The notes beneath the pieces are model-generated. The model saw nothing but the letters and a program-made list of their open reading frames with translations. It did not search any database and had not been told where the DNA came from. Position numbers and translations under genes: made by a program. A stretch of DNA of 53,837 bases from Bacilli bacterium (GTDB taxonomy: Bacteria > Bacillota_I > Bacilli_A > RF39 > UBA660): assembly GCA_017478105.1 (NCBI GenBank), contig JAFVEF010000006.1, forward strand, positions 1 to 53,837, read 5' to 3'. Below, piece after piece: positions 1-53,837 of this stretch (its first letter is position 1; the number at the start of each line of letters is the position of its first letter).

Positions 1-410
1 GGTGCTATATCTATTCCATCTTCATATGATACTTTATATTCTAAATAGTTTGGAAGTGTTGTTATTTCTGTTCCATTTAATTTATTTGATACTACTGATA
101 CCATTCCATCGATTGTTCCGGCATTAACTGCATCTACTGTAAATTCATAGTATTCTCCAGGAATAGTAAAAGTTACTGAGTAGTTTACGGTAGTTTTTGC
201 TGTATCGATTGTTGGAGTTGAAGCAGACACACTACCTGTCTTTACTGATACATTCTCCCAATGTATATCCCATGTTGGATTATTGATAGTACCTGTTCCA
301 ATTATATTTAAATTAGTACTTAATACTGCATAACCTATTGATATTACTAATATCATTATAATTAAAATCATATAATTTAATTTCTTCTTATTTTTATTAT
401 AACTATACAT
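1..410 (-). CDS. Partial surface protein with TasA-like N-terminal domain (3' end outside window)
   Basis: The reading frame opens at the ATG whose complement is at 408-410, with GGTGAGAG just upstream, and is still open at base 1, so only the first 136 codons are seen. The product starts with a Lys/Asn-rich cytosolic tip, then a membrane segment (about residues 12-30) ending IGYAVLSTNL. A beta-sandwich-like region follows, with WDIHWENVSV and YEFTVDAVNAGTIDGMV. This closely resembles the start of the BspA-type protein at 45098-46762 (WNVHFDNIQP, YEFYIDVVNSGTIDAMV), so it is probably a paralogue that may also carry C-terminal repeats. Likely exported, possibly SipW-processed. The full domain content cannot be judged from here. 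Confidence 0.8.
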   Translation of the reverse strand, partial: MYSYNKNKKKLNYMILIIMILVISIGYAVLSTNLNIIGTGTINNPTWDIHWENVSVKTGSVSASTPTIDTAKTTVNYSVTFTIPGEYYEFTVDAVNAGTIDGMVSVVSNKLNGTEITTLPNYLEYKVSYEDGIDIA

Positions 411-427
411 GACTCTCACCTATTATG

Positions 428-456
428 AGTATATCAAAATACCTATTTTTTTTCAA
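428..456 (-). promoter_or_regulatory. SigA-type promoter of the partial surface-protein gene
   Basis: On the minus strand TTGAAA (451-456) is followed after exactly 17 bases by TATACT (428-433), about 18 bases before the ATG. It lies immediately downstream of the terminator of the preceding gene, which supports an independent transcription unit. Confidence 0.6.
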
Positions 457-457
457 C

Positions 458-481
458 AAAAAAAGTCATTACTGACTTTTT
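458..481 (-). terminator. Rho-independent terminator after the phosphodiester glycosidase gene
   Basis: An AAAAGTCA / TGACTTTT stem with a 4-base loop is followed on the minus strand by a T-run. It begins right at the stop codon of the gene at 480-1511. Confidence 0.7.
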
Positions 482-1511
482 ATTTAACTACCCAAAATGT
501 AGACATATCACGAAGTCCATATTTACCTGCAGCAACTGGAGTATTTATAATTTCATTATTAATTACAAGTTCAGATGAACTACCTCCATCTAAATTAGCT
601 GCATTATAAGCACCATAGTTTTCCATAATATCACATAAATCAACCATATCTGCACCAATACTATTTGCAAGTCTACCATTGATTACTAAAAATAAAACTA
701 TTCCATCTTGTCTTTGACCAATAGCACTTCTTGGAGCAATACCCCAACCACCATTACCTTTAACAAAACTTCTTTTTCCATTAACTATTAGATATGGCCC
801 AAACTCTATCGCATCTCTATATCCTGTTTTTATAGCTTCACTTTTACTCATATTACCAAGAATTAGTTTATTTTCATTATTAAATCCAATAAATCCTCCA
901 CCAACTCTGGCATCATCATAATCACTTACAACTTTTCCATTTGAAAATACTGTTCCATGTGGAAGAGCCCCATTACTATTCCAATCTGGATCATAAAATC
1001 CTCCAGCATTCATCGCAATTATAGCCCCTTCTCTTTTACTAACTGTTAAAATATTTTCACCCGCAACACCTAATTTAGAAGTAGTTGCGATATGAATTCT
1101 TGAAGGATCATATATTGCTACTAAAAAGCCTTGATATCCCTTACCACTAACATTTATTAATTTATATAAATCATTATCTGGATCTTTCTGTAATATTTGT
1201 TTTTCATATTCATTTCTATAAATAGTTGTTGTATATTTACGAAAAGTAATATCATTTGGATTACTAATTTCATCAACTTCAATAATACTATTATTCTTTA
1301 ATACTTTTTGTATATAAGAATCACTATATAACCAAGTTGCTAAATATCTATGATTCATAGTAGTCATAGCACTAGTAATCCAAAATTCTTTAAATGAATC
1401 AATTGGTCCATAGAAAAGAAATAAAAAAGCAAATATCATAGTAACAAAAATACTTGAACAAATAATAACAATTTTCTTAGTTAAAGACATTTTCTTTTTT
1501 TTCTTATTCAT
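480..1511 (-). CDS. Membrane-anchored phosphodiester glycosidase (NAGPA) domain protein
   Basis: 343 aa. A basic N-terminus (NKKKKK) and one membrane segment (about residues 10-34) place the rest outside the cell. The C-terminal two thirds match the phosphodiester glycosidase family (N-acetylglucosamine-1-phosphodiester alpha-N-acetylglucosaminidase-like, PF09992): IIAMNAGGFYD, a central GFIGFNNENKLILG block, GWGIAPRSAIGQ, and the terminal signature NLDGGSSS (about residues 306-313). Bacterial relatives are linked to exopolysaccharide or wall-glycan processing; the substrate here is unknown. The start has AGGAGTAAAT upstream. The next gene upstream ends 2 bases away, so they are probably co-transcribed. 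The fold assignment is strong, the reaction is inferred from the family. Confidence 0.85.
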   Translation of the reverse strand: MNKKKKKMSLTKKIVIICSSIFVTMIFAFLFLFYGPIDSFKEFWITSAMTTMNHRYLATWLYSDSYIQKVLKNNSIIEVDEISNPNDITFRKYTTTIYRNEYEKQILQKDPDNDLYKLINVSGKGYQGFLVAIYDPSRIHIATTSKLGVAGENILTVSKREGAIIAMNAGGFYDPDWNSNGALPHGTVFSNGKVVSDYDDARVGGGFIGFNNENKLILGNMSKSEAIKTGYRDAIEFGPYLIVNGKRSFVKGNGGWGIAPRSAIGQRQDGIVLFLVINGRLANSIGADMVDLCDIMENYGAYNAANLDGGSSSELVINNEIINTPVAAGKYGLRDMSTFWVVK

Positions 1512-1513
1512 AT

Positions 1514-2080
1514 TTACTCCTCTTTACCATCCATTTTTCCATCATTATTAAAATCAATATACTTTTTACTAGTAGTATAATCATCTAATCTTAATTCAGA
1601 ATTTAAACTAGCTTGATAATCATTATACTTTTTAACGTTTTCATTATATAATTTTACATCAGTTATAAAATAATTAACTACTTGCTCATAAATACTCTTG
1701 TAATTAGAACATTTACTATTAGCTTTACTATCAGGATAATATACATCTTCACATAAATTCTTTAATGTTTTAGTATTATTCTCCATCTCATCTACTAACT
1801 TCTCATAGTTTTTTAATTTTTCTTTAACAGATGCATCATTTTGATACATAGTATCATAATAACAATTTCCTAAAGTTTCATTATATAATTCATCACGAAA
1901 AGATTCAAATATACTAGTATTAGTACTAAATGTTTCAAACTCATTATTAACATCACTAACTCTTCTAAATGTTTCTTCTCGATCATTCTTTAATCCAAAA
2001 ACAAAAGAAGCAAATCCTCCAGATATAATTAAAACCCCACTAATTGCAAGTAAACAATATACAACTTTCTTACTTTTCAT
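1514..2080 (-). CDS. Small membrane-anchored protein with C-terminal EF-hand-like loop
   Basis: 188 aa, not recognised as a known family. An N-terminal membrane segment (about residues 6-28, rich in Leu/Ile/Gly) is followed by a long charged, probably helical extracellular region containing several Cys (NCYYD, NLCED, SKCSNY). The last residues form a calcium-loop pattern, DFNNDGKMDGKEE, as in EF-hand or dockerin loops. Only one loop is visible, so this is not a full dockerin (which has two). It sits 3 bases upstream of the glycosidase gene and shares its transcription unit. The AGGTGG ribosome site fits the ATG. Confidence 0.7.
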   Translation of the reverse strand: MKSKKVVYCLLAISGVLIISGGFASFVFGLKNDREETFRRVSDVNNEFETFSTNTSIFESFRDELYNETLGNCYYDTMYQNDASVKEKLKNYEKLVDEMENNTKTLKNLCEDVYYPDSKANSKCSNYKSIYEQVVNYFITDVKLYNENVKKYNDYQASLNSELRLDDYTTSKKYIDFNNDGKMDGKEE

Positions 2081-2112
2081 AATACCACCTAACTTATTGT
2101 ATCAAATAAAAT

Positions 2113-2140
2113 AAAAAAAAGAAAGCAATGCTTTCTTTTT
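2113..2140 (-). terminator. Rho-independent terminator
   Basis: A GAAAGCA / TGCTTTC hairpin is followed on the minus strand by eight T. It ends the transcription unit of the genes above 2140, so 2080-480 likely has its own promoter or depends on read-through. Confidence 0.65.
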
Positions 2141-2610
2141 TATTTAATAATTCTACTTTTATCCTCTTCAGATAACTCTTCCAAGATATAATCATCAGTC
2201 AGTTTTAAATTATCTATATTGAAGTAACTAGTATTAAGTTTTTCCTTACCAGGTAAAACATCACTATATACAACAATAAAGCTCTTTTCACCAAATACTA
2301 ATTTTAAATAACCAGACTGAACTACATTTGTTTTATTAATAACAGTATAATTAAATCTTCCTTGAACTGAATCATAGTAAAACTCTACATCTTTAATACA
2401 AATATTATTACTACAATGTTCCCTACTCATACTATCATTTTTAATAACTACTGTATTAGGAGTTTCTACAACTTCATCTGAAAAATTATAATAATTTTTA
2501 ACATGTTTTGTACTTTTTTGTGGCTTTAACAAAAGAAGTAGTACTACTAAACAAATCATTAATAAACCACAAACTATTTTCACAACATTATTTTTAATAA
2601 AATTCTTCAT
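2140..2610 (-). CDS. Single-pass membrane protein, unknown function
   Basis: 156 aa with one N-terminal membrane segment (about residues 8-28, LLMICLVVLLLLL) and an extracellular part of about 125 residues. The middle reads as a beta-sandwich-like stretch (DVEFYYDSVQGRFNYTVINKT, GYLKLVFGEKSFIVVYSDVLPGKE). Two Cys (EHCSNNICIKD) could form a disulfide. No family recognised. It lies 14 bases downstream of the giant prepilin gene in the same direction, so a role as an accessory to that protein is possible but unproven. AGGGGGT lies upstream of the ATG. Confidence 0.65.
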   Translation of the reverse strand: MKNFIKNNVVKIVCGLLMICLVVLLLLLKPQKSTKHVKNYYNFSDEVVETPNTVVIKNDSMSREHCSNNICIKDVEFYYDSVQGRFNYTVINKTNVVQSGYLKLVFGEKSFIVVYSDVLPGKEKLNTSYFNIDNLKLTDDYILEELSEEDKSRIIK

Positions 2611-2624
2611 TTGTATTACCCCCT

Positions 2625-5600
2625 CTAATTATCATCAACAACTAAATATGACATATCATTTAATTCATGATGATCATAATAATTACTTTCCTTATATAAA
2701 GTTGTACATATTTTATTTTCAGTAGGATTTAATATTATTTCACCAGTTAGAGCATCATAATCACTCATATATAATTTATAATACTTGTTACATGCATAAG
2801 TTACTCCATTATAATCAACAGTATATAATTCCGTTGGATATTCTACAGTACCAATAGCATAATTAACATAATTATTATTCTCACTATTATAGAAACAATC
2901 TTTATAGCCACAACCTACTTCAATAGTTTCAACCTTTTCTTCAAAAGGACAACTACTATTATTCATACGATCATTATATGATATTTTAATAATATCTTTA
3001 TATTTTGAAGTAATACTACTACCAGCAGAGATACATCTTCCAGAACAAAGTGCAGCACTAATTTTTTGATTACCAGGAATAGAATCATCAAATTCATATG
3101 TATGATATCTAGCTGTTTCTTCAGTTAAAGTACAACTATTAAAATTAGAAACTTTAACACTAGTAGAAGCAACATTTCCATGTGAATCTTTGACAAAAAC
3201 ATATAATAATTTTGGAGATGTAAAACTTTCATCTTCTGTACCTTCGGAATTTTCATCAAAATTATAATCATAATCAGAATAAACCCAATCTATTGTATAA
3301 ACTAAATTTTGGGCTTTTCTATTACCGGAAAAATCTTCTCCAGTACTTGATCCAACATAGTTACAATCACTTGGTACAATCATCTCGCCTAAGCTTTCAT
3401 CATAAGTAGAGGTGTTTTTAACACATATTTTGTATGTATCAAGAGGATCATTTACCTTTAAACTTAAAACAACTTTATCAGTATCATATCCATCAACATT
3501 AACATTTGCCTCAGCACTCAATATAGATGGACTTACATCTTTATATATTTTGTAAACAACTTCATTAGTTTTAGTAACTAATCCATATAAATCCTTAATA
3601 TAAGCATAAAAAGTATATTCTTGAGCATTATAATTACTAATATTAAGATCTATGTTCTTAACTAATTCATAATCATAGAAACCATCTTGATCATCTGAAT
3701 TAAAACATTTTTCTACTCCGTCAGCTTCTTTATAACAAATTTTTTCCTTTAATTCTTCAAATTCATCTGTTGCCTTTAAGATAAATTTAGCTTTTCCTAA
3801 ATTTAATTCATAATCGTTTCCAAAAGATTCCATAGTTGGTTGAGTTAAAATAACAGGGGCTTGATTTTTTAATACTTTATAAGTAGTTGTTTTAGAAGCT
3901 GAATAACCCATTCCATCAGTAACAGTAACAACCATATTTCTATTATTTCCATCATATTCGCCAGAAAATGTAAAATTTACTAAAACACTATTAGTATTTG
4001 CATCATATTGTACTTCATCAAAGCTATATGTTTCTGTTTTTACACCATCACTTACTGTATAACGCATATCACTTAAACTAGACAAGTCATCACTAACATT
4101 TATTCTAACAACACTCTCAAGTCTTCCTTCTACTCTAACATCTTGAAGAGAACCATCAGTTTCTTCAATAAATTTAATAACATTTGAATTAACTTCAACA
4201 TTATTAATCACAGGATCTTTATTTGTATATAATTTATAATCAACACTAGTTGTACTCTTCTTTCCATAACTATCTAAAACTGATACATATAATTTTCTAT
4301 TTTGATCACATGTATAATCAACAGGACAATTTTTCGCAAAAGTATAGTTAAAATCTTCCTTATAATTATTTAAATATGATACATAATTACTACCATTATT
4401 ACTATCACAATAATTGCTATCATCTGAAATACAAACAAGTAAATCATCATCTATATCATCAGAAACATTTAATGAAACTTTAGTCTCATATTTACCACCA
4501 TCAGAATAAGTACATAAAGAATTATCATTACAAGCAAGATCACCATTATTAATTTGGAAAACACTAATTGAAGGCTCTAAATTATTATAAACAGCATAAG
4601 AAGTTGTTTTACTATTTCTTAATCCACATTCATCAACAGCTTCAATAGTTAAAGTTCTATTTTTACCATCATAATTTCCAGAAAAACTAAAATCAATTGG
4701 TTTTCCATTATATCTTTGTGAAACAGTTGAAACACCATCACTAATATTAAGTGTAATATTATTAGATAAATCATCATCAACATCAACTAATACAGTTGTA
4801 TTTAAACTTCCTGTTGTTGTAAATTTTTCATCATTTGAATCAACAATAATACCACCAATACTTGGAGCAGTATTTTTATATACAGTATAAGAGAAAACTG
4901 CTGTAGAAACTTCATCAAATGAATCTTTAACAAATACTTTAACCTTTTCTTCTCTACCATCTAATCTACAACTATTAGAATCGAAATTATATACCATATA
5001 TCCACCATTAGTAAAATAAGAATTATATGGTTGATATCCACTACAATTATTTGCATTAACATCTCTAGTTAAACATACTTGTAGCTGCGTTTCATTATCC
5101 ATATCATCAGAAACACTAAGTACAAATTTACTATTATTTCCATTGACTGAATCTTCATCTAGTTTACTAAAGCCACTAGATTCCTCATGTATTTTAGGAA
5201 CTTCATTTTTATGAATATGATATTCTATCTCTTTTCTACTTTCATTATTTTGTGGATCTCTAACAATAATAAACACATGCTTAACTTTTCCTTCATCTGA
5301 TCTTTGATAATTATATGCTCTAGTATAAGCACCAGAATTACCATATTCATAAGGTGTTTGGTTTAAAGCATCCTGAAAACTATTTTCTGATAAATAAACT
5401 TTTAAATTACTTTTTGGAGTATCTTTATCTTCAACTCTTAAAGTTAAAAGAGCATCAATAGAATTATAATTTTTACCAGATGCAGAAGTCATAGTAGCTT
5501 TAATTATATTAGGACTAGAAGAACCATTAATAGAAGTATCTCCTGATAAATCTTCATAATCATAAGTTGCATCTACATCATTAACATAATTATTACCAAG

Positions 5601-6104
5601 TTTCAAATTAATAGTACTCTTTGATATATTATCAATCTTTACTAAATTAGACTCATCTATGGTTTTAACATATCTAGTAGCATTACTTTTTTCTAAATTA
5701 ATTCCTTTAGTTAATTCAATACCACGATAATAATTCTTAACTTTTTCAACTAAAGTAGCCGAATATTCTAAATTACCACCACCAGTATTTTTAATAACTA
5801 CATAAGATGAATTCTTTACATATTTTCCTTGATTAGGAGGATTTTCAAAACTAGAATCATCTAAAAACGTTAAACTCATAACAATACAATTATTCTCATC
5901 AGGTTTTTCAATAGTTGAACTAGAGGCATTCAATTTTGTTTCTGCAAGAGCAATCATTCTATTGATATCAGCAACGTATATTTTATTTCTATTATTAGAC
6001 AATAACCCAGTAAGTATAGGTAATCCAACCCCCATTAAAATACCAAGTAATACTAGTGTTGCTAGTAACTCTACTAGAGTAAATCCTTTATTATTCTTTT
6101 TCAT
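2625..6104 (-). CDS. Giant prepilin-like protein with tandem Ig-like repeats
   Basis: 1159 aa from the ATG at 6104 (GAGGTGAAATAT upstream; a longer GTG start is less likely because it overlaps that site). The N-terminus is a classic type IV prepilin/pseudopilin signal: MKKNNKG then FTLVELLATLVLLGIL, with predicted cleavage after Gly7 and Glu at +5. Type IV pilins are usually 120-200 aa. Here the hydrophobic helix is followed by about 1100 residues containing at least five repeats of roughly 100-130 residues, each with an Asp-rich VSDD-type start and a YKxYKNxxPxI-type linker (for example VYKNTAPSI, VLKNQAPVI). Paired Cys are frequent near the C-terminus. No pilus ATPase or prepilin peptidase is in the window. 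Probably a surface adhesin or minor pilin. Confidence 0.8.
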   Translation of the reverse strand: MKKNNKGFTLVELLATLVLLGILMGVGLPILTGLLSNNRNKIYVADINRMIALAETKLNASSSTIEKPDENNCIVMSLTFLDDSSFENPPNQGKYVKNSSYVVIKNTGGGNLEYSATLVEKVKNYYRGIELTKGINLEKSNATRYVKTIDESNLVKIDNISKSTINLKLGNNYVNDVDATYDYEDLSGDTSINGSSSPNIIKATMTSASGKNYNSIDALLTLRVEDKDTPKSNLKVYLSENSFQDALNQTPYEYGNSGAYTRAYNYQRSDEGKVKHVFIIVRDPQNNESRKEIEYHIHKNEVPKIHEESSGFSKLDEDSVNGNNSKFVLSVSDDMDNETQLQVCLTRDVNANNCSGYQPYNSYFTNGGYMVYNFDSNSCRLDGREEKVKVFVKDSFDEVSTAVFSYTVYKNTAPSIGGIIVDSNDEKFTTTGSLNTTVLVDVDDDLSNNITLNISDGVSTVSQRYNGKPIDFSFSGNYDGKNRTLTIEAVDECGLRNSKTTSYAVYNNLEPSISVFQINNGDLACNDNSLCTYSDGGKYETKVSLNVSDDIDDDLLVCISDDSNYCDSNNGSNYVSYLNNYKEDFNYTFAKNCPVDYTCDQNRKLYVSVLDSYGKKSTTSVDYKLYTNKDPVINNVEVNSNVIKFIEETDGSLQDVRVEGRLESVVRINVSDDLSSLSDMRYTVSDGVKTETYSFDEVQYDANTNSVLVNFTFSGEYDGNNRNMVVTVTDGMGYSASKTTTYKVLKNQAPVILTQPTMESFGNDYELNLGKAKFILKATDEFEELKEKICYKEADGVEKCFNSDDQDGFYDYELVKNIDLNISNYNAQEYTFYAYIKDLYGLVTKTNEVVYKIYKDVSPSILSAEANVNVDGYDTDKVVLSLKVNDPLDTYKICVKNTSTYDESLGEMIVPSDCNYVGSSTGEDFSGNRKAQNLVYTIDWVYSDYDYNFDENSEGTEDESFTSPKLLYVFVKDSHGNVASTSVKVSNFNSCTLTEETARYHTYEFDDSIPGNQKISAALCSGRCISAGSSITSKYKDIIKISYNDRMNNSSCPFEEKVETIEVGCGYKDCFYNSENNNYVNYAIGTVEYPTELYTVDYNGVTYACNKYYKLYMSDYDALTGEIILNPTENKICTTLYKESNYYDHHELNDMSYLVVDDN

Positions 6105-6115
6105 ATATTTCACCT

Positions 6116-6925
6116 CTATTTATTAAAACTAAATATATTTATAAAACTACTAATAACAATAAGTAACAAACTACAAACAATTTTACTTAAAAGTATATTA
6201 ATATTTAAATAATTAATTAAAAGAAATAAGAATAAAACTTCAAGTACCAAATAAACTAACATCATAATACTCTTTTTTCTAAATAATAAATAACATAAAA
6301 AAACTGCCATTATATAAGAAATGATACTAGATATATAAATGTTTATTTTAAAAGTATTTAAAAAAACAAATAATAATACACTTATAATTCCAAGTAACAA
6401 TCCATAATTAAAATTACTATGTATTTTATTATACCAAGATACATGATTATCCTCTTCCATATAATCTTGTAATAATTTTACCATATTTTTAGTATTACTC
6501 TCAAACTTTTTTGGTTTAAATGTTTTACTTTTTTCAATTAGTTTTCCAAGTTTTTTAAAATCTCTTAATTCAAGAATATAACCTAAATCAGAAAACTCTT
6601 TAATTATTTGTTTTTGATGATCATTATGATGTTCTCCATATTTTGAAAGTCTAGCAGCAGCAATTACTTTTTTTCCTTTTTTTATTGCCGATAATATACT
6701 ACCAGCACCACCATGAGTAATAATTAAATCAGCTTTATCTACAAGCTTATCAAACTCAGGAGCTGGTATTAAATCAAATATTTCCATATTTGAAGATTCA
6801 TATTTAGTTTGACCTGCTTGAACAATAACTTTATCTTTAATAGTACCATTTTCTATTTCTTTATCAACAGCTTTTAATAATCTTGAAAAATCTTTATCTT
6901 GAGTACCTAAAACAACAAGTATCAT
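6116..6925 (-). CDS. Alg13-like glycosyltransferase fused to a GtrA-like membrane domain
   Basis: 269 aa from ATG 6925. Residues about 1-150 match the GT28 C-terminal / Alg13 fold: MILVVLGTQ at the start and the donor-binding stretch DLIITHGGAGSILSAI, followed by GEHHNDHQ. Residues about 165-269 contain four hydrophobic segments ending VCSLLLIVISSFINIFSFNK, a pattern like the GtrA family of small flippase-associated membrane proteins. The previous gene's TAA overlaps this ATG (TAATG), so translation is coupled with the Alg14-like partner. Alg13/Alg14-type pairs (EpsF/EpsE, PssE/PssD) add the second sugar to a lipid-linked glycan. The GtrA-like assignment is moderately sure. Confidence 0.8.
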   Translation of the reverse strand: MILVVLGTQDKDFSRLLKAVDKEIENGTIKDKVIVQAGQTKYESSNMEIFDLIPAPEFDKLVDKADLIITHGGAGSILSAIKKGKKVIAAARLSKYGEHHNDHQKQIIKEFSDLGYILELRDFKKLGKLIEKSKTFKPKKFESNTKNMVKLLQDYMEEDNHVSWYNKIHSNFNYGLLLGIISVLLFVFLNTFKINIYISSIISYIMAVFLCYLLFRKKSIMMLVYLVLEVLFLFLLINYLNINILLSKIVCSLLLIVISSFINIFSFNK

Positions 6926-7401
6926 TAGAAAATCCACCCCCCGTAAATACTATTTGGATATAACTTTTTCATACTTTCCCATTGAACTACAAATAAATCA
7001 CTAATTGGATAAATAAGTCTACCTGTAGCTGTTTTTGTTACCATATTAGCAAAAGTTTCTATATAAATAATCCTACTTCCAAATATTTTTCCAATACAAC
7101 ACATTGGTCCTGCAGTATGAACTCCAGTAGTAATAATATAATCAGGATGATATTTTAAATATAAAAATAAGCTAACAAAACAATTCCAAATAAGTTTAAA
7201 TATATAAGTAAATAAATGATACCTAGTACCATATACCAAAAAGCTAACTTTATTTTTATATTTATCTTTTAAATATAAATTAGATTTAGTCTTTTCAGTA
7301 ACTAGATGATAGTCACTAAAAGAAAACAATTCTTCTAATTGTAATAATTCATTTAAATGCCCACCAGTAGAAGCAATAAACATAACACGTTTTTTATTCA
7401 T
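6925..7401 (-). CDS. Alg14-like / PssD-type glycosyltransferase subunit
   Basis: 158 aa from the ATG at 7401. The start MNKKRVMFIASTGGHLNELLQL carries the conserved SGGHxxEL-type motif of Alg14/PssD/EpsE proteins, the membrane-binding half of a bipartite UDP-sugar transferase whose catalytic half is the Alg13-like product downstream. Central hydrophobic stretches (YIFKLIWNCFVSLFLYL) could form the membrane contact, and YIITTGVHTAGPMC and IYIETFANM are typical of the family. The gene overlaps the end of the GT4 gene by 8 bases and the start of the Alg13-like gene by one base, so the three are translationally coupled. Confidence 0.85.
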   Translation of the reverse strand: MNKKRVMFIASTGGHLNELLQLEELFSFSDYHLVTEKTKSNLYLKDKYKNKVSFLVYGTRYHLFTYIFKLIWNCFVSLFLYLKYHPDYIITTGVHTAGPMCCIGKIFGSRIIYIETFANMVTKTATGRLIYPISDLFVVQWESMKKLYPNSIYGGWIF

Positions 7402-8542
7402 ATACATCACTCTCTTCAATCAACGTAATCCATTCTTTTGATATAACTTCACTAGTATATTTCATTACACTCTCACGTGCCTTTTTCCCTACTTCTTTTC
7501 TTATTTTTTCATTTTTTATTAAATTTTCTATTTTTAAAACCATAGCATCAATATTTCTATTTTTAATTAAGAAACCATTTTCACCACTATTTATAATTTC
7601 CCTTGGCCCCTCAGCAGAATCAAACGCAACACAGACAAGTCCATGACTCATTGCCTCTAGTAATACTATTCCAAATGATTCTGTAAATGATGTCATAACA
7701 TAAATAGATGACTTATTTAAAATTTTATCTATATATTTTTTATCTTGATAACCATGCAAAGTAACTTTATCCTCTAATTTATTATCAGAAATAAACTTCT
7801 CAAGATTTTCTCTTTCCAAACCATCACCAATAATATCTAAAACCCAGTCACAATCATGTTCAACTAATCTTTTATATATTTCTAATAAATCAACAAAACC
7901 TTTTTCTTTAGATAATCTACCTACTGAAACTAATCTTTTATTCTTTAAAGTTGAAACTTTATCAGGTATTTCATCAATAGAATTAGGTATATGAACACAT
8001 ATACATCCAGAATTAAATAATCTTCTAGAATAATATCTTTCTAAATCATTAGAAACTAAAACTAAATAATCAAGACCTCTGCAACTATTAACGATCTTAT
8101 TAGCATATCCAACATTATCATGAAAATGATTATGTTCCCAGCCTATCTTTAATACTTCTTTTTTTCCGTAAGAACTAAGCCAATAATTAAAAATATCCCT
8201 AGTAGAAATAATAACATCACTATCACAATTTTTAATATAATTAGTCATTACTTTTCTTCTATAATACAATACTTTAGTTGAAAATAACCCTTCTTTAGAA
8301 ATTTTAATTATATTTTTACTTTTAAGAGCATCATGTAAAGATTTATGATTAGGTACTAAAGTATCATTAAGATATTTTACTTTAACTTTAGGATTTAAAG
8401 GAAAAACACTTTTTTCATATAATTTATAGCAAACAGCAATTTCAATATCATACTTATTTACTAACATATTAGCAAGACCAACAATAGATTTTTCAATTCC
8501 TCCATACCCTAAATGAAGTGCTAAAATTGAAATTTTTTTCAT
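7394..8542 (-). CDS. Glycosyltransferase family 4 (GT-B fold)
   Basis: 382 aa. The ATG at 8542 is preceded by GGTGATACT; the in-frame TTG further upstream is unlikely. The C-terminal half shows GT4 hallmarks: VSVGRLSKEKGFVDLLE, DIIGDGLERENLEKFI, VTLHGYQ, and the EX7E donor-site motif in ESFGIVLLEAMSHG, then GPREIINSGENGFLIKN. The N-terminal LGYGGIEKSIVGLANML is the acceptor-side Gly-rich loop. The sugar and acceptor cannot be read from sequence. First gene of a three-gene transferase cluster leading into the giant prepilin, which suggests glycan synthesis for a surface polymer or for pilin glycosylation (inference). Confidence 0.9.
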   Translation of the reverse strand: MKKISILALHLGYGGIEKSIVGLANMLVNKYDIEIAVCYKLYEKSVFPLNPKVKVKYLNDTLVPNHKSLHDALKSKNIIKISKEGLFSTKVLYYRRKVMTNYIKNCDSDVIISTRDIFNYWLSSYGKKEVLKIGWEHNHFHDNVGYANKIVNSCRGLDYLVLVSNDLERYYSRRLFNSGCICVHIPNSIDEIPDKVSTLKNKRLVSVGRLSKEKGFVDLLEIYKRLVEHDCDWVLDIIGDGLERENLEKFISDNKLEDKVTLHGYQDKKYIDKILNKSSIYVMTSFTESFGIVLLEAMSHGLVCVAFDSAEGPREIINSGENGFLIKNRNIDAMVLKIENLIKNEKIRKEVGKKARESVMKYTSEVISKEWITLIEESDVYE

Positions 8543-8578
8543 AGTATCACCATACAAAAATTATATCATTTTATAAAA

Positions 8579-8604
8579 CAAAAAAAAAGCATTTAATGCT
8601 TTTA
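8579..8604 (-). terminator. Rho-independent terminator
   Basis: An AAAAGCATT / AATGCTTTT hairpin with a T-run on the minus strand directly follows the stop of the Pro-rich repeat gene. Confidence 0.7.
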
Positions 8605-9558
8605 TTATTGTACATTGTTATTTTCAACTACCACTGTTGGAACAGTAGGATTAACAACAGGTGTTGGATTAACCATAACTGGTGCATCTACTGGAGAAAC
8701 AGCTTCATTTGAGACAGGTGGAACCATAGTTGGAATTGATTGAGTATTTTGTAATGGATCTGCCCCACCATATATCTGATGATTAACTTCAGGTGTAACA
8801 TTAATTTCAGGAACAACTGGACTTGCCCCACCATATATAACTGGTTCTACTGCAGCAGGAGCAGGATTTAATGGCTCAACTACAGGAGCAACACTAGAAA
8901 CCTCAGGTGTAACTGGATTAACATCAACTGGACTAACTTCCATAACAGGAACAACAGGCTCAACACTTGGCATTGGATTTGCTTCAGGCATTGGCATAAC
9001 TGGAGCTTGTTCAACAACTGGCATTGGGTTTACTTCAGGCATTGGTGCAACTGGAGCTTGTTCAACAACAGGCATTGGATTTACTTCAGGCACTGGCATA
9101 ACTGGAGCTTGTTCAACAACTGGCATTGGGTTTACTTCAGGCATTGGATTAACCTCTACTGGCACCGGATTTACTCCCACTGGCATTGGATTTACTTCAG
9201 GCATTGGTGTAACTGGAGCTTGCTCAACTACAGGCATTGGATTAACCTCTACTGGCATCGGATTTACTCCCACAGGCATTGGATTAACTTCAACTGGTTG
9301 AACAGCAACATTAGGTTGAACAACACTAGCATCTGCCCCTGGCATTGCCGTAGGTTGTGGTTGCATCCCAGGATTTACATTATTCATCATAGGAGTATCA
9401 ACTGCAGGCTGATTAGCTTGTGCTTCCTGAGCTTTCTTTTCCTTCTTTGCCTTTTTACCAGTAACAATCAAAATAATTAAAGCGATAATTAATAATACAA
9501 CACCACCAGTAATAAACATCCCTGGAACTGTTGTAAACCAAGTTAGATCAAAATTCAT
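8605..9558 (-). CDS. Pro/Val-rich tandem-repeat membrane protein
   Basis: 317 aa. One membrane segment (about residues 14-34, ITGGVVLLIIALIILIV) is followed by a basic KKAKKEKK stretch and then a long low-complexity tail. The tail repeats VNPMPV and VEQAPV units more than a dozen times between about residues 85 and 210, then becomes irregular. The basic residues after the helix suggest the tail may be cytoplasmic (positive-inside rule). It then could be a flexible tether or scaffold, as in Pro-rich membrane linkers; if extracellular, a wall-spanning stalk. No catalytic motif. The repeat DNA is prone to length change. The open frame on the opposite strand of this region is an artefact of the repeat. 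Confidence 0.75.
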   Translation of the reverse strand: MNFDLTWFTTVPGMFITGGVVLLIIALIILIVTGKKAKKEKKAQEAQANQPAVDTPMMNNVNPGMQPQPTAMPGADASVVQPNVAVQPVEVNPMPVGVNPMPVEVNPMPVVEQAPVTPMPEVNPMPVGVNPVPVEVNPMPEVNPMPVVEQAPVMPVPEVNPMPVVEQAPVAPMPEVNPMPVVEQAPVMPMPEANPMPSVEPVVPVMEVSPVDVNPVTPEVSSVAPVVEPLNPAPAAVEPVIYGGASPVVPEINVTPEVNHQIYGGADPLQNTQSIPTMVPPVSNEAVSPVDAPVMVNPTPVVNPTVPTVVVENNNVQ

Positions 9559-9601
9559 AATATCTACACCCTCTATTCTATATAATCTATATTCATGATA
9601 A

Positions 9602-9626
9602 CAAAAAACATTTGCAATTGCAAATA
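9602..9626 (-). terminator. Palindrome with T-run after the RluA-type gene
   Basis: A perfect 16-base palindrome (ATTTGCAA/TTGCAAAT, 9610-9625) is followed on the minus strand by G and six T. Best read as a terminator for the pseudouridine synthase gene. It also resembles a TTGCAA half-site pair and lies upstream of the gene at 8605, so an operator role is a weaker alternative. Confidence 0.5.
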
Positions 9627-9665
9627 TTTTTTCTTATATACAATTTATTTACAGTGTAAACAATG

Positions 9666-10325
9666 TTAAATATCAAAATTAAATAATTTCCAATACCCTT
9701 CTTTTTCAGGAAAATACTTAAATTTTAGAACCTCTTTAGTAACTGGATGAACAAATTCAAGATAGTAACTAAACAAACAGATTTGTTCTCGATCTTCTAC
9801 TCCATACTTTTGATCGCCTAATAAATAATGTCCTCGTGAAGAAAACTGAACTCTAATTTGGTGATGTCTACCAGTTTTTAATGTAATATCTACTAAACTA
9901 CAATCATTCTCTTTATTATAAGATAAACATTTATATTCAAGAATTGCCTTTTTTCCCTTTGGAGAAACAAAACTTTTTCCATCATTACCTCTTTCAATAT
10001 AATCTACAAGTGTATCATCATATACCCTTCCATGAACAATAGCTAAGTATTTCTTAACAACTTCATGATTAGAAAAAGAAGAACTTAATCTACCAGCCGC
10101 TTTACTAGTACGTGCAAAAACCATAATTCCCGAAACCGGTCTATCTAATCTATGAACAAGTCCTAAATAAACATTACCTGGTTTATTATACTTTTTCTTA
10201 ATATAATCTTTTATTAAATCAACCATTGATAAATCATTAGTATTATCACCTTGACTTAATATATTATAAGGTTTTACTACAACTATTATATGATTATCTT
10301 CATATAGTACATTTAAATTATTCAT
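9666..10325 (-). CDS. RluA-family pseudouridine synthase
   Basis: 219 aa from the ATG at 10325 (GGGAAAGTA upstream). The family signature GLVHRLDRPVSGIMVFA contains the catalytic Asp (residue 61) in HRLDxxxSG. LYEDNHIIVVVKP at the start, GRHHQIRVQFS and DQKYG further on are also typical. It lacks an N-terminal S4 domain and is short, like RluA/YqcB-type single-domain enzymes that modify rRNA or tRNA uridines. The exact target base cannot be read from sequence. The start overlaps the upstream methyltransferase gene by 8 bases, consistent with an RNA-modification pair. Confidence 0.92.
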   Translation of the reverse strand: MNNLNVLYEDNHIIVVVKPYNILSQGDNTNDLSMVDLIKDYIKKKYNKPGNVYLGLVHRLDRPVSGIMVFARTSKAAGRLSSSFSNHEVVKKYLAIVHGRVYDDTLVDYIERGNDGKSFVSPKGKKAILEYKCLSYNKENDCSLVDITLKTGRHHQIRVQFSSRGHYLLGDQKYGVEDREQICLFSYYLEFVHPVTKEVLKFKYFPEKEGYWKLFNFDI

Positions 10326-11190
10326 TACTTTCCCATCTTCCATAAATACCACAAGGTAATATTAAATTATTATTAGTAATAGAAAGACCTACTTCCCCGC
10401 AACTTACTTTACCTAGACATTTTTTATTTACAGTCAAATTAAGTAAATTATAAAGAGTAGTAGCAGATAACCCTGTAGTATAAGAATTTATTAAAAAGAA
10501 CAATGGCTTATCACTCAATAATTCACTACATAAAGTAACTAAATTAGTAAGATCCTTTTCAATATCCCAAACTTCACCATTAGCTCCTCTTCCATAACTA
10601 GGAGGATCCATTATAATAGCATCATACTTATTTCCTCTCCTAATTTCTCTTTTAACAAACTTAACTACATCGTCAACTATATATCTAATATGATCTCCTT
10701 GATAACCACTACTATTAACATTCTCTTTACACCAATCAACCATTCCTCTACTTGAATCAACATGAGTAACAAAAGCCCCAGCACTTAAACAAGCAACAGT
10801 AGCCCCACCAGTATATGCAAATAAGTTCAATACTTTTATTTCTCTTCCACTTCTTTTTATCTTTTCCATCATATATTTCCAATTAACAGCCTGTTCAGGA
10901 AATAAACCAGTATGTTTAAATCCCATCTGTTTAATATGAAATACTAAATTCTTATAACCAATTTTCCAAGATGGTGGAACATTTTTTAAATTTTCCCAAT
11001 GTCCTCCACCTTTATTACTCCTATGATAAACTGCATCTATTTTACCTTTATATTTTTCTAATAAATCTCCATTATCCCATATTATTTGAGGATCAGGTCT
11101 TAATAAAAAAATATTTCCCCATCTTTCATATTTCATACCAAGAGAAGCATCTATTATTTCATAGTCATTAAAATCATCCACAACTAACAC
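10318..11190 (-). CDS. Class I SAM-dependent (rRNA) methyltransferase, RlmI-like
   Basis: 290 aa from a GTG start preceded by GAGGGA. The Rossmann motif I is VLNLFAYTGGATVACLSAGA, followed by THVDSSRGMVDWCKEN and the catalytic motif IIMDPPSYGRG. This arrangement matches the RlmI/RlmK group of rRNA cytosine or guanine methyltransferases, but without an obvious N-terminal PUA domain; the first 110 residues are a short family-specific region (YHRSNKGGGHWE). Cytosolic. Overlap with the RluA-type gene supports a shared role in RNA modification. The target base is not determinable here. Confidence 0.85.
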   Translation of the reverse strand: MLVVDDFNDYEIIDASLGMKYERWGNIFLLRPDPQIIWDNGDLLEKYKGKIDAVYHRSNKGGGHWENLKNVPPSWKIGYKNLVFHIKQMGFKHTGLFPEQAVNWKYMMEKIKRSGREIKVLNLFAYTGGATVACLSAGAFVTHVDSSRGMVDWCKENVNSSGYQGDHIRYIVDDVVKFVKREIRRGNKYDAIIMDPPSYGRGANGEVWDIEKDLTNLVTLCSELLSDKPLFFLINSYTTGLSATTLYNLLNLTVNKKCLGKVSCGEVGLSITNNNLILPCGIYGRWESNE

Positions 11191-11227
11191 AATAATCCCT
11201 CATTTCCCATTAAGTATATCATATAAA

Positions 11228-11251
11228 GAAAAAAACATCTATAAAGATGTT
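11228..11251 (-). terminator. Rho-independent terminator
   Basis: An AACATCT / AGATGTT stem with a 4-base loop and a T-rich tail on the minus strand. The stem overlaps the stop codon of the gene at 11239-11943. Confidence 0.7.
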
Positions 11252-11943
11252 ACATCAGATCCACTAATTATAGACTTACAGTAGCTACAACGAACTTTTC
11301 CCCTTTTATCAACATCGTTTAAAGCCCCACAATTACTGCAATGAACAGTTTCTAAATCACTAAATACTTTTCTCTTCTCAATTGTATAATATATAATCTC
11401 TCCATCTACTTCTTGAATCCTTATCCCATTAATTAATCCTTTATTATTCAAATATACTAAATCATCTAAAACTTGTTTTCTTAAACTCTTAACATCCAAA
11501 TAATTAGGATTACTAACTAAAGCAGCTATCTCATCTACTTGTAAATGAGACCCATAAATATATGGTTTATACTTATCAAGTAATTTTTCATCTTCACTAC
11601 TACAAGGATATAATTTTAAATTAACTGTATCAACATACAAATCACCAATTAATCGCTTATTTTTTAAATATCTAATCTTTATAATACATTCAGGTACAGT
11701 AGTCTTAGTAGCATCACTTATCTTTTTTATATCATATACCCCACCACTAACCATTTTATAAATATTATTTAATTTAGCATCAAAATTCTTATCACTAGGA
11801 TATATTTCTCCATAGAACTTAGCATATCTTTGAAAAGAATTCTCATTAACATGTTTTATATCTATATTCTTATTTACTCTTAATAGTTTTGTAAGAAAAA
11901 ATACAAAAATAGCTATACTTACTATTATTATCATGTATCCCAA
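11239..11943 (-). CDS. Membrane-tethered winged-helix-like protein with C-terminal zinc ribbon
   Basis: 234 aa. It probably starts at TTG (11943), which has AGGTGA at ideal spacing; the ATG three codons later does not. One N-terminal membrane segment (residues about 4-20) is followed by two helical modules that look like winged-helix or PCI-type folds (GVYDIKKISDATKTTVPECIIKI, then LRKQVLDDLVYLNNKGLI). The C-terminus is a zinc ribbon, CSNCG then CSYC, at about residues 210-226. Similar membrane-plus-PCI-plus-ribbon proteins occur in Bacillota, with unknown function. It directly follows a lipoprotein gene (9 bases apart). Confidence 0.7.
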   Translation of the reverse strand: MGYMIIIVSIAIFVFFLTKLLRVNKNIDIKHVNENSFQRYAKFYGEIYPSDKNFDAKLNNIYKMVSGGVYDIKKISDATKTTVPECIIKIRYLKNKRLIGDLYVDTVNLKLYPCSSEDEKLLDKYKPYIYGSHLQVDEIAALVSNPNYLDVKSLRKQVLDDLVYLNNKGLINGIRIQEVDGEIIYYTIEKRKVFSDLETVHCSNCGALNDVDKRGKVRCSYCKSIISGSDVTSL

Positions 11944-11952
11944 TTAAATCAC

Positions 11953-12759
11953 CTACTCTGAAATATTAAATATTTGTCCATAATCAGTAATAATATTGTT
12001 TCCATTATATGCAATTATTCTATCTTTATACTTAGTTAAAACTTCATTCAATACAAACTCATATTCACAAACAACATCTACATATTTAGAACATACATCT
12101 CTATTAGAAATATTCATTCGATATATTCCTTTATCAGAAATTAAATAAGTTCTTAAAGAATTTCCTGCATAAAAGAAATCAACTATATTACCATACTTAC
12201 TTTTATCATAAATAATATTAGTAGATACTATAGAATAATTATTATTATCATCCTTACTTAAAACATAATCATAAATATTACCATCTGCTTTTAAAATATA
12301 ATATTCAAGTTCACTAATACTTTGTACCTTTAATATATCTTCATCTCTAAGTAATAAACTATATAAAGGATATAACTCATCTAAATTATTAACTAAAGAA
12401 TAAGCTTCATTCTTATCAGTTGCCTTAATATAATATAATAAATTATCATCTGCTTTAACAACATCAGTATTATAAATAGCTTTTATTTTATGCGTAAAAA
12501 CACTCTTCTTACAATTCTCATCATTAGAAAATATCCCACTTAAAGATACGTCATATAATTCCCCATTTTGATTTACATAACCACCGTCGATTAAATATTT
12601 AATCTTATCAAGAGGATCATTTTTATCTTTAGAATAAACCCTCTCACACTTAAATAATCCATTCATACTATAGCCTTGATGTCTTATATCTCTAGTAGTA
12701 TTTCCATTACAACCAGTACATATAAAAGTTAAAAGAATTAGAATTAAAACTTTTTTCAT
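11953..12759 (-). CDS. Lipoprotein of unknown function
   Basis: 268 aa. The start MKKVLILILLTFICTGCNGN is a type II signal peptide with lipobox TGC, so the mature protein is expected to be lipid-anchored at Cys17. The rest looks beta-rich with no catalytic motif recognised; repeats such as LLYYIKATDKNEAY, EYYILKADGNIYDYVL and DKGIYRMNIS are reminiscent of propeller-like blades, but this is only an impression. AGAGGTAG precedes the ATG. Likely co-transcribed with the zinc-ribbon membrane protein downstream. Confidence 0.75.
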   Translation of the reverse strand: MKKVLILILLTFICTGCNGNTTRDIRHQGYSMNGLFKCERVYSKDKNDPLDKIKYLIDGGYVNQNGELYDVSLSGIFSNDENCKKSVFTHKIKAIYNTDVVKADDNLLYYIKATDKNEAYSLVNNLDELYPLYSLLLRDEDILKVQSISELEYYILKADGNIYDYVLSKDDNNNYSIVSTNIIYDKSKYGNIVDFFYAGNSLRTYLISDKGIYRMNISNRDVCSKYVDVVCEYEFVLNEVLTKYKDRIIAYNGNNIITDYGQIFNISE

Positions 12760-12801
12760 ATAATCACTACCTCTATTATAAATATATCATAATTTATAAA
12801 G

Positions 12802-12822
12802 AAAAAAAACTACTACCGTAGT
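12802..12822 (-). terminator. Rho-independent terminator
   Basis: An ACTAC / GTAGT hairpin followed by eight T on the minus strand, overlapping the end of the gene at 12823-13119. Confidence 0.55.
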
Positions 12823-13119
12823 CTATTTTTTATATTTCTTTAATCTCTTTTTAATCATAAAAACTAAATCCATAGAACCATTAATTCTATTTAATACAAT
12901 CAAAGCATCCTGTAATTTTACTCTATCACTTACTTTATCCTTTACAAGCATTGCCTCTTCTTTATAATTAAAATTATCAATAGGATTAACCTCAATAAAA
13001 TTCTCTATATATTCTTTAATATCTTGTAATACAAATTCTTTTAATGGATACTCATCCATTAAACTAACTCCATAATATCCTCCAACTAAATATCTAAATT
13101 GATCTTTTAACTCTTCCAT
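12823..13119 (-). CDS. Small cytosolic protein of unknown function
   Basis: 98 aa, no signal peptide or membrane segment, rich in Lys, Glu and Asp, with a mostly helical pattern. The central part DNFNYKEEAMLVKDKVSDRV and the basic end KKRLKKYKK are the only distinctive features. AGGTGATTCT precedes the ATG. It lies opposite the plus-strand TasA-like gene with an 89-base gap between the divergent starts. No family recognised. Confidence 0.6.
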   Translation of the reverse strand: MEELKDQFRYLVGGYYGVSLMDEYPLKEFVLQDIKEYIENFIEVNPIDNFNYKEEAMLVKDKVSDRVKLQDALIVLNRINGSMDLVFMIKKRLKKYKK

Positions 13120-13208
13120 AGAATCACCTAAAAATATAATAACAAAAAATCGAAATAAAATACTACTAAAAATATAATAATTATGATAAAATTAAACTAG
13201 GTGAGACT

Positions 13209-13796
13209 ATGGAGAATAAAAAAGACCTAAGATTTATTATTATATTCATAGTAATTGTTGGTATTTCTTTAATATATCTAGCCCAAGCATCATATGCAAA
13301 ATACCGAAGGCAAATAGATGGAAATGTAGAAGCAACAGTTGCTCAATGGAATATTAAAGTAAATAATGAACTAATAAATAATAAAAGTGTTTTAACAAAT
13401 GATATAATTCCTTATTTAGAAAGCAATCCTTATATAAAACAAAATGTAATAGCCCCAGGAGGAACAGGATATTTTGATTTAAGTATAGATGGTACTGAAG
13501 TTGACGTAGACTTTACATATCAAATAACTATTGAAAATGATGAATTAGCTCCTCTAGAAGACTTAATAATAACTCGTTACGAACAAGACAGAGTTGCTTA
13601 TAATTACAATTCTGAAACAGGAATAACTGGTAATATAACTAAAAATACAGGTCCAGTAAATGTAAGAGTATACTTTATGTGGAATGATTCAGAAACAAAC
13701 GTAATGGATAATCAAGCAGATACTGAATATGCAACACAAACAGAAAATCCAATTGCTTATATAATAGCAAAAGTTCGCTTCAAACAAAAACAATAA
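13209..13796 (+). CDS. TasA/camelysin-like secreted protein
   Basis: 195 aa on the plus strand, ATG preceded by AGGTGAG. A membrane segment at about residues 9-28 ends AQASYAKYRR, a typical SipW-type processing region. It is followed by the motif ATVAQWNIKVNN, shared with the neighbouring protein at 13822 (ATVAAWDIEF). The rest is beta-rich (GGTGYFDLSIDGT, DFTYQITIENDE, VRVYFMWNDSE), as in TasA/CalY-type fibre subunits. It converges on the minus-strand region and shares a bidirectional terminator with it. Probably a secreted matrix or fibre subunit processed by one of the nearby SipW-like peptidases; no direct proof. Confidence 0.75.
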   Translation: MENKKDLRFIIIFIVIVGISLIYLAQASYAKYRRQIDGNVEATVAQWNIKVNNELINNKSVLTNDIIPYLESNPYIKQNVIAPGGTGYFDLSIDGTEVDVDFTYQITIENDELAPLEDLIITRYEQDRVAYNYNSETGITGNITKNTGPVNVRVYFMWNDSETNVMDNQADTEYATQTENPIAYIIAKVRFKQKQ

Positions 13797-13823
13797 AAAA
13801 GATCACTCATGTGATCTTTTTTT
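13795..13823. terminator. Bidirectional terminator between convergent TasA-like genes
   Basis: AAAAAAGATCAC, a 4-base loop, then GTGATCTTTTTTT: a strong stem with A-run and T-run on opposite sides, so it can end transcripts from both 13209-13796 (+) and 13822-14556 (-). Confidence 0.85.
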
Positions 13824-14556
13824 ATGACCCTAATCTTTGTTGAGCTAATAATCTAAGTGTTAAACTTAAACAAGATTTTCCAGTATCCTTCTCATACAAA
13901 GCACATTGCATACCGAAGAACGAATCAGCATCATCTTTTTCAATATATAATCTATTTTTATTATTATCAAATACAGTACTATCACTAACTTCAAATTCTA
14001 CATACTCTTCACCATTATTTATATAATATACAAAACCAGGATCATATGTATAAACAGAATCCATTGTGTAATACTTATCAGTTTCCTCAAAGCCCCAATG
14101 AACAATAGTATCAAAACTAATATATTGATTTATTCCAATGTAATTAGCACTAGGAGTAAAATTAACTTTGAAAGGATAATTAGTTTTTAAATAAGTAGCC
14201 GGATCATTAACACTAATAGTATGACCCAACAATGTAAATGAAGTAACTTCAAAACTAAAATCCGCAATAACATCACTATGATTATAGACCGTAACAGTCT
14301 TAGCATAATCTGGCATACCTGGTTTCATTTTAGCAATATTTATCTCAACATCATGAGTTTCTACATCATCTTCTTTAAATTCAATATCCCAAGCCGCAAC
14401 AGTTGCATCCAAACTTAAACTAGCATTAGCTGAAAAAGCAAACCACGCAAAAATATTAACACCTAAAGTAAAAAGTGCTAAGAAAATACTAACATACTTC
14501 TTCTTGATTATAGCTTTTTTCCAATTTTCACGTTTTTCGTAGCTTGTATCTTTCAT
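13822..14556 (-). CDS. TasA-like secreted subunit
   Basis: 244 aa. A basic cytosolic tip of about 20 residues, a membrane segment at about 21-45 ending WFAFSANASL, then the shared motif ATVAAWDIEFKED. The extracellular part is beta-rich, with MKPGMPDYAKTVTVYNHSDVIADFSFEV typical of the TasA/camelysin fold. Two Cys near the C-terminus (FGMQCALYEKDTGKSCLSL) could form a disulfide. It follows the signal peptidase gene at 14569-15228 by 12 bases, so it is a likely substrate. Last gene of the minus-strand run, ending at a strong terminator. Confidence 0.75.
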   Translation of the reverse strand: MKDTSYEKRENWKKAIIKKKYVSIFLALFTLGVNIFAWFAFSANASLSLDATVAAWDIEFKEDDVETHDVEINIAKMKPGMPDYAKTVTVYNHSDVIADFSFEVTSFTLLGHTISVNDPATYLKTNYPFKVNFTPSANYIGINQYISFDTIVHWGFEETDKYYTMDSVYTYDPGFVYYINNGEEYVEFEVSDSTVFDNNKNRLYIEKDDADSFFGMQCALYEKDTGKSCLSLTLRLLAQQRLGS

Positions 14557-14568
14557 CTAATCCTTCCT

Positions 14569-15228
14569 TTATAATATTTCTATTTCATCTTCTTTTTTCT
14601 TTTCCACAACTTCTTCTTTTTTTTCTACTTTTTCCACTTCTTTTGTGGATTTTTTCTTTTTCTCAATAAGTTTTAACTCATTCTTTTCAACTTTAATATC
14701 AGTAATAGTTTGTAATACCTCAAGTACTATTATTAAAACTAATGGACAAAAAACAAGTAAAAAGAATCCAAGTTGTGTTTTAACTATATGATTTATTTGA
14801 GTAATTATAGGAACTACTCCAACAACTTTACCTAGTATTTGACTTTCTTCTATCTTAGGATCTTCTGCTAAAGAATTTACACCTTTAGTCGTAAAAAGTC
14901 TTCCCTTATCAGTATCTTCAATATTTATTATTCTATGTGTAATAAGCATTCCTTCAAGTCCACCCTTATTACCTCTATAGGCAATATCATCACCTATTTT
15001 TAATTTACTAATATCATAATCTTTAACCGCAATAACATCATTTATATCATAAACTCCAGCCATAGACCCAGTCGCAACAGTAAAAAGTCTATATCCAAAA
15101 ACACTATTATTACCAGTCATTCTTTGAATAATAATAAAACTTAAATATAAAATTATTATACATATAAAACAAACTTTTATAATACCAGTAACTATTTTAA
15201 AAACAATATTATCTAATATTTTTTTCAT
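14569..15228 (-). CDS. SipW-type signal peptidase I with acidic/basic C-terminal tail
   Basis: 219 aa from the ATG at 15228 (GAGG 6 bases upstream). Membrane helix at about residues 15-36; catalytic Ser55 in VATGSM and His98 in LITHRI, the Ser-His arrangement of the SipW/archaeal-eukaryotic S26B family rather than the Ser-Lys dyad of SipS. A second membrane segment at about 150-170 (LGFFLLVFCPLVLIIVLEVL) is followed by a highly charged tail of alternating KKK and VEKKEE blocks. SipW-type enzymes process TasA-like proteins. It starts one base after the DUF2357-like gene and precedes a TasA-like gene. Confidence 0.88.
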   Translation of the reverse strand: MKKILDNIVFKIVTGIIKVCFICIIILYLSFIIIQRMTGNNSVFGYRLFTVATGSMAGVYDINDVIAVKDYDISKLKIGDDIAYRGNKGGLEGMLITHRIINIEDTDKGRLFTTKGVNSLAEDPKIEESQILGKVVGVVPIITQINHIVKTQLGFFLLVFCPLVLIIVLEVLQTITDIKVEKNELKLIEKKKKSTKEVEKVEKKEEVVEKKKEDEIEIL

Positions 15229-15229
15229 C

Positions 15230-16360
15230 TCATGCCTCAACTTTAAACATATCTAATAAATCATCTATACTCTTAACTTCTCTATCTAATCTATTATCCA
15301 ATATATTTATAATGCTCTTTCTTCTTTTAATATTCTTCTCTTTAATCATCTCTATTTGTTTTAAAAATACATCTTTTACTCTATCCTCAGTAAGTAAAGG
15401 ATCAGTTTCTAATAAATTATCAATTAATCTTACAATCATTTGTTGAATAATATTAGTTTCATTAGTACTTTGACTACTACTTATAAAATTCTTATTCGCA
15501 ATAAAAGCCATTAAAAACGCTTGATCATATTCATTTTTTAATACACCTTTATCAAAATAATCTCTTTTTTCTTTTTCTTTTTTATCTTTACTTTGAAAAG
15601 ACTGAATATAATTCCATAACTCCTCAGCTTTACGGAAATTAGGATTTTTTAAAATAACATTAGTTTTCTTAATAGGACTTCTAACAGGAGCCACATGAAG
15701 TCTTGTAAGTGTCTGCATTAACTCTGTCCCAAAGAATCCATCTATTTGCTGCTTTGCTTTTTTAATTCTTTCCGCAAAAGAAAAACCATTCTTACTACCA
15801 CTATGTTCCTTTATACTTTTAGAAACATCACTCATATCAATAGATATTTTTAAGTTTTCCCCAAATACCTTAGTATTAGCTTCATACTTCATGATATTCT
15901 TATCCATACAATAACTAGAACCAGAAGTAGCTTCTACTCTTTGTTCAAAAAACATTCTTAAATTATTAAGTAAAGTAAAGATAAATCTATTTTCATAAGT
16001 ATCCATACTTTCCTCTTTATTTATATTAAGTATCTTAGAAGGTTTAACATCACCATTATCTTCAACTTTTTGAATTAAATTAGTATGTTGAGTAAGATGG
16101 ATAACAGATTCAACAGTAACTTTACGAGCAAGTTCTACTTTAACGATTTCTTCTTCATTTATAATGAATCTCTTTGGATTACGTAAGATATTATCAATAT
16201 ATGGTAAAACATCTTCTAAGATATCTAACCACTCATAATCAAAATCTTTCATATCGTAATCTTTCTTTACGAATAAAGTAGAATTCAAGTTATTTAAGAA
16301 CACTTCGTCATCATCAAGTTTTTCATCTTCTTCTAAAACAACTTCTTCTTGATTATCCAT
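15230..16360 (-). CDS. DUF2357-like partner of the AAA+ ATPase, no nuclease domain visible
   Basis: 376 aa, soluble, starting with an acidic stretch (EEVVLEEDEKLDDDE). The central part, YENRFIFTLLNNLRMFFEQRV, and MQTLTRLHVAPVRSPIKKTNVILKNPNF... resemble the DUF2357 region that accompanies McrB-type ATPases in McrC-like proteins. I see no PD-(D/E)xK nuclease motif, and the protein ends shortly after a Lys-rich helix. The start has AAAGGAGGTAATTTAG. It is 16 bases downstream of the ATPase gene, so the two are expected to form a complex. The family call is moderate; the lack of a nuclease is a direct reading. Confidence 0.65.
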   Translation of the reverse strand: MDNQEEVVLEEDEKLDDDEVFLNNLNSTLFVKKDYDMKDFDYEWLDILEDVLPYIDNILRNPKRFIINEEEIVKVELARKVTVESVIHLTQHTNLIQKVEDNGDVKPSKILNINKEESMDTYENRFIFTLLNNLRMFFEQRVEATSGSSYCMDKNIMKYEANTKVFGENLKISIDMSDVSKSIKEHSGSKNGFSFAERIKKAKQQIDGFFGTELMQTLTRLHVAPVRSPIKKTNVILKNPNFRKAEELWNYIQSFQSKDKKEKEKRDYFDKGVLKNEYDQAFLMAFIANKNFISSSQSTNETNIIQQMIVRLIDNLLETDPLLTEDRVKDVFLKQIEMIKEKNIKRRKSIINILDNRLDREVKSIDDLLDMFKVEA

Positions 16361-16376
16361 CTAAATTACCTCCTTT

Positions 16377-17915
16377 TTATACCATCTTCTTAAGTCTTAA
16401 TAAATAGTCTTTACACTCCTTAAAGTTTTCTTTTCCAAAACTCTTATCTAAGAATTCAATAAATGGATCAATTTCATCACGAATATAAGCTAAGTTTAAT
16501 TGTTCAAACTTACGTAAAATCTTACGAGCTATATAATAATCTACTCCATCTACTTCTCTTCCACCACAACCAACATAAGTTGCGACAAAGTCTTTCATCT
16601 GTTTAACAATACGGTTACCGAAAGCTATACGGAAATGTTTAATAACATAATCATCCATATCATTTATTTTAGCTTCCATCTCACTAGTTAATGGATATTT
16701 ACTCTTAGCTTCAGCAAATAATCCTTCCAAGTAAGAACTATTAATATTCATCGCATCTGTATCAATAGGTTCAAATACTTGTCCTTTATCATTAATATCA
16801 ATTGGCATAGCACGGTCATACACCTTATCAGTAACAGCAAATGTAGAATCATCGTTATTGATTGTACCAATATACCACATATTTCCAGGTATTTGTAACT
16901 TACCTTGTTTTAACCTCTTAGGATCATTTGGCCAAACACTTGGAACTAACTCAATTATCCACTCATCACGAGAAGGCATTTCTAGAATAGATAACATTTC
17001 TGCAAAATAGTACTCAACACGAGCGATATTCATTTCATCTAGTACAGTTACATAAACATCATCTGTATATCCAGCTAAATACATACCTTTTAAAACTTCA
17101 GTCTCATTAAACTTCTTTGTAAATTCGTTGAAATAACCAAATAACTCAGTTCTATCACGCCATGAAGGTTGAACAGAAGCGATAATTGCATCATTCTTAA
17201 TAAATTTACCCCAAGCATAAGCAAGTGAAGTTTTACCAGTACCAGAAATACCTTGTAGGATAACTAACTTAGTAGCACTTAATCCTGATATAAATAATCT
17301 AATCATTTCACTTGTATAATAAAGTCTTAACTTAGAAGCAGCAAAGTTTCTAAATATTTCAACTAACTCTGGTAAAGTAAAAGTATTACCATAATTTTGT
17401 ACTTTATAATCTTTAAATTGTAAATCAATCGCATGTAATTTAGAAAATCTGATATCTCCATCTTCTTCATCATCACTAAGAGTCTCAGTTTCACCAGTCT
17501 CTTCATTAGTAATAGTAGCCTCTTCTCCAGGTTTTAAACCTAATTGAGAAACTTTCATCGCAAGAATCTTTTCTTTTTCTTGAACTAAATTCGCAACTTC
17601 TCTATTTAATTCACCAATTTCTTGTAACATTGATTCTTGTTCAACTAAAGTCTTTCTAAATTTTAAATACTTTCTAATAAAGAATAGAATAAGCATAACA
17701 ATTAATCCAAGAACAACAAACATCACAATAACAGCTATAACTACTAAAACCCATTCTCCACCAGTAAAATCTTTTCTATATCTGTCAATTATATATAAAT
17801 AATCTGGTATACTAAACATTTGAATTAATCCTTTAAAGAATCCACCTATTATAGATCCAACTCCTTCAAAGAAGACATTCATAAATTCAAATAAGAATCT
17901 AACATATGTATCCAC
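16377..17915 (-). CDS. Membrane-anchored McrB-like AAA+ ATPase
   Basis: 512 aa from a GTG start with GAGGAGGGATAG upstream. A hydrophobic N-terminal part (about 10-35) and a clear membrane helix (about 54-83) are followed by a coiled coil (about 88-122) and an acidic linker. The AAA+ core then shows Walker A QGISGTGKTS (221-230), Walker B VTVLDEMN (about 289-296), sensor-1 TINNDDS (351-357) and an Arg in DRAMPID (about 368), the McrB/MoxR-type set. Classical McrB is soluble with an N-terminal DNA-binding domain; here a membrane anchor replaces it. Together with the DUF2357-like gene it probably remodels or energises something at the membrane within this surface-protein locus. Confidence 0.85.
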   Translation of the reverse strand: MDTYVRFLFEFMNVFFEGVGSIIGGFFKGLIQMFSIPDYLYIIDRYRKDFTGGEWVLVVIAVIVMFVVLGLIVMLILFFIRKYLKFRKTLVEQESMLQEIGELNREVANLVQEKEKILAMKVSQLGLKPGEEATITNEETGETETLSDDEEDGDIRFSKLHAIDLQFKDYKVQNYGNTFTLPELVEIFRNFAASKLRLYYTSEMIRLFISGLSATKLVILQGISGTGKTSLAYAWGKFIKNDAIIASVQPSWRDRTELFGYFNEFTKKFNETEVLKGMYLAGYTDDVYVTVLDEMNIARVEYYFAEMLSILEMPSRDEWIIELVPSVWPNDPKRLKQGKLQIPGNMWYIGTINNDDSTFAVTDKVYDRAMPIDINDKGQVFEPIDTDAMNINSSYLEGLFAEAKSKYPLTSEMEAKINDMDDYVIKHFRIAFGNRIVKQMKDFVATYVGCGGREVDGVDYYIARKILRKFEQLNLAYIRDEIDPFIEFLDKSFGKENFKECKDYLLRLKKMV

Positions 17916-17917
17916 AA

Positions 17918-18970
17918 CTATCCCTCCTCATATAATAAAATATCAATATTTTCATTCTCATAATTAACAAAGAAATCTCTATCTCTATATTTATAATCAA
18001 CAACTATTAAATAAGAGAAAAATCCCTCATTAACAATATTTTCAGTTTTTAAATAAATATCATTTATATGAGAATAATCTTGTAAACAAGCATAAGTAAA
18101 TGAATCATCAAAAGCACTTCTTTGATTTAAAAATATATTATAATCAATTCCTAATACAACATATTTTTTAAATAAAGGATTATCTATCAAATCATATATC
18201 TTATCAATAATTTTTCCTCTACTAATACAATCACTAGAAAGTTCTAATATATATACTTTACTCTTTTTCTTATCTAATAAATTTTTAAGTAATTCTAAAG
18301 ATATTTTTTGAATTAGACATTCAATCTTTTTAATATCTAACATATCTTCTTCATATACCTTATCTACCATTAACTTCTTATAATTATCTAATGATTTAAT
18401 TTGTTGTTTTAAACTAATAAAGTCTATATCATCATGGCGTTCAAACTTACGACTTGCTATAGTAAAATAATTATCTTTGTAATTTAATAATTTATTATTA
18501 GTATTATAAGTCTCTCTAACATAACTAACTAATTTATTATCTAAATTACCAATCATACTCTTTACAATTTCATTATTATTAACAAAATCTAAAACAACTT
18601 TCTCAATTGAATCTTTACTATCAATATTCAATTGATCAATCTTTATAACTTCTAAAACAAAACCCTTACTTTTCTTAATAAAAGTAACATTTTCACTATA
18701 TTCACTATTACTAACTTCTAATTCATACTCTAAATAATTATGAAGTAACTCTTTCATAGCTCCATCTAATTCTAAAATTAAATTATCTATACTATAAGTT
18801 CCATTCTCAATTGTATCAAAAACACTATAATAATAATTATCAACATAAGTTTTAAAATACATTTTAAATACATCTTTCGCAAATTTATCATGTCTTTGAT
18901 ATATCAAACAAGCATATTCTACTAAGCGATTAATCTTATAATTCATAAAAACACTAATTAAATTATTCAC
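17918..18970 (-). CDS. Cytosolic protein of unknown function next to the AAA+ gene
   Basis: 350 aa, taking the GTG at 18970 (AGGTGATT at good spacing). No signal peptide or membrane helix; rich in Lys, Asp, Asn and Tyr, mostly helical, with a beta-alpha C-terminal third (SKVYILELSSDCISRG, YVVLGIDYNIFLNQ, YLIVVDYKYRDRDFF). No family recognised. It ends 2 bases before the AAA+ gene starts, so the two are co-translated. It is likely an adaptor or third component of the ATPase/DUF2357 set. Confidence 0.65.
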   Translation of the reverse strand: MNNLISVFMNYKINRLVEYACLIYQRHDKFAKDVFKMYFKTYVDNYYYSVFDTIENGTYSIDNLILELDGAMKELLHNYLEYELEVSNSEYSENVTFIKKSKGFVLEVIKIDQLNIDSKDSIEKVVLDFVNNNEIVKSMIGNLDNKLVSYVRETYNTNNKLLNYKDNYFTIASRKFERHDDIDFISLKQQIKSLDNYKKLMVDKVYEEDMLDIKKIECLIQKISLELLKNLLDKKKSKVYILELSSDCISRGKIIDKIYDLIDNPLFKKYVVLGIDYNIFLNQRSAFDDSFTYACLQDYSHINDIYLKTENIVNEGFFSYLIVVDYKYRDRDFFVNYENENIDILLYEEG

Positions 18971-19029
18971 ACTAATCACCTATCTTTACTCTTTTATCAT
19001 TATATCATAATTATTTAAATATTTATCTA

Positions 19030-19965
19030 CTAATTTGCAGAAATTACAGAAACTCTAATAATAGAATTTGGGTTTACAACAGGATATGTATAATTCTTTG
19101 AAACATCATCTTTATAAAAGATAATTGAATTACTTGAAGAAGCATTTACTTTAAAAGAAAATTTCTTAACATAATTAAACCCATCAGCTAAAGTAACCTC
19201 TTCATAATTAGTATTCAGTCTCCTTAAAAACAAATTATTTGTCATATCTACTAATAATAAACTAGGATCATATTCAACAGTTACAATAGATGAAAAGCAC
19301 TTATCCTTATCAGTCTGACTTAAATTATTGTAAACATCTACACTTACTTGATCCCCAACATTATAAGTTGAAAAAGCTTCACTAACTTGATAATAAGAAA
19401 TAGAATTAGTGAAATTGATTGTTAAAAACTTAGAATTAACACTATCCACAATATCATAAGAGAAATTACTCTTTAATACTCCTATAGTATAAGTAGCAGA
19501 CATTGTCTTAACATAAGGACTAGTAGAAGTAACTGTTGTAGTAACTACAGCTTGATCTCCTTCATAAAAGTTCTGCTTAGGAGTAACAATTAAACTATAG
19601 TTATCAGTTTGATCCTCAGGATGTAATACTCCTTCAGTCTTACTCAAAGTACAAGTAACACTACTAGGACAATTATAAGATATTTCATAAGTAATATCCG
19701 TCTTAGTATAACGTTCACTATTCTTACGATTATTAATATCTATTGTTAAAGGATAACTATTAACTCCATCCCAGTTATTTATTGAATAATTCTTCCCATT
19801 AACAGCTAAAATAGTACTATTAAAATAAAAACCTTTAGTCTCTAAAATATAACTATTCAAAATATTTTTTATATATCTACCAAAAGTAAAACTAACAAAA
19901 AGAAAAATAAATAATGATACTACAACAATTTTACTGGCAGTTTTATGTTCTCTAATAAATCTCAT
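19030..19965 (-). CDS. Secreted or membrane-anchored beta-rich protein of the TasA-like locus
   Basis: 311 aa with GGAGGTTACT before the ATG. Membrane segment at about residues 11-30 ending SFTFGRYI, then a beta-rich extracellular part with two domain-like halves. The first contains YEISYNCPSSVTCTLSKTEG and the LIVTPKQNFYEGDQAVVTTTVTSTSP strand pattern, as in TasA-type or Ig-like folds; the second is NFTNSISYYQVSEAF... to SIIFYKDDVSKN. Third in a run of three such genes (20593-21207, 19975-20583, this one). Not recognised at family level; a fibre-associated or minor subunit is the best guess. Confidence 0.6.
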   Translation of the reverse strand: MRFIREHKTASKIVVVSLFIFLFVSFTFGRYIKNILNSYILETKGFYFNSTILAVNGKNYSINNWDGVNSYPLTIDINNRKNSERYTKTDITYEISYNCPSSVTCTLSKTEGVLHPEDQTDNYSLIVTPKQNFYEGDQAVVTTTVTSTSPYVKTMSATYTIGVLKSNFSYDIVDSVNSKFLTINFTNSISYYQVSEAFSTYNVGDQVSVDVYNNLSQTDKDKCFSSIVTVEYDPSLLLVDMTNNLFLRRLNTNYEEVTLADGFNYVKKFSFKVNASSSNSIIFYKDDVSKNYTYPVVNPNSIIRVSVISAN

Positions 19966-19974
19966 AGTAACCTC

Positions 19975-20583
19975 CTATATAACTTGTTTAGAATCAATTA
20001 TTATTTCTATACTTTCTAAATAATTAGCATATATTGGATTAGTTGCATAACTAGTAGGAAAACTAACCTCTAAAGTATAAATATCTGTCGTTTTAGTAGT
20101 ATATGGAAGTTCATATTCACCTTGTGAGGTATATAATCTATACCAAGCCAAATCACTATCTTGTTGTGCTTCAGCTGAACCCAATATATTAGTTGCAGTA
20201 TTACTAGGTAATTCATTACGATACATCTTAATTAAAATAGGTAAATTAGTAGTAGTACGTACCTTTACTTTATAACTAATATCCATATCACTTAAAGTAG
20301 TCCCCTTAAAATTAGACACACTAAATTTATAAGTATAAGCCTCATCTCTAGGAATAATACCTTCTGGTTCTAAATTAAAACTAAGCTTTTCAGCATCAAT
20401 AATATAAATAGCTTTATCAATATCTGCATTAATTTTCGCAGCCATTTCATATCTAGCATAAACAACACTAAGTAAAAAATAAGCTAAAAATAAAACTACT
20501 AATAATAGAAACGCAAAAAGAAGAAATCTAAATTTCTCATTTTTATACTTAATATGAAATCTATAATTAATAGCCTTATTCAC
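19975..20583 (-). CDS. TasA-like secreted protein
   Basis: 202 aa. The GTG at 20583 has AGGTGAG at good spacing; a GTG three codons upstream is possible. Basic tip, membrane segment at about residues 19-42 ending VVYARYEMAAKINADIDKAIYII, then a beta-sandwich-like part: EAYTYKFSVSNFKGTTLSDMDISYKVKV and DIYTLEVSFPTSYATNP. The order membrane helix, YARYE, short linker, beta-rich domain is that of TasA/camelysin-type substrates of SipW. It starts just after the previous TasA-like gene stops and lies 9 bases upstream of the 311-aa gene. Confidence 0.65.
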   Translation of the reverse strand: MNKAINYRFHIKYKNEKFRFLLFAFLLLVVLFLAYFLLSVVYARYEMAAKINADIDKAIYIIDAEKLSFNLEPEGIIPRDEAYTYKFSVSNFKGTTLSDMDISYKVKVRTTTNLPILIKMYRNELPSNTATNILGSAEAQQDSDLAWYRLYTSQGEYELPYTTKTTDIYTLEVSFPTSYATNPIYANYLESIEIIIDSKQVI

Positions 20584-20592
20584 TATTCTCAC

Positions 20593-21207
20593 CTACCCAT
20601 TATATGGAACAATTTCTTCTCCTGTATATTGATATGCATGAAAATGTATTTCAAACAAATCATCTAATTCTTGATTATCTTCTTCTATTGCCTCCATATC
20701 CGTTAAAGCATCAAAGAAAAAGTCAACACTAATATTAATTTTTTCAGATAACTCACTAATTGGAATTATTCCAGTATATTCATCCTCTCCCGTTCTAGTA
20801 AATGTATGATCTGAAGTAATAGATGAAAATGTAAGTAACTTATCTTCATCAATTTGTTTATCTACAAATTTAAAAGTATAAATAATAGCAACTTCTGATC
20901 CAGTAGGATCTAATTCCATCGCAATAGTACCACTACTACCAGGAGATATTTTCTCTTCTCTTGTATGAGTAGATTCCCAGGTAGTATTATCTAAAATAAC
21001 ATTCTTATCAAGAGTTCCATCACTACCAATAACATCTTCTCCATTGATTTTAATACTTATTCCAGCAACATCATTTTTAACTCTAGCATCAACTAAACTT
21101 TCATATGCTGTATAAGTAAGAGATGCTCCCAAATATAAGAAGCAACCAATCAACACAACAATAAGAATAACGCGAATTTTATTAGCTCTTTTTCTTATAT
21201 CTTCCAT
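20593..21207 (-). CDS. TasA-like secreted protein
   Basis: 204 aa from the ATG at 21207 with AGGAGATAAT upstream. Membrane segment at about residues 12-34 (VILIVVLIGCFLYLGASLTYTAYESL), then GISIKINGEDVIGSDG, similar in position to the AWxI/KxN block of the other subunits. SPGSSGTIAMELDPTGSEVAIIYTFKFVD parallels the GGTGYFDLSIDGTEVDVDF stretch of the plus-strand gene at 13209, supporting a common fold. Acidic C-terminus. First gene of a three-gene run that follows a terminator at 21260-21296. Confidence 0.7.
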   Translation of the reverse strand: MEDIRKRANKIRVILIVVLIGCFLYLGASLTYTAYESLVDARVKNDVAGISIKINGEDVIGSDGTLDKNVILDNTTWESTHTREEKISPGSSGTIAMELDPTGSEVAIIYTFKFVDKQIDEDKLLTFSSITSDHTFTRTGEDEYTGIIPISELSEKINISVDFFFDALTDMEAIEEDNQELDDLFEIHFHAYQYTGEEIVPYNG

Positions 21208-21259
21208 ATTATCTCCTATTATCACAATTATAGCATAATAATAAATAATTTAAAATAAA

Positions 21260-21296
21260 AAAAAAGTAAAAAACCAATGAATAAATCATTGGTTTT
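21260..21296 (-). terminator. Rho-independent terminator after the SipW-like pseudo-enzyme gene
   Basis: AAAACCAATGA / TCATTGGTTTT forms an 11-bp stem with a 5-base loop, followed by a T-rich tail on the minus strand. A strong signal separating the giant-protein unit from the next TasA-like genes. Confidence 0.85.
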
Positions 21297-21302
21297 ATAG
21301 TT

Positions 21303-21893
21303 TTACAATACTTCAATATTATCAGTTTTCTTATTATTAGTAGGCTTATCATCACCATCATCTTCTTCATCTTCATTTCTTTCATACCTAATAATAACAA
21401 TAAACTCATATACTTGATAAATAAATACAACCATAATTGGAAGTAATACTAAGAATAAGAATCCGATTTTACTTTCCAAAACATCAAGTATAGCTCCTAA
21501 ATTAGAATGACGAGAAGCATACTTACCAAGAACTCTAGTTGATGCGATTGTAATACCATCCTCATCATTTAAAGTATAAAGATTAGTAAAATCATCTTTT
21601 TCAATTTTTGTAACAGCATTAGTTTTAATAACATATTTATCATTATAAACAGCATAATAATAAATCATATCACCAACTTTAATATCATTAGAATTCTTAA
21701 TAATTAGTAAGTCACCTTTTTTAACATCATGAATATTTCTCTCATCAGTCAAACTAATATTATCAAATGTATATTCACCAAATTGAGTAAATCCATGTTC
21801 ATTACGACATAATATAAAACAAGTAATCGCAATAACATAAACAATAATTATAACTTCAAATATAGACCAAACCCAATTTAAAAACCTTTTCAT
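21303..21893 (-). CDS. SipW-like signal peptidase homologue lacking the usual catalytic residues
   Basis: 196 aa. The architecture is that of the SipW relatives in this window: N-terminal membrane helix (about 10-29), a VKKGDLLIIKN / IKVGDMIYYY beta-core, and a C-terminal membrane helix (about 140-160) with a charged tail. Where the active enzymes have TGSM, this protein reads FDNI (about residues 43-46). Where they have THR or SHR, it reads KTNAV, with Asn92 at the His position. Both catalytic residues therefore appear replaced, though Ser47 lies nearby. It sits immediately downstream of the giant surface protein gene (44 bases). It may be an inactive chaperone-like relative rather than a working protease. 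Confidence 0.75.
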   Translation of the reverse strand: MKRFLNWVWSIFEVIIIVYVIAITCFILCRNEHGFTQFGEYTFDNISLTDERNIHDVKKGDLLIIKNSNDIKVGDMIYYYAVYNDKYVIKTNAVTKIEKDDFTNLYTLNDEDGITIASTRVLGKYASRHSNLGAILDVLESKIGFLFLVLLPIMVVFIYQVYEFIVIIRYERNEDEEDDGDDKPTNNKKTDNIEVL

Positions 21894-21937
21894 ATAATCA
21901 CCATCCTAATAATAACATATATATTTTTCATTTTCAA

Positions 21938-24900
21938 TTACCCATCACTTTTTTTCTTAACAATAACATACCTAATATCTTCATCTATCAATTGATCATT
22001 ATCATACAATTTAAACGATATCCTATAAGTACCACTAGTAAGATTATCAGCCAAATCGAAATCAAAAGTTTTCTCAGTAGTAGAATCCATATTAATATAT
22101 ACCTCATTACCATGACCATATGCCTTACTAAATCTATTTGCGAACAAATTATTAAAATCAACTGATGTATAACTTGTTCCATCTATATCAGAAATATCAC
22201 GTTTATATACTTCAACTCTAAAATTAGGATTATTCAAATTAGCATTATATTTAACAGTATATTGATTTACTTTAGTATTGTTCATATTTAAAGAAGTTTC
22301 TCCATCTACTACTTTAAATAAATCATCACATTCTACTGTAATAGAATTATCATTATTAACTACATGTACTAAATAATCACTAGACACAGAATTTTCATAC
22401 GATGAATTATGTAATCCATCATCAGAAGCAAACAATGTATATCTAATTGTATAATCTTCCGGAGGTAAGTCTGAACTTACTGTTAAAGACACATTTTTAA
22501 CTAAGTTAGAAACTTTATCCGCCAGTTTAATTCTATATACCCCATCACTATCCGCAAAGTATTGCTTACGATCAAAGATTATACTAGTACCAACTAATAG
22601 TGATGAACTAACTGGATCACCATTTCTATCAAGAATACTAACATTAAGACCCATTTTACTAGATTCATAATTAGTATCAATAACAGATTCACGATTATCA
22701 GTTTCATTATATTTAATATCAGTTGAATAAGTAAATTCATCTGCAATATTATAATATAAATATTCTTCATTATCAGTTATAGTTTGTTCTAAGACAACGT
22801 TACTACTATTATAAAGATTAAAATACATTAAAGGTTCACGAATACCAAGAACATTATAAATAGTACGATCCTCAGGAGTTCTTAATTCAAATAACATATA
22901 ATTATCTAAATGTTGTCCTGTTGTAGTTGTTTCTTTAAAATCAAAGATAAACATAAACTCTTCATCGACTAATCCAGCTTCTTCATCATAATAAACATGA
23001 TTCATAACAGCATCATCATATCTATTATTAGTACTTGTACTATCCATTTTTATAAATTTACTTAACCTGTAAGTAATTTCATTATATTGAGCAAGTTGCT
23101 GGACAGAATCATTATAATCTTGTTGTGTAATTCTATAGTAATAATACTCTGGTCTATTAGTATTTCCACAGAAATCTAACATTGTAATCATTGTATTAAC
23201 AGGTAAAGCATAATTAGTAACTAATACATGGAAATATTCATTATTATTACCATATACTTTTTTAAAGTCATCATTCCATGATATTAGTGAATAATAAGTA
23301 CTAAATTGACTTTGATTAGTAATATTAACAGATGTAGAAGATGGCATTTCATATCTCTTATCATATGAAATAGAAGCATCATAACTATCAACATCAGATA
23401 TTTTCATAGCAGTAAGTGTAACAGTTACTGTAATAAATTTAATATCATAATCAATTTGATTCTTAGGGATATCAGCTCTTAAAGTAATAACTAAAGTTCC
23501 AAGTTTTCCATCACAATCAATATTCTTAGCATGATACAAGTAAAACATAAGCGAAGGAACTAATTGCCTACTATCAGTAGTATACTCTTCATTTCCTATA
23601 AAAGAGCCACCATCAGCACTTAAATATTTTGTAGTTCCACGACCAGTCCACTCTTGAGTTTCAGCTTTCATTGAAAGACCTAACACACCATTAGCTATTT
23701 CAGGAGTTTTAGCAACTCTTGGAACATCATTAGAATCAACTAAAGATATTTCAGGATTTAAACCACTAGTATCAGCACCCAATACTGTAAATATAGTATT
23801 ACCAGCAGCAAAGTCATCTAATTGTAATTCAGCAGTACCTAAAGATGAATACTTAGTTGCTAAAAGACTAACTTCATAACTAAAGGCTTCAAATCCGATT
23901 ATCCAACGATATCCTCTTTCACCTAACGTAGAAGGATTAATATATGCCGTAGAAACCTCAGTCAAATCATCATTCAAGAAATTAGAATAGAATCCATCTA
24001 AAGTAATATCATGATTAGTATGATGTAGCCCTTTTACATAACTACCACCAATAATTTCCATACTGGCATTTCCTCTATCACCATAATTAACTGATTGATC
24101 ATATAATCCAAAACGATAAGTACCATTATCATATGGAGTATACATTCCAAAGAAAGTCATACCAGTAACTTTACCATATGCTGTACCAGCAGGGTTTGTA
24201 GTTACATTTAAGTTTTGACCAGGAACCATATAAATACGATTATCTACATTCTTTGTAACAGTCTTATTATCATCATCAATACCAACAACAGCTGGAACAA
24301 CATTACTTCCTGAATCAACACCACTATATAATTCTTTTAATAAATTTGCATTGTGTTGAAGTAACAATGTAGTTCCATTTTTAATTGTCATCTTATCAAT
24401 AATGTTAAATGAATATTTAATATCAGAATACTCATTTGTTCTATCCGTAGTACCTTCAAGTTCTATTACTGAATGATCAATTACCAAGTTAGTAGCACGT
24501 TGAATAGAAATACTCTTATTAGGTTTTTCAAGTGTACCTAAATCTTTAACTAAAATATTAGAATCACCTGCTGATGAAGAAGCATTTCCTGAACCAAAGA
24601 TACTACCATTGATAATAAAGTCATGATCATTAGCAATATATCCAGCTCCGTTTATCGTTACATCAATACCTTTAGTAACAGAAATAAATGTCCAGTCATA
24701 TGTTTCACTACCACTAGCATTTGACTCACCACCACCAAATACAGTACCAGTTATTCTAATATCATCTTCTACTAGATCATTATTATTAACTGCACTAGTA
24801 CCGATATTTGTATGAGTAACACCATAAACGACTGCCATCTTAGGTCCACCGTAAACATTACCATGAACTATTCCACCTACTAAATTAACTGTAGCAACAG

Positions 24901-27900
24901 AATTATCAACACCAGAAACACCAGTAGAAGCCGCATTTCCTGAACCAAATACGCATCCAGCATCAGGAGCAACAGTACTAGCAGTTCCAACTTCTGTACT
25001 TCCATCTATTGTAATAGTAGAATTTCCACGAACAACAGCCGTAGAACCATTACCACCTGCAAATGCATTACCTAAAATATGAGCATCAGTAACAAATACC
25101 TCAGTATTTCCAGATACTGTCCCTTCATTACCGCCACCATATAAATTATTATTTATTGTAGAACCATTTATATCTACAACAGTATTACCAGTAACACCGG
25201 CAGCATTTCCACCACCATACAAGTCATTACAAATTAGTTTATGAGTTTCCACATTAGTATTACCAACAGTTGCTAAGTTACCACCACCGTACATAGTATC
25301 AACAACACCACCGATAGCATTAATATTAGCCGTACTTGTAACACCACCACGGTTATTTCCACCATAAACATTAGTTACATGAACATCAGGAACATATTCA
25401 TTTATTGGTCTGACAGGTTCCCCAGTAACATCAAATGAATTTAAATCAGTATCAGATAAAACACTGAAACTAAATGAATAACTACCACCTGGACTTAAAC
25501 TATTATAACCATAATAACGATTTACCGAATTAACAGTCGCAACTCCATTTTCAAGAGTAATATTAGATTGTGAATTGTTCGCAAATATTTGTGAACCAGG
25601 AACATTTAAAGATATTTCCCAATCTTGAATAGTCTCTATTGTAAGGTTCGTTACAGTAACATTTATTTCCGCATAAGTAGGTTTATTAGATTGTGGATAA
25701 TAACCAGGTGCACGTTTATTATAGTTTACAGTAACAGCTAAGTTATCAGAACCAAGTGTTACATTTGATGTAGTAATATTACCAGAATTATTAGAACCAC
25801 CATAAACATTTACTATATTTCCATTACCAATATTTACATGTGTATTTCCGACACCAGCTTCATTTCCTCCACCATAAACATTTGTTATATTTCCACCATT
25901 AACACCGACATTACTTGTAACACAATAAGCATTATCTCCTCCACCAAATAAATCAGTAACAGTAGATTTAATTGAAGTTATATTAGTTGTTGTTGTTTGT
26001 CCACCTTGATTATTTCCACCATAACCCTTAGTAATAGTAGAAGTATCAATTACAACATTACTTTCACCAACAGTACCACTTACATTAGATCCTCCAAATA
26101 CTTTATCACCAGTAACACCCGTTAAAGTAACATGAGTATCTGTAGCTCCGGCTTTTTTTCCTCCGCCATAAACACTATGAACACTACGATTAGTTACAGT
26201 GACATTTGTAGTTCCACTTTCAGCTTCATTTCCTCCACCATAAATATCTAAAGTTATTGTTGCAGCATTTCCATTAACAACAACATTGGTATTATTAGTT
26301 AAACCATCTAAGTTATTACCACCATATATCTCATTAACAGAACCACTAGAAACTGTAACATTAGATTGTGAAACAGTACCTAATAAGTTAGAACCTCCAT
26401 ATAAATTACCAGTAATAGTAGCTCCTTGAAGTCTAATATCAGTATAATCTTGATTGGCATTATTTCCTCCACCAAAAGCATCTCCGATTGTACCACCATT
26501 TAAGTATACAACGTCTCCATTACTTGGCTTTCCAGAGGCATCAAATCCACCAAATACTTTTCCAATTGAACCACCATTTACATTAACAGTTATATTTCCA
26601 ACAACCTTTGGTGATTTATCTCCACCTTTACCACCACCAAAGACATTATTAGTAACAACACCACCGTTAACAGTAACTGTTGTTGTAGCATTAGAAGTTG
26701 TAGAAGTTTCATTTATCGCATTAACTGTACCATAAGCACTACCACCATAAACATTTCCTTTTACTTGTCCGCTACTAATCGTAACAGCAACATTATCACG
26801 TACATAAGTACCAGGAGAATCACTGTCTGTATATCCACCTTCTCCACCGCCATAAACATCAGTTTTAACAGTACCTCCGTTTACAACAACATTAGTAGAT
26901 CCATAAACAATTCCTTTGGCACAACTTCCACCATAAACACTACCAGTAACTTCACCAGAATTTACAGAAATATTAATAGTCGAAGTAACATTGCTACTAC
27001 CACTACCATTATTATTTCCTCCACCGTAAACACTACCTTTTACGGTTCCACCATTTATATATATATTTGTAGAAGAAGCATTACCACTTTGAGCCACAAC
27101 AGCTCCGTAATTTCCTCCTCCATAAACATTTTTTCTAACATCTGCACTATCTTCAACAATTACTATAGAATTATTAACTGAACCTATTTGAGAGTAATTA
27201 CTATTACCATTACCGGCACCAAATACAGAACCAGATTCTATACCAAATCTTGTATCATTTTTTCCACCAACTTGGCAACTTCCACCAACACGTACCAGTG
27301 TACTACCATTTAATGTTCCTTTAGAACTACTACTATTACTTCCATTATAACCATTTGAACCACCAAAAACGCCATAATTAATAACTCCACCAGTAGCATT
27401 AATCAAACGATTTCCATGTGTTTCAGTAACAGCAGCTCCACCAAAGACAGCATCCATTTCACCACCTTTGATGTTAATATAAATCGCATTATAGTTTGTT
27501 AAATTAGTACTAATAAGTGGTCCACCATTTATATATAATACTTTCCCACCTTCAACTATTATTTCCGCAGGAGAGTAAATAGTACCACCATTTAATCCAC
27601 CTACATAAATTCCAGCAGCAGTATCAGTAGTATCTTCACCAAATGTACCACTCTTTATAATAGTTGTTATATATTTAGTAGCATTATTAGCTCCATAAAT
27701 ATAACCACCATATGATGAAGTAGCATTATAATAAACTCCAAGTTTTTCATGATCATTATTTATTCTATCAAAATCATTTCCATAAGTTGCAGTACCATCA
27801 ACATAATAAGTTGCTGAAGAATTATTAGTACTTACACCACTAAGATAATTATAATAACCTGATTCAACTATTAAACTATATTTAGTAGGGCTTCCACTAG

Positions 27901-30466
27901 AACCGGTACTATTATTTCTACCACCAACTACACCACGAGCATTTGAATAAGTACCTTCAACGTATTCAGGATTCCACCATGAACCAGCATTATAAGTACC
28001 AGTAGATATTGGAATTCCTCTACCAATTTTTAAATTATAAAAATTTCCATAAACATAATTATAATATGAACTAGAAGCACCACTACTACTAGGTTGAATA
28101 GATCCCGTATATAAATCACAGTATTCAATTCTAAGATCAGCTCCCGCATCAACAGAAGCACTACTCAAATCAATACTATAATTACTTCTATTAGAACCAT
28201 TATTTAAACCTGTAACAGTAACTGGAACATTATTAGTAAACCCATCAATATCACTTGTCAAATAAGCAATATTAGTATCTCTAGTTGCTAAATAATAATA
28301 ATCATAATTAGTATCTTCATTAAAAACATCAGTCTCATTATATTGAACTAATTCATAATAAGTACAACTACCACTACAAGTACCACTATTCTGATAAACA
28401 CCTTTATCGGTATACATTCCTGCATAACTTTGACCATTACTTAAATTTCTCTTTCTAAAATAACCCGCAACACTATCACCATCATTTAAGAAAGAATTAA
28501 TATCATAACCTGTTGGTGTAGGAAAATTATAAACATACATATTACGATTTGAAAGATAATAATAAGTTTTAGAAAAATCAACATCAGAAATATCAACCGG
28601 CATATAGAAAGTACATGTTTGAGAATAATATCTTCCTTGTCTACGATAAGGAGTACATGCTTGATTATTTAAAGAATTACCTCTATCATTAACTGCTCCA
28701 CTAGGATAAGTAACACCATAATAACTAGTACCACTCTCTATGGTTTCTCTAGAATAAAGAGTAGGAATAGTAACACTTGGATCAAAAATAGGAGTTCTAG
28801 TAGTTGTCGGATACATCCCAACATCCTTTAATCCAGTATCGTCCAAATATCCACTATTTACACTTGCAACTACACTACTAGCTTCAGTCCAAGAAGCATA
28901 CATAGTAATCGATATTTCACTTTGTGCAGGTACTGTAACATATCTAGTATAAGTATCCATATCTAACCTTACAACAGCACCTTCATAATCAGTAACCCAT
29001 CCATTAAAGGCTCTATCATTAGGTCTTGCTGCATAAGGATTATCAATTAATGGAATAGTAACATAGCCATTAACTATAGGATAATATTTATAATAAACAT
29101 AATCAGAATATCTATCACTAAGTGAAACATAACCAGTTAAAGTACTACCCTCAGTGATTTCAGTTCCCTTATAAGCAATATAAACTTTTGCTAAATTAGC
29201 ATCACTATATATATTTTGATTAGTACCAGATGGCATAGTACCATTATCACTATTAGTATAGTTTAATCCCATATAGTAATAATAATCTGCATCTAAATCA
29301 TTAACGTAAACAGTACCATTATCTAATCCAGAAGCATGAATAGATAAAGCTGGACTTCTCATAATTGAGAATGAAAATGATTTAGAAATAGGAGAAGATT
29401 GAACTACAACTTCTTTTTCTTCTTCTACAATAACTTTTTTAAGAATAAACTGATTATCAACATAATCCCAATATAAATCAACTAATTCTTCATTAAATAT
29501 AGTTTTTAAATCATCAAAACTAACCTTTTCATCACCCTTAGTAATTACACCTTCACTAAGTATGTATTGATTAGTAATTTTCTCATCTAAAATATTATTA
29601 TTCTCATTATTATTAACAACAATCTCACTAATAACATTCTCTACTTTACCTAAATTATTAGATATTATAGAAACACTATTATTTTTATTATTATCATTAA
29701 TTACTCCAATCAATGAAACATTCTTAACAAAAACTCCATCTCCACAACTACCAAGTAAAGCACTAATTACATTCTCACTACTACTTATACTTGCAGTATT
29801 TATATGAAAATTACTAATAGTAATATTTTTAAATTCAGAACTATAAGTTTTTTCAACAACCTCACTACTTTCTAATTCTTCTTCTTTTTCTTCTTTAGTA
29901 TTATCACTAATTCCAACTAATCCACCAATTACAACCTTTTCAAGTGTCTCATCAGGAATAATTGAATAGTTTGCGATAACTATATTATCGAAATAAGCAT
30001 CAACAGTTTTAGAAAACATTCCATAATAATTAGTATCCCCTATTTTTTGAGGCTTTTTAATTAAAAAGTTTTTAAAAGAGTACCCCTTCGCATCTAAATG
30101 CCCCTTAAATACACGCTCTTGATCTTCTAAAACAACCCCTAAAGGAGTTATTTCACGATCATTAAAATCTATATCATTATCTAGGACATAATATTTATCC
30201 TGATAAGCCAAAAAAGAGTCACCTTCAATTAACTCTTTAAAATACATATATTCGCTTGCATCACTAATTACATAAGGATTCTCCGCTGTACCATTACCAG
30301 CTTTAAATGACGTCGCAACTAAAACACCATCCCATCCTTCTTCCAGTGAACCAAATGTTATTTTTCCACTTACTAAAAAGTAAGATAAAAAAGAAGCAAA
30401 AACTAATAGAAAAGCAAATAAAACTCTAATAAATAGTTTTTTTATTTTCAATTTATTTACTTTCAT
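21938..30466 (-). CDS. Giant repeat surface protein with YGGG beta-solenoid region and CBM2-like insert
   Basis: 2842 aa, AGGAAGTGAG before the ATG. Residues about 10-32 form a membrane/signal segment. Next comes a GLUG/pectate-lyase-like start (GTAENPYVISDASEYMYF, about 53-75), then an InlB-type beta-grasp stretch ending FNGWV...ITMYASW (about 490-535). From about 965 to 1960 run some thirty units of around 30 residues, each ending VYGGGN, VFGGG or similar after an INGGTV-type strand: a beta-helix or solenoid pattern. Between repeats, about 1570-1675 resembles a CBM2-type domain (DWEISLNVPGSQIF, LSPGGSYSFSFSV). The last 880 residues are beta-rich. It ends KKKSDG with no sortase motif or C-terminal helix. 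Probably an adhesin or matrix protein, encoded right after an active SipW-type peptidase. Confidence 0.85.
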   Translation of the reverse strand: MKVNKLKIKKLFIRVLFAFLLVFASFLSYFLVSGKITFGSLEEGWDGVLVATSFKAGNGTAENPYVISDASEYMYFKELIEGDSFLAYQDKYYVLDNDIDFNDREITPLGVVLEDQERVFKGHLDAKGYSFKNFLIKKPQKIGDTNYYGMFSKTVDAYFDNIVIANYSIIPDETLEKVVIGGLVGISDNTKEEKEEELESSEVVEKTYSSEFKNITISNFHINTASISSSENVISALLGSCGDGVFVKNVSLIGVINDNNKNNSVSIISNNLGKVENVISEIVVNNNENNNILDEKITNQYILSEGVITKGDEKVSFDDLKTIFNEELVDLYWDYVDNQFILKKVIVEEEKEVVVQSSPISKSFSFSIMRSPALSIHASGLDNGTVYVNDLDADYYYYMGLNYTNSDNGTMPSGTNQNIYSDANLAKVYIAYKGTEITEGSTLTGYVSLSDRYSDYVYYKYYPIVNGYVTIPLIDNPYAARPNDRAFNGWVTDYEGAVVRLDMDTYTRYVTVPAQSEISITMYASWTEASSVVASVNSGYLDDTGLKDVGMYPTTTRTPIFDPSVTIPTLYSRETIESGTSYYGVTYPSGAVNDRGNSLNNQACTPYRRQGRYYSQTCTFYMPVDISDVDFSKTYYYLSNRNMYVYNFPTPTGYDINSFLNDGDSVAGYFRKRNLSNGQSYAGMYTDKGVYQNSGTCSGSCTYYELVQYNETDVFNEDTNYDYYYLATRDTNIAYLTSDIDGFTNNVPVTVTGLNNGSNRSNYSIDLSSASVDAGADLRIEYCDLYTGSIQPSSSGASSSYYNYVYGNFYNLKIGRGIPISTGTYNAGSWWNPEYVEGTYSNARGVVGGRNNSTGSSGSPTKYSLIVESGYYNYLSGVSTNNSSATYYVDGTATYGNDFDRINNDHEKLGVYYNATSSYGGYIYGANNATKYITTIIKSGTFGEDTTDTAAGIYVGGLNGGTIYSPAEIIVEGGKVLYINGGPLISTNLTNYNAIYINIKGGEMDAVFGGAAVTETHGNRLINATGGVINYGVFGGSNGYNGSNSSSSKGTLNGSTLVRVGGSCQVGGKNDTRFGIESGSVFGAGNGNSNYSQIGSVNNSIVIVEDSADVRKNVYGGGNYGAVVAQSGNASSTNIYINGGTVKGSVYGGGNNNGSGSSNVTSTINISVNSGEVTGSVYGGSCAKGIVYGSTNVVVNGGTVKTDVYGGGEGGYTDSDSPGTYVRDNVAVTISSGQVKGNVYGGSAYGTVNAINETSTTSNATTTVTVNGGVVTNNVFGGGKGGDKSPKVVGNITVNVNGGSIGKVFGGFDASGKPSNGDVVYLNGGTIGDAFGGGNNANQDYTDIRLQGATITGNLYGGSNLLGTVSQSNVTVSSGSVNEIYGGNNLDGLTNNTNVVVNGNAATITLDIYGGGNEAESGTTNVTVTNRSVHSVYGGGKKAGATDTHVTLTGVTGDKVFGGSNVSGTVGESNVVIDTSTITKGYGGNNQGGQTTTTNITSIKSTVTDLFGGGDNAYCVTSNVGVNGGNITNVYGGGNEAGVGNTHVNIGNGNIVNVYGGSNNSGNITTSNVTLGSDNLAVTVNYNKRAPGYYPQSNKPTYAEINVTVTNLTIETIQDWEISLNVPGSQIFANNSQSNITLENGVATVNSVNRYYGYNSLSPGGSYSFSFSVLSDTDLNSFDVTGEPVRPINEYVPDVHVTNVYGGNNRGGVTSTANINAIGGVVDTMYGGGNLATVGNTNVETHKLICNDLYGGGNAAGVTGNTVVDINGSTINNNLYGGGNEGTVSGNTEVFVTDAHILGNAFAGGNGSTAVVRGNSTITIDGSTEVGTASTVAPDAGCVFGSGNAASTGVSGVDNSVATVNLVGGIVHGNVYGGPKMAVVYGVTHTNIGTSAVNNNDLVEDDIRITGTVFGGGESNASGSETYDWTFISVTKGIDVTINGAGYIANDHDFIINGSIFGSGNASSSAGDSNILVKDLGTLEKPNKSISIQRATNLVIDHSVIELEGTTDRTNEYSDIKYSFNIIDKMTIKNGTTLLLQHNANLLKELYSGVDSGSNVVPAVVGIDDDNKTVTKNVDNRIYMVPGQNLNVTTNPAGTAYGKVTGMTFFGMYTPYDNGTYRFGLYDQSVNYGDRGNASMEIIGGSYVKGLHHTNHDITLDGFYSNFLNDDLTEVSTAYINPSTLGERGYRWIIGFEAFSYEVSLLATKYSSLGTAELQLDDFAAGNTIFTVLGADTSGLNPEISLVDSNDVPRVAKTPEIANGVLGLSMKAETQEWTGRGTTKYLSADGGSFIGNEEYTTDSRQLVPSLMFYLYHAKNIDCDGKLGTLVITLRADIPKNQIDYDIKFITVTVTLTAMKISDVDSYDASISYDKRYEMPSSTSVNITNQSQFSTYYSLISWNDDFKKVYGNNNEYFHVLVTNYALPVNTMITMLDFCGNTNRPEYYYYRITQQDYNDSVQQLAQYNEITYRLSKFIKMDSTSTNNRYDDAVMNHVYYDEEAGLVDEEFMFIFDFKETTTTGQHLDNYMLFELRTPEDRTIYNVLGIREPLMYFNLYNSSNVVLEQTITDNEEYLYYNIADEFTYSTDIKYNETDNRESVIDTNYESSKMGLNVSILDRNGDPVSSSLLVGTSIIFDRKQYFADSDGVYRIKLADKVSNLVKNVSLTVSSDLPPEDYTIRYTLFASDDGLHNSSYENSVSSDYLVHVVNNDNSITVECDDLFKVVDGETSLNMNNTKVNQYTVKYNANLNNPNFRVEVYKRDISDIDGTSYTSVDFNNLFANRFSKAYGHGNEVYINMDSTTEKTFDFDLADNLTSGTYRISFKLYDNDQLIDEDIRYVIVKKKSDG

Positions 30467-30483
30467 GTTCTCACTTCCTACTT

Positions 30484-31710
30484 TTAATAATTACCTATTC
30501 TAACCATTCTTTCTATTTTATCTAGTTCAAAGACATTTTTATTATCAAATCTATTAGATACTTTCTTCATAAATTCAATTAAAGTATGTAACTGTTTAGA
30601 AGCAGTCTTATCATTTTTACTAATTTGTTTAAATTTATTATCTTTATCGATTTGAACTTTATACTTTAAAATCTTATATATACCATCAAACATTTCATCA
30701 TCATTATATAAAATTGCATAAGTAAGTAATCTTAAGAATACATAAATAGGCATATCATAAATTTTATTTCGAATAGTTTCAGTTAATCCTACTCGATCTA
30801 AATCATAATCATATATTTCTTTAAATGGTGGATTGTTTATTTCCTCAGTCAACTTGATAGAATTATCATTTACTAACAATTGACATAATTTATAAACATA
30901 TTGATATTTAGTTAACCATTTCTTATTCATTCTTGCTTTCGCAACATGATTCTTTTTACATTTAAGTATTGATACTACAAGATCAACAGTTTCTTTTTCT
31001 TTAGTATCTCTCTTTTTCTTTTTAACAGGTTCTTCAACCATATAATCATCAAATGATAAAACTTCAATTTCTTGAGTAGCTTCTACATTATCAGCTTCTT
31101 CTTCATTCGAATCCTTTATTTTTTCCATTTCATCCAAAGCTATTGTTACTGTAAGACCAGTAGATGGTTCTTCAATTCTATTTGGATTTGAAAATAAATC
31201 ATTTGGTAATTTCGCATTTTTCTTTTGTTCTTTTAAGATGTATTTTTCAATTATTTGATCAAAATTGAATAAAGCAAGTAATATAAATACTATTAAGAAA
31301 ATTGCGATAGATTTAATAATAAAACTTGGTGATACTACATTAACAACTCTACCAACCATTTGATCTTTACTAATTTCTTCATCCGAAACATTATTGACAT
31401 CACCTTTAGTTATATATTTATCACCATTTTTACTAACTAATCGATGTGTTATTAAAGATCCATCTTTATTTTTAAATGTAATAATATCATTTACCTTAGC
31501 ATCTTTTGTTATTTTAACAAATATTATATCATTAACTTCAATAGTACCAGACATAGATCCAGTCGCAACAACAAAATAAGTATAACCAAATACATTTGCA
31601 TAATCTTTCTTCATTAGATCAGTAACTACAAACGTATAAATACATAAAGATACAAGTAAGACTAAGAAAACAGAAGCTACATATTTCAATATAGTTTTCA
31701 CTTTTCCCAT
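30484..31710 (-). CDS. SipW-type signal peptidase I with long cytosolic C-terminal extension
   Basis: 408 aa. Residues 1-160 are a SipW-type signal peptidase: membrane helix about 11-30, catalytic Ser52 in VATGSM, His89 in LITHRL, second helix about 130-150. Known SipW proteins are about 190 aa; here about 250 extra residues follow. The extension has an acidic linker (about 195-225) and a Lys-rich helical domain (KKNHVAKARMNKKWLTKYQYVY...) with no recognised family. By topology it should be cytosolic and could dock onto cytosolic partners such as the AAA+ machine or the 539-aa protein (inference). It is 17 bases upstream of the giant surface protein, its likely substrate. Confidence 0.85.
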   Translation of the reverse strand: MGKVKTILKYVASVFLVLLVSLCIYTFVVTDLMKKDYANVFGYTYFVVATGSMSGTIEVNDIIFVKITKDAKVNDIITFKNKDGSLITHRLVSKNGDKYITKGDVNNVSDEEISKDQMVGRVVNVVSPSFIIKSIAIFLIVFILLALFNFDQIIEKYILKEQKKNAKLPNDLFSNPNRIEEPSTGLTVTIALDEMEKIKDSNEEEADNVEATQEIEVLSFDDYMVEEPVKKKKRDTKEKETVDLVVSILKCKKNHVAKARMNKKWLTKYQYVYKLCQLLVNDNSIKLTEEINNPPFKEIYDYDLDRVGLTETIRNKIYDMPIYVFLRLLTYAILYNDDEMFDGIYKILKYKVQIDKDNKFKQISKNDKTASKQLHTLIEFMKKVSNRFDNKNVFELDKIERMVRIGNY

Positions 31711-31742
31711 CTAACTCACCACCAATCTATTCTATCTTTATC

Positions 31743-31771
31743 ATTATAACATATAAAAAAAAACTATTAAA
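31743..31771 (-). promoter_or_regulatory. Probable promoter of the signal peptidase / giant protein unit
   Basis: On the minus strand TATAAT (31743-31748) lies 33 bases before the start at 31710, with a weak TTTAAT 17 bases further upstream. The -10 is convincing, the -35 poor. A 13-base tandem repeat lies upstream at 31832-31857. Confidence 0.4.
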
Positions 31772-31831
31772 GCTTTTTCTATAAAATTTATAATCATTTT
31801 TATAATTATTATTCCCCATAAATAATAAACT

Positions 31832-31857
31832 ATTCTACCAGTAAATTCTTCCAGTAA
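31832..31857. repeat. 13-base tandem direct repeat upstream of the signal peptidase / giant protein genes
   Basis: ATTCTACCAGTAA is followed directly by ATTCTTCCAGTAA (one mismatch). It lies between the terminator of the 539-aa gene and the promoter-like TATAAT at 31743. It could be a paired regulator binding site or a chance duplication. Confidence 0.5.
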
Positions 31858-31865
31858 TCCACTAC

Positions 31866-31890
31866 AAAAAAAAGAGACTAAACAGTCTCT
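31866..31890 (-). terminator. Rho-independent terminator
   Basis: An AGAGACT / AGTCTCT stem with a 4-base loop and eight T on the minus strand, overlapping the end of the gene at 31878-33497. Confidence 0.85.
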
Positions 31891-33497
31891 ATTTCTTCTT
31901 CATCTTTAACTACTATTCCTTGCATTTTACATAAATTATTAATTTCAGAAATACTAATATGACTTCTATCTATATTTTGTATTAAATTAATATATTTAAC
32001 AGTATCCATAGTAGCATCAATATTATCTTGATCAATCATTTCATTAGTAACAGCTAAATTTAATAATTTATACTTTTCCGCAACTATAGATACAATATCA
32101 AATTCCGTTAAAGCATTAACTTTTCTTAAAAATCTATTATTTGGATTATAAAGGAATTTAAAATAATCATTAACATTCTCTTCTAAACTTTTTTCTTCAA
32201 ACTTTTCATCACCAGAGAAAGACTTTTCTAAAAAACTAAATGAAGATAATGCACTATAAAATAAATCATAAATACTTGCCGATTCACTTAACTTATTTAA
32301 ATTATTAGTCATCTCTAAATCTTCAAGTTCATCATAAATAGTACATAATTTCTTTATCTGCTCATTCATTTCTAACATATAATTACGCATTTTAGCATCA
32401 TTCTTACGAGCCAAGAACCCAATACCATTAGCTTTCAAATACTTTTTATAAATACCAAGTCTTTTCTTATTTTCTTTATCAGCTTCTTTTTTCTTAGAAG
32501 CATATTGACTCTTTACACTATCTTTATTTTTATATCTTTCCAATAAATCTTTTAAGATAAATTCATAATTATAATATTTTTTTAACTCATTTAATGTCAA
32601 ATATAATCCCATAACAGCAGAATTATATTTTTGCTTATCTTCATCACTTAAACTAGCATAATCACCGTTAATAGCAAAAACATTATAATTCTTTCCTCTT
32701 GCCGGAGCATCTACTAAATAATCAGTTATTTTCTTTTTAGCATCTAAAAATAATTTAGAATTATAATACTCATCAACTGCTATTTTAGTACCAACTTCAA
32801 ATCTATATGAAGTATACTTAGATACTACATTATCTTTATTAACTTGACTTTTCTTATTCTCATCTTCAACTAATTTTTGAACATATTTAGAAAGTTCTTT
32901 TTCATACTTAGAAACAATATCCTTAAGATTCATTTTTAATTGAATTTTAATCATAGGACATGCAAAATATATTTTTTCAAATACATCCTTCATAATATCA
33001 GAATTAGGATTATCTAGTAATGCTGACATATATTGTTCAGTAAACATAGTATATTTAAAATCATTAAGAGTAAGAACAATTCCATATTTTTTAAAACGAT
33101 TAATAAAATCTAAAATAATATTATCCAAATCTTCTAAAGAAGTTTCTTCTTTAATAGAAGCAATTAAAAAATCTAATTTTAATTTAAAACTATCATGAAT
33201 AGTACTATTAAGTTTTACTAAATTTAGAAGTTTATCAACTTCAGCTAACTCTTTATCATACTCTTCAGTTTTATCAACAGGCATCTTATTCTTAAATCTT
33301 TCAACTAATTCATTCTCAATAAGAACTTTATATTTATCAAATACAACATGTTGAGAATTTACATAATTATTTCTATCTTGAATTGCTTTAAGGTGAAATT
33401 TTTCTTTTACTTTCTTTGTTCCTTCATCTGTTTCCAAAACAAAATTATCAATATGATTTTTATTGATTTCTATTTGTTTAGTAATAGTATTATTCAT
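31878..33497 (-). CDS. Large helical cytosolic protein of unknown function
   Basis: 539 aa from the ATG at 33497, which overlaps the stop of the small acidic ORF upstream by 8 bases. No signal peptide or membrane helix. It is very rich in Lys, Glu and Asn, with long helical stretches, and a coiled-coil-like region around residues 320-395 (KKEADKENKKRLGIYKKYL, MNEQIKKLCTIYDELEDLE). The C-terminus is acidic (VKDEEEIETV). No family recognised. Placed between the major TasA-like subunit genes and the signal peptidase / giant protein pair, it is likely a cytosolic component of the same system. Confidence 0.65.
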   Translation of the reverse strand: MNNTITKQIEINKNHIDNFVLETDEGTKKVKEKFHLKAIQDRNNYVNSQHVVFDKYKVLIENELVERFKNKMPVDKTEEYDKELAEVDKLLNLVKLNSTIHDSFKLKLDFLIASIKEETSLEDLDNIILDFINRFKKYGIVLTLNDFKYTMFTEQYMSALLDNPNSDIMKDVFEKIYFACPMIKIQLKMNLKDIVSKYEKELSKYVQKLVEDENKKSQVNKDNVVSKYTSYRFEVGTKIAVDEYYNSKLFLDAKKKITDYLVDAPARGKNYNVFAINGDYASLSDEDKQKYNSAVMGLYLTLNELKKYYNYEFILKDLLERYKNKDSVKSQYASKKKEADKENKKRLGIYKKYLKANGIGFLARKNDAKMRNYMLEMNEQIKKLCTIYDELEDLEMTNNLNKLSESASIYDLFYSALSSFSFLEKSFSGDEKFEEKSLEENVNDYFKFLYNPNNRFLRKVNALTEFDIVSIVAEKYKLLNLAVTNEMIDQDNIDATMDTVKYINLIQNIDRSHISISEINNLCKMQGIVVKDEEEIETV

Positions 33498-33669
33498 CTT
33501 TAGCTTCACCACCATCTTCTTGATTTTCACTTGCATCTTCACTAACTTCTTTTTCTTCTAAAATAATACTTTCTTTTAGATATTGAAGATGAGATAGTAC
33601 TTCATCATATAAGACTAATAAATCACTATCATTTAATCCCTTAATTTCAGTTAAAATTTCATTATTCAT
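33490..33669 (-). CDS. Small acidic protein, translationally coupled to the 539-aa protein
   Basis: 59 aa from the ATG at 33669 (GAGGTGAAATAT upstream). N-terminal half helical (MNNEILTEIKGLNDSDLLVLYDEVLSHL), C-terminal half strongly acidic (EEKEVSEDASENQEDGGEAKDE). The end overlaps the start of the 539-aa gene by 8 bases, with ATG inside the last codons. No family recognised; probably a small partner of the 539-aa protein. Confidence 0.6.
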   Translation of the reverse strand: MNNEILTEIKGLNDSDLLVLYDEVLSHLQYLKESIILEEKEVSEDASENQEDGGEAKDE

Positions 33670-33685
33670 ATATTTCACCTCATAG

Positions 33686-33713
33686 AATAAAAGCCTTCAA
33701 ATAACTGAAGGCT
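33686..33713 (-). terminator. Terminator or attenuator after the major TasA-like gene
   Basis: An AGCCTTCA / TGAAGGCT stem with a 6-base loop is followed on the minus strand by a short TTTTATT tail. It lies between the abundant-looking subunit gene and the rest of the run; a short T-run suggests partial termination. Confidence 0.6.
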
Positions 33714-33736
33714 CTTAAATATTATCTAAATTATTA

Positions 33737-34726
33737 TTAAGATCCAGAACTAGAATCAATACTGAATTGTAAACTATAAGTTAAAGATCCACCAGAAGCT
33801 TTATCCTCACAGTCAACATCTTGTCCTTCTATCCACATATAAATTCTAACCTTAGTAATTCCAGCGGCAACATCAAATGCATTGATATAAGTAGATTCTG
33901 GGATACCAGCTTCAACACTACCAACAGTAGTAACTGGAGAGAAATAATTTTCATCAGTACTATTTAAACGAATTCCGTTTGCCTTAGCAATAGGAGCTTT
34001 AACTCCATTATAAGCTAATTTACCACCAGAAGTTTGTCCAACAGTAATACCATATACGTTTAAGGCATTAGCAACACCATTTGCAGTGTGAACATCGTAG
34101 TTTGGTTCCCAAATCTTAACAGATTCAGATCCAACAATACCTTGAGCTTGAGCAGCAGTAGAACCTGCAGCAACACTACCTTCTTTAATAAAAGCAACAC
34201 GAGCAGCATTTTGAATTCCAGTTGCAGTTCCCTTAGCAACTACACTTGAATTACTAGTTAAGTAAACTGTTTGAGCAATTGTTGATTGGAAGAATAAATC
34301 GAATACAACAAAGTCTCCAGCAGTTCCTAAAGTTTCAGTAGATTTAACAGCAGTTAACAAGTTATCTCCTGAAGTAGCATCTGCTTCAATTGTTCCTTTG
34401 AACATTTCCAATTTACCAGCATTAACAACACCAGCAGTTGAAACAGGAACAGCTGTATTAGGTGCAGTAGGTAATTGGTTAACAACACCAGTCCAAGTAG
34501 CTCCTTTAATATCAGCGTTAGTAACAATTGATTTCCAGTTAGCAGCATCAACAGAAATTTGTAAACCTGTAGATGTAGAAACTGTAACATCAATTGATTC
34601 TACTGTAACAGTTCTGTTTGCAGTAAACCATGCATAAGTTGATGCAGATAATACTACAGCAGTAAATAAAATCATTATGATAGCTAATAAAATTTTTCTC
34701 TTTTTTCTATCTCTTTTCTTTTTCAT
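33737..34726 (-). CDS. Probable major TasA/camelysin-like fibre subunit
   Basis: 329 aa, GAAGGAGTTTAATT before the ATG. A very basic tip (MKKKRDRKKRK), membrane segment about 12-30, then ASTYAWFTANRTVTVESIDVTVSTS, the processing-site region and first strand typical of SipW-dependent proteins. The mature part is rich in Ala, Gly, Thr, Ser and Val, unlike its Lys/Asn-rich neighbours, and its codons look less AT-biased, as expected for an abundant surface protein. The C-terminal region RIYMWIEGQDVDCED, then GG, is shared with the product upstream (VVVWIEGDDPECKND, GG). It lies 17 bases downstream of that sister gene behind a strong promoter. Best candidate for the main structural subunit of the locus. 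Confidence 0.8.
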   Translation of the reverse strand: MKKKRDRKKRKILLAIIMILFTAVVLSASTYAWFTANRTVTVESIDVTVSTSTGLQISVDAANWKSIVTNADIKGATWTGVVNQLPTAPNTAVPVSTAGVVNAGKLEMFKGTIEADATSGDNLLTAVKSTETLGTAGDFVVFDLFFQSTIAQTVYLTSNSSVVAKGTATGIQNAARVAFIKEGSVAAGSTAAQAQGIVGSESVKIWEPNYDVHTANGVANALNVYGITVGQTSGGKLAYNGVKAPIAKANGIRLNSTDENYFSPVTTVGSVEAGIPESTYINAFDVAAGITKVRIYMWIEGQDVDCEDKASGGSLTYSLQFSIDSSSGS

Positions 34727-34743
34727 AATTAAACTCCTTCATA

Positions 34744-35457
34744 TTATTTTTTTGTTTTATTTTTCTTTACTTCGACATGTTCCTCGGTAAAGGACATATG
34801 CATTTTTATTTCGCCACCTAATAAATCGTTTTTACATTCTGGATCGTCTCCCTCAATCCATACAACAACTGTATAGCGATCTTTTCCATTAGGCTTAAAA
34901 CTTTTTCTTTGTTCCAATACTGCTACCGTATCAGAAACAAACCTCTTGGTACCCTCTTCAGCACTTCCATCAATTTTACTTTTCTTAGCATAGACTACTT
35001 GCTTTCCATTTTGAATAATCATTATTCTGATTGCTTCATCTACTTTAAGAATAGTATCATCGATGTCAATCTCATACCAATAATGGACGGTTTCTTCTCC
35101 TGCATTAACTACATAGAAAGAATATGCAATATAATTATCTCCATTATGTGCACCTGTTCCTTCATCTAGATTCTCAGGTAACCACTTAATGGAAATATTA
35201 TCCATATAGTCAATAGTCTCTGCACCAAGTTTTATCTGTTTATTAGATATTTTTCCATCTTCAGAAAGAAATACATTCTTTCTATTTGATAAGTTCTTAT
35301 CTAATGTAACAGTAAACCTTCCACCTTCGTAAACGATATATAGAGCTAAATAAATAATTGATATTACAATCAGTAATAGCAAAAATACAATCTTAACAAT
35401 TTTCTTAAATAACTCTCGTTTGTAAATTTTCTGTGCCTTTACTTCTACTTCATTCAT
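34744..35457 (-). CDS. TasA-like minor subunit, sister of the major subunit
   Basis: 237 aa from the ATG at 35457 (GTGATTGATA upstream). A basic tip of about 20 residues, membrane helix about 22-44 (IVKIVFLLLLIVISIIYLAL), then a beta-rich extracellular domain with AYSFYVVNAGEETVHYWYEIDI. The C-terminal VVVWIEGDDPECKND followed by a GG turn matches the major subunit, including the Cys. Unlike typical SipW substrates there is no clear A-x-A-like site after the helix, so it may stay membrane-anchored and act as a base for the fibre (inference). First gene of the run, directly behind the promoter at 35523-35551. Confidence 0.75.
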   Translation of the reverse strand: MNEVEVKAQKIYKRELFKKIVKIVFLLLLIVISIIYLALYIVYEGGRFTVTLDKNLSNRKNVFLSEDGKISNKQIKLGAETIDYMDNISIKWLPENLDEGTGAHNGDNYIAYSFYVVNAGEETVHYWYEIDIDDTILKVDEAIRIMIIQNGKQVVYAKKSKIDGSAEEGTKRFVSDTVAVLEQRKSFKPNGKDRYTVVVWIEGDDPECKNDLLGGEIKMHMSFTEEHVEVKKNKTKK

Positions 35458-35471
35458 TATCAATCACCACT

Positions 35472-35533
35472 CTGTCTATATATTGTATCACTAATGCCAC
35501 CTTTCCTACTATGCCTAATATTATTATAGACAG
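35472..35533. promoter_or_regulatory. Inverted repeat bracketing the leader of the TasA-like operon
   Basis: CTGTCTATA (35472-35480) and TATAGACAG (35525-35533) form a perfect 9-base inverted repeat about 44 bases apart. The distal arm overlaps the -10 element and the proximal arm lies just before the ribosome site. It could be a pair of operator half-sites for a looping regulator, or a large RNA stem hiding the ribosome site. Confidence 0.5.
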
Positions 35534-35551
35534 AAAAAATTTTTAAATCAA
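35523..35551 (-). promoter_or_regulatory. SigA-type promoter of the TasA-like subunit operon
   Basis: On the minus strand TTGATT (35546-35551), exactly 17 bases, then TATAAT (35523-35528). The predicted leader is about 60 bases before the ATG at 35457. Confidence 0.75.
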
Positions 35552-35561
35552 TATAAAAAAC

Positions 35562-35599
35562 AAAAAAATGTAAAATAATTTAAAATTTTACATTTTTTA
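35562..35599 (-). terminator. Terminator of the tRNA-Leu transcript
   Basis: AAATGTAAAAT / ATTTTACATTT with an 8-base loop and an A/T-run on both sides; on the minus strand it lies just downstream of the tRNA gene and ends in T. Confidence 0.75.
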
Positions 35600-35629
35600 T
35601 ATTTTTTTATAAATTTTTAATAATAAAAA

Positions 35630-35716
35630 TGGTGCTTCCATCCGGACTTGAACCGGAACTCTATTGCTAGAAGCAGATTTTGAGTCTGCCGCGTCTACCA
35701 ATTCCGCCATGGAAGC
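35630..35716 (-). tRNA. tRNA-Leu (anticodon CAA)
   Basis: 87 bases on the minus strand, with acceptor arms GCTTCCA / TGGAAGC, discriminator A and an encoded CCA. The D-arm is the leucine type (GGCGGAATTGGTAGACGC). The anticodon stem GCAGA/TCTGC encloses CTCAAAA, giving anticodon CAA for UUG codons. A long variable arm (CTTCTAGCAATAGAAG region) and TTCAAGT T-loop are present, as in class II tRNAs. Confidence 0.95.
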
Positions 35717-35762
35717 ACGTACATGTTTATTATATCACAATTTATAATTCATTCAAGACTTT

Positions 35763-36332
35763 TTAATTTTCCTTATATCTTGATTTATATAAATCAGCTT
35801 CCGTATCTTCTTCTTTAGAAACATCTTGCAATATCTCATCTAATTTAGGTAAATCAGCTGTTGAAGACAATCCAAAATAATCTAAGAATTCATTAGTTGT
35901 TTCATATAATATAGGACGTCCAGCAGCCTCACTTCTTCCACTTTCTTTAATAAAACCTTTCGCAACTAACTTACGAATAATTGATGCACTCCCAACTCCT
36001 CTAATTACATCAACCTGTATTCTAGTTATTGGTTCATTATAAGCAATAATTGCTAAAGTTTCTAATGCAGCTTGTGATAATGTATTAGTCTCCGGATTCT
36101 CTATTAGTTTATGATAATACTCTTTATGTTCAAATTTAGTAGTCAATTTAAATCTATTACCTAAAAAATCTATTCTTAATCCTCTATCTTCTTCTTCATA
36201 ATCCTTCTTAAGATCCATTAGTAATTCTTTTGCTCTACCCTCATCTATTTCTAAAACCTCTTCTATTTGTTCTAAAGTTAAACCATCTTCCCCTACAACA
36301 AATAAAAGTCCTTCCAATACTGCTTTCTGCAT
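35763..36332 (-). CDS. scpB: Segregation and condensation protein B
   Basis: 189 aa. Matches ScpB: an N-terminal winged helix (AVLEGLLFVVGEDGLTLEQIEEVL) and the highly conserved TLSQAALETLAIIAYNEPITRIQVDVIRGV, followed by LVAKGFIKESGR and AAGRPILYETT. ScpB dimers bind ScpA and the SMC heads, helping chromosome compaction and separation. The start has GAGGCGATATA, and its ATG overlaps the stop of scpA (TAATG), so the two are coupled. Confidence 0.97.
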   Translation of the reverse strand: MQKAVLEGLLFVVGEDGLTLEQIEEVLEIDEGRAKELLMDLKKDYEEEDRGLRIDFLGNRFKLTTKFEHKEYYHKLIENPETNTLSQAALETLAIIAYNEPITRIQVDVIRGVGSASIIRKLVAKGFIKESGRSEAAGRPILYETTNEFLDYFGLSSTADLPKLDEILQDVSKEEDTEADLYKSRYKEN

Positions 36333-37048
36333 TATATCGCCTCACAAACTATATCATCAAATTCCTTATCTTGAATTATTTTAATTTCCTGCTCTTTTGC
36401 CATTTCTAAAATAGCTAAAAATGTCGCAACTATATACTCCTTATTAACAACAGGAAATAATTCAAAAAAAGAAACTCTCTTTTTATTTTTTAAAATACTT
36501 TTAATATCATGCTTTCTAGAACTAACACTTATCTCTTTAACTGTAACTTTAGTCTTTATAGGCTTACTATCTATTTTTCTTTGATAATATTTTTGAAAAG
36601 CACTAATTAAATCATCTAAAGATACATCACAATGTATTTCATTATCACCATCACTATAATTTTTAATACTCTCTGGTAACTTAGTATATATTTCTTTTCT
36701 TATTAATTCTTTTTCTTGTAATACTTTAGTAATATCTTTATATGCTTGATACTCTAATAATCTATTAACCAAATCTTCTCTAGGATCAACTTTCTCTTCT
36801 TCTTCTACCTTATCTTTATTATTAGGAATCAACATCTTAGACTTAATTTCTAATAATTCACAGGCCATTACTAAATATTCTGAAGAAACTTCTAAATTTA
36901 ATTTTTCTTGTTCATTTAAAAAATCCATATATTGTTTAGTAATTAACTCTATTTCAATATTCATTATATCCATTTTTGATTCTTTAATTAAATGTAATAA
37001 TAAATCTAGAGGTCCTTCAAAATCCTGAATTTTAAAATCTAATTCCAT
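36332..37048 (-). CDS. scpA: Segregation and condensation protein A (kleisin)
   Basis: 238 aa from the ATG at 37048 (GGAGTGAT upstream). The N-terminus MELDFKIQDFEGPLDLLLHLIKESKMDI is the defining ScpA motif, followed by ELLEIKSKMLIPN, and the C-terminal winged helix (VSFFELFPVVNKEYIVATFLAILEMAKEQEI). It bridges the SMC heads with ScpB in the condensin complex. Divergent from the RNHCP gene with a 64-base gap between starts. Confidence 0.97.
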   Translation of the reverse strand: MELDFKIQDFEGPLDLLLHLIKESKMDIMNIEIELITKQYMDFLNEQEKLNLEVSSEYLVMACELLEIKSKMLIPNNKDKVEEEEKVDPREDLVNRLLEYQAYKDITKVLQEKELIRKEIYTKLPESIKNYSDGDNEIHCDVSLDDLISAFQKYYQRKIDSKPIKTKVTVKEISVSSRKHDIKSILKNKKRVSFFELFPVVNKEYIVATFLAILEMAKEQEIKIIQDKEFDDIVCEAI

Positions 37049-37112
37049 AAGTATCACTCCGAACTATATCCATTATAACATAAAAGATGCTATAATAGAA
37101 ACAGGTGATTAA

Positions 37113-37421
37113 ATGAAACGTTTTAATGAATTAGATGAAGGCTTTATTTGTGAACACTGTAATAAAGAAGTAAAACCATTATATTATTCTTCAAGAGATC
37201 ATTGTCCATATTGTTTATATTCAAAACATGTAGATATAAATCCAGGAGATCGATTAAATCCTTGTAAAGGTCTATTAAAACCAATTGAAATAGAAAAACA
37301 TAAAGATACTTATAAAATTATATATCAATGTGAAAAATGTTTAGAAAAACATAAAAACATCATCGCTAAAGATGATGATATGGAAGAAATAATAAAAATA
37401 TCAACAAAAAATAATCAATAA
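37113..37421 (+). CDS. RNHCP-type zinc-binding protein
   Basis: 102 aa on the plus strand, AGGTGATTAA before the ATG; a TATAAT at 37091-37096 may be its -10. FICEHCNKEVKPL, then SRDHCPYCLYSKHVDINPGDRLNPCKG match the RNHCP domain (here Asp replaces the usual Asn in R-N-H-C-P), and a third pair, YQCEKC, lies near the C-terminus. The CxxC pairs probably bind zinc, and the fold suggests nucleic acid or protein binding. The family's function is unknown. Confidence 0.85.
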   Translation: MKRFNELDEGFICEHCNKEVKPLYYSSRDHCPYCLYSKHVDINPGDRLNPCKGLLKPIEIEKHKDTYKIIYQCEKCLEKHKNIIAKDDDMEEIIKISTKNNQ

Positions 37422-37440
37422 AACTATTGATTATTTTTCT
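37406..37440. terminator. Bidirectional terminator between RNHCP gene and sortase gene
   Basis: AATAATCAATA / TATTGATTATT stem with a 4-base loop and A/T runs on both sides, at the ends of two convergent genes. Confidence 0.85.
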
Positions 37441-38384
37441 ATTAATTTCGCATGAATTACTTTTCTACCTTTATTATCATCACTACAAGTAGACAATGTA
37501 ATTATTTTATCACCTACACCTACATCTAATCCAAAATCATATTTACTTCTACCTTTAAGAGTATTAAGAAATTCTAAATAATCATTATCACTATAGAAAT
37601 TATTTTGTAAATAATAAACTTCTGGATCTATGTAATAACAAGAAAATATTTGATAAACAAATCTTCCACTCTCATTAAGTACAACTATATAATGATTAGA
37701 ATTCTTAAACCATTTATCGGTAAATACATTACTTACACTTCCAAATGCTGTTTTATTAAGTAAATTATGTCCATAAAAAATAGTATTAGAATCACTCATA
37801 TCTGGATTATTTCTATAATCCATAAATGTCCAACCACTAGCTTTAGGATTCTTAACTATATCATGATTTAAATAATAATCATTATTAGTAGTTTGTACTA
37901 TCGGATAATTTATATTAGTACCATCAACTTGTAACCAACTAACAACATCACTATTAGTATTTTTTAAATCAGCAAAAGATACTTGATCTAATCTCATACC
38001 TCCATATTTACGATATAAATTTACTTCATTAGAAGTATAAGTTTCCTTATCACTTAAAATCTCTTCCTTAGGAACAACTTTCTCTTCAACAATAGAATCA
38101 TCAACATAAGTAATATCATCTTTATCAACATATAAATATGTTTGTAAAAAAGCTCCAAGTAAAAATACTACAATTATAAATAAAAACGCAATTGGATCAG
38201 ATTGCTTCTTCTTAAAAAAAACACTAATCTTTTTAAAAAGATTAACTGGAATAACTTTACTTATTAAATAGAATAGACCGTAAAAATAGAAAAAGAATCC
38301 TTTAGCCATAATTAAAGCTAAGTAATAAAAACCAAGCTGTGTAGTTTCAAATAAATATTTAAAGATACTAATAATTTTTTTCAT
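37431..38384 (-). CDS. Class B sortase with extra N-terminal membrane segments
   Basis: 317 aa. The catalytic domain has His206 (IFYGHNLL), Cys300 (ITLSTCSDD) and Arg307 (GRKVIHAKL), plus SWLQVDGTNINYPIVQ and YYLNHD typical of SrtB. The N-terminal 85 residues are unusual: a hydrophobic region at about 16-45 that may cross the membrane twice, then a third helix at about 63-83, where most SrtB have one. Sortases join surface proteins to the wall or to each other. The window contains one plausible substrate, the protein at 46769-47464 ending IPDTG plus helix plus KK. The start overlaps the small ORF upstream (ATGA). Confidence 0.93.
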   Translation of the reverse strand: MKKIISIFKYLFETTQLGFYYLALIMAKGFFFYFYGLFYLISKVIPVNLFKKISVFFKKKQSDPIAFLFIIVVFLLGAFLQTYLYVDKDDITYVDDSIVEEKVVPKEEILSDKETYTSNEVNLYRKYGGMRLDQVSFADLKNTNSDVVSWLQVDGTNINYPIVQTTNNDYYLNHDIVKNPKASGWTFMDYRNNPDMSDSNTIFYGHNLLNKTAFGSVSNVFTDKWFKNSNHYIVVLNESGRFVYQIFSCYYIDPEVYYLQNNFYSDNDYLEFLNTLKGRSKYDFGLDVGVGDKIITLSTCSDDNKGRKVIHAKLIEK

Positions 38385-38527
38385 AATATCTCCCTATCTA
38401 TTATAGAACCTTTTTCTAATGTTAATACTTTACTTTTCTTTTGTTTATGTTCTACAAGTAATACGACATTACCTGTTACAAAAGATACTATAAGCATCAA
38501 GGTAAAAATCAAATATACTGTATACAT
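38381..38527 (-). CDS. Small membrane protein coupled to the sortase gene
   Basis: 48 aa, found by reading the gap between the sortase and spoVAE. ATG at 38525-38527 with GAGGTGAGTTT ideally spaced. The product starts MYTVYLIFTLMLIVSFVTGN, one membrane helix of about 22 residues, then VVLLVEHKQKKSKVLTLEKG and a short charged end. Its TGA overlaps the sortase ATG (ATGA), the usual sign of coupling. No family recognised; probably a sortase-associated membrane peptide. Confidence 0.6.
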   Translation of the reverse strand: MYTVYLIFTLMLIVSFVTGNVVLLVEHKQKKSKVLTLEKGSIIDREIL

Positions 38528-38618
38528 AAACTCACCTCTATTCTTATAATAATTATAACCAAAATAAAAGTAGAAATAAATATTATTTGAAAAAGATTAT
38601 TTTCTTTACGTAAAATAA

Positions 38619-38969
38619 CTAATTACGAGGTTTAAAGATTAATGTAAATAAAAAGGAAAAAATAATTGCACAAGCTATACCAGTTGCAGTTAAATCAAAC
38701 ATTCCCATAAAAATACCCATAAACCCACAACTTTCAGCTTTAAGTAAAGCACCATGTATAAGTGAATGTCCAAAACTAGTAATCGGTAAGAGAGCTCCTC
38801 CACCTACTATTTTTATAATTTTATCATAAATACTAAAAGTATCTAAAAAAGCTCCAATAACTACAAATATAGACGTAATATGTCCTGCAGTTAACTTTGT
38901 ATTATCTAATATTATTTGAGCTATTAAACAAAGTAACCCACAAAATAAAAATGAATTAATTAAATACAT
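38619..38969 (-). CDS. spoVAE: Stage V sporulation protein AE
   Basis: 116 aa from the ATG at 38969 (GGAGGCAATATA upstream; the longer frame is not needed). Matches SpoVAE: four membrane segments and the conserved block GGGALLPITSFGHSLIHGAL, then GIFMGMFDLTATGIACAIIF. Part of the SpoVA channel that moves dipicolinic acid into the forespore and releases it on germination. Overlaps the stop of spoVAD by one base (TAATG). Confidence 0.95.
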   Translation of the reverse strand: MYLINSFLFCGLLCLIAQIILDNTKLTAGHITSIFVVIGAFLDTFSIYDKIIKIVGGGALLPITSFGHSLIHGALLKAESCGFMGIFMGMFDLTATGIACAIIFSFLFTLIFKPRN

Positions 38970-39961
38970 TATATTGCCTCCAAACTTATCGCATGACAAA
39001 TAGAATTAATATTTTCTTTTTGATATATAAGAATTGGTGAAAATAAAGCTCCAGTTGCTAAAAACAAAACTCTTTTAATTTTTTTATTTTTTAATAAATC
39101 ATAAATATATGAATAAACAACTAAAGCACTACATACTGGTCCACTACCACCAGCTTTTATATTCTTTTGATTATCTAAATCATAAAGCATAACACCACAA
39201 TCATTATAATTTTCACTTAAATCAATGTCATAATATTTTTTCATATAATCAATTACTATTTCTTTTCCATAAATACCCAAATCACCAGTAAGTATTAAAT
39301 CATAGTCTTTTGGACTTCTTTTCGTTTCTCTAAAATGTTTAACCATTGTATCAATCGCAGCTCCTGCCATTACTCTACCCATATCATTAGGATCATTTTG
39401 ATTATAATCAATAATTTTACCTAAAGTTGCACACTCTACTTTAATAGATGTTTTCTCCTTAGTTAATAAACTACAAGCTGCCCCTGTTGCTGTAAATGTC
39501 GCACTATTTGGTCTTGGTGCACCATATTCAGTTGGATATCTAAATTGTTTTTCACTTGTCATGTTATGTGATGATACTAAACAAACAGCATTTTTAATAA
39601 AATTAGCTTGAATAAAATTAGCAGCAATTATCATTCCAAGTACACTACTACTACAAGCTCCATAAATACCAATAAAACTATTTCCAACTTCAGAAGCTCC
39701 ATAAGTAGAAGCTGTTATTTGATTAAGTAAATCTCCTCCTACTACTAAATCAATTTCATTCTTTAAAGTAGAACTCTTTTTCATAAGTAAAACTAAACTA
39801 TCTTTAACAGACTTAATCTCTGCTTTTTCAAATGATTTTTCCCCAAAATATAAATCATCATATGTTTTATCCATAAACCTTCTCAAGGGTCCCATCTTTT
39901 CATATGGACCACAAACAGTAGCTGTCTCATCTATATACACTTTATTATAAAAGAAAGTCAT
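38969..39961 (-). CDS. spoVAD: Stage V sporulation protein AD
   Basis: 330 aa. Thiolase-like fold with SFIGIYGACSSSVLGMIIAANFI and HNMTSEKQFRYPTEYGAPRPNSATFTATGA, as in SpoVAD, which binds dipicolinic acid at the inner spore membrane. The N-terminal SFGEK block and C-terminal GDLGIYGKEIV are also conserved. The ATG overlaps the spoVAC stop (ATGA), and spoVAE overlaps its end, so C, D and E are co-translated. Confidence 0.96.
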   Translation of the reverse strand: MTFFYNKVYIDETATVCGPYEKMGPLRRFMDKTYDDLYFGEKSFEKAEIKSVKDSLVLLMKKSSTLKNEIDLVVGGDLLNQITASTYGASEVGNSFIGIYGACSSSVLGMIIAANFIQANFIKNAVCLVSSHNMTSEKQFRYPTEYGAPRPNSATFTATGAACSLLTKEKTSIKVECATLGKIIDYNQNDPNDMGRVMAGAAIDTMVKHFRETKRSPKDYDLILTGDLGIYGKEIVIDYMKKYYDIDLSENYNDCGVMLYDLDNQKNIKAGGSGPVCSALVVYSYIYDLLKNKKIKRVLFLATGALFSPILIYQKENINSICHAISLEAI

Positions 39962-40401
39962 CCTATTCCTCCAATCAAATATCTAATCATACCAAAAAAC
40001 CAAGCTGCAACTACTCCATATATTATTACACTACCTGCTAACTTAAACATATTAGAACCAATTCCATAAATTGGTCCTTCATTTTTATAATCTAAACTGC
40101 TACTTGTCATTGAATGAGCAAAACCAGTTATTGGAATAATTAACCCACATCGAAAATAACTAACTAGATTATCAAAAAAACCAAGAGCCGTAAACAAACT
40201 AGCTAAAAAAATAAATACTACTATCATCAGAGTTGAAGAATCACTTCTTGACATATTTAAATACATACAAAAGGCCTCTATCATTAACTCACCTAAAAAT
40301 CCAATAAAACCACCACTAATAAAAGCCAACAAACTATTTTTTAACCTAGATTCTTTAGCTTTATGCAAATCACAAATTTTATCATATTTAGTATTTCTCA
40401 T
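39958..40401 (-). CDS. spoVAC: Stage V sporulation protein AC
   Basis: 147 aa from the ATG at 40401 (AGGTGATATTT upstream). Several membrane helices and the conserved FISGGFIGFLGELMIEAF and ITGFAHSMTSSSLDYKNEGPIYGIGSNMFKLAGSVI stretches identify SpoVAC, a mechanosensitive channel component of the dipicolinate transport complex. It ends in TGA, which here is a true stop. Immediately downstream of the sigma factor gene, as in Bacillus. Confidence 0.95.
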   Translation of the reverse strand: MRNTKYDKICDLHKAKESRLKNSLLAFISGGFIGFLGELMIEAFCMYLNMSRSDSSTLMIVVFIFLASLFTALGFFDNLVSYFRCGLIIPITGFAHSMTSSSLDYKNEGPIYGIGSNMFKLAGSVIIYGVVAAWFFGMIRYLIGGIG

Positions 40402-40417
40402 AAATATCACCTATCAA

Positions 40418-40446
40418 TAATTTACCCAAAACAAATAAAAACATAC
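40418..40446 (-). promoter_or_regulatory. Possible forespore sigma (SigF-like) promoter before spoVAC
   Basis: On the minus strand GTATG (40442-40446), 14 bases, then GGGTAAATTA (40418-40427), which fits the SigF -10 pattern GGNRANAHTR with one mismatch. The spacing is one or two bases short and the predicted start lies close to the ribosome site, so this is tentative. Confidence 0.25.
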
Positions 40447-40481
40447 AAAAAAAACTTAAGAATATAAATTAACCTTAAGTT
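40447..40481 (-). terminator. Terminator overlapping the end of the sigma factor gene
   Basis: AACTTAAG / CTTAAGTT stem, 13-base loop, eight T on the minus strand; the loop covers the last codons. It implies that spoVAC needs its own promoter or read-through. Confidence 0.7.
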
Positions 40482-41073
40482 TTTGTAATATCTTTTTTTC
40501 TTTTCTAGATACTTGGACTTGAGAAATACCCAGTCTATTAGAGATTTCACTTTGAGTTAAATCATAATAATATCTAGCAAGTATTATATTTTTATCATCT
40601 TCTGGAAGATTATTAATTTCCGCTCGTAAATCCATAATGTCTGCATTAGTTTCATTATCTTTATTATAAATATCTAAATGATTATCCAAAGAATCTATTG
40701 AATCAGTCGCAATAATTGCATTATCAACCTCTTCTTCAGAAACATCTAAATATAAAGATAACTCTAAATTAGTAGGCTCTCTACCTAATTTTTGAGACAT
40801 TAACTCTTTTGTTTTAATTATTTTTTTCTTTAATTCAATTAATTCTCTACTAACTTTAATTCCACTATTTTCTCGAATATATTTATTGACTTCTCCAATT
40901 ATATAATAATAAGCAAAACTAGAAAATTTAGTACCAAAACTATTATTATAATGACGATATGCATCCATAAGTCCTATCATTCCAGCTTGATACAAATCAT
41001 CTAAATCATACCTTTTAGAATACTTACTAATTATACTATAAACAAGTCCTTCATATTCCAAGACCTCTTCCAT
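40456..41073 (-). CDS. Forespore-type sigma factor (SigF/SigG-like), shortened N-terminus
   Basis: 205 aa, AAAGGAGGAAT before the ATG. Region 2: LDDLYQAGMIGLMDAYRHYNN and FSSFAYYYIIGEVNKYIRENSGIKVSR, close to SigF/SigG. Region 3: KLGREPTNLELSLYLDVSEEEV. Region 4: YYYDLTQSEISNRLGISQVQVSRKEKKIL, almost identical in style to B. subtilis SigF. B. subtilis SigF is about 255 aa; this one starts near the beginning of region 2, missing the first 40-50 residues. The spoVAC-AD-AE genes follow directly, as in B. subtilis, supporting SigF, but spoIIAA and spoIIAB are not upstream. SigG cannot be excluded. Confidence 0.88.
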   Translation of the reverse strand: MEEVLEYEGLVYSIISKYSKRYDLDDLYQAGMIGLMDAYRHYNNSFGTKFSSFAYYYIIGEVNKYIRENSGIKVSRELIELKKKIIKTKELMSQKLGREPTNLELSLYLDVSEEEVDNAIIATDSIDSLDNHLDIYNKDNETNADIMDLRAEINNLPEDDKNIILARYYYDLTQSEISNRLGISQVQVSRKEKKILQKLKVNLYS

Positions 41074-41106
41074 ATTCCTCCTTTCAAAAATAAATATAAA
41101 ACAACA

Positions 41107-41152
41107 TAAAAAAAACTTCTATCTTTTCGACAAAAGCTTTCAAAAATAGAAT
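41107..41152 (-). terminator. Terminator of the nrdD-nrdG-dut unit
   Basis: TTCTAT ... ATAGAA stem extended by an A/T-rich inner part, followed by eight T on the minus strand. Confidence 0.6.
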
Positions 41153-41197
41153 TTTTTAATTTTTAATTATAAAAATATTTATTTAATAGATAATTAA

Positions 41198-41650
41198 TTA
41201 CTTATCAGTTGATCCAAATCCACCAAGTCTTTCACCACTAGCTTGGTCATCATCAACAATTAAATATTTGGAAAAAACACCTTGTCCTATAGCTTCACCT
41301 TTTTTTACTATAACATCTTCATCTAAGATATTATAAAAAGCAAACATAATATGACCATCATTATCTGGATTACCATAATAATCTTTATCAATTACCCCAC
41401 CTGAATTTGCAAGAACAAGTCCCTTTTTCTTTGGATTAGAACTTCGATTATATAAATATAATACCTCATCATCCATCATATAAGCCTTTATTCCAGTAGG
41501 TATTAAAGTAGGTTTCTCGCTATTACAAGGAACTACTGTGTCACAACAACATTCTATATCATATCCAGCTGAATATTTTGTCTTTCTAACTGGTAAATTA
41601 ACATCTTTATCTAAATAATCTTTACAAACTTCAAATCCTCTATTCTTCAT
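41198..41650 (-). CDS. dut: dUTP diphosphatase (trimeric dUTPase)
   Basis: 150 aa from the ATG at 41650; a GTG five codons earlier is possible. All five dUTPase motifs are visible: SAGYDIE, YNRSSNPKKKG, GVIDKDYYGNPDNDGHI, GQGVFSKY and the C-terminal RLGGFGSTDK arm. It hydrolyses dUTP to dUMP and pyrophosphate, keeping uracil out of DNA and feeding thymidylate synthesis. Overlaps the end of nrdG, so it is linked with deoxynucleotide supply. The motif III insert (GNPDND) is slightly longer than usual. Confidence 0.93.
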   Translation of the reverse strand: MKNRGFEVCKDYLDKDVNLPVRKTKYSAGYDIECCCDTVVPCNSEKPTLIPTGIKAYMMDDEVLYLYNRSSNPKKKGLVLANSGGVIDKDYYGNPDNDGHIMFAFYNILDEDVIVKKGEAIGQGVFSKYLIVDDDQASGERLGGFGSTDK

Positions 41651-42134
41651 ATAAAACAACTTCACCTTTCTTAAGACTTTTTTTCACATCAATTACTCTT
41701 TGATTACTAGAACCCTTCCATTTTAAAGTAGGATTCCTTAATTCATCAACATATTGGCCATCAACCACAACATCTAAATATTTAGAAACTTCTTTATCCA
41801 TTAAATATTCATCAAATAAAAATCCAGTCCATGCCCAAATAGTTTTATTAGGATAAACCTCTTTAAATCTTTTTGCCAGTTTTAAAGTACCATCAACATT
41901 TTTAGGATGCATAGGTTCTCCACCAAGTATAGATAAACCAGCAATATGGTCTGGCTTAGAAAGTTCAATTATTTCATCAATCTCCCTATCAGTAAACTCT
42001 TTTCCTCCTAAAAAATCCCATGTTTCACTATTAAAACAATTCTTACAATGAAAACTACAACCTTGAAAGAAGATGGATACTCTAACGCCAGGTCCATCCG
42101 CAATATCCATCTTTCTAATTTTATTATATCTCAT
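41640..42134 (-). CDS. nrdG: Anaerobic ribonucleotide reductase activating protein
   Basis: 164 aa. Radical SAM enzyme with the CxxxCxxC cluster motif CSFHCKNC (Cys26, Cys30, Cys33), ADGPGVRVSIFFQG before it and the SAM-binding ILGGEPMHP. It installs the glycyl radical on NrdD. The ATG overlaps the NrdD stop (TAATG), so the two are coupled. Confidence 0.97.
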   Translation of the reverse strand: MRYNKIRKMDIADGPGVRVSIFFQGCSFHCKNCFNSETWDFLGGKEFTDREIDEIIELSKPDHIAGLSILGGEPMHPKNVDGTLKLAKRFKEVYPNKTIWAWTGFLFDEYLMDKEVSKYLDVVVDGQYVDELRNPTLKWKGSSNQRVIDVKKSLKKGEVVLYEE

Positions 42135-44323
42135 TATAAGTCCTTATTATCCAAGTGAATAACTCTCTCTTTTATTTCTTGAGTTCTTCCCTTATTCCAG
42201 AAATTAGATCCAATATATCCACAAGTACGTCTCGCAACATTCATTGTATCATGATCCCTATTTCCACAATTTGGACAATACCACTCTAAGTTTTCATCAA
42301 TTAGAATTTCTCCATCATAACCACATTTTTGACAATAATCTGATTTTGTATTTAATTCAGCATACATAATATTATCATATATAAACTGTATAACTGCCAT
42401 TACAGAATCTAAATTTCCTTGTAAATCAGATGTTTCAATATAAGAAATTGCTCCTCCTGGACTTAACTTTTGAAATTCACTTTCAAGTTTTAACTTAGTA
42501 AAAGCATCAATTTCTTCAAAAACAGGTACATGATAACTATTAGTAATATAATCACGATCAGTAATACCTTTAATAACTCCAAATCTTTCTTTTAAACATT
42601 TCGCAAATTTATATGTTGTAGATTCAATTGGAGTACCATAAACAGAATAATCAATATCCTCTTCTTCTTTCCACTTACGACATGCATCATTTAAATACTG
42701 CATAACAGCCAATCCAAAATCTTTACCTTTTCCATTATCAGTATGTGAATGCCCAGTCATATATTTAACACATTCATATAATCCAGCATAACCCAATGAT
42801 ATAGTAGAATAACCATGATGTAATAATTCATGAATAGATTCACCTTTATCTAATCTTGCTAAAGCACCATGTTGCCATAAAATAGGTGCAACATCACTAG
42901 TAACTTTAGATAATCTCTTATGACGTATTTGTAAAGCTCTATGACAAAGTTCAAGTCTTTCATCCATTATCTTCCAAAAATCATCCATATTTTTATCACT
43001 AGATAAAGCAACATCAACTAAATTCAAAGTAACAACACCTTGATTAAATCTACCATAATACTTACCTTTTCCAGGAACATAGTTTTTAGCTTTAGCTATA
43101 TTGCCCAGAGAAATACTTCTATCAGGAGTTAAGAATGAACGACAACCCATACATGGATAACAATCCCCTTCTCCATTTTCATTTTTCTTTAATTCTAGCA
43201 TTATTTTTTCAGATATATAATCAGGAACCATTCTCTTGGCTGTACATTTCGCAGCTAATTTAGTTAAATAATAATACTTACTACCTTTATGAATATTATC
43301 TTCTTCTAATACATATAAAAGTTTAGGAAAAGCTGGAGTAATATAAACACCACTTTCATTCTTCATTCCTTGAATTCTTTGATTTAAAAATTCCTCAGTA
43401 ATCATAGCAACTTCTTCTTGATATTCTTTATCTTCACCTAAATACATACAAACACTTAAAAATGGAGCTTGACCATTAGTATTAGTCATAGAATTAATTT
43501 GATATTGGAAAGTTTGTACTCCATCAGTTATTTCTTTTTTCAAATCTTCTTCAACAAACTTTTCAATTTGAGCTTTAGTTAGTTTTCTATTTTTATATCT
43601 TTTCTCATAATATTTACGACTACTTCTAACAAAAGGAGCTAAATGAGTCAATGTAATAGTTGCTCCTCCATATTGTGATGAAGTAACAGCAGTTATAAGT
43701 TGTGTAGCAATTGTCATAGCAGTTAAAAATCTATGTGGTTTTTCAATCATAACACCATTCATATTAGTTCCATTTTGTAACATATCATCTAAATTTATTA
43801 AATCACAATTATGTAAAGCATTTTGAGCAAAATAATCAGCATCATGGAAATGAATTATTCCATCATCATGTGCTGTAACAATATCTTCAGGTAGTAAAAA
43901 TCTACGTGTAATATCTGTACTAGTAATACCTGCTAAATAATCTCTTTGTGTAGTAACAACTTTAGCATTCTTATTAGAGTTTTCTGTATTCCAATATTCA
44001 TTTTCTCCATCAATTAATTCTTTAATACTTTGATCTGTAGTATTACTACGACGAACTAATTCACGTGTATAACGATAAGTAATATAATGCTTCGCAAGTT
44101 CATACTTACCAATAGACATTAACTTCATTTCAATAATATCTTGAATATCTTCTACAAGAATTCTTTTCTTACCTAATTTTTCTATGTATTTAATAATATT
44201 TTTAATCTGTACAGAAGAAGCCTTTTCCTCCTCTTCTACTTCAGTATTAGCTCTGTTAATTGCATTTTCTATCTTTTCAGGACACCAATCAACCATATGT
44301 CCATCTCTTTTAATTACCTTCAT
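42134..44323 (-). CDS. nrdD: Anaerobic ribonucleoside-triphosphate reductase (class III)
   Basis: 729 aa from the ATG at 44323 (GAGGTGCGTTAT upstream). N-terminal ATP-cone (VIKRDGHMVDWCPEKIENAI), catalytic domain with IIHFHDADYFAQNALHNCDLINL, a zinc site of two CxxC pairs (about Cys664, 667, 683, 686), and the glycyl radical motif RRTCGYIGSNFW with Gly702. It reduces NTPs to dNTPs without oxygen and needs NrdG. The promoter region contains a palindrome at a class II activator position (see 44383-44400). Expected to be essential for anaerobic growth. Confidence 0.97.
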   Translation of the reverse strand: MKVIKRDGHMVDWCPEKIENAINRANTEVEEEEKASSVQIKNIIKYIEKLGKKRILVEDIQDIIEMKLMSIGKYELAKHYITYRYTRELVRRSNTTDQSIKELIDGENEYWNTENSNKNAKVVTTQRDYLAGITSTDITRRFLLPEDIVTAHDDGIIHFHDADYFAQNALHNCDLINLDDMLQNGTNMNGVMIEKPHRFLTAMTIATQLITAVTSSQYGGATITLTHLAPFVRSSRKYYEKRYKNRKLTKAQIEKFVEEDLKKEITDGVQTFQYQINSMTNTNGQAPFLSVCMYLGEDKEYQEEVAMITEEFLNQRIQGMKNESGVYITPAFPKLLYVLEEDNIHKGSKYYYLTKLAAKCTAKRMVPDYISEKIMLELKKNENGEGDCYPCMGCRSFLTPDRSISLGNIAKAKNYVPGKGKYYGRFNQGVVTLNLVDVALSSDKNMDDFWKIMDERLELCHRALQIRHKRLSKVTSDVAPILWQHGALARLDKGESIHELLHHGYSTISLGYAGLYECVKYMTGHSHTDNGKGKDFGLAVMQYLNDACRKWKEEEDIDYSVYGTPIESTTYKFAKCLKERFGVIKGITDRDYITNSYHVPVFEEIDAFTKLKLESEFQKLSPGGAISYIETSDLQGNLDSVMAVIQFIYDNIMYAELNTKSDYCQKCGYDGEILIDENLEWYCPNCGNRDHDTMNVARRTCGYIGSNFWNKGRTQEIKERVIHLDNKDL

Positions 44324-44355
44324 ATAACGCACCTCTATCATCAAATTATAAAATA

Positions 44356-44361
44356 ATTATA
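44356..44361 (-). promoter_or_regulatory. -10 element of nrdD
   Basis: TATAAT on the minus strand, 32 bases before the nrdD start, with no good -35. The palindrome at 44383-44400 is centred about 41-43 bases upstream of the predicted transcription start, the usual site of a class II Crp/Fnr activator. Confidence 0.55.
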
Positions 44362-44382
44362 CACACAAATTTAGAAATATAT

Positions 44383-44400
44383 TTGTTGCATTTGCAACAA
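44383..44400. promoter_or_regulatory. Crp/Fnr-type operator between nrdD and its divergent regulator
   Basis: TTGTTGCA, two bases, TGCAACAA: a perfect 8+8 palindrome. It overlaps the -35 of the regulator gene (44392-44397), suggesting autorepression, and lies about 42 bases upstream of the predicted nrdD start, suggesting activation. The regulator next door is the obvious candidate to bind it. Confidence 0.7.
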
Positions 44401-44420
44401 TTTACATAATTTGCTAAAAT
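44392..44420 (+). promoter_or_regulatory. Promoter of the Crp/Fnr-type regulator
   Basis: TTGCAA (44392-44397), exactly 17 bases, TAAAAT (44415-44420), 19 bases before the ATG at 44440. Confidence 0.6.
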
Positions 44421-44439
44421 ATTTTTAGAAGGTGAAAAA

Positions 44440-45066
44440 ATGACTAATCTTTTTGAAAATATTAATGATAAAAATATCGATAAATTAAAACGATTTCTAA
44501 GAGCTCTTACAGTAAATTATCCCAAAAATATTAATGTCCTATCCAATGTAAACCTTGACAATTATATCGCAATTATTGACAAAGGCAGTGTACAATTCAT
44601 ATACAATGACTATGATGGCAATAAGACGATAATCGAAGAATTAAAAGAAGGGGAATTATTTGGTACTCTACTATCATCTATTACGGAAGAGGTCGACTGT
44701 ATAACTAAAGAACAAACACAAATAACTTATATTGAATTCAATGATATAACAAACGATGAAATAATAAAATCAGAGTTTTATATTGTCTTTATAAAGAATC
44801 TAATTAAATTATTAAGTGATCAAGTAAAAAATAAAAATAATAGAATTGAATTACTAACAAAGAGAACTACAAGAGATAAATTACTAGAATACTTTAGAAT
44901 GCAATCCCAAGAAAAAGGAAGTAAAACTTTCACAATACCATTAACATATACCGAACTTGCAAATTACCTATCAGTAGATAGAAGTGCTATGACAAGAGAA
45001 TTAAACTATCTAAAAGAAGATAATCTAATAAAAACCAATAAAAGAAGAATTACTCTTCTATACTAA
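44440..45066 (+). CDS. Crp/Fnr-family transcription regulator
   Basis: 208 aa on the plus strand, AGAAGGTG before the ATG. Cyclic-nucleotide-binding-like beta-roll (YIAIIDKGSVQFIYNDYDGNKTIIEELKEGELFG), a long dimer helix and a C-terminal Crp-type HTH (IPLTYTELANYLSVDRSAMTRELNYLKEDNLI). It has one Cys only, so the [4Fe-4S] cluster of true FNR is ruled out; it is unlikely to sense oxygen directly through that cluster. The palindrome in its own promoter suggests it controls itself and nrdDG. Signal unknown. Confidence 0.9.
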   Translation: MTNLFENINDKNIDKLKRFLRALTVNYPKNINVLSNVNLDNYIAIIDKGSVQFIYNDYDGNKTIIEELKEGELFGTLLSSITEEVDCITKEQTQITYIEFNDITNDEIIKSEFYIVFIKNLIKLLSDQVKNKNNRIELLTKRTTRDKLLEYFRMQSQEKGSKTFTIPLTYTELANYLSVDRSAMTRELNYLKEDNLIKTNKRRITLLY

Positions 45067-45093
45067 AAAAGAAAAGATCTAATCTTTTCTTTT
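45065..45093. terminator. Bidirectional terminator after the regulator and the BspA-like gene
   Basis: AAAAGAAAAGAT, three bases, ATCTTTTCTTTT between convergent genes; strong stem with A- and T-runs on both sides. Confidence 0.85.
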
Positions 45094-45097
45094 ATCT

Positions 45098-46762
45098 TTA
45101 TGTATCATTTCCACCTTTTACAACAAATGTTAATCCTGATGGTTTCCCATTACTTGCATTTAGTCTATCACAATCAGCTTGTGTTCTTCCGTAACCTGTA
45201 GTTGCTAATGAGCCAGTAAACATTCCACCCATATTGGTTACATTTGACGTATCCATACTACTTAAATCAATTGTAGTAAGTCCTGTTGTATTATAAAACA
45301 TTCCAGACATACTAGTAACTTCACTAGTATTTACATTTTCCATTATAACACTGCTTAATAAGGAAAGATCAGCAAATAATCCATTAGTACTTTTTGCTTT
45401 ATTAAAGTTCCAGTTACTTATATCTATTGTAGTTGCCTGACTACCATTAAATATTTCTGAGAAATTGGTAACTTTACTAGTATCAAAATTACTTAAATCA
45501 AGTGTAGTAACTTTTGTATTTGCAAACATTCTACTCATATCAGTAACTTCACTTGTATTTACATTATCCATTATAATTGTAGTTGCTGCAGTATCAGCAA
45601 ATAAAATTCTTGTACTTTTTACTTTATTAAAGTTCCAATTGCTAATATTTATTGATGTTGCTAAAGAATAAGAAAACATACTACTCATATCTGTAACTTT
45701 GCTTGTATCAAAATTACTTAAATCTAATGAAGTTACCACACTAGACTCAAACATGCCATACATGGCTGTTACGTTCGAAGTATCAAAACTACTTAAATCT
45801 AGTGTATTAAGATTATTTGCATGAAAAAACATTCCACTCATGTTAGTAACTTTTGAAGTGTTAAAAGTACTTAAATCAAGTGTAGTAACTTTTGTATTTG
45901 CAAACATTCCGTTCATATCAATCACATTTAAAGTATCGATTGTAGATAAATCTATTGAAGTTGCTTGACTTTCATTAAACATAACAGACATATTAATAAT
46001 TGGATAATTATTGACTGAACTACAGATTGTTGATGTTACTGGTGATGTAGAAGTAGCATCAGTTAATTTAACAGACCATCCATTTTCTGCTTCACTATAA
46101 GTATACGTATATTGTCCATTTGTATATGTTGCGTTATTTACTAATTCTCCATCATAAGTACATGGATGTGCACCTACATAGACAATAGCAGAATCATTTG
46201 CTTGAACATAATTGACTGTTGCAGATATATTAAAAACTGTATCTTCTTGTGGATAATTTGTTGTATCGGCATTTTCTAAATATTTAAATGATACTTTTAA
46301 AGTCTTTGTTTCTCCTTGTTTTAAATATTCATGTTGTGATATTGGGGATCCATTACGATATGTTACTTCATAACTTAGATACTTTGCTTGAGCGGTTGTT
46401 AGTTCTGGTAAGAGTACTAAACTATCTACCATTGCATCAATTGTTCCTGAGTTTACTACATCAATATAAAACTCATACTTATCGCCTGGATTTTCTAATT
46501 GAGCAGAAAAACTAACTGTAGTTAATTCTGATATTGCAGGAGCTGTTACTGGTTCTACACTACCTTCTACTGGTTGAATATTATCAAAGTGAACATTCCA
46601 TTCATTATCTTTTAACTTAGTAACTCCTACAATTGATAAATCTGTCCTTAAATATGCATATCCTAAACCTAGAGCTACACATACTAAAACAAACAAAGGA
46701 ATTAAGAATCTTGTTTTATAATTATATTTAAACTTTTTAACAAATCTTCTTTTAAACTTCAT
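45098..46762 (-). CDS. BspA-like surface protein with DUF285 repeats and TasA-like N-terminal domain
   Basis: 554 aa, GGAAGTAAG upstream. Basic tip and membrane helix (about 18-40), a beta-rich domain (WNVHFDNIQPVEG, YEFYIDVVNSGTIDAMVDSLVLL; about 50-190), then about ten repeats of roughly 25 residues such as LDLSSFDTSNVTAMYGMFESS: the BspA/DUF285 leucine-rich pattern, to about residue 530. Known in host-surface-binding proteins of gut and oral bacteria. No sortase motif; the C-terminus is short. The N-terminal domain matches the partial protein at base 1. Last gene of an operon that also carries sipW. Confidence 0.85.
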   Translation of the reverse strand: MKFKRRFVKKFKYNYKTRFLIPLFVLVCVALGLGYAYLRTDLSIVGVTKLKDNEWNVHFDNIQPVEGSVEPVTAPAISELTTVSFSAQLENPGDKYEFYIDVVNSGTIDAMVDSLVLLPELTTAQAKYLSYEVTYRNGSPISQHEYLKQGETKTLKVSFKYLENADTTNYPQEDTVFNISATVNYVQANDSAIVYVGAHPCTYDGELVNNATYTNGQYTYTYSEAENGWSVKLTDATSTSPVTSTICSSVNNYPIINMSVMFNESQATSIDLSTIDTLNVIDMNGMFANTKVTTLDLSTFNTSKVTNMSGMFFHANNLNTLDLSSFDTSNVTAMYGMFESSVVTSLDLSNFDTSKVTDMSSMFSYSLATSINISNWNFNKVKSTRILFADTAATTIIMDNVNTSEVTDMSRMFANTKVTTLDLSNFDTSKVTNFSEIFNGSQATTIDISNWNFNKAKSTNGLFADLSLLSSVIMENVNTSEVTSMSGMFYNTTGLTTIDLSSMDTSNVTNMGGMFTGSLATTGYGRTQADCDRLNASNGKPSGLTFVVKGGNDT

Positions 46763-46768
46763 AAATTC

Positions 46769-47464
46769 TTACTTCCTTTCTAATTCTTTTTTATAAATAA
46801 CTAATAATACTCCTACTATTCCTAATATAATAAAAGGAATTAAATTCTTAGTATCTCCAAGTATTCCAGTATCTGGTATTGGTAATATTTCAATAATATC
46901 AGTATTTGGATTAACTATATCATCACCAGGATCTTCTGGTTCAGGATCAGGATCTTTTCTATAATCAGCATAAAAAGTCCAATCTATTTTAGAATTACCA
47001 TAAACTTTAGTACTCCCATAACTTTCTAATAATTTAGTTTCAACTACCATTACACTTCTATCTTCAGGTTCAAATTTACCAAGTAATACTACATCTTGTA
47101 AATTAACACCTGTATTAGAATAATCTAATCCTCTAACAAATCCATCATATATTAATTCATCATCTAAATATATTTTCATAGTTAAATGATCAAATAAATC
47201 TCTAACATTACTATCATTATCAACAGGAATTACTTTAAAATATAATTCATGAGCTTCTTCTGTCCCATTCTCTATTATAAGTTCATCTCTAAAAGTATCT
47301 CCAGGCATCATATCTAAATGTTTTAAAAATACTTTTTCATCAATTAAACTACTTTGATAATATAATTGACCATCTTCTTCAGTAAAATATAATTTATTTT
47401 CTAAAGCATTAACTGGACTAATAATAAGAAAAAATAATAATAGAAACGTAATTATCTTTTTCAT
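46769..47464 (-). CDS. Sortase-anchored surface protein with IPDTG motif
   Basis: 231 aa. Signal peptide MKKIITFLLLFFLIISPVNA with likely cleavage after NALE. One beta-rich domain of about 150 residues (LYFKVIPVDNDS, MKIYLDDELIYDG, IDWTFYADYRKD), a short Pro/Asp linker (PDPEPEDPGDD), then the anchor LPIPDTG, a hydrophobic helix (NLIPFIILGIVGVLLVIY) and KKELERK. IPDTG fits the (L/I)PxTG sorting pattern. It is likely joined to the wall by the class B sortase at 37431, or by one outside the window. Confidence 0.8.
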   Translation of the reverse strand: MKKIITFLLLFFLIISPVNALENKLYFTEEDGQLYYQSSLIDEKVFLKHLDMMPGDTFRDELIIENGTEEAHELYFKVIPVDNDSNVRDLFDHLTMKIYLDDELIYDGFVRGLDYSNTGVNLQDVVLLGKFEPEDRSVMVVETKLLESYGSTKVYGNSKIDWTFYADYRKDPDPEPEDPGDDIVNPNTDIIEILPIPDTGILGDTKNLIPFIILGIVGVLLVIYKKELERK

Positions 47465-47477
47465 AATTTAACCCCCC

Positions 47478-48107
47478 TTAGGCAATAGAAACATTAGTAC
47501 CCCATACAGTTCTATATTGATCAAATTGAACTGTTTCTACTTTTATAGTTAAAGTATAAGTACCAGAAGAATATCCTCCTGATGTAGTAGTACAAGTTTT
47601 TGTATGTAAACTACTATTTTCTACACAATTACTATCTAAATTAATCTCTACATCTTTATTAAATGTAACAGATTGAATAAATGAAGATGTACTTTGATTC
47701 TTACTTATTTTATTTTTGTAATAATAATAAGTTTTTCCACCTTCAGTAGCTTGAGTCCATTTAGTATTTAAATCACTACTAAAATTAATAACTGCTGCTC
47801 TTACACCATTAGATACTAATGGCATACTTCCACCACTAGAATTTTTCCACTCTTCAGTATAACTAATTCTAACAGCAGCATCTACATCACCAGTATTTCT
47901 AGCAATTATAGTTTTAGGAGTAGTAGTTCCAGGTGTCCAATTATTTGGACTTTCAAAAGTTTCTACAACTTCCATTCTATATGGTTTAGTACTAAAAATA
48001 TTACTAAAAGTATCACTACTAGTAAAATAAGCAAAAGTACCTCCAATAAAACCTAATAATGCTATAACTAATAATGCTATAATTGATTTTTTCTTTCTAT
48101 TTTTCAT
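47478..48107 (-). CDS. BsaA/TasA-type SipW-dependent protein
   Basis: 209 aa from the ATG at 48107 (GGAGATATTAAAG upstream, inside the end of sipW). MKNRKKK tip, membrane helix IIALLVIALLGFIGGTFAYFTSSDTFSN, the typical TasA/BsaA processing region, then KTIIARNTGDVDAAVRISYTEEWKNSSGG, the BsaA-like middle. Cys pair near the C-terminus. The overlap with the SipW gene upstream makes it a direct substrate candidate. Confidence 0.85.
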   Translation of the reverse strand: MKNRKKKSIIALLVIALLGFIGGTFAYFTSSDTFSNIFSTKPYRMEVVETFESPNNWTPGTTTPKTIIARNTGDVDAAVRISYTEEWKNSSGGSMPLVSNGVRAAVINFSSDLNTKWTQATEGGKTYYYYKNKISKNQSTSSFIQSVTFNKDVEINLDSNCVENSSLHTKTCTTTSGGYSSGTYTLTIKVETVQFDQYRTVWGTNVSIA

Positions 48108-48597
48108 CTTTAATATCTCCTTTTTTATCATCAATAATATTACTTAGTAAAAATTCAAGTACCAATATAGTAACAACAATCGCTACTAAGTATAAATGTT
48201 CATTAACAAACTGTATAAAGTATCCTACATATGGAATATATATATTACTATCAACTCCCATAATACTACTATAAGTAAGATCTAAACTATCTACACTATT
48301 ATTCGCATCACCTTTAGTTTGAATAATACCATTATTAATACTTGTAATTCTATGAGATACTAGAGTCTTATTATCTTTTAATTTAAAAGTAACAATATCT
48401 CCTACTTTTAAATCACTCTCTTCTACTGGATGATAATATATTACACTTCCTGTTGGTAAAGTAGGTTCCATAGAACCAGATAATACAACTAATGGTTTAT
48501 AATTAAACAACATTGGTAAACATATTATTACATATAAAGTTATAAGTATATAAATAATATTAGATAAAAAGTGTATTATTTTTTTTATTATTTCCAT
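48097..48597 (-). CDS. sipW: SipW-type signal peptidase I
   Basis: 166 aa. Membrane helix about 10-28; Ser42 in VLSGSMEPTLPTG and His82 in LVSHRITSI give the SipW Ser-His pair; second helix near 130-150. Length and order match B. subtilis SipW (about 190 aa) without extra tails. It sits between, and overlaps, two BsaA/TasA-like genes, the classical substrates. Confidence 0.93.
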   Translation of the reverse strand: MEIIKKIIHFLSNIIYILITLYVIICLPMLFNYKPLVVLSGSMEPTLPTGSVIYYHPVEESDLKVGDIVTFKLKDNKTLVSHRITSINNGIIQTKGDANNSVDSLDLTYSSIMGVDSNIYIPYVGYFIQFVNEHLYLVAIVVTILVLEFLLSNIIDDKKGDIKDEK

Positions 48598-49172
48598 GTA
48601 ATATCATCTCCATTTATCTCAATATCCTTACCCCATATTTCTTTAATAGCTTTTGGAGTTGCTTGAATAGCTTCATAATTAAATATTAAATTATAGTCTT
48701 TATACAAAGAACTACTACTAGAAGATGAAATACTTCCACCACTTAATTGAATACTATCAAGTATTTGTAAAGTATCTCCTCCTTTAACAACTTTTTCTAA
48801 ATAACACCATCCATCATGATATCCTAAATAACCTGGTTGAGTAGAAGTTGTAGTACCATTATTAACCCATGTTTTAATAACTCCTACCCCTCCTGGATTA
48901 GCATCCAATAAATTATTACTAGTATCTTTCCATACTTCGTTATAATTATATCTTATAATTACATCTACACCATCTTCATTATTTACAAAAGACACTTTTT
49001 TAGTTCCCCAAGTATCATAAAACTCTTCTTCTATTTTTACATCATATATTCTAGTTTTAAATTGATTAGGAATTACTACATTAGAATAAAATAAAGCAAA
49101 TGTTGTACCAATAAAAACCATTACTAATAATAAAATTATAAAAACTAATGGTTTTTTCTTTATCTTTCTCAT
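48588..49172 (-). CDS. BsaA/TasA-type SipW-dependent protein
   Basis: 194 aa. RKIKKK tip, membrane helix about 8-28 ending GTTFALFYSNVV, a typical SipW-site region, then KIEEEFYDTWGTKKVSFVNNEDGVDVIIRYNYNEVWKD, the same fold as the 209-aa protein downstream. The middle carries a Ser run (GGSISSSSSSSLYKD). It overlaps the surface protein gene upstream (ATGA) and sipW downstream. Confidence 0.82.
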   Translation of the reverse strand: MRKIKKKPLVFIILLLVMVFIGTTFALFYSNVVIPNQFKTRIYDVKIEEEFYDTWGTKKVSFVNNEDGVDVIIRYNYNEVWKDTSNNLLDANPGGVGVIKTWVNNGTTTSTQPGYLGYHDGWCYLEKVVKGGDTLQILDSIQLSGGSISSSSSSSLYKDYNLIFNYEAIQATPKAIKEIWGKDIEINGDDITWK

Positions 49173-51277
49173 GATCCACCACTTCCATTTATTCTATTGT
49201 TAACACTTCCATCTGAATGATAAAATCCTTTTCTAACAAAACTATTATTAAATGTAATTGAATAATTATTTCCATTTTCTACTGTTAATTTAGAAAAATT
49301 ATTTGTAATACTACCAGTAACACTTAAGTTATATTCTTGTGGAACTACTTCTCCAATATAATAATCTCCTTCTGGTAAATATATATCTTTACAATTATTA
49401 TTTTTTAATAATAACCAATAATTAACAGAATCTCCATCAAAATGATAAGTATCATTATCAGTATCTATTGCGATTTGAAAATCTTTAGTAGAACTAATTC
49501 CACTTCCATTAGTACAAATACTTACTTTAGGTACTAAACCAAATGAAGCATCTGTATGTGGATTACTATCTATATCATAAATATATCCATCATTACTTAA
49601 AGCACTTACTCCTTTGATTCTATTAGTAATTGTATCTATTTCTGAGGCATAATCATCTTCTGAAATTGTATATGATAAATAAACTATTTTCGAACTTCCT
49701 ACATTTAAAGTATCTATCTTCGCAGTATGTTCACTCATTACGGTATATTCACTACCTGATATAAAATGAGTATTATCATTTTCTACTTTCAATACAACAT
49801 CACGTAAATTACTTGTATGATTAGGAGTAACACTTACTTCAATTATTACTTGTTCTCCAGGAGAAAATCTATTTTTTAATTGATAATTATTATCTAATAC
49901 TCTATTACTCATATTAATTGAAAAAGTACCATTTAATTCCATCCATTCTCCATAAACAACTACATCATGATTTGGCATTTTAAAGGAATTATCACTATAC
50001 CACCCTAAGAATTTATAACCAGTTGGTTCATTAGTTACTGGTGTAAGAGTAACAACATCTCCTTCATTATATATAACTTCACTAGGTAAATAACTATCAC
50101 TATTAGGAGGTAATATACTATCATAAAATTCATATTTTAATTTATATCTCACCTCTTCAAATAGCCCAGTAAAAACAACATTACTACTTGGCATTGAAAA
50201 GCTATTATCAGTAACTGTAACATCAGTACTATTCCATCCAAGGAATTTATATCCGTTAATGATATCTCCAGATTTAAGACCATCTACAAATACTTCACTA
50301 CCAGGATAATAGTTCTTTTCACTAGGTAAAACATATCCATTAGGAGTAGTACCTTGAATAGTATAAGTAGCTTTATTTTTAGGTATTTCAGTAAAACTAC
50401 CAGTAAATAAAACATCATGATTTGGCATAGTAAAATGATCATTAGAAACACTAACGTCTTCACTACTCCATCCACTAAATGTATAACCTAAGTAATTAAC
50501 TGGTGCATTTAATAAAACACTGGCGCCTTCCATATAAGCTGTTGTAACAGAAGGAGTAACTCCACTCGGAACAGTTCCTGTAAACTGATATGTAACATTG
50601 TGTAAAGTAGCAAATTCATTTCCCATGAATGTATGAACAGTATTTGAATTAACTAATAAACTTTTCTCTCTAATTGAAGCAAAATTATAAAAATCTCTTC
50701 TTGTCTCAACTAAAGTAGTATTAGGATCATCTATGGTTGCTGGAGTCTGTGTTATAATACCAACTGTCAAATCGCAACCCGCTTTTAAATTTTTAACTCT
50801 AAAAGAAACTGTTCTATTGGTATCATTATAATGCAAGCCATGATAAGTATAGTTAATATGATCATTATCCCAAACACCTTCACTAACACTTGCTTCATTA
50901 GTATCATCAATTACTTTTCCAACACAAGTATTTCCTCCACTACGTGTACTAGCCCCAATTGTTCCATCACTTGTAGTAACAAATCCCTTGAATGTTAAAC
51001 CATCAGGTATTTTATCTGTTATATACATCTCTCCACTTTTAATTTCTGAAACAGTAGTATCATTAGATTCAACACCACTTTTATCTACACCATCATAACT
51101 AACTTTTAAATAATAAGTTAATTCACTATCAGCTTTAACCGGAACATCATTTTCCATTATTTCTGAAAAACTATTAGACACAAACAAAGAAACTACTATA
51201 AGAATTAATAGGACAACAAAGAAAATATAAGTATATTTAATCTTTAATCTAGTTTTAACTAAAACATTCTGATTCAA
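49169..51277 (-). CDS. Surface protein with three InlB-type repeats
   Basis: 702 aa, taking the TTG at 51277 (GGAAGTGA upstream); a GTG three codons earlier is possible. Membrane segment about 13-35 (IFFVVLLILIVVSLFV). Residues about 50-240 are a DUF11/isopeptide-type adhesin stalk domain (YYLKVSYDGVDKSG, IPDGLTFKGF). Three InlB B-type beta-grasp repeats follow, each ending FSGWSS or FLGWNS, then a DVVVYGEW-type strand (about 240-465). A second stalk-like domain (NMSNRVLDNNYQLKNRFSPGEQVIIEV) and a final beta-domain follow. No C-terminal sortase motif; ends GSGGS. First gene of the sipW operon. Confidence 0.82.
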   Translation of the reverse strand: MNQNVLVKTRLKIKYTYIFFVVLLILIVVSLFVSNSFSEIMENDVPVKADSELTYYLKVSYDGVDKSGVESNDTTVSEIKSGEMYITDKIPDGLTFKGFVTTSDGTIGASTRSGGNTCVGKVIDDTNEASVSEGVWDNDHINYTYHGLHYNDTNRTVSFRVKNLKAGCDLTVGIITQTPATIDDPNTTLVETRRDFYNFASIREKSLLVNSNTVHTFMGNEFATLHNVTYQFTGTVPSGVTPSVTTAYMEGASVLLNAPVNYLGYTFSGWSSEDVSVSNDHFTMPNHDVLFTGSFTEIPKNKATYTIQGTTPNGYVLPSEKNYYPGSEVFVDGLKSGDIINGYKFLGWNSTDVTVTDNSFSMPSSNVVFTGLFEEVRYKLKYEFYDSILPPNSDSYLPSEVIYNEGDVVTLTPVTNEPTGYKFLGWYSDNSFKMPNHDVVVYGEWMELNGTFSINMSNRVLDNNYQLKNRFSPGEQVIIEVSVTPNHTSNLRDVVLKVENDNTHFISGSEYTVMSEHTAKIDTLNVGSSKIVYLSYTISEDDYASEIDTITNRIKGVSALSNDGYIYDIDSNPHTDASFGLVPKVSICTNGSGISSTKDFQIAIDTDNDTYHFDGDSVNYWLLLKNNNCKDIYLPEGDYYIGEVVPQEYNLSVTGSITNNFSKLTVENGNNYSITFNNSFVRKGFYHSDGSVNNRINGSGGS

Positions 51278-51349
51278 ACAACTCACTTCCTCTATTATTA
51301 CCTATTATTCCACATTATAATTATAGCAAACATAAAAATATTTGTCACT

Positions 51350-51373
51350 AAAAAAGAGCCTATAAAAAGCTCT
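51350..51373 (-). terminator. Terminator of tex
   Basis: AGAGC / GCTCT with a 9-base loop, followed by T-run on the minus strand; overlaps the tex stop codon. Confidence 0.65.
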
Positions 51374-53528
51374 ATCTAGGTAATAAACTTAAACTAACTT
51401 TATTTTTTTCTAAAGACACTTCATCAACCCAACAATCAACAATATCACCAACACTAAATAAATCACTTGGATGCTTGATATATTGATTAGATAATTTAGA
51501 TATATGAGCAAGTCCATCATTATGTAATCCAATATCTATAAATAAACCAAAATCAACTACATTTCTAACTGTTCCTTGTAACTTCATCCCAACAGTTAAA
51601 TCTTTAATATCTAAAACATCACTTTTCAATATAGGTTGTGGATATTCATCTCTAGGATCTAAATTTGGTTTTTTTAAAGAACTAATAACATCTTCTAAAG
51701 TATAAATATCAGTACCAAGTTTTTCACTACATGCAGTAACATTAATCTTATTAAGTTTATCTATTAGTTTAGAAGTACCAATATCAGAAATACTACAATC
51801 TAAATCTTTTAATAAATTAAGCGCAATATCATAACTCTCAGGATGTATAGCCGTAGAATCTAAAACATTTTCTCCTTCAGTAATACGAAGGAAACCTATT
51901 GCTTGTTCATATATTTTATCAGATAAAATCTTTTTCTTTTTTAATTCTTCACGAGACATTATCTTTCCTACTTTTTCACGATATTCTAAAAGTTTATTTA
52001 TACAACTTTTAGTAATACCAGATACATATGATAGTAAAGATTTAGATGCTGTATTAACATTAACACCAACACTATTTACACATTTTTCCACAACGAAATC
52101 TAAATTGTTTTTTAATTTACTTTGACTAACATCATGTTGATATAAACCAACTCCAATACCTTCAGGTGGTATCTTAACTAATTCAGATAATGGATCTTGA
52201 AGTCTTCTTCCAATACTAACAGCACTTCTTTTTTCAACTGCTAAATCTGGGAACTCTTCTATTGCTTGAGTTGAAGCAGAATAAATAGATGCTCCTGCTT
52301 CACTAACAATTACATATTTACAATCCAAATTATATTCATGAATCATATCACTACAAAACTTTTCTGATTCACGTGAAGCAGTTCCATTCCCAATCGCAAT
52401 TAAATCAACATTATATTTTTTTATTAATTGTACTACGACTTCTTTACTTATTTTAGTATTTTTCTCTTCCATTCCCTTTAAAAATGGTTTAATAACACAA
52501 CTGTCTAAATAATTACCAACTTTGTCAATTACTGCCAATTTACATCCATTTACAAATCCAGGATCAAAAGCCAAAACAACTTTTTCTTTCATTGGTGGAG
52601 TTAATAGTAAAGCTTCTAGATTTTTACCAAAATTTAAAATTGCTGCTTCTTCACCTTTTTCAGTTAATTCACTTCTAATTTCTCTTTCAACTGAAGGAGC
52701 AATTAATCTTTTATAAGAATCAGCTATTGCTTCACTAACATAATTACTCACAAAACTATTATTATTTTTAATAATCTTTTTTTCTAAATAAGCAATTATC
52801 TCATCTTTATTAACTTCAATATTTACAGTTAATACCTTTTCAGCTTCACCCCTATTAAGAGCTAATATTCTATGAGGTTTAATATATTTTACTGCTTCAT
52901 TATAATCATAATACATCTCATATATTTTATTCTCATCTACTGCACCTTTTTTTAATTTAGATACTACAACACCATTCTTATAAAAATAACTTCTAATATA
53001 TTTACGATAACTAGCATTATCACTAATCCACTCCGCAATAATATACTTTGCTCCCGTAATAGCTTCATCAACAGATTTAACACTATCATTTATAAATTTA
53101 CTACAAAGTGAATTAATATCCCCAGTACTTGGAAAACTCATTATCATTTTAGCTAATGGTTCAAGTCCTGCTTTAATAGCTTCAGTTGCTTTAGTCTTTT
53201 TCTTTTCTTTATATGGTCTATATAAATCTTCTACTTCAACTAACTTATTACATTTCATAATAGAATCTTTTAATTCATCAGTAAGTAATCCCTTTTCATC
53301 AATTAATCTAATTACATCTTCTTTTCTTTTTAATAGATTATTTTGATATTCATAAACATCTCCTATTTTTTTAATAGTTTCTTCATCTAAAGCACCAGTA
53401 GCTTCTTTTCTATATCTCGCAATAAAAGGAATAGTATTACCTTCTCCAAGTAAATTTAAAACAACACTTACTTGTTTAGTACTTATCCCTAAATCATTAC
53501 TAATTTCATTTATAATCATCTCGTTCAT
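51372..53528 (-). CDS. tex: Tex-family RNA-binding transcription accessory protein
   Basis: 718 aa, GGAGGTGTTAAG before the ATG. N-terminal Tex domain with NTIPFIARYRKEATGALDEE, YqgF/RNase H-like domain (VVLAFDPGFVNGCKLAVIDKVG), helix-hairpin-helix region (VNTASKSLLSYVSGI), and C-terminal S1 domain (LQGTVRNVVDFGLFIDIGLHNDGLAHIS). Full-length compared with the family (about 700-780 aa). Cytosolic, binds RNA, linked to transcription and stress. Confidence 0.97.
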   Translation of the reverse strand: MNEMIINEISNDLGISTKQVSVVLNLLGEGNTIPFIARYRKEATGALDEETIKKIGDVYEYQNNLLKRKEDVIRLIDEKGLLTDELKDSIMKCNKLVEVEDLYRPYKEKKKTKATEAIKAGLEPLAKMIMSFPSTGDINSLCSKFINDSVKSVDEAITGAKYIIAEWISDNASYRKYIRSYFYKNGVVVSKLKKGAVDENKIYEMYYDYNEAVKYIKPHRILALNRGEAEKVLTVNIEVNKDEIIAYLEKKIIKNNNSFVSNYVSEAIADSYKRLIAPSVEREIRSELTEKGEEAAILNFGKNLEALLLTPPMKEKVVLAFDPGFVNGCKLAVIDKVGNYLDSCVIKPFLKGMEEKNTKISKEVVVQLIKKYNVDLIAIGNGTASRESEKFCSDMIHEYNLDCKYVIVSEAGASIYSASTQAIEEFPDLAVEKRSAVSIGRRLQDPLSELVKIPPEGIGVGLYQHDVSQSKLKNNLDFVVEKCVNSVGVNVNTASKSLLSYVSGITKSCINKLLEYREKVGKIMSREELKKKKILSDKIYEQAIGFLRITEGENVLDSTAIHPESYDIALNLLKDLDCSISDIGTSKLIDKLNKINVTACSEKLGTDIYTLEDVISSLKKPNLDPRDEYPQPILKSDVLDIKDLTVGMKLQGTVRNVVDFGLFIDIGLHNDGLAHISKLSNQYIKHPSDLFSVGDIVDCWVDEVSLEKNKVSLSLLPR

Positions 53529-53565
53529 CTTAACACCTCCAGATTATAATATCAAAAATTAAAAA

Positions 53566-53588
53566 GAAAAAAAAGTCTTAAAGACTTT
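53566..53588 (-). terminator. Terminator upstream of tex
   Basis: AAAGTCTT / AAGACTTT stem followed by eight T on the minus strand; ends a minus-strand transcript coming from upstream of tex. Confidence 0.6.
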
Positions 53589-53618
53589 ATTATCCATTAA
53601 ATATACATAATTTGCACA

Positions 53619-53647
53619 TTGACAATAGAACATTTGTTTGCTATGAT
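53619..53647 (+). promoter_or_regulatory. Near-consensus SigA promoter of a candidate small RNA
   Basis: TTGACA (53619-53624), exactly 17 bases, TATGAT (53642-53647), one of the best promoters in the window. Confidence 0.8.
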
Positions 53648-53653
53648 AATATT

Positions 53654-53733
53654 GGATATGTTTGAAATATATCAGATGTTTTCCCCTTCTGACTAAGAAG
53701 GGAGACTTGCTAACCATTGTCAAGTCTTTTTTT
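53654..53733 (+). ncRNA. Candidate small RNA with three hairpins and a terminator
   Basis: About 80 bases from the predicted start near 53654 to the end of a T7 run. Three helices: GATAT/ATATC (655-659 with 669-673), CCCTTCT/AGAAGGG with a 5-base loop (684-690 with 696-702), and the terminator AGACTTG/CAAGTCT (703-709 with 721-727) followed by seven T. No open reading frame of useful size. I do not recognise it: no SRP, 6S, tmRNA, RNase P or preQ1 hallmarks. Likely an independent trans-acting RNA or a short leader. Confidence 0.6.
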
Positions 53734-53749
53734 GTTAGTCTTAAATAGT

Positions 53750-53774
53750 AAAAAAGAGCGCAATGCCCCTTACC
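53750..53774 (-). terminator. Weak terminator of a gene beyond the window edge
   Basis: AAGGG/CTCTT stem with an inner GC-ATT-GC hairpin and six T on the minus strand. The rest of 53734-53837 shows no gene. Confidence 0.3.
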
Positions 53775-53837
53775 CCAAATAATATTATTATTGACAATTA
53801 TTATATACTTCTTTTACTCTTGCATAATATATTCTTA

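Follow-up and report, generated by a model that had tools for sequence, protein, structure and literature searches.

TasA-type fibres are thought to form by donor-strand exchange outside the cell, and we know of no energy source for fibre assembly in the known TasA operons. As described in PMC9674648 and PMC10151520, they encode a single SipW signal peptidase with one or two TasA-like proteins, and an NTPase is absent. The locus described here has SipW and TasA-like exported subunits in common with TapA-SipW-TasA of Bacillus subtilis and sipW-calY1-calY2 of B. cereus, but differs from both in encoding an NTPase and three SipW homologues. One of its subunits, T1, is predicted to fold like the TasA fibre. 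Archaeal bundling pili (AbpA of Pyrobaculum calidifontis) have a TasA-related donor-strand fold and supplied the rank-4 match to the T1 model (7ueg), although T1 has no detectable sequence match to PDB chains; to our knowledge these pili have no McrB-type engine. From McrBC Type IV restriction systems and CoCoNuT, which likewise have a McrB-like AAA+ domain and a DUF2357 partner, the locus differs in its membrane tether, in having no detected nuclease, and in being surrounded by envelope rather than restriction genes.

In 2024 a paper in eLife gave the name CoCoPALM to an association of McrB and McrC homologues with signal peptidases and pilus assembly, in a short passage that postpones its description (PMC11090510). 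That passage gives the GTPase an NxD signature in place of NxxD, usually followed by D or E, and a fused FtsB-like transmembrane and coiled-coil segment, and gives the McrC homologue a DUF2357 domain, usually with a coiled coil (PMC11090510). The family of the present locus resembles this account in the N-x-D-D/E signature of its ATPase, in its DUF2357 partner and in a SipW signal peptidase lying within four genes of the ATPase in 89 of the 91 loci that have four genes on each side. Together, these NxD, DUF2357 and signal-peptidase features place the locus, as judged from sequence and from that brief account, in or next to CoCoPALM. TasA-like subunits, a pseudo-SipW and the putative cytosolic protein U353, all seen at the locus, and SipW fusions, seen in other genomes, are absent from the CoCoPALM passages, and the DUF2357 protein of the locus family is short (361-410 aa). 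A literature search for the term returned only the eLife paper and its preprint, and beyond this naming we found in the searchable literature no description of the parts and workings of the gene set and no experimental work on the locus. The original prediction had called the locus undescribed, which is only partly right because the association was named in 2024. We consider the locus to be, more probably than not, a surface-fibre assembly system in which a pathway of the SipW/TasA class is joined to a nuclease-less McrBC-type engine that gates or drives the handover of subunits with NTP.

Gene content of the locus

The window, which is the whole stretch of 53,837 nucleotides that was analysed, is AT-rich (23-35% GC in 2-kb steps) and comes from a 1.28 Mb genome that is 86% complete. 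The nearest named relatives are metagenome genomes of uncultured Bacilli and Erysipelotrichaceae, many of them from ruminant guts, in which the ATPase reaches 86% identity (two loci) and 85% (one locus from goat jejunum). The cluster consists of 14 consecutive minus-strand genes, from 35463 down to 13822, and the convergent gene T1, whose 3' end is 25 nt from that of T2 on the opposite strand (Table 1). Transcription would run in the order T7, T6, U554, S3, BIG, S2, T5, T4, T3, U353, ATPase, DUF2357, S1 and T2, with intergenic gaps of mostly -11 to 77 nt, the two wide ones measuring 167 and 194 nt, as expected from the tight, single-strand array that had been claimed. By sequence it is one conserved cluster, in which the NTPase, DUF2357 and U353 stand with a pair of SipW peptidases whose active sites are intact, a pseudo-SipW and exported subunits with a single membrane helix. 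A tRNA-Leu gene adjoins T7. A mobile island was considered and rejected: the window holds no second copy of the 3' end of this tRNA, a tRNA is missing at that place in most relatives, and no full-length copy of the system was found on plasmids or phages.

Table 1. Features of the locus, with positions counted from the first letter of the window.
Feature	Coordinates	Strand	Basis and remarks
T1, TasA-like subunit	13209..13796	+	195 aa; one N-terminal TM helix; AlphaFold model and fold match
T2, TasA-like subunit	13822..14556	-	Adjoins S1; profile match to T1 over 164 columns
S1, SipW-type signal peptidase	14569..15240	-	NCBIfam SipW 8e-22; sigpep_I_arch above cut-off; Ser59 and His102 present
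DUF2357 (McrC N-terminal-like) protein	15230..16360	-	376 aa; Pfam PF09823 4.3e-13
McrB-like AAA+ NTPase (ATPase)	16377..17915	-	512 aa; AAA_5/McrB-like domain; one predicted TM helix
U353	17918..18979	-	Predicted cytosolic; gene before the ATPase; no known family
T3, single-TM exported protein	19030..19965	-	311 aa; matches T1 at the tip only
T4, TasA-like subunit	19975..20592	-	hhalign to T1 96%, 98 columns
T5, TasA-like subunit	20593..21225	-	T1/T5 cross-matches 3e-23 and 3e-17
S2, SipW homologue (pseudo-peptidase)	21303..21893	-	NCBIfam SipW 5.6e-6; catalytic Ser and His lost
BIG, predicted surface protein	21938..30466	-	2842 aa; N-terminal TM; YGG-type repeats
S3, SipW-type signal peptidase	30484..31710	-	NCBIfam SipW 3.2e-15; catalytic Ser and His present
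U554, predicted cytosolic protein	31878..33542	-	No known family; conserved within the system in some loci
T6, single-TM exported beta-rich protein	33737..34726	-	Model pLDDT 78; candidate major subunit
T7, single-TM exported protein	34744..35463	-	C-terminal WIEGxDxDC motif as in T6

The three SipW relatives of the original prediction all match the NCBIfam SipW model, with the amendment that S2 is without the catalytic residues. Among 200 SipW-type sequences taken from all loci and not deduplicated, all 197 that aligned there have the catalytic Ser and all 200 have the His, while S2-type sequences, also not deduplicated, keep the Ser in 10/71 and the His in 2/71. Since the loss extends across S2-type sequences of the same gene clusters, S2 belongs, on these residues, to a conserved and presumptively dead SipW family that is kept in these clusters. 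S3 has a C-terminal region of about 240 aa that is predicted to be cytosolic.

All seven T proteins, which had been described as TasA/camelysin-like with a single helix, have one predicted N-terminal membrane helix and a short cytosolic tip, but a likeness to TasA is supported for T1, T2, T4 and T5 and not for T3, T6 and T7. Searched against 350,542 PDB chains, the AlphaFold model of T1 (pLDDT 85) found the TasA fibre 8aur as its best fold match (E 8e-4, prob 1.00) and as the sole match below E 0.001, with chaperone-usher pilins also near the top. TM-scores were low, about 0.3-0.4 and for 8aur 0.30-0.35, perhaps because the TM helix and the donor strand are placed differently. T1 keeps its position and orientation in many relatives; T2, a candidate membrane-anchored base subunit, is the third gene after the ATPase (+3) in 78 loci, and T3 the second before it (-2) in 64, neither count being deduplicated. 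T6 often occurs as two or three paralogues (as in three relatives), its profile, like that of T3, matches T1 at the signal/TM tip only, and a fold search with its model gave no significant match, TasA included. The structure comparison set as a check on the TasA-like calls was thus passed by T1 and failed by T6. T6 and T7 resemble each other only in their shared C-terminal motif. Predicted fold for T1 and profile matches for T2, T4 and T5 thus point to four TasA-like proteins, and T3, T6 and T7 are exported proteins of unproven fold. PDB sequence searches with the T1, T4 and T7 profiles gave no useful match, and the Pfam camelysin model did not match the T proteins of the window, its weak matches lying elsewhere in the genome and phylum.

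The predicted repeat protein BIG was confirmed as such, having 22 [VIL][YF]GG motifs that are often 24-36 aa apart. It has no LPxTG motif, and its homologues at the same place in relatives measure 2619-3057 aa.

For the ATPase, the claim of a membrane-anchored McrB-like enzyme with a DUF2357-like partner proved sound, the predicted N-terminal TM helix spanning about residues 58-76 and the domain matches being those of Table 1. Its Walker A (GISGTGKTS), Walker B (LDEMN) and NxD (NNDD) motifs are intact, as they are in the full-length members aligned, and an alignment of 20 relatives shows little or no variation in the two Walker motifs, the sensor-1 region and a DKVYDRA motif. The same motifs are kept class-wide, and every member of the window family and class that was inspected has N-x-D with a D or E after it. 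Matches to FtsL-type models were weak (E 0.06, and at best E 0.03 for two members). DUF2357 is given in the passages of PMC11090510 as the domain through which McrC activates McrB. Pfam detected no nuclease, including no PD-(D/E)xK match, in the DUF2357 protein of the locus or in ten partners from across the class, and Pfam and NCBIfam detected none (PD-(D/E)xK, HEPN or other) in the remaining locus proteins. PDB sequence searches with the DUF2357 and ATPase profiles gave no useful match.

Recurrence and fusions of the gene set

The ATPase was found in 27/98 sampled genomes of the family and 54/193 of the order, a few of them by weak matches, and its domain profile matched in 105 of 296 class genomes. 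We compared 32 neighbourhoods from the family, 20 from the class and 80 from named genomes; the two locus collections overlap, and neighbour counts were made on 119 distinct ATPase sequences. The order U353-ATPase-DUF2357-SipW-T2 recurs over the order and class. The gene after the ATPase encodes DUF2357 in 115/117 cases, and within four genes of it, besides the SipW noted above, 86 of the 91 loci have a T-type (exported subunit-like) gene and 72 have U353. Because the T6 profile matches distant loci partly through the signal tip, a T-type gene there is not proof of a TasA fold. These counts also dispose of the possibility that the ATPase and DUF2357 genes occur mostly without SipW/TasA neighbours. 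T7 is present in 36/193 order genomes, 35 of which have the ATPase (Fisher p 2e-24, a value that overstates the co-inheritance because the test ignores genome kinship), and one genome of the same genus has neither gene.

SipW copy number alone was rejected as a marker of the system because 184/193 genomes of the order have SipW-type genes, and most of these genomes are without the ATPase. The source genome itself has a second SipW/TasA-like cluster, at 45098-51286, without any ATPase, which indicates that TasA-type assembly in general does not need the engine. Judged by its gene content and order, the locus is a single functional unit recurring beyond chance, and the gene set is widely conserved in uncultured gut Bacilli and Clostridia.

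In 12 family loci (U353 E 1e-33 to 1e-44) and 4 others, U353 is fused to SipW. The fused SipW adjoins the ATPase and replaces the separate U353 in the loci shown, and U353 forms its C-terminal end, past the second membrane helix, and would thus be cytosolic provided that the topology of SipW is the usual one. SipW is also fused to T4 in four loci, and T2 to SipW (T2-SipW) in two. By putting a neighbour of the engine, the peptidase and a subunit into single chains, the fusions indicate a common function and argue strongly, at the level of gene architecture, for U353, SipW and the subunits working together. Action of the ATPase set from the cytosolic side, as originally proposed, is backed by the SipW-U353 fusions, and the machine may be driven by ATP, as was also proposed, or by GTP.

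Variant loci define the association further. Loci L066, L067 and L070 have U353-ATPase-DUF2357 with no SipW-type gene of the locus family nearby. There DUF2357 is followed by the gene of a membrane protein that combines a cytosolic domain and a TM helix with DxDxDG repeats and an outer domain. This outer domain aligns at 98% probability with the subunits of locus L068, two of which match the camelysin model just below cut-off, suggesting that the engine pairs with a TasA/camelysin-like domain even without a SipW of its own. Related McrB domains with another N-terminus, in three further loci, have no SipW/TasA neighbours; the association thus belongs to the full-length, membrane-tethered type of ATPase.

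Models for the McrB-like NTPase

The locus is best read as an NTP-driven or NTP-gated fibre-assembly platform. The NTPase would form a ring under the membrane, DUF2357 would switch it as McrC does McrB, and U353 would link it with SipW at the cytosolic tail of the peptidase. Subunits would then be processed, freed from the membrane and passed to the growing donor-strand fibre in steps that NTP cycles gate or drive, while the pseudo-SipW would hold subunit signal helices uncut as a base platform and BIG would be shown on, or anchored by, the fibre. Against this reading count the low TM-scores of T1, the lack of a TasA fold match for T6, the second SipW/TasA-like cluster without an ATPase and the many genomes of the order that have SipW but no ATPase. 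That the NTPase was recruited specifically as a trans-membrane engine for TasA-class fibres, acting through U353 on SipW tails with the dead SipW as platform, is a tentative proposal that may prove right or wrong with nearly equal chance.

An ordinary SipW/TasA cluster that happens to lie beside unrelated McrB-like genes might be expected where SipW is so common in the order and where the source genome has another such cluster without an ATPase. However, the gene order is kept over 119 distinct loci of many families, T7 and the ATPase are inherited together (kinship of the genomes aside), and genes of the set are fused, so that conservation and fusions have already refuted chance neighbourhood and we give it almost no weight. 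There is a small but appreciable chance that the NTPase is instead an unfoldase or extractor and not a polymerisation motor, removing or recycling subunits and signal helices that were wrongly inserted in the membrane or left uncleaved, as a form of quality control. A membrane-tethered AAA+ domain that has a cytosolic partner would suit this role, each subunit offers a membrane helix and a short cytosolic tip, and the pseudo-SipW could hold clients; however, neither a protease nor a partner for degradation was recognised among the locus proteins, and no McrB or McrC relative is known to be an unfoldase.

Improbable, too, is a role for the NTPase, DUF2357 and U353 as a defence or envelope-stress module, CoCoNuT-like and related to Type IV restriction, that monitors the fibre or is released by it. 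In the passages of PMC11090510, McrB and DUF2357 relatives are restriction and candidate defence proteins, and the ATPase matches the PADLOC candidate PDC-M26A at 6e-36. Against this stand the SipW-U353 fusions, the lack of any nuclease or other effector domain in the DUF2357 partners scanned, and the failure to find the full-length form on plasmids or phages. The defence reading through PDC-M26A, of which we found no mention in the literature searched, was rejected because no PADLOC model gives a convincing match to the DUF2357 partner.

If the fibre-assembly reading is true, the locus would represent the first SipW/TasA fibre pathway to be coupled to NTP, one that is widespread among gut Bacilli and Clostridia, and a restriction-system engine repurposed for building the envelope. 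The engine model can be tested directly, through the conserved pseudo-SipW and the SipW-U353 fusions. If the AAA+ module is wired into SipW, a large group of gut bacteria would control or power fibre assembly from inside the cell.

Variant ATPase loci and a phage domain

Two copies of the McrB-like ATPase, at loci L108 and L109, are separated by ~15 kb and enclose a set made up of the single-TM exported proteins T6 and T7 and a 2.3-kaa surface protein. In L167 and L173, the ATPase and its McrC N-terminal-like partner (DUF2357) adjoin a short gene resembling the TasA-like subunit T1 and the gene of a single-TM protein of 2.76 kaa, with no SipW signal peptidase in the vicinity of the pair. The unannotated gut phage MT835511 encodes a McrB-like domain (40037-41176) with 35% identity to the ATPase, a match to the domain only and not full length.

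Other features of the window

The listed start of T7 is TTG, and an in-frame ATG (MNEVEV) two codons downstream is the more likely start. An N-terminal methylation motif of the type IV pilin-like kind is present in another protein of the window. The window also has SpoVAC/SpoVAEB-type genes and SpoVAD with a sigma factor, sporulation genes in a genome of 1.28 Mb.

Features and their positions in the window
Feature	Position	Strand	Length (aa)	Pfam match
Type IV pilin-like motif protein	2625-6113		1162	
T7	34744-35463			
Sortase	37431-38384			5.6e-13
Sporulation genes	38619-41073			
Second SipW/TasA-like cluster	45098-51286	minus		
Surface protein with repeats	in cluster	minus	705	
Two camelysin-like proteins	in cluster	minus	194, 218	
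SipW, intact	in cluster	minus	166	
PDTG-type C-terminal anchor protein	46769-47464, in cluster	minus	231	
DUF285 protein	in cluster	minus	554	

A second SipW/TasA-like cluster

The PDTG-type protein of the second cluster is possibly a client of the sortase. This cluster is free of the ATPase and provides a helpful internal contrast for the ATPase-linked locus of the same window.
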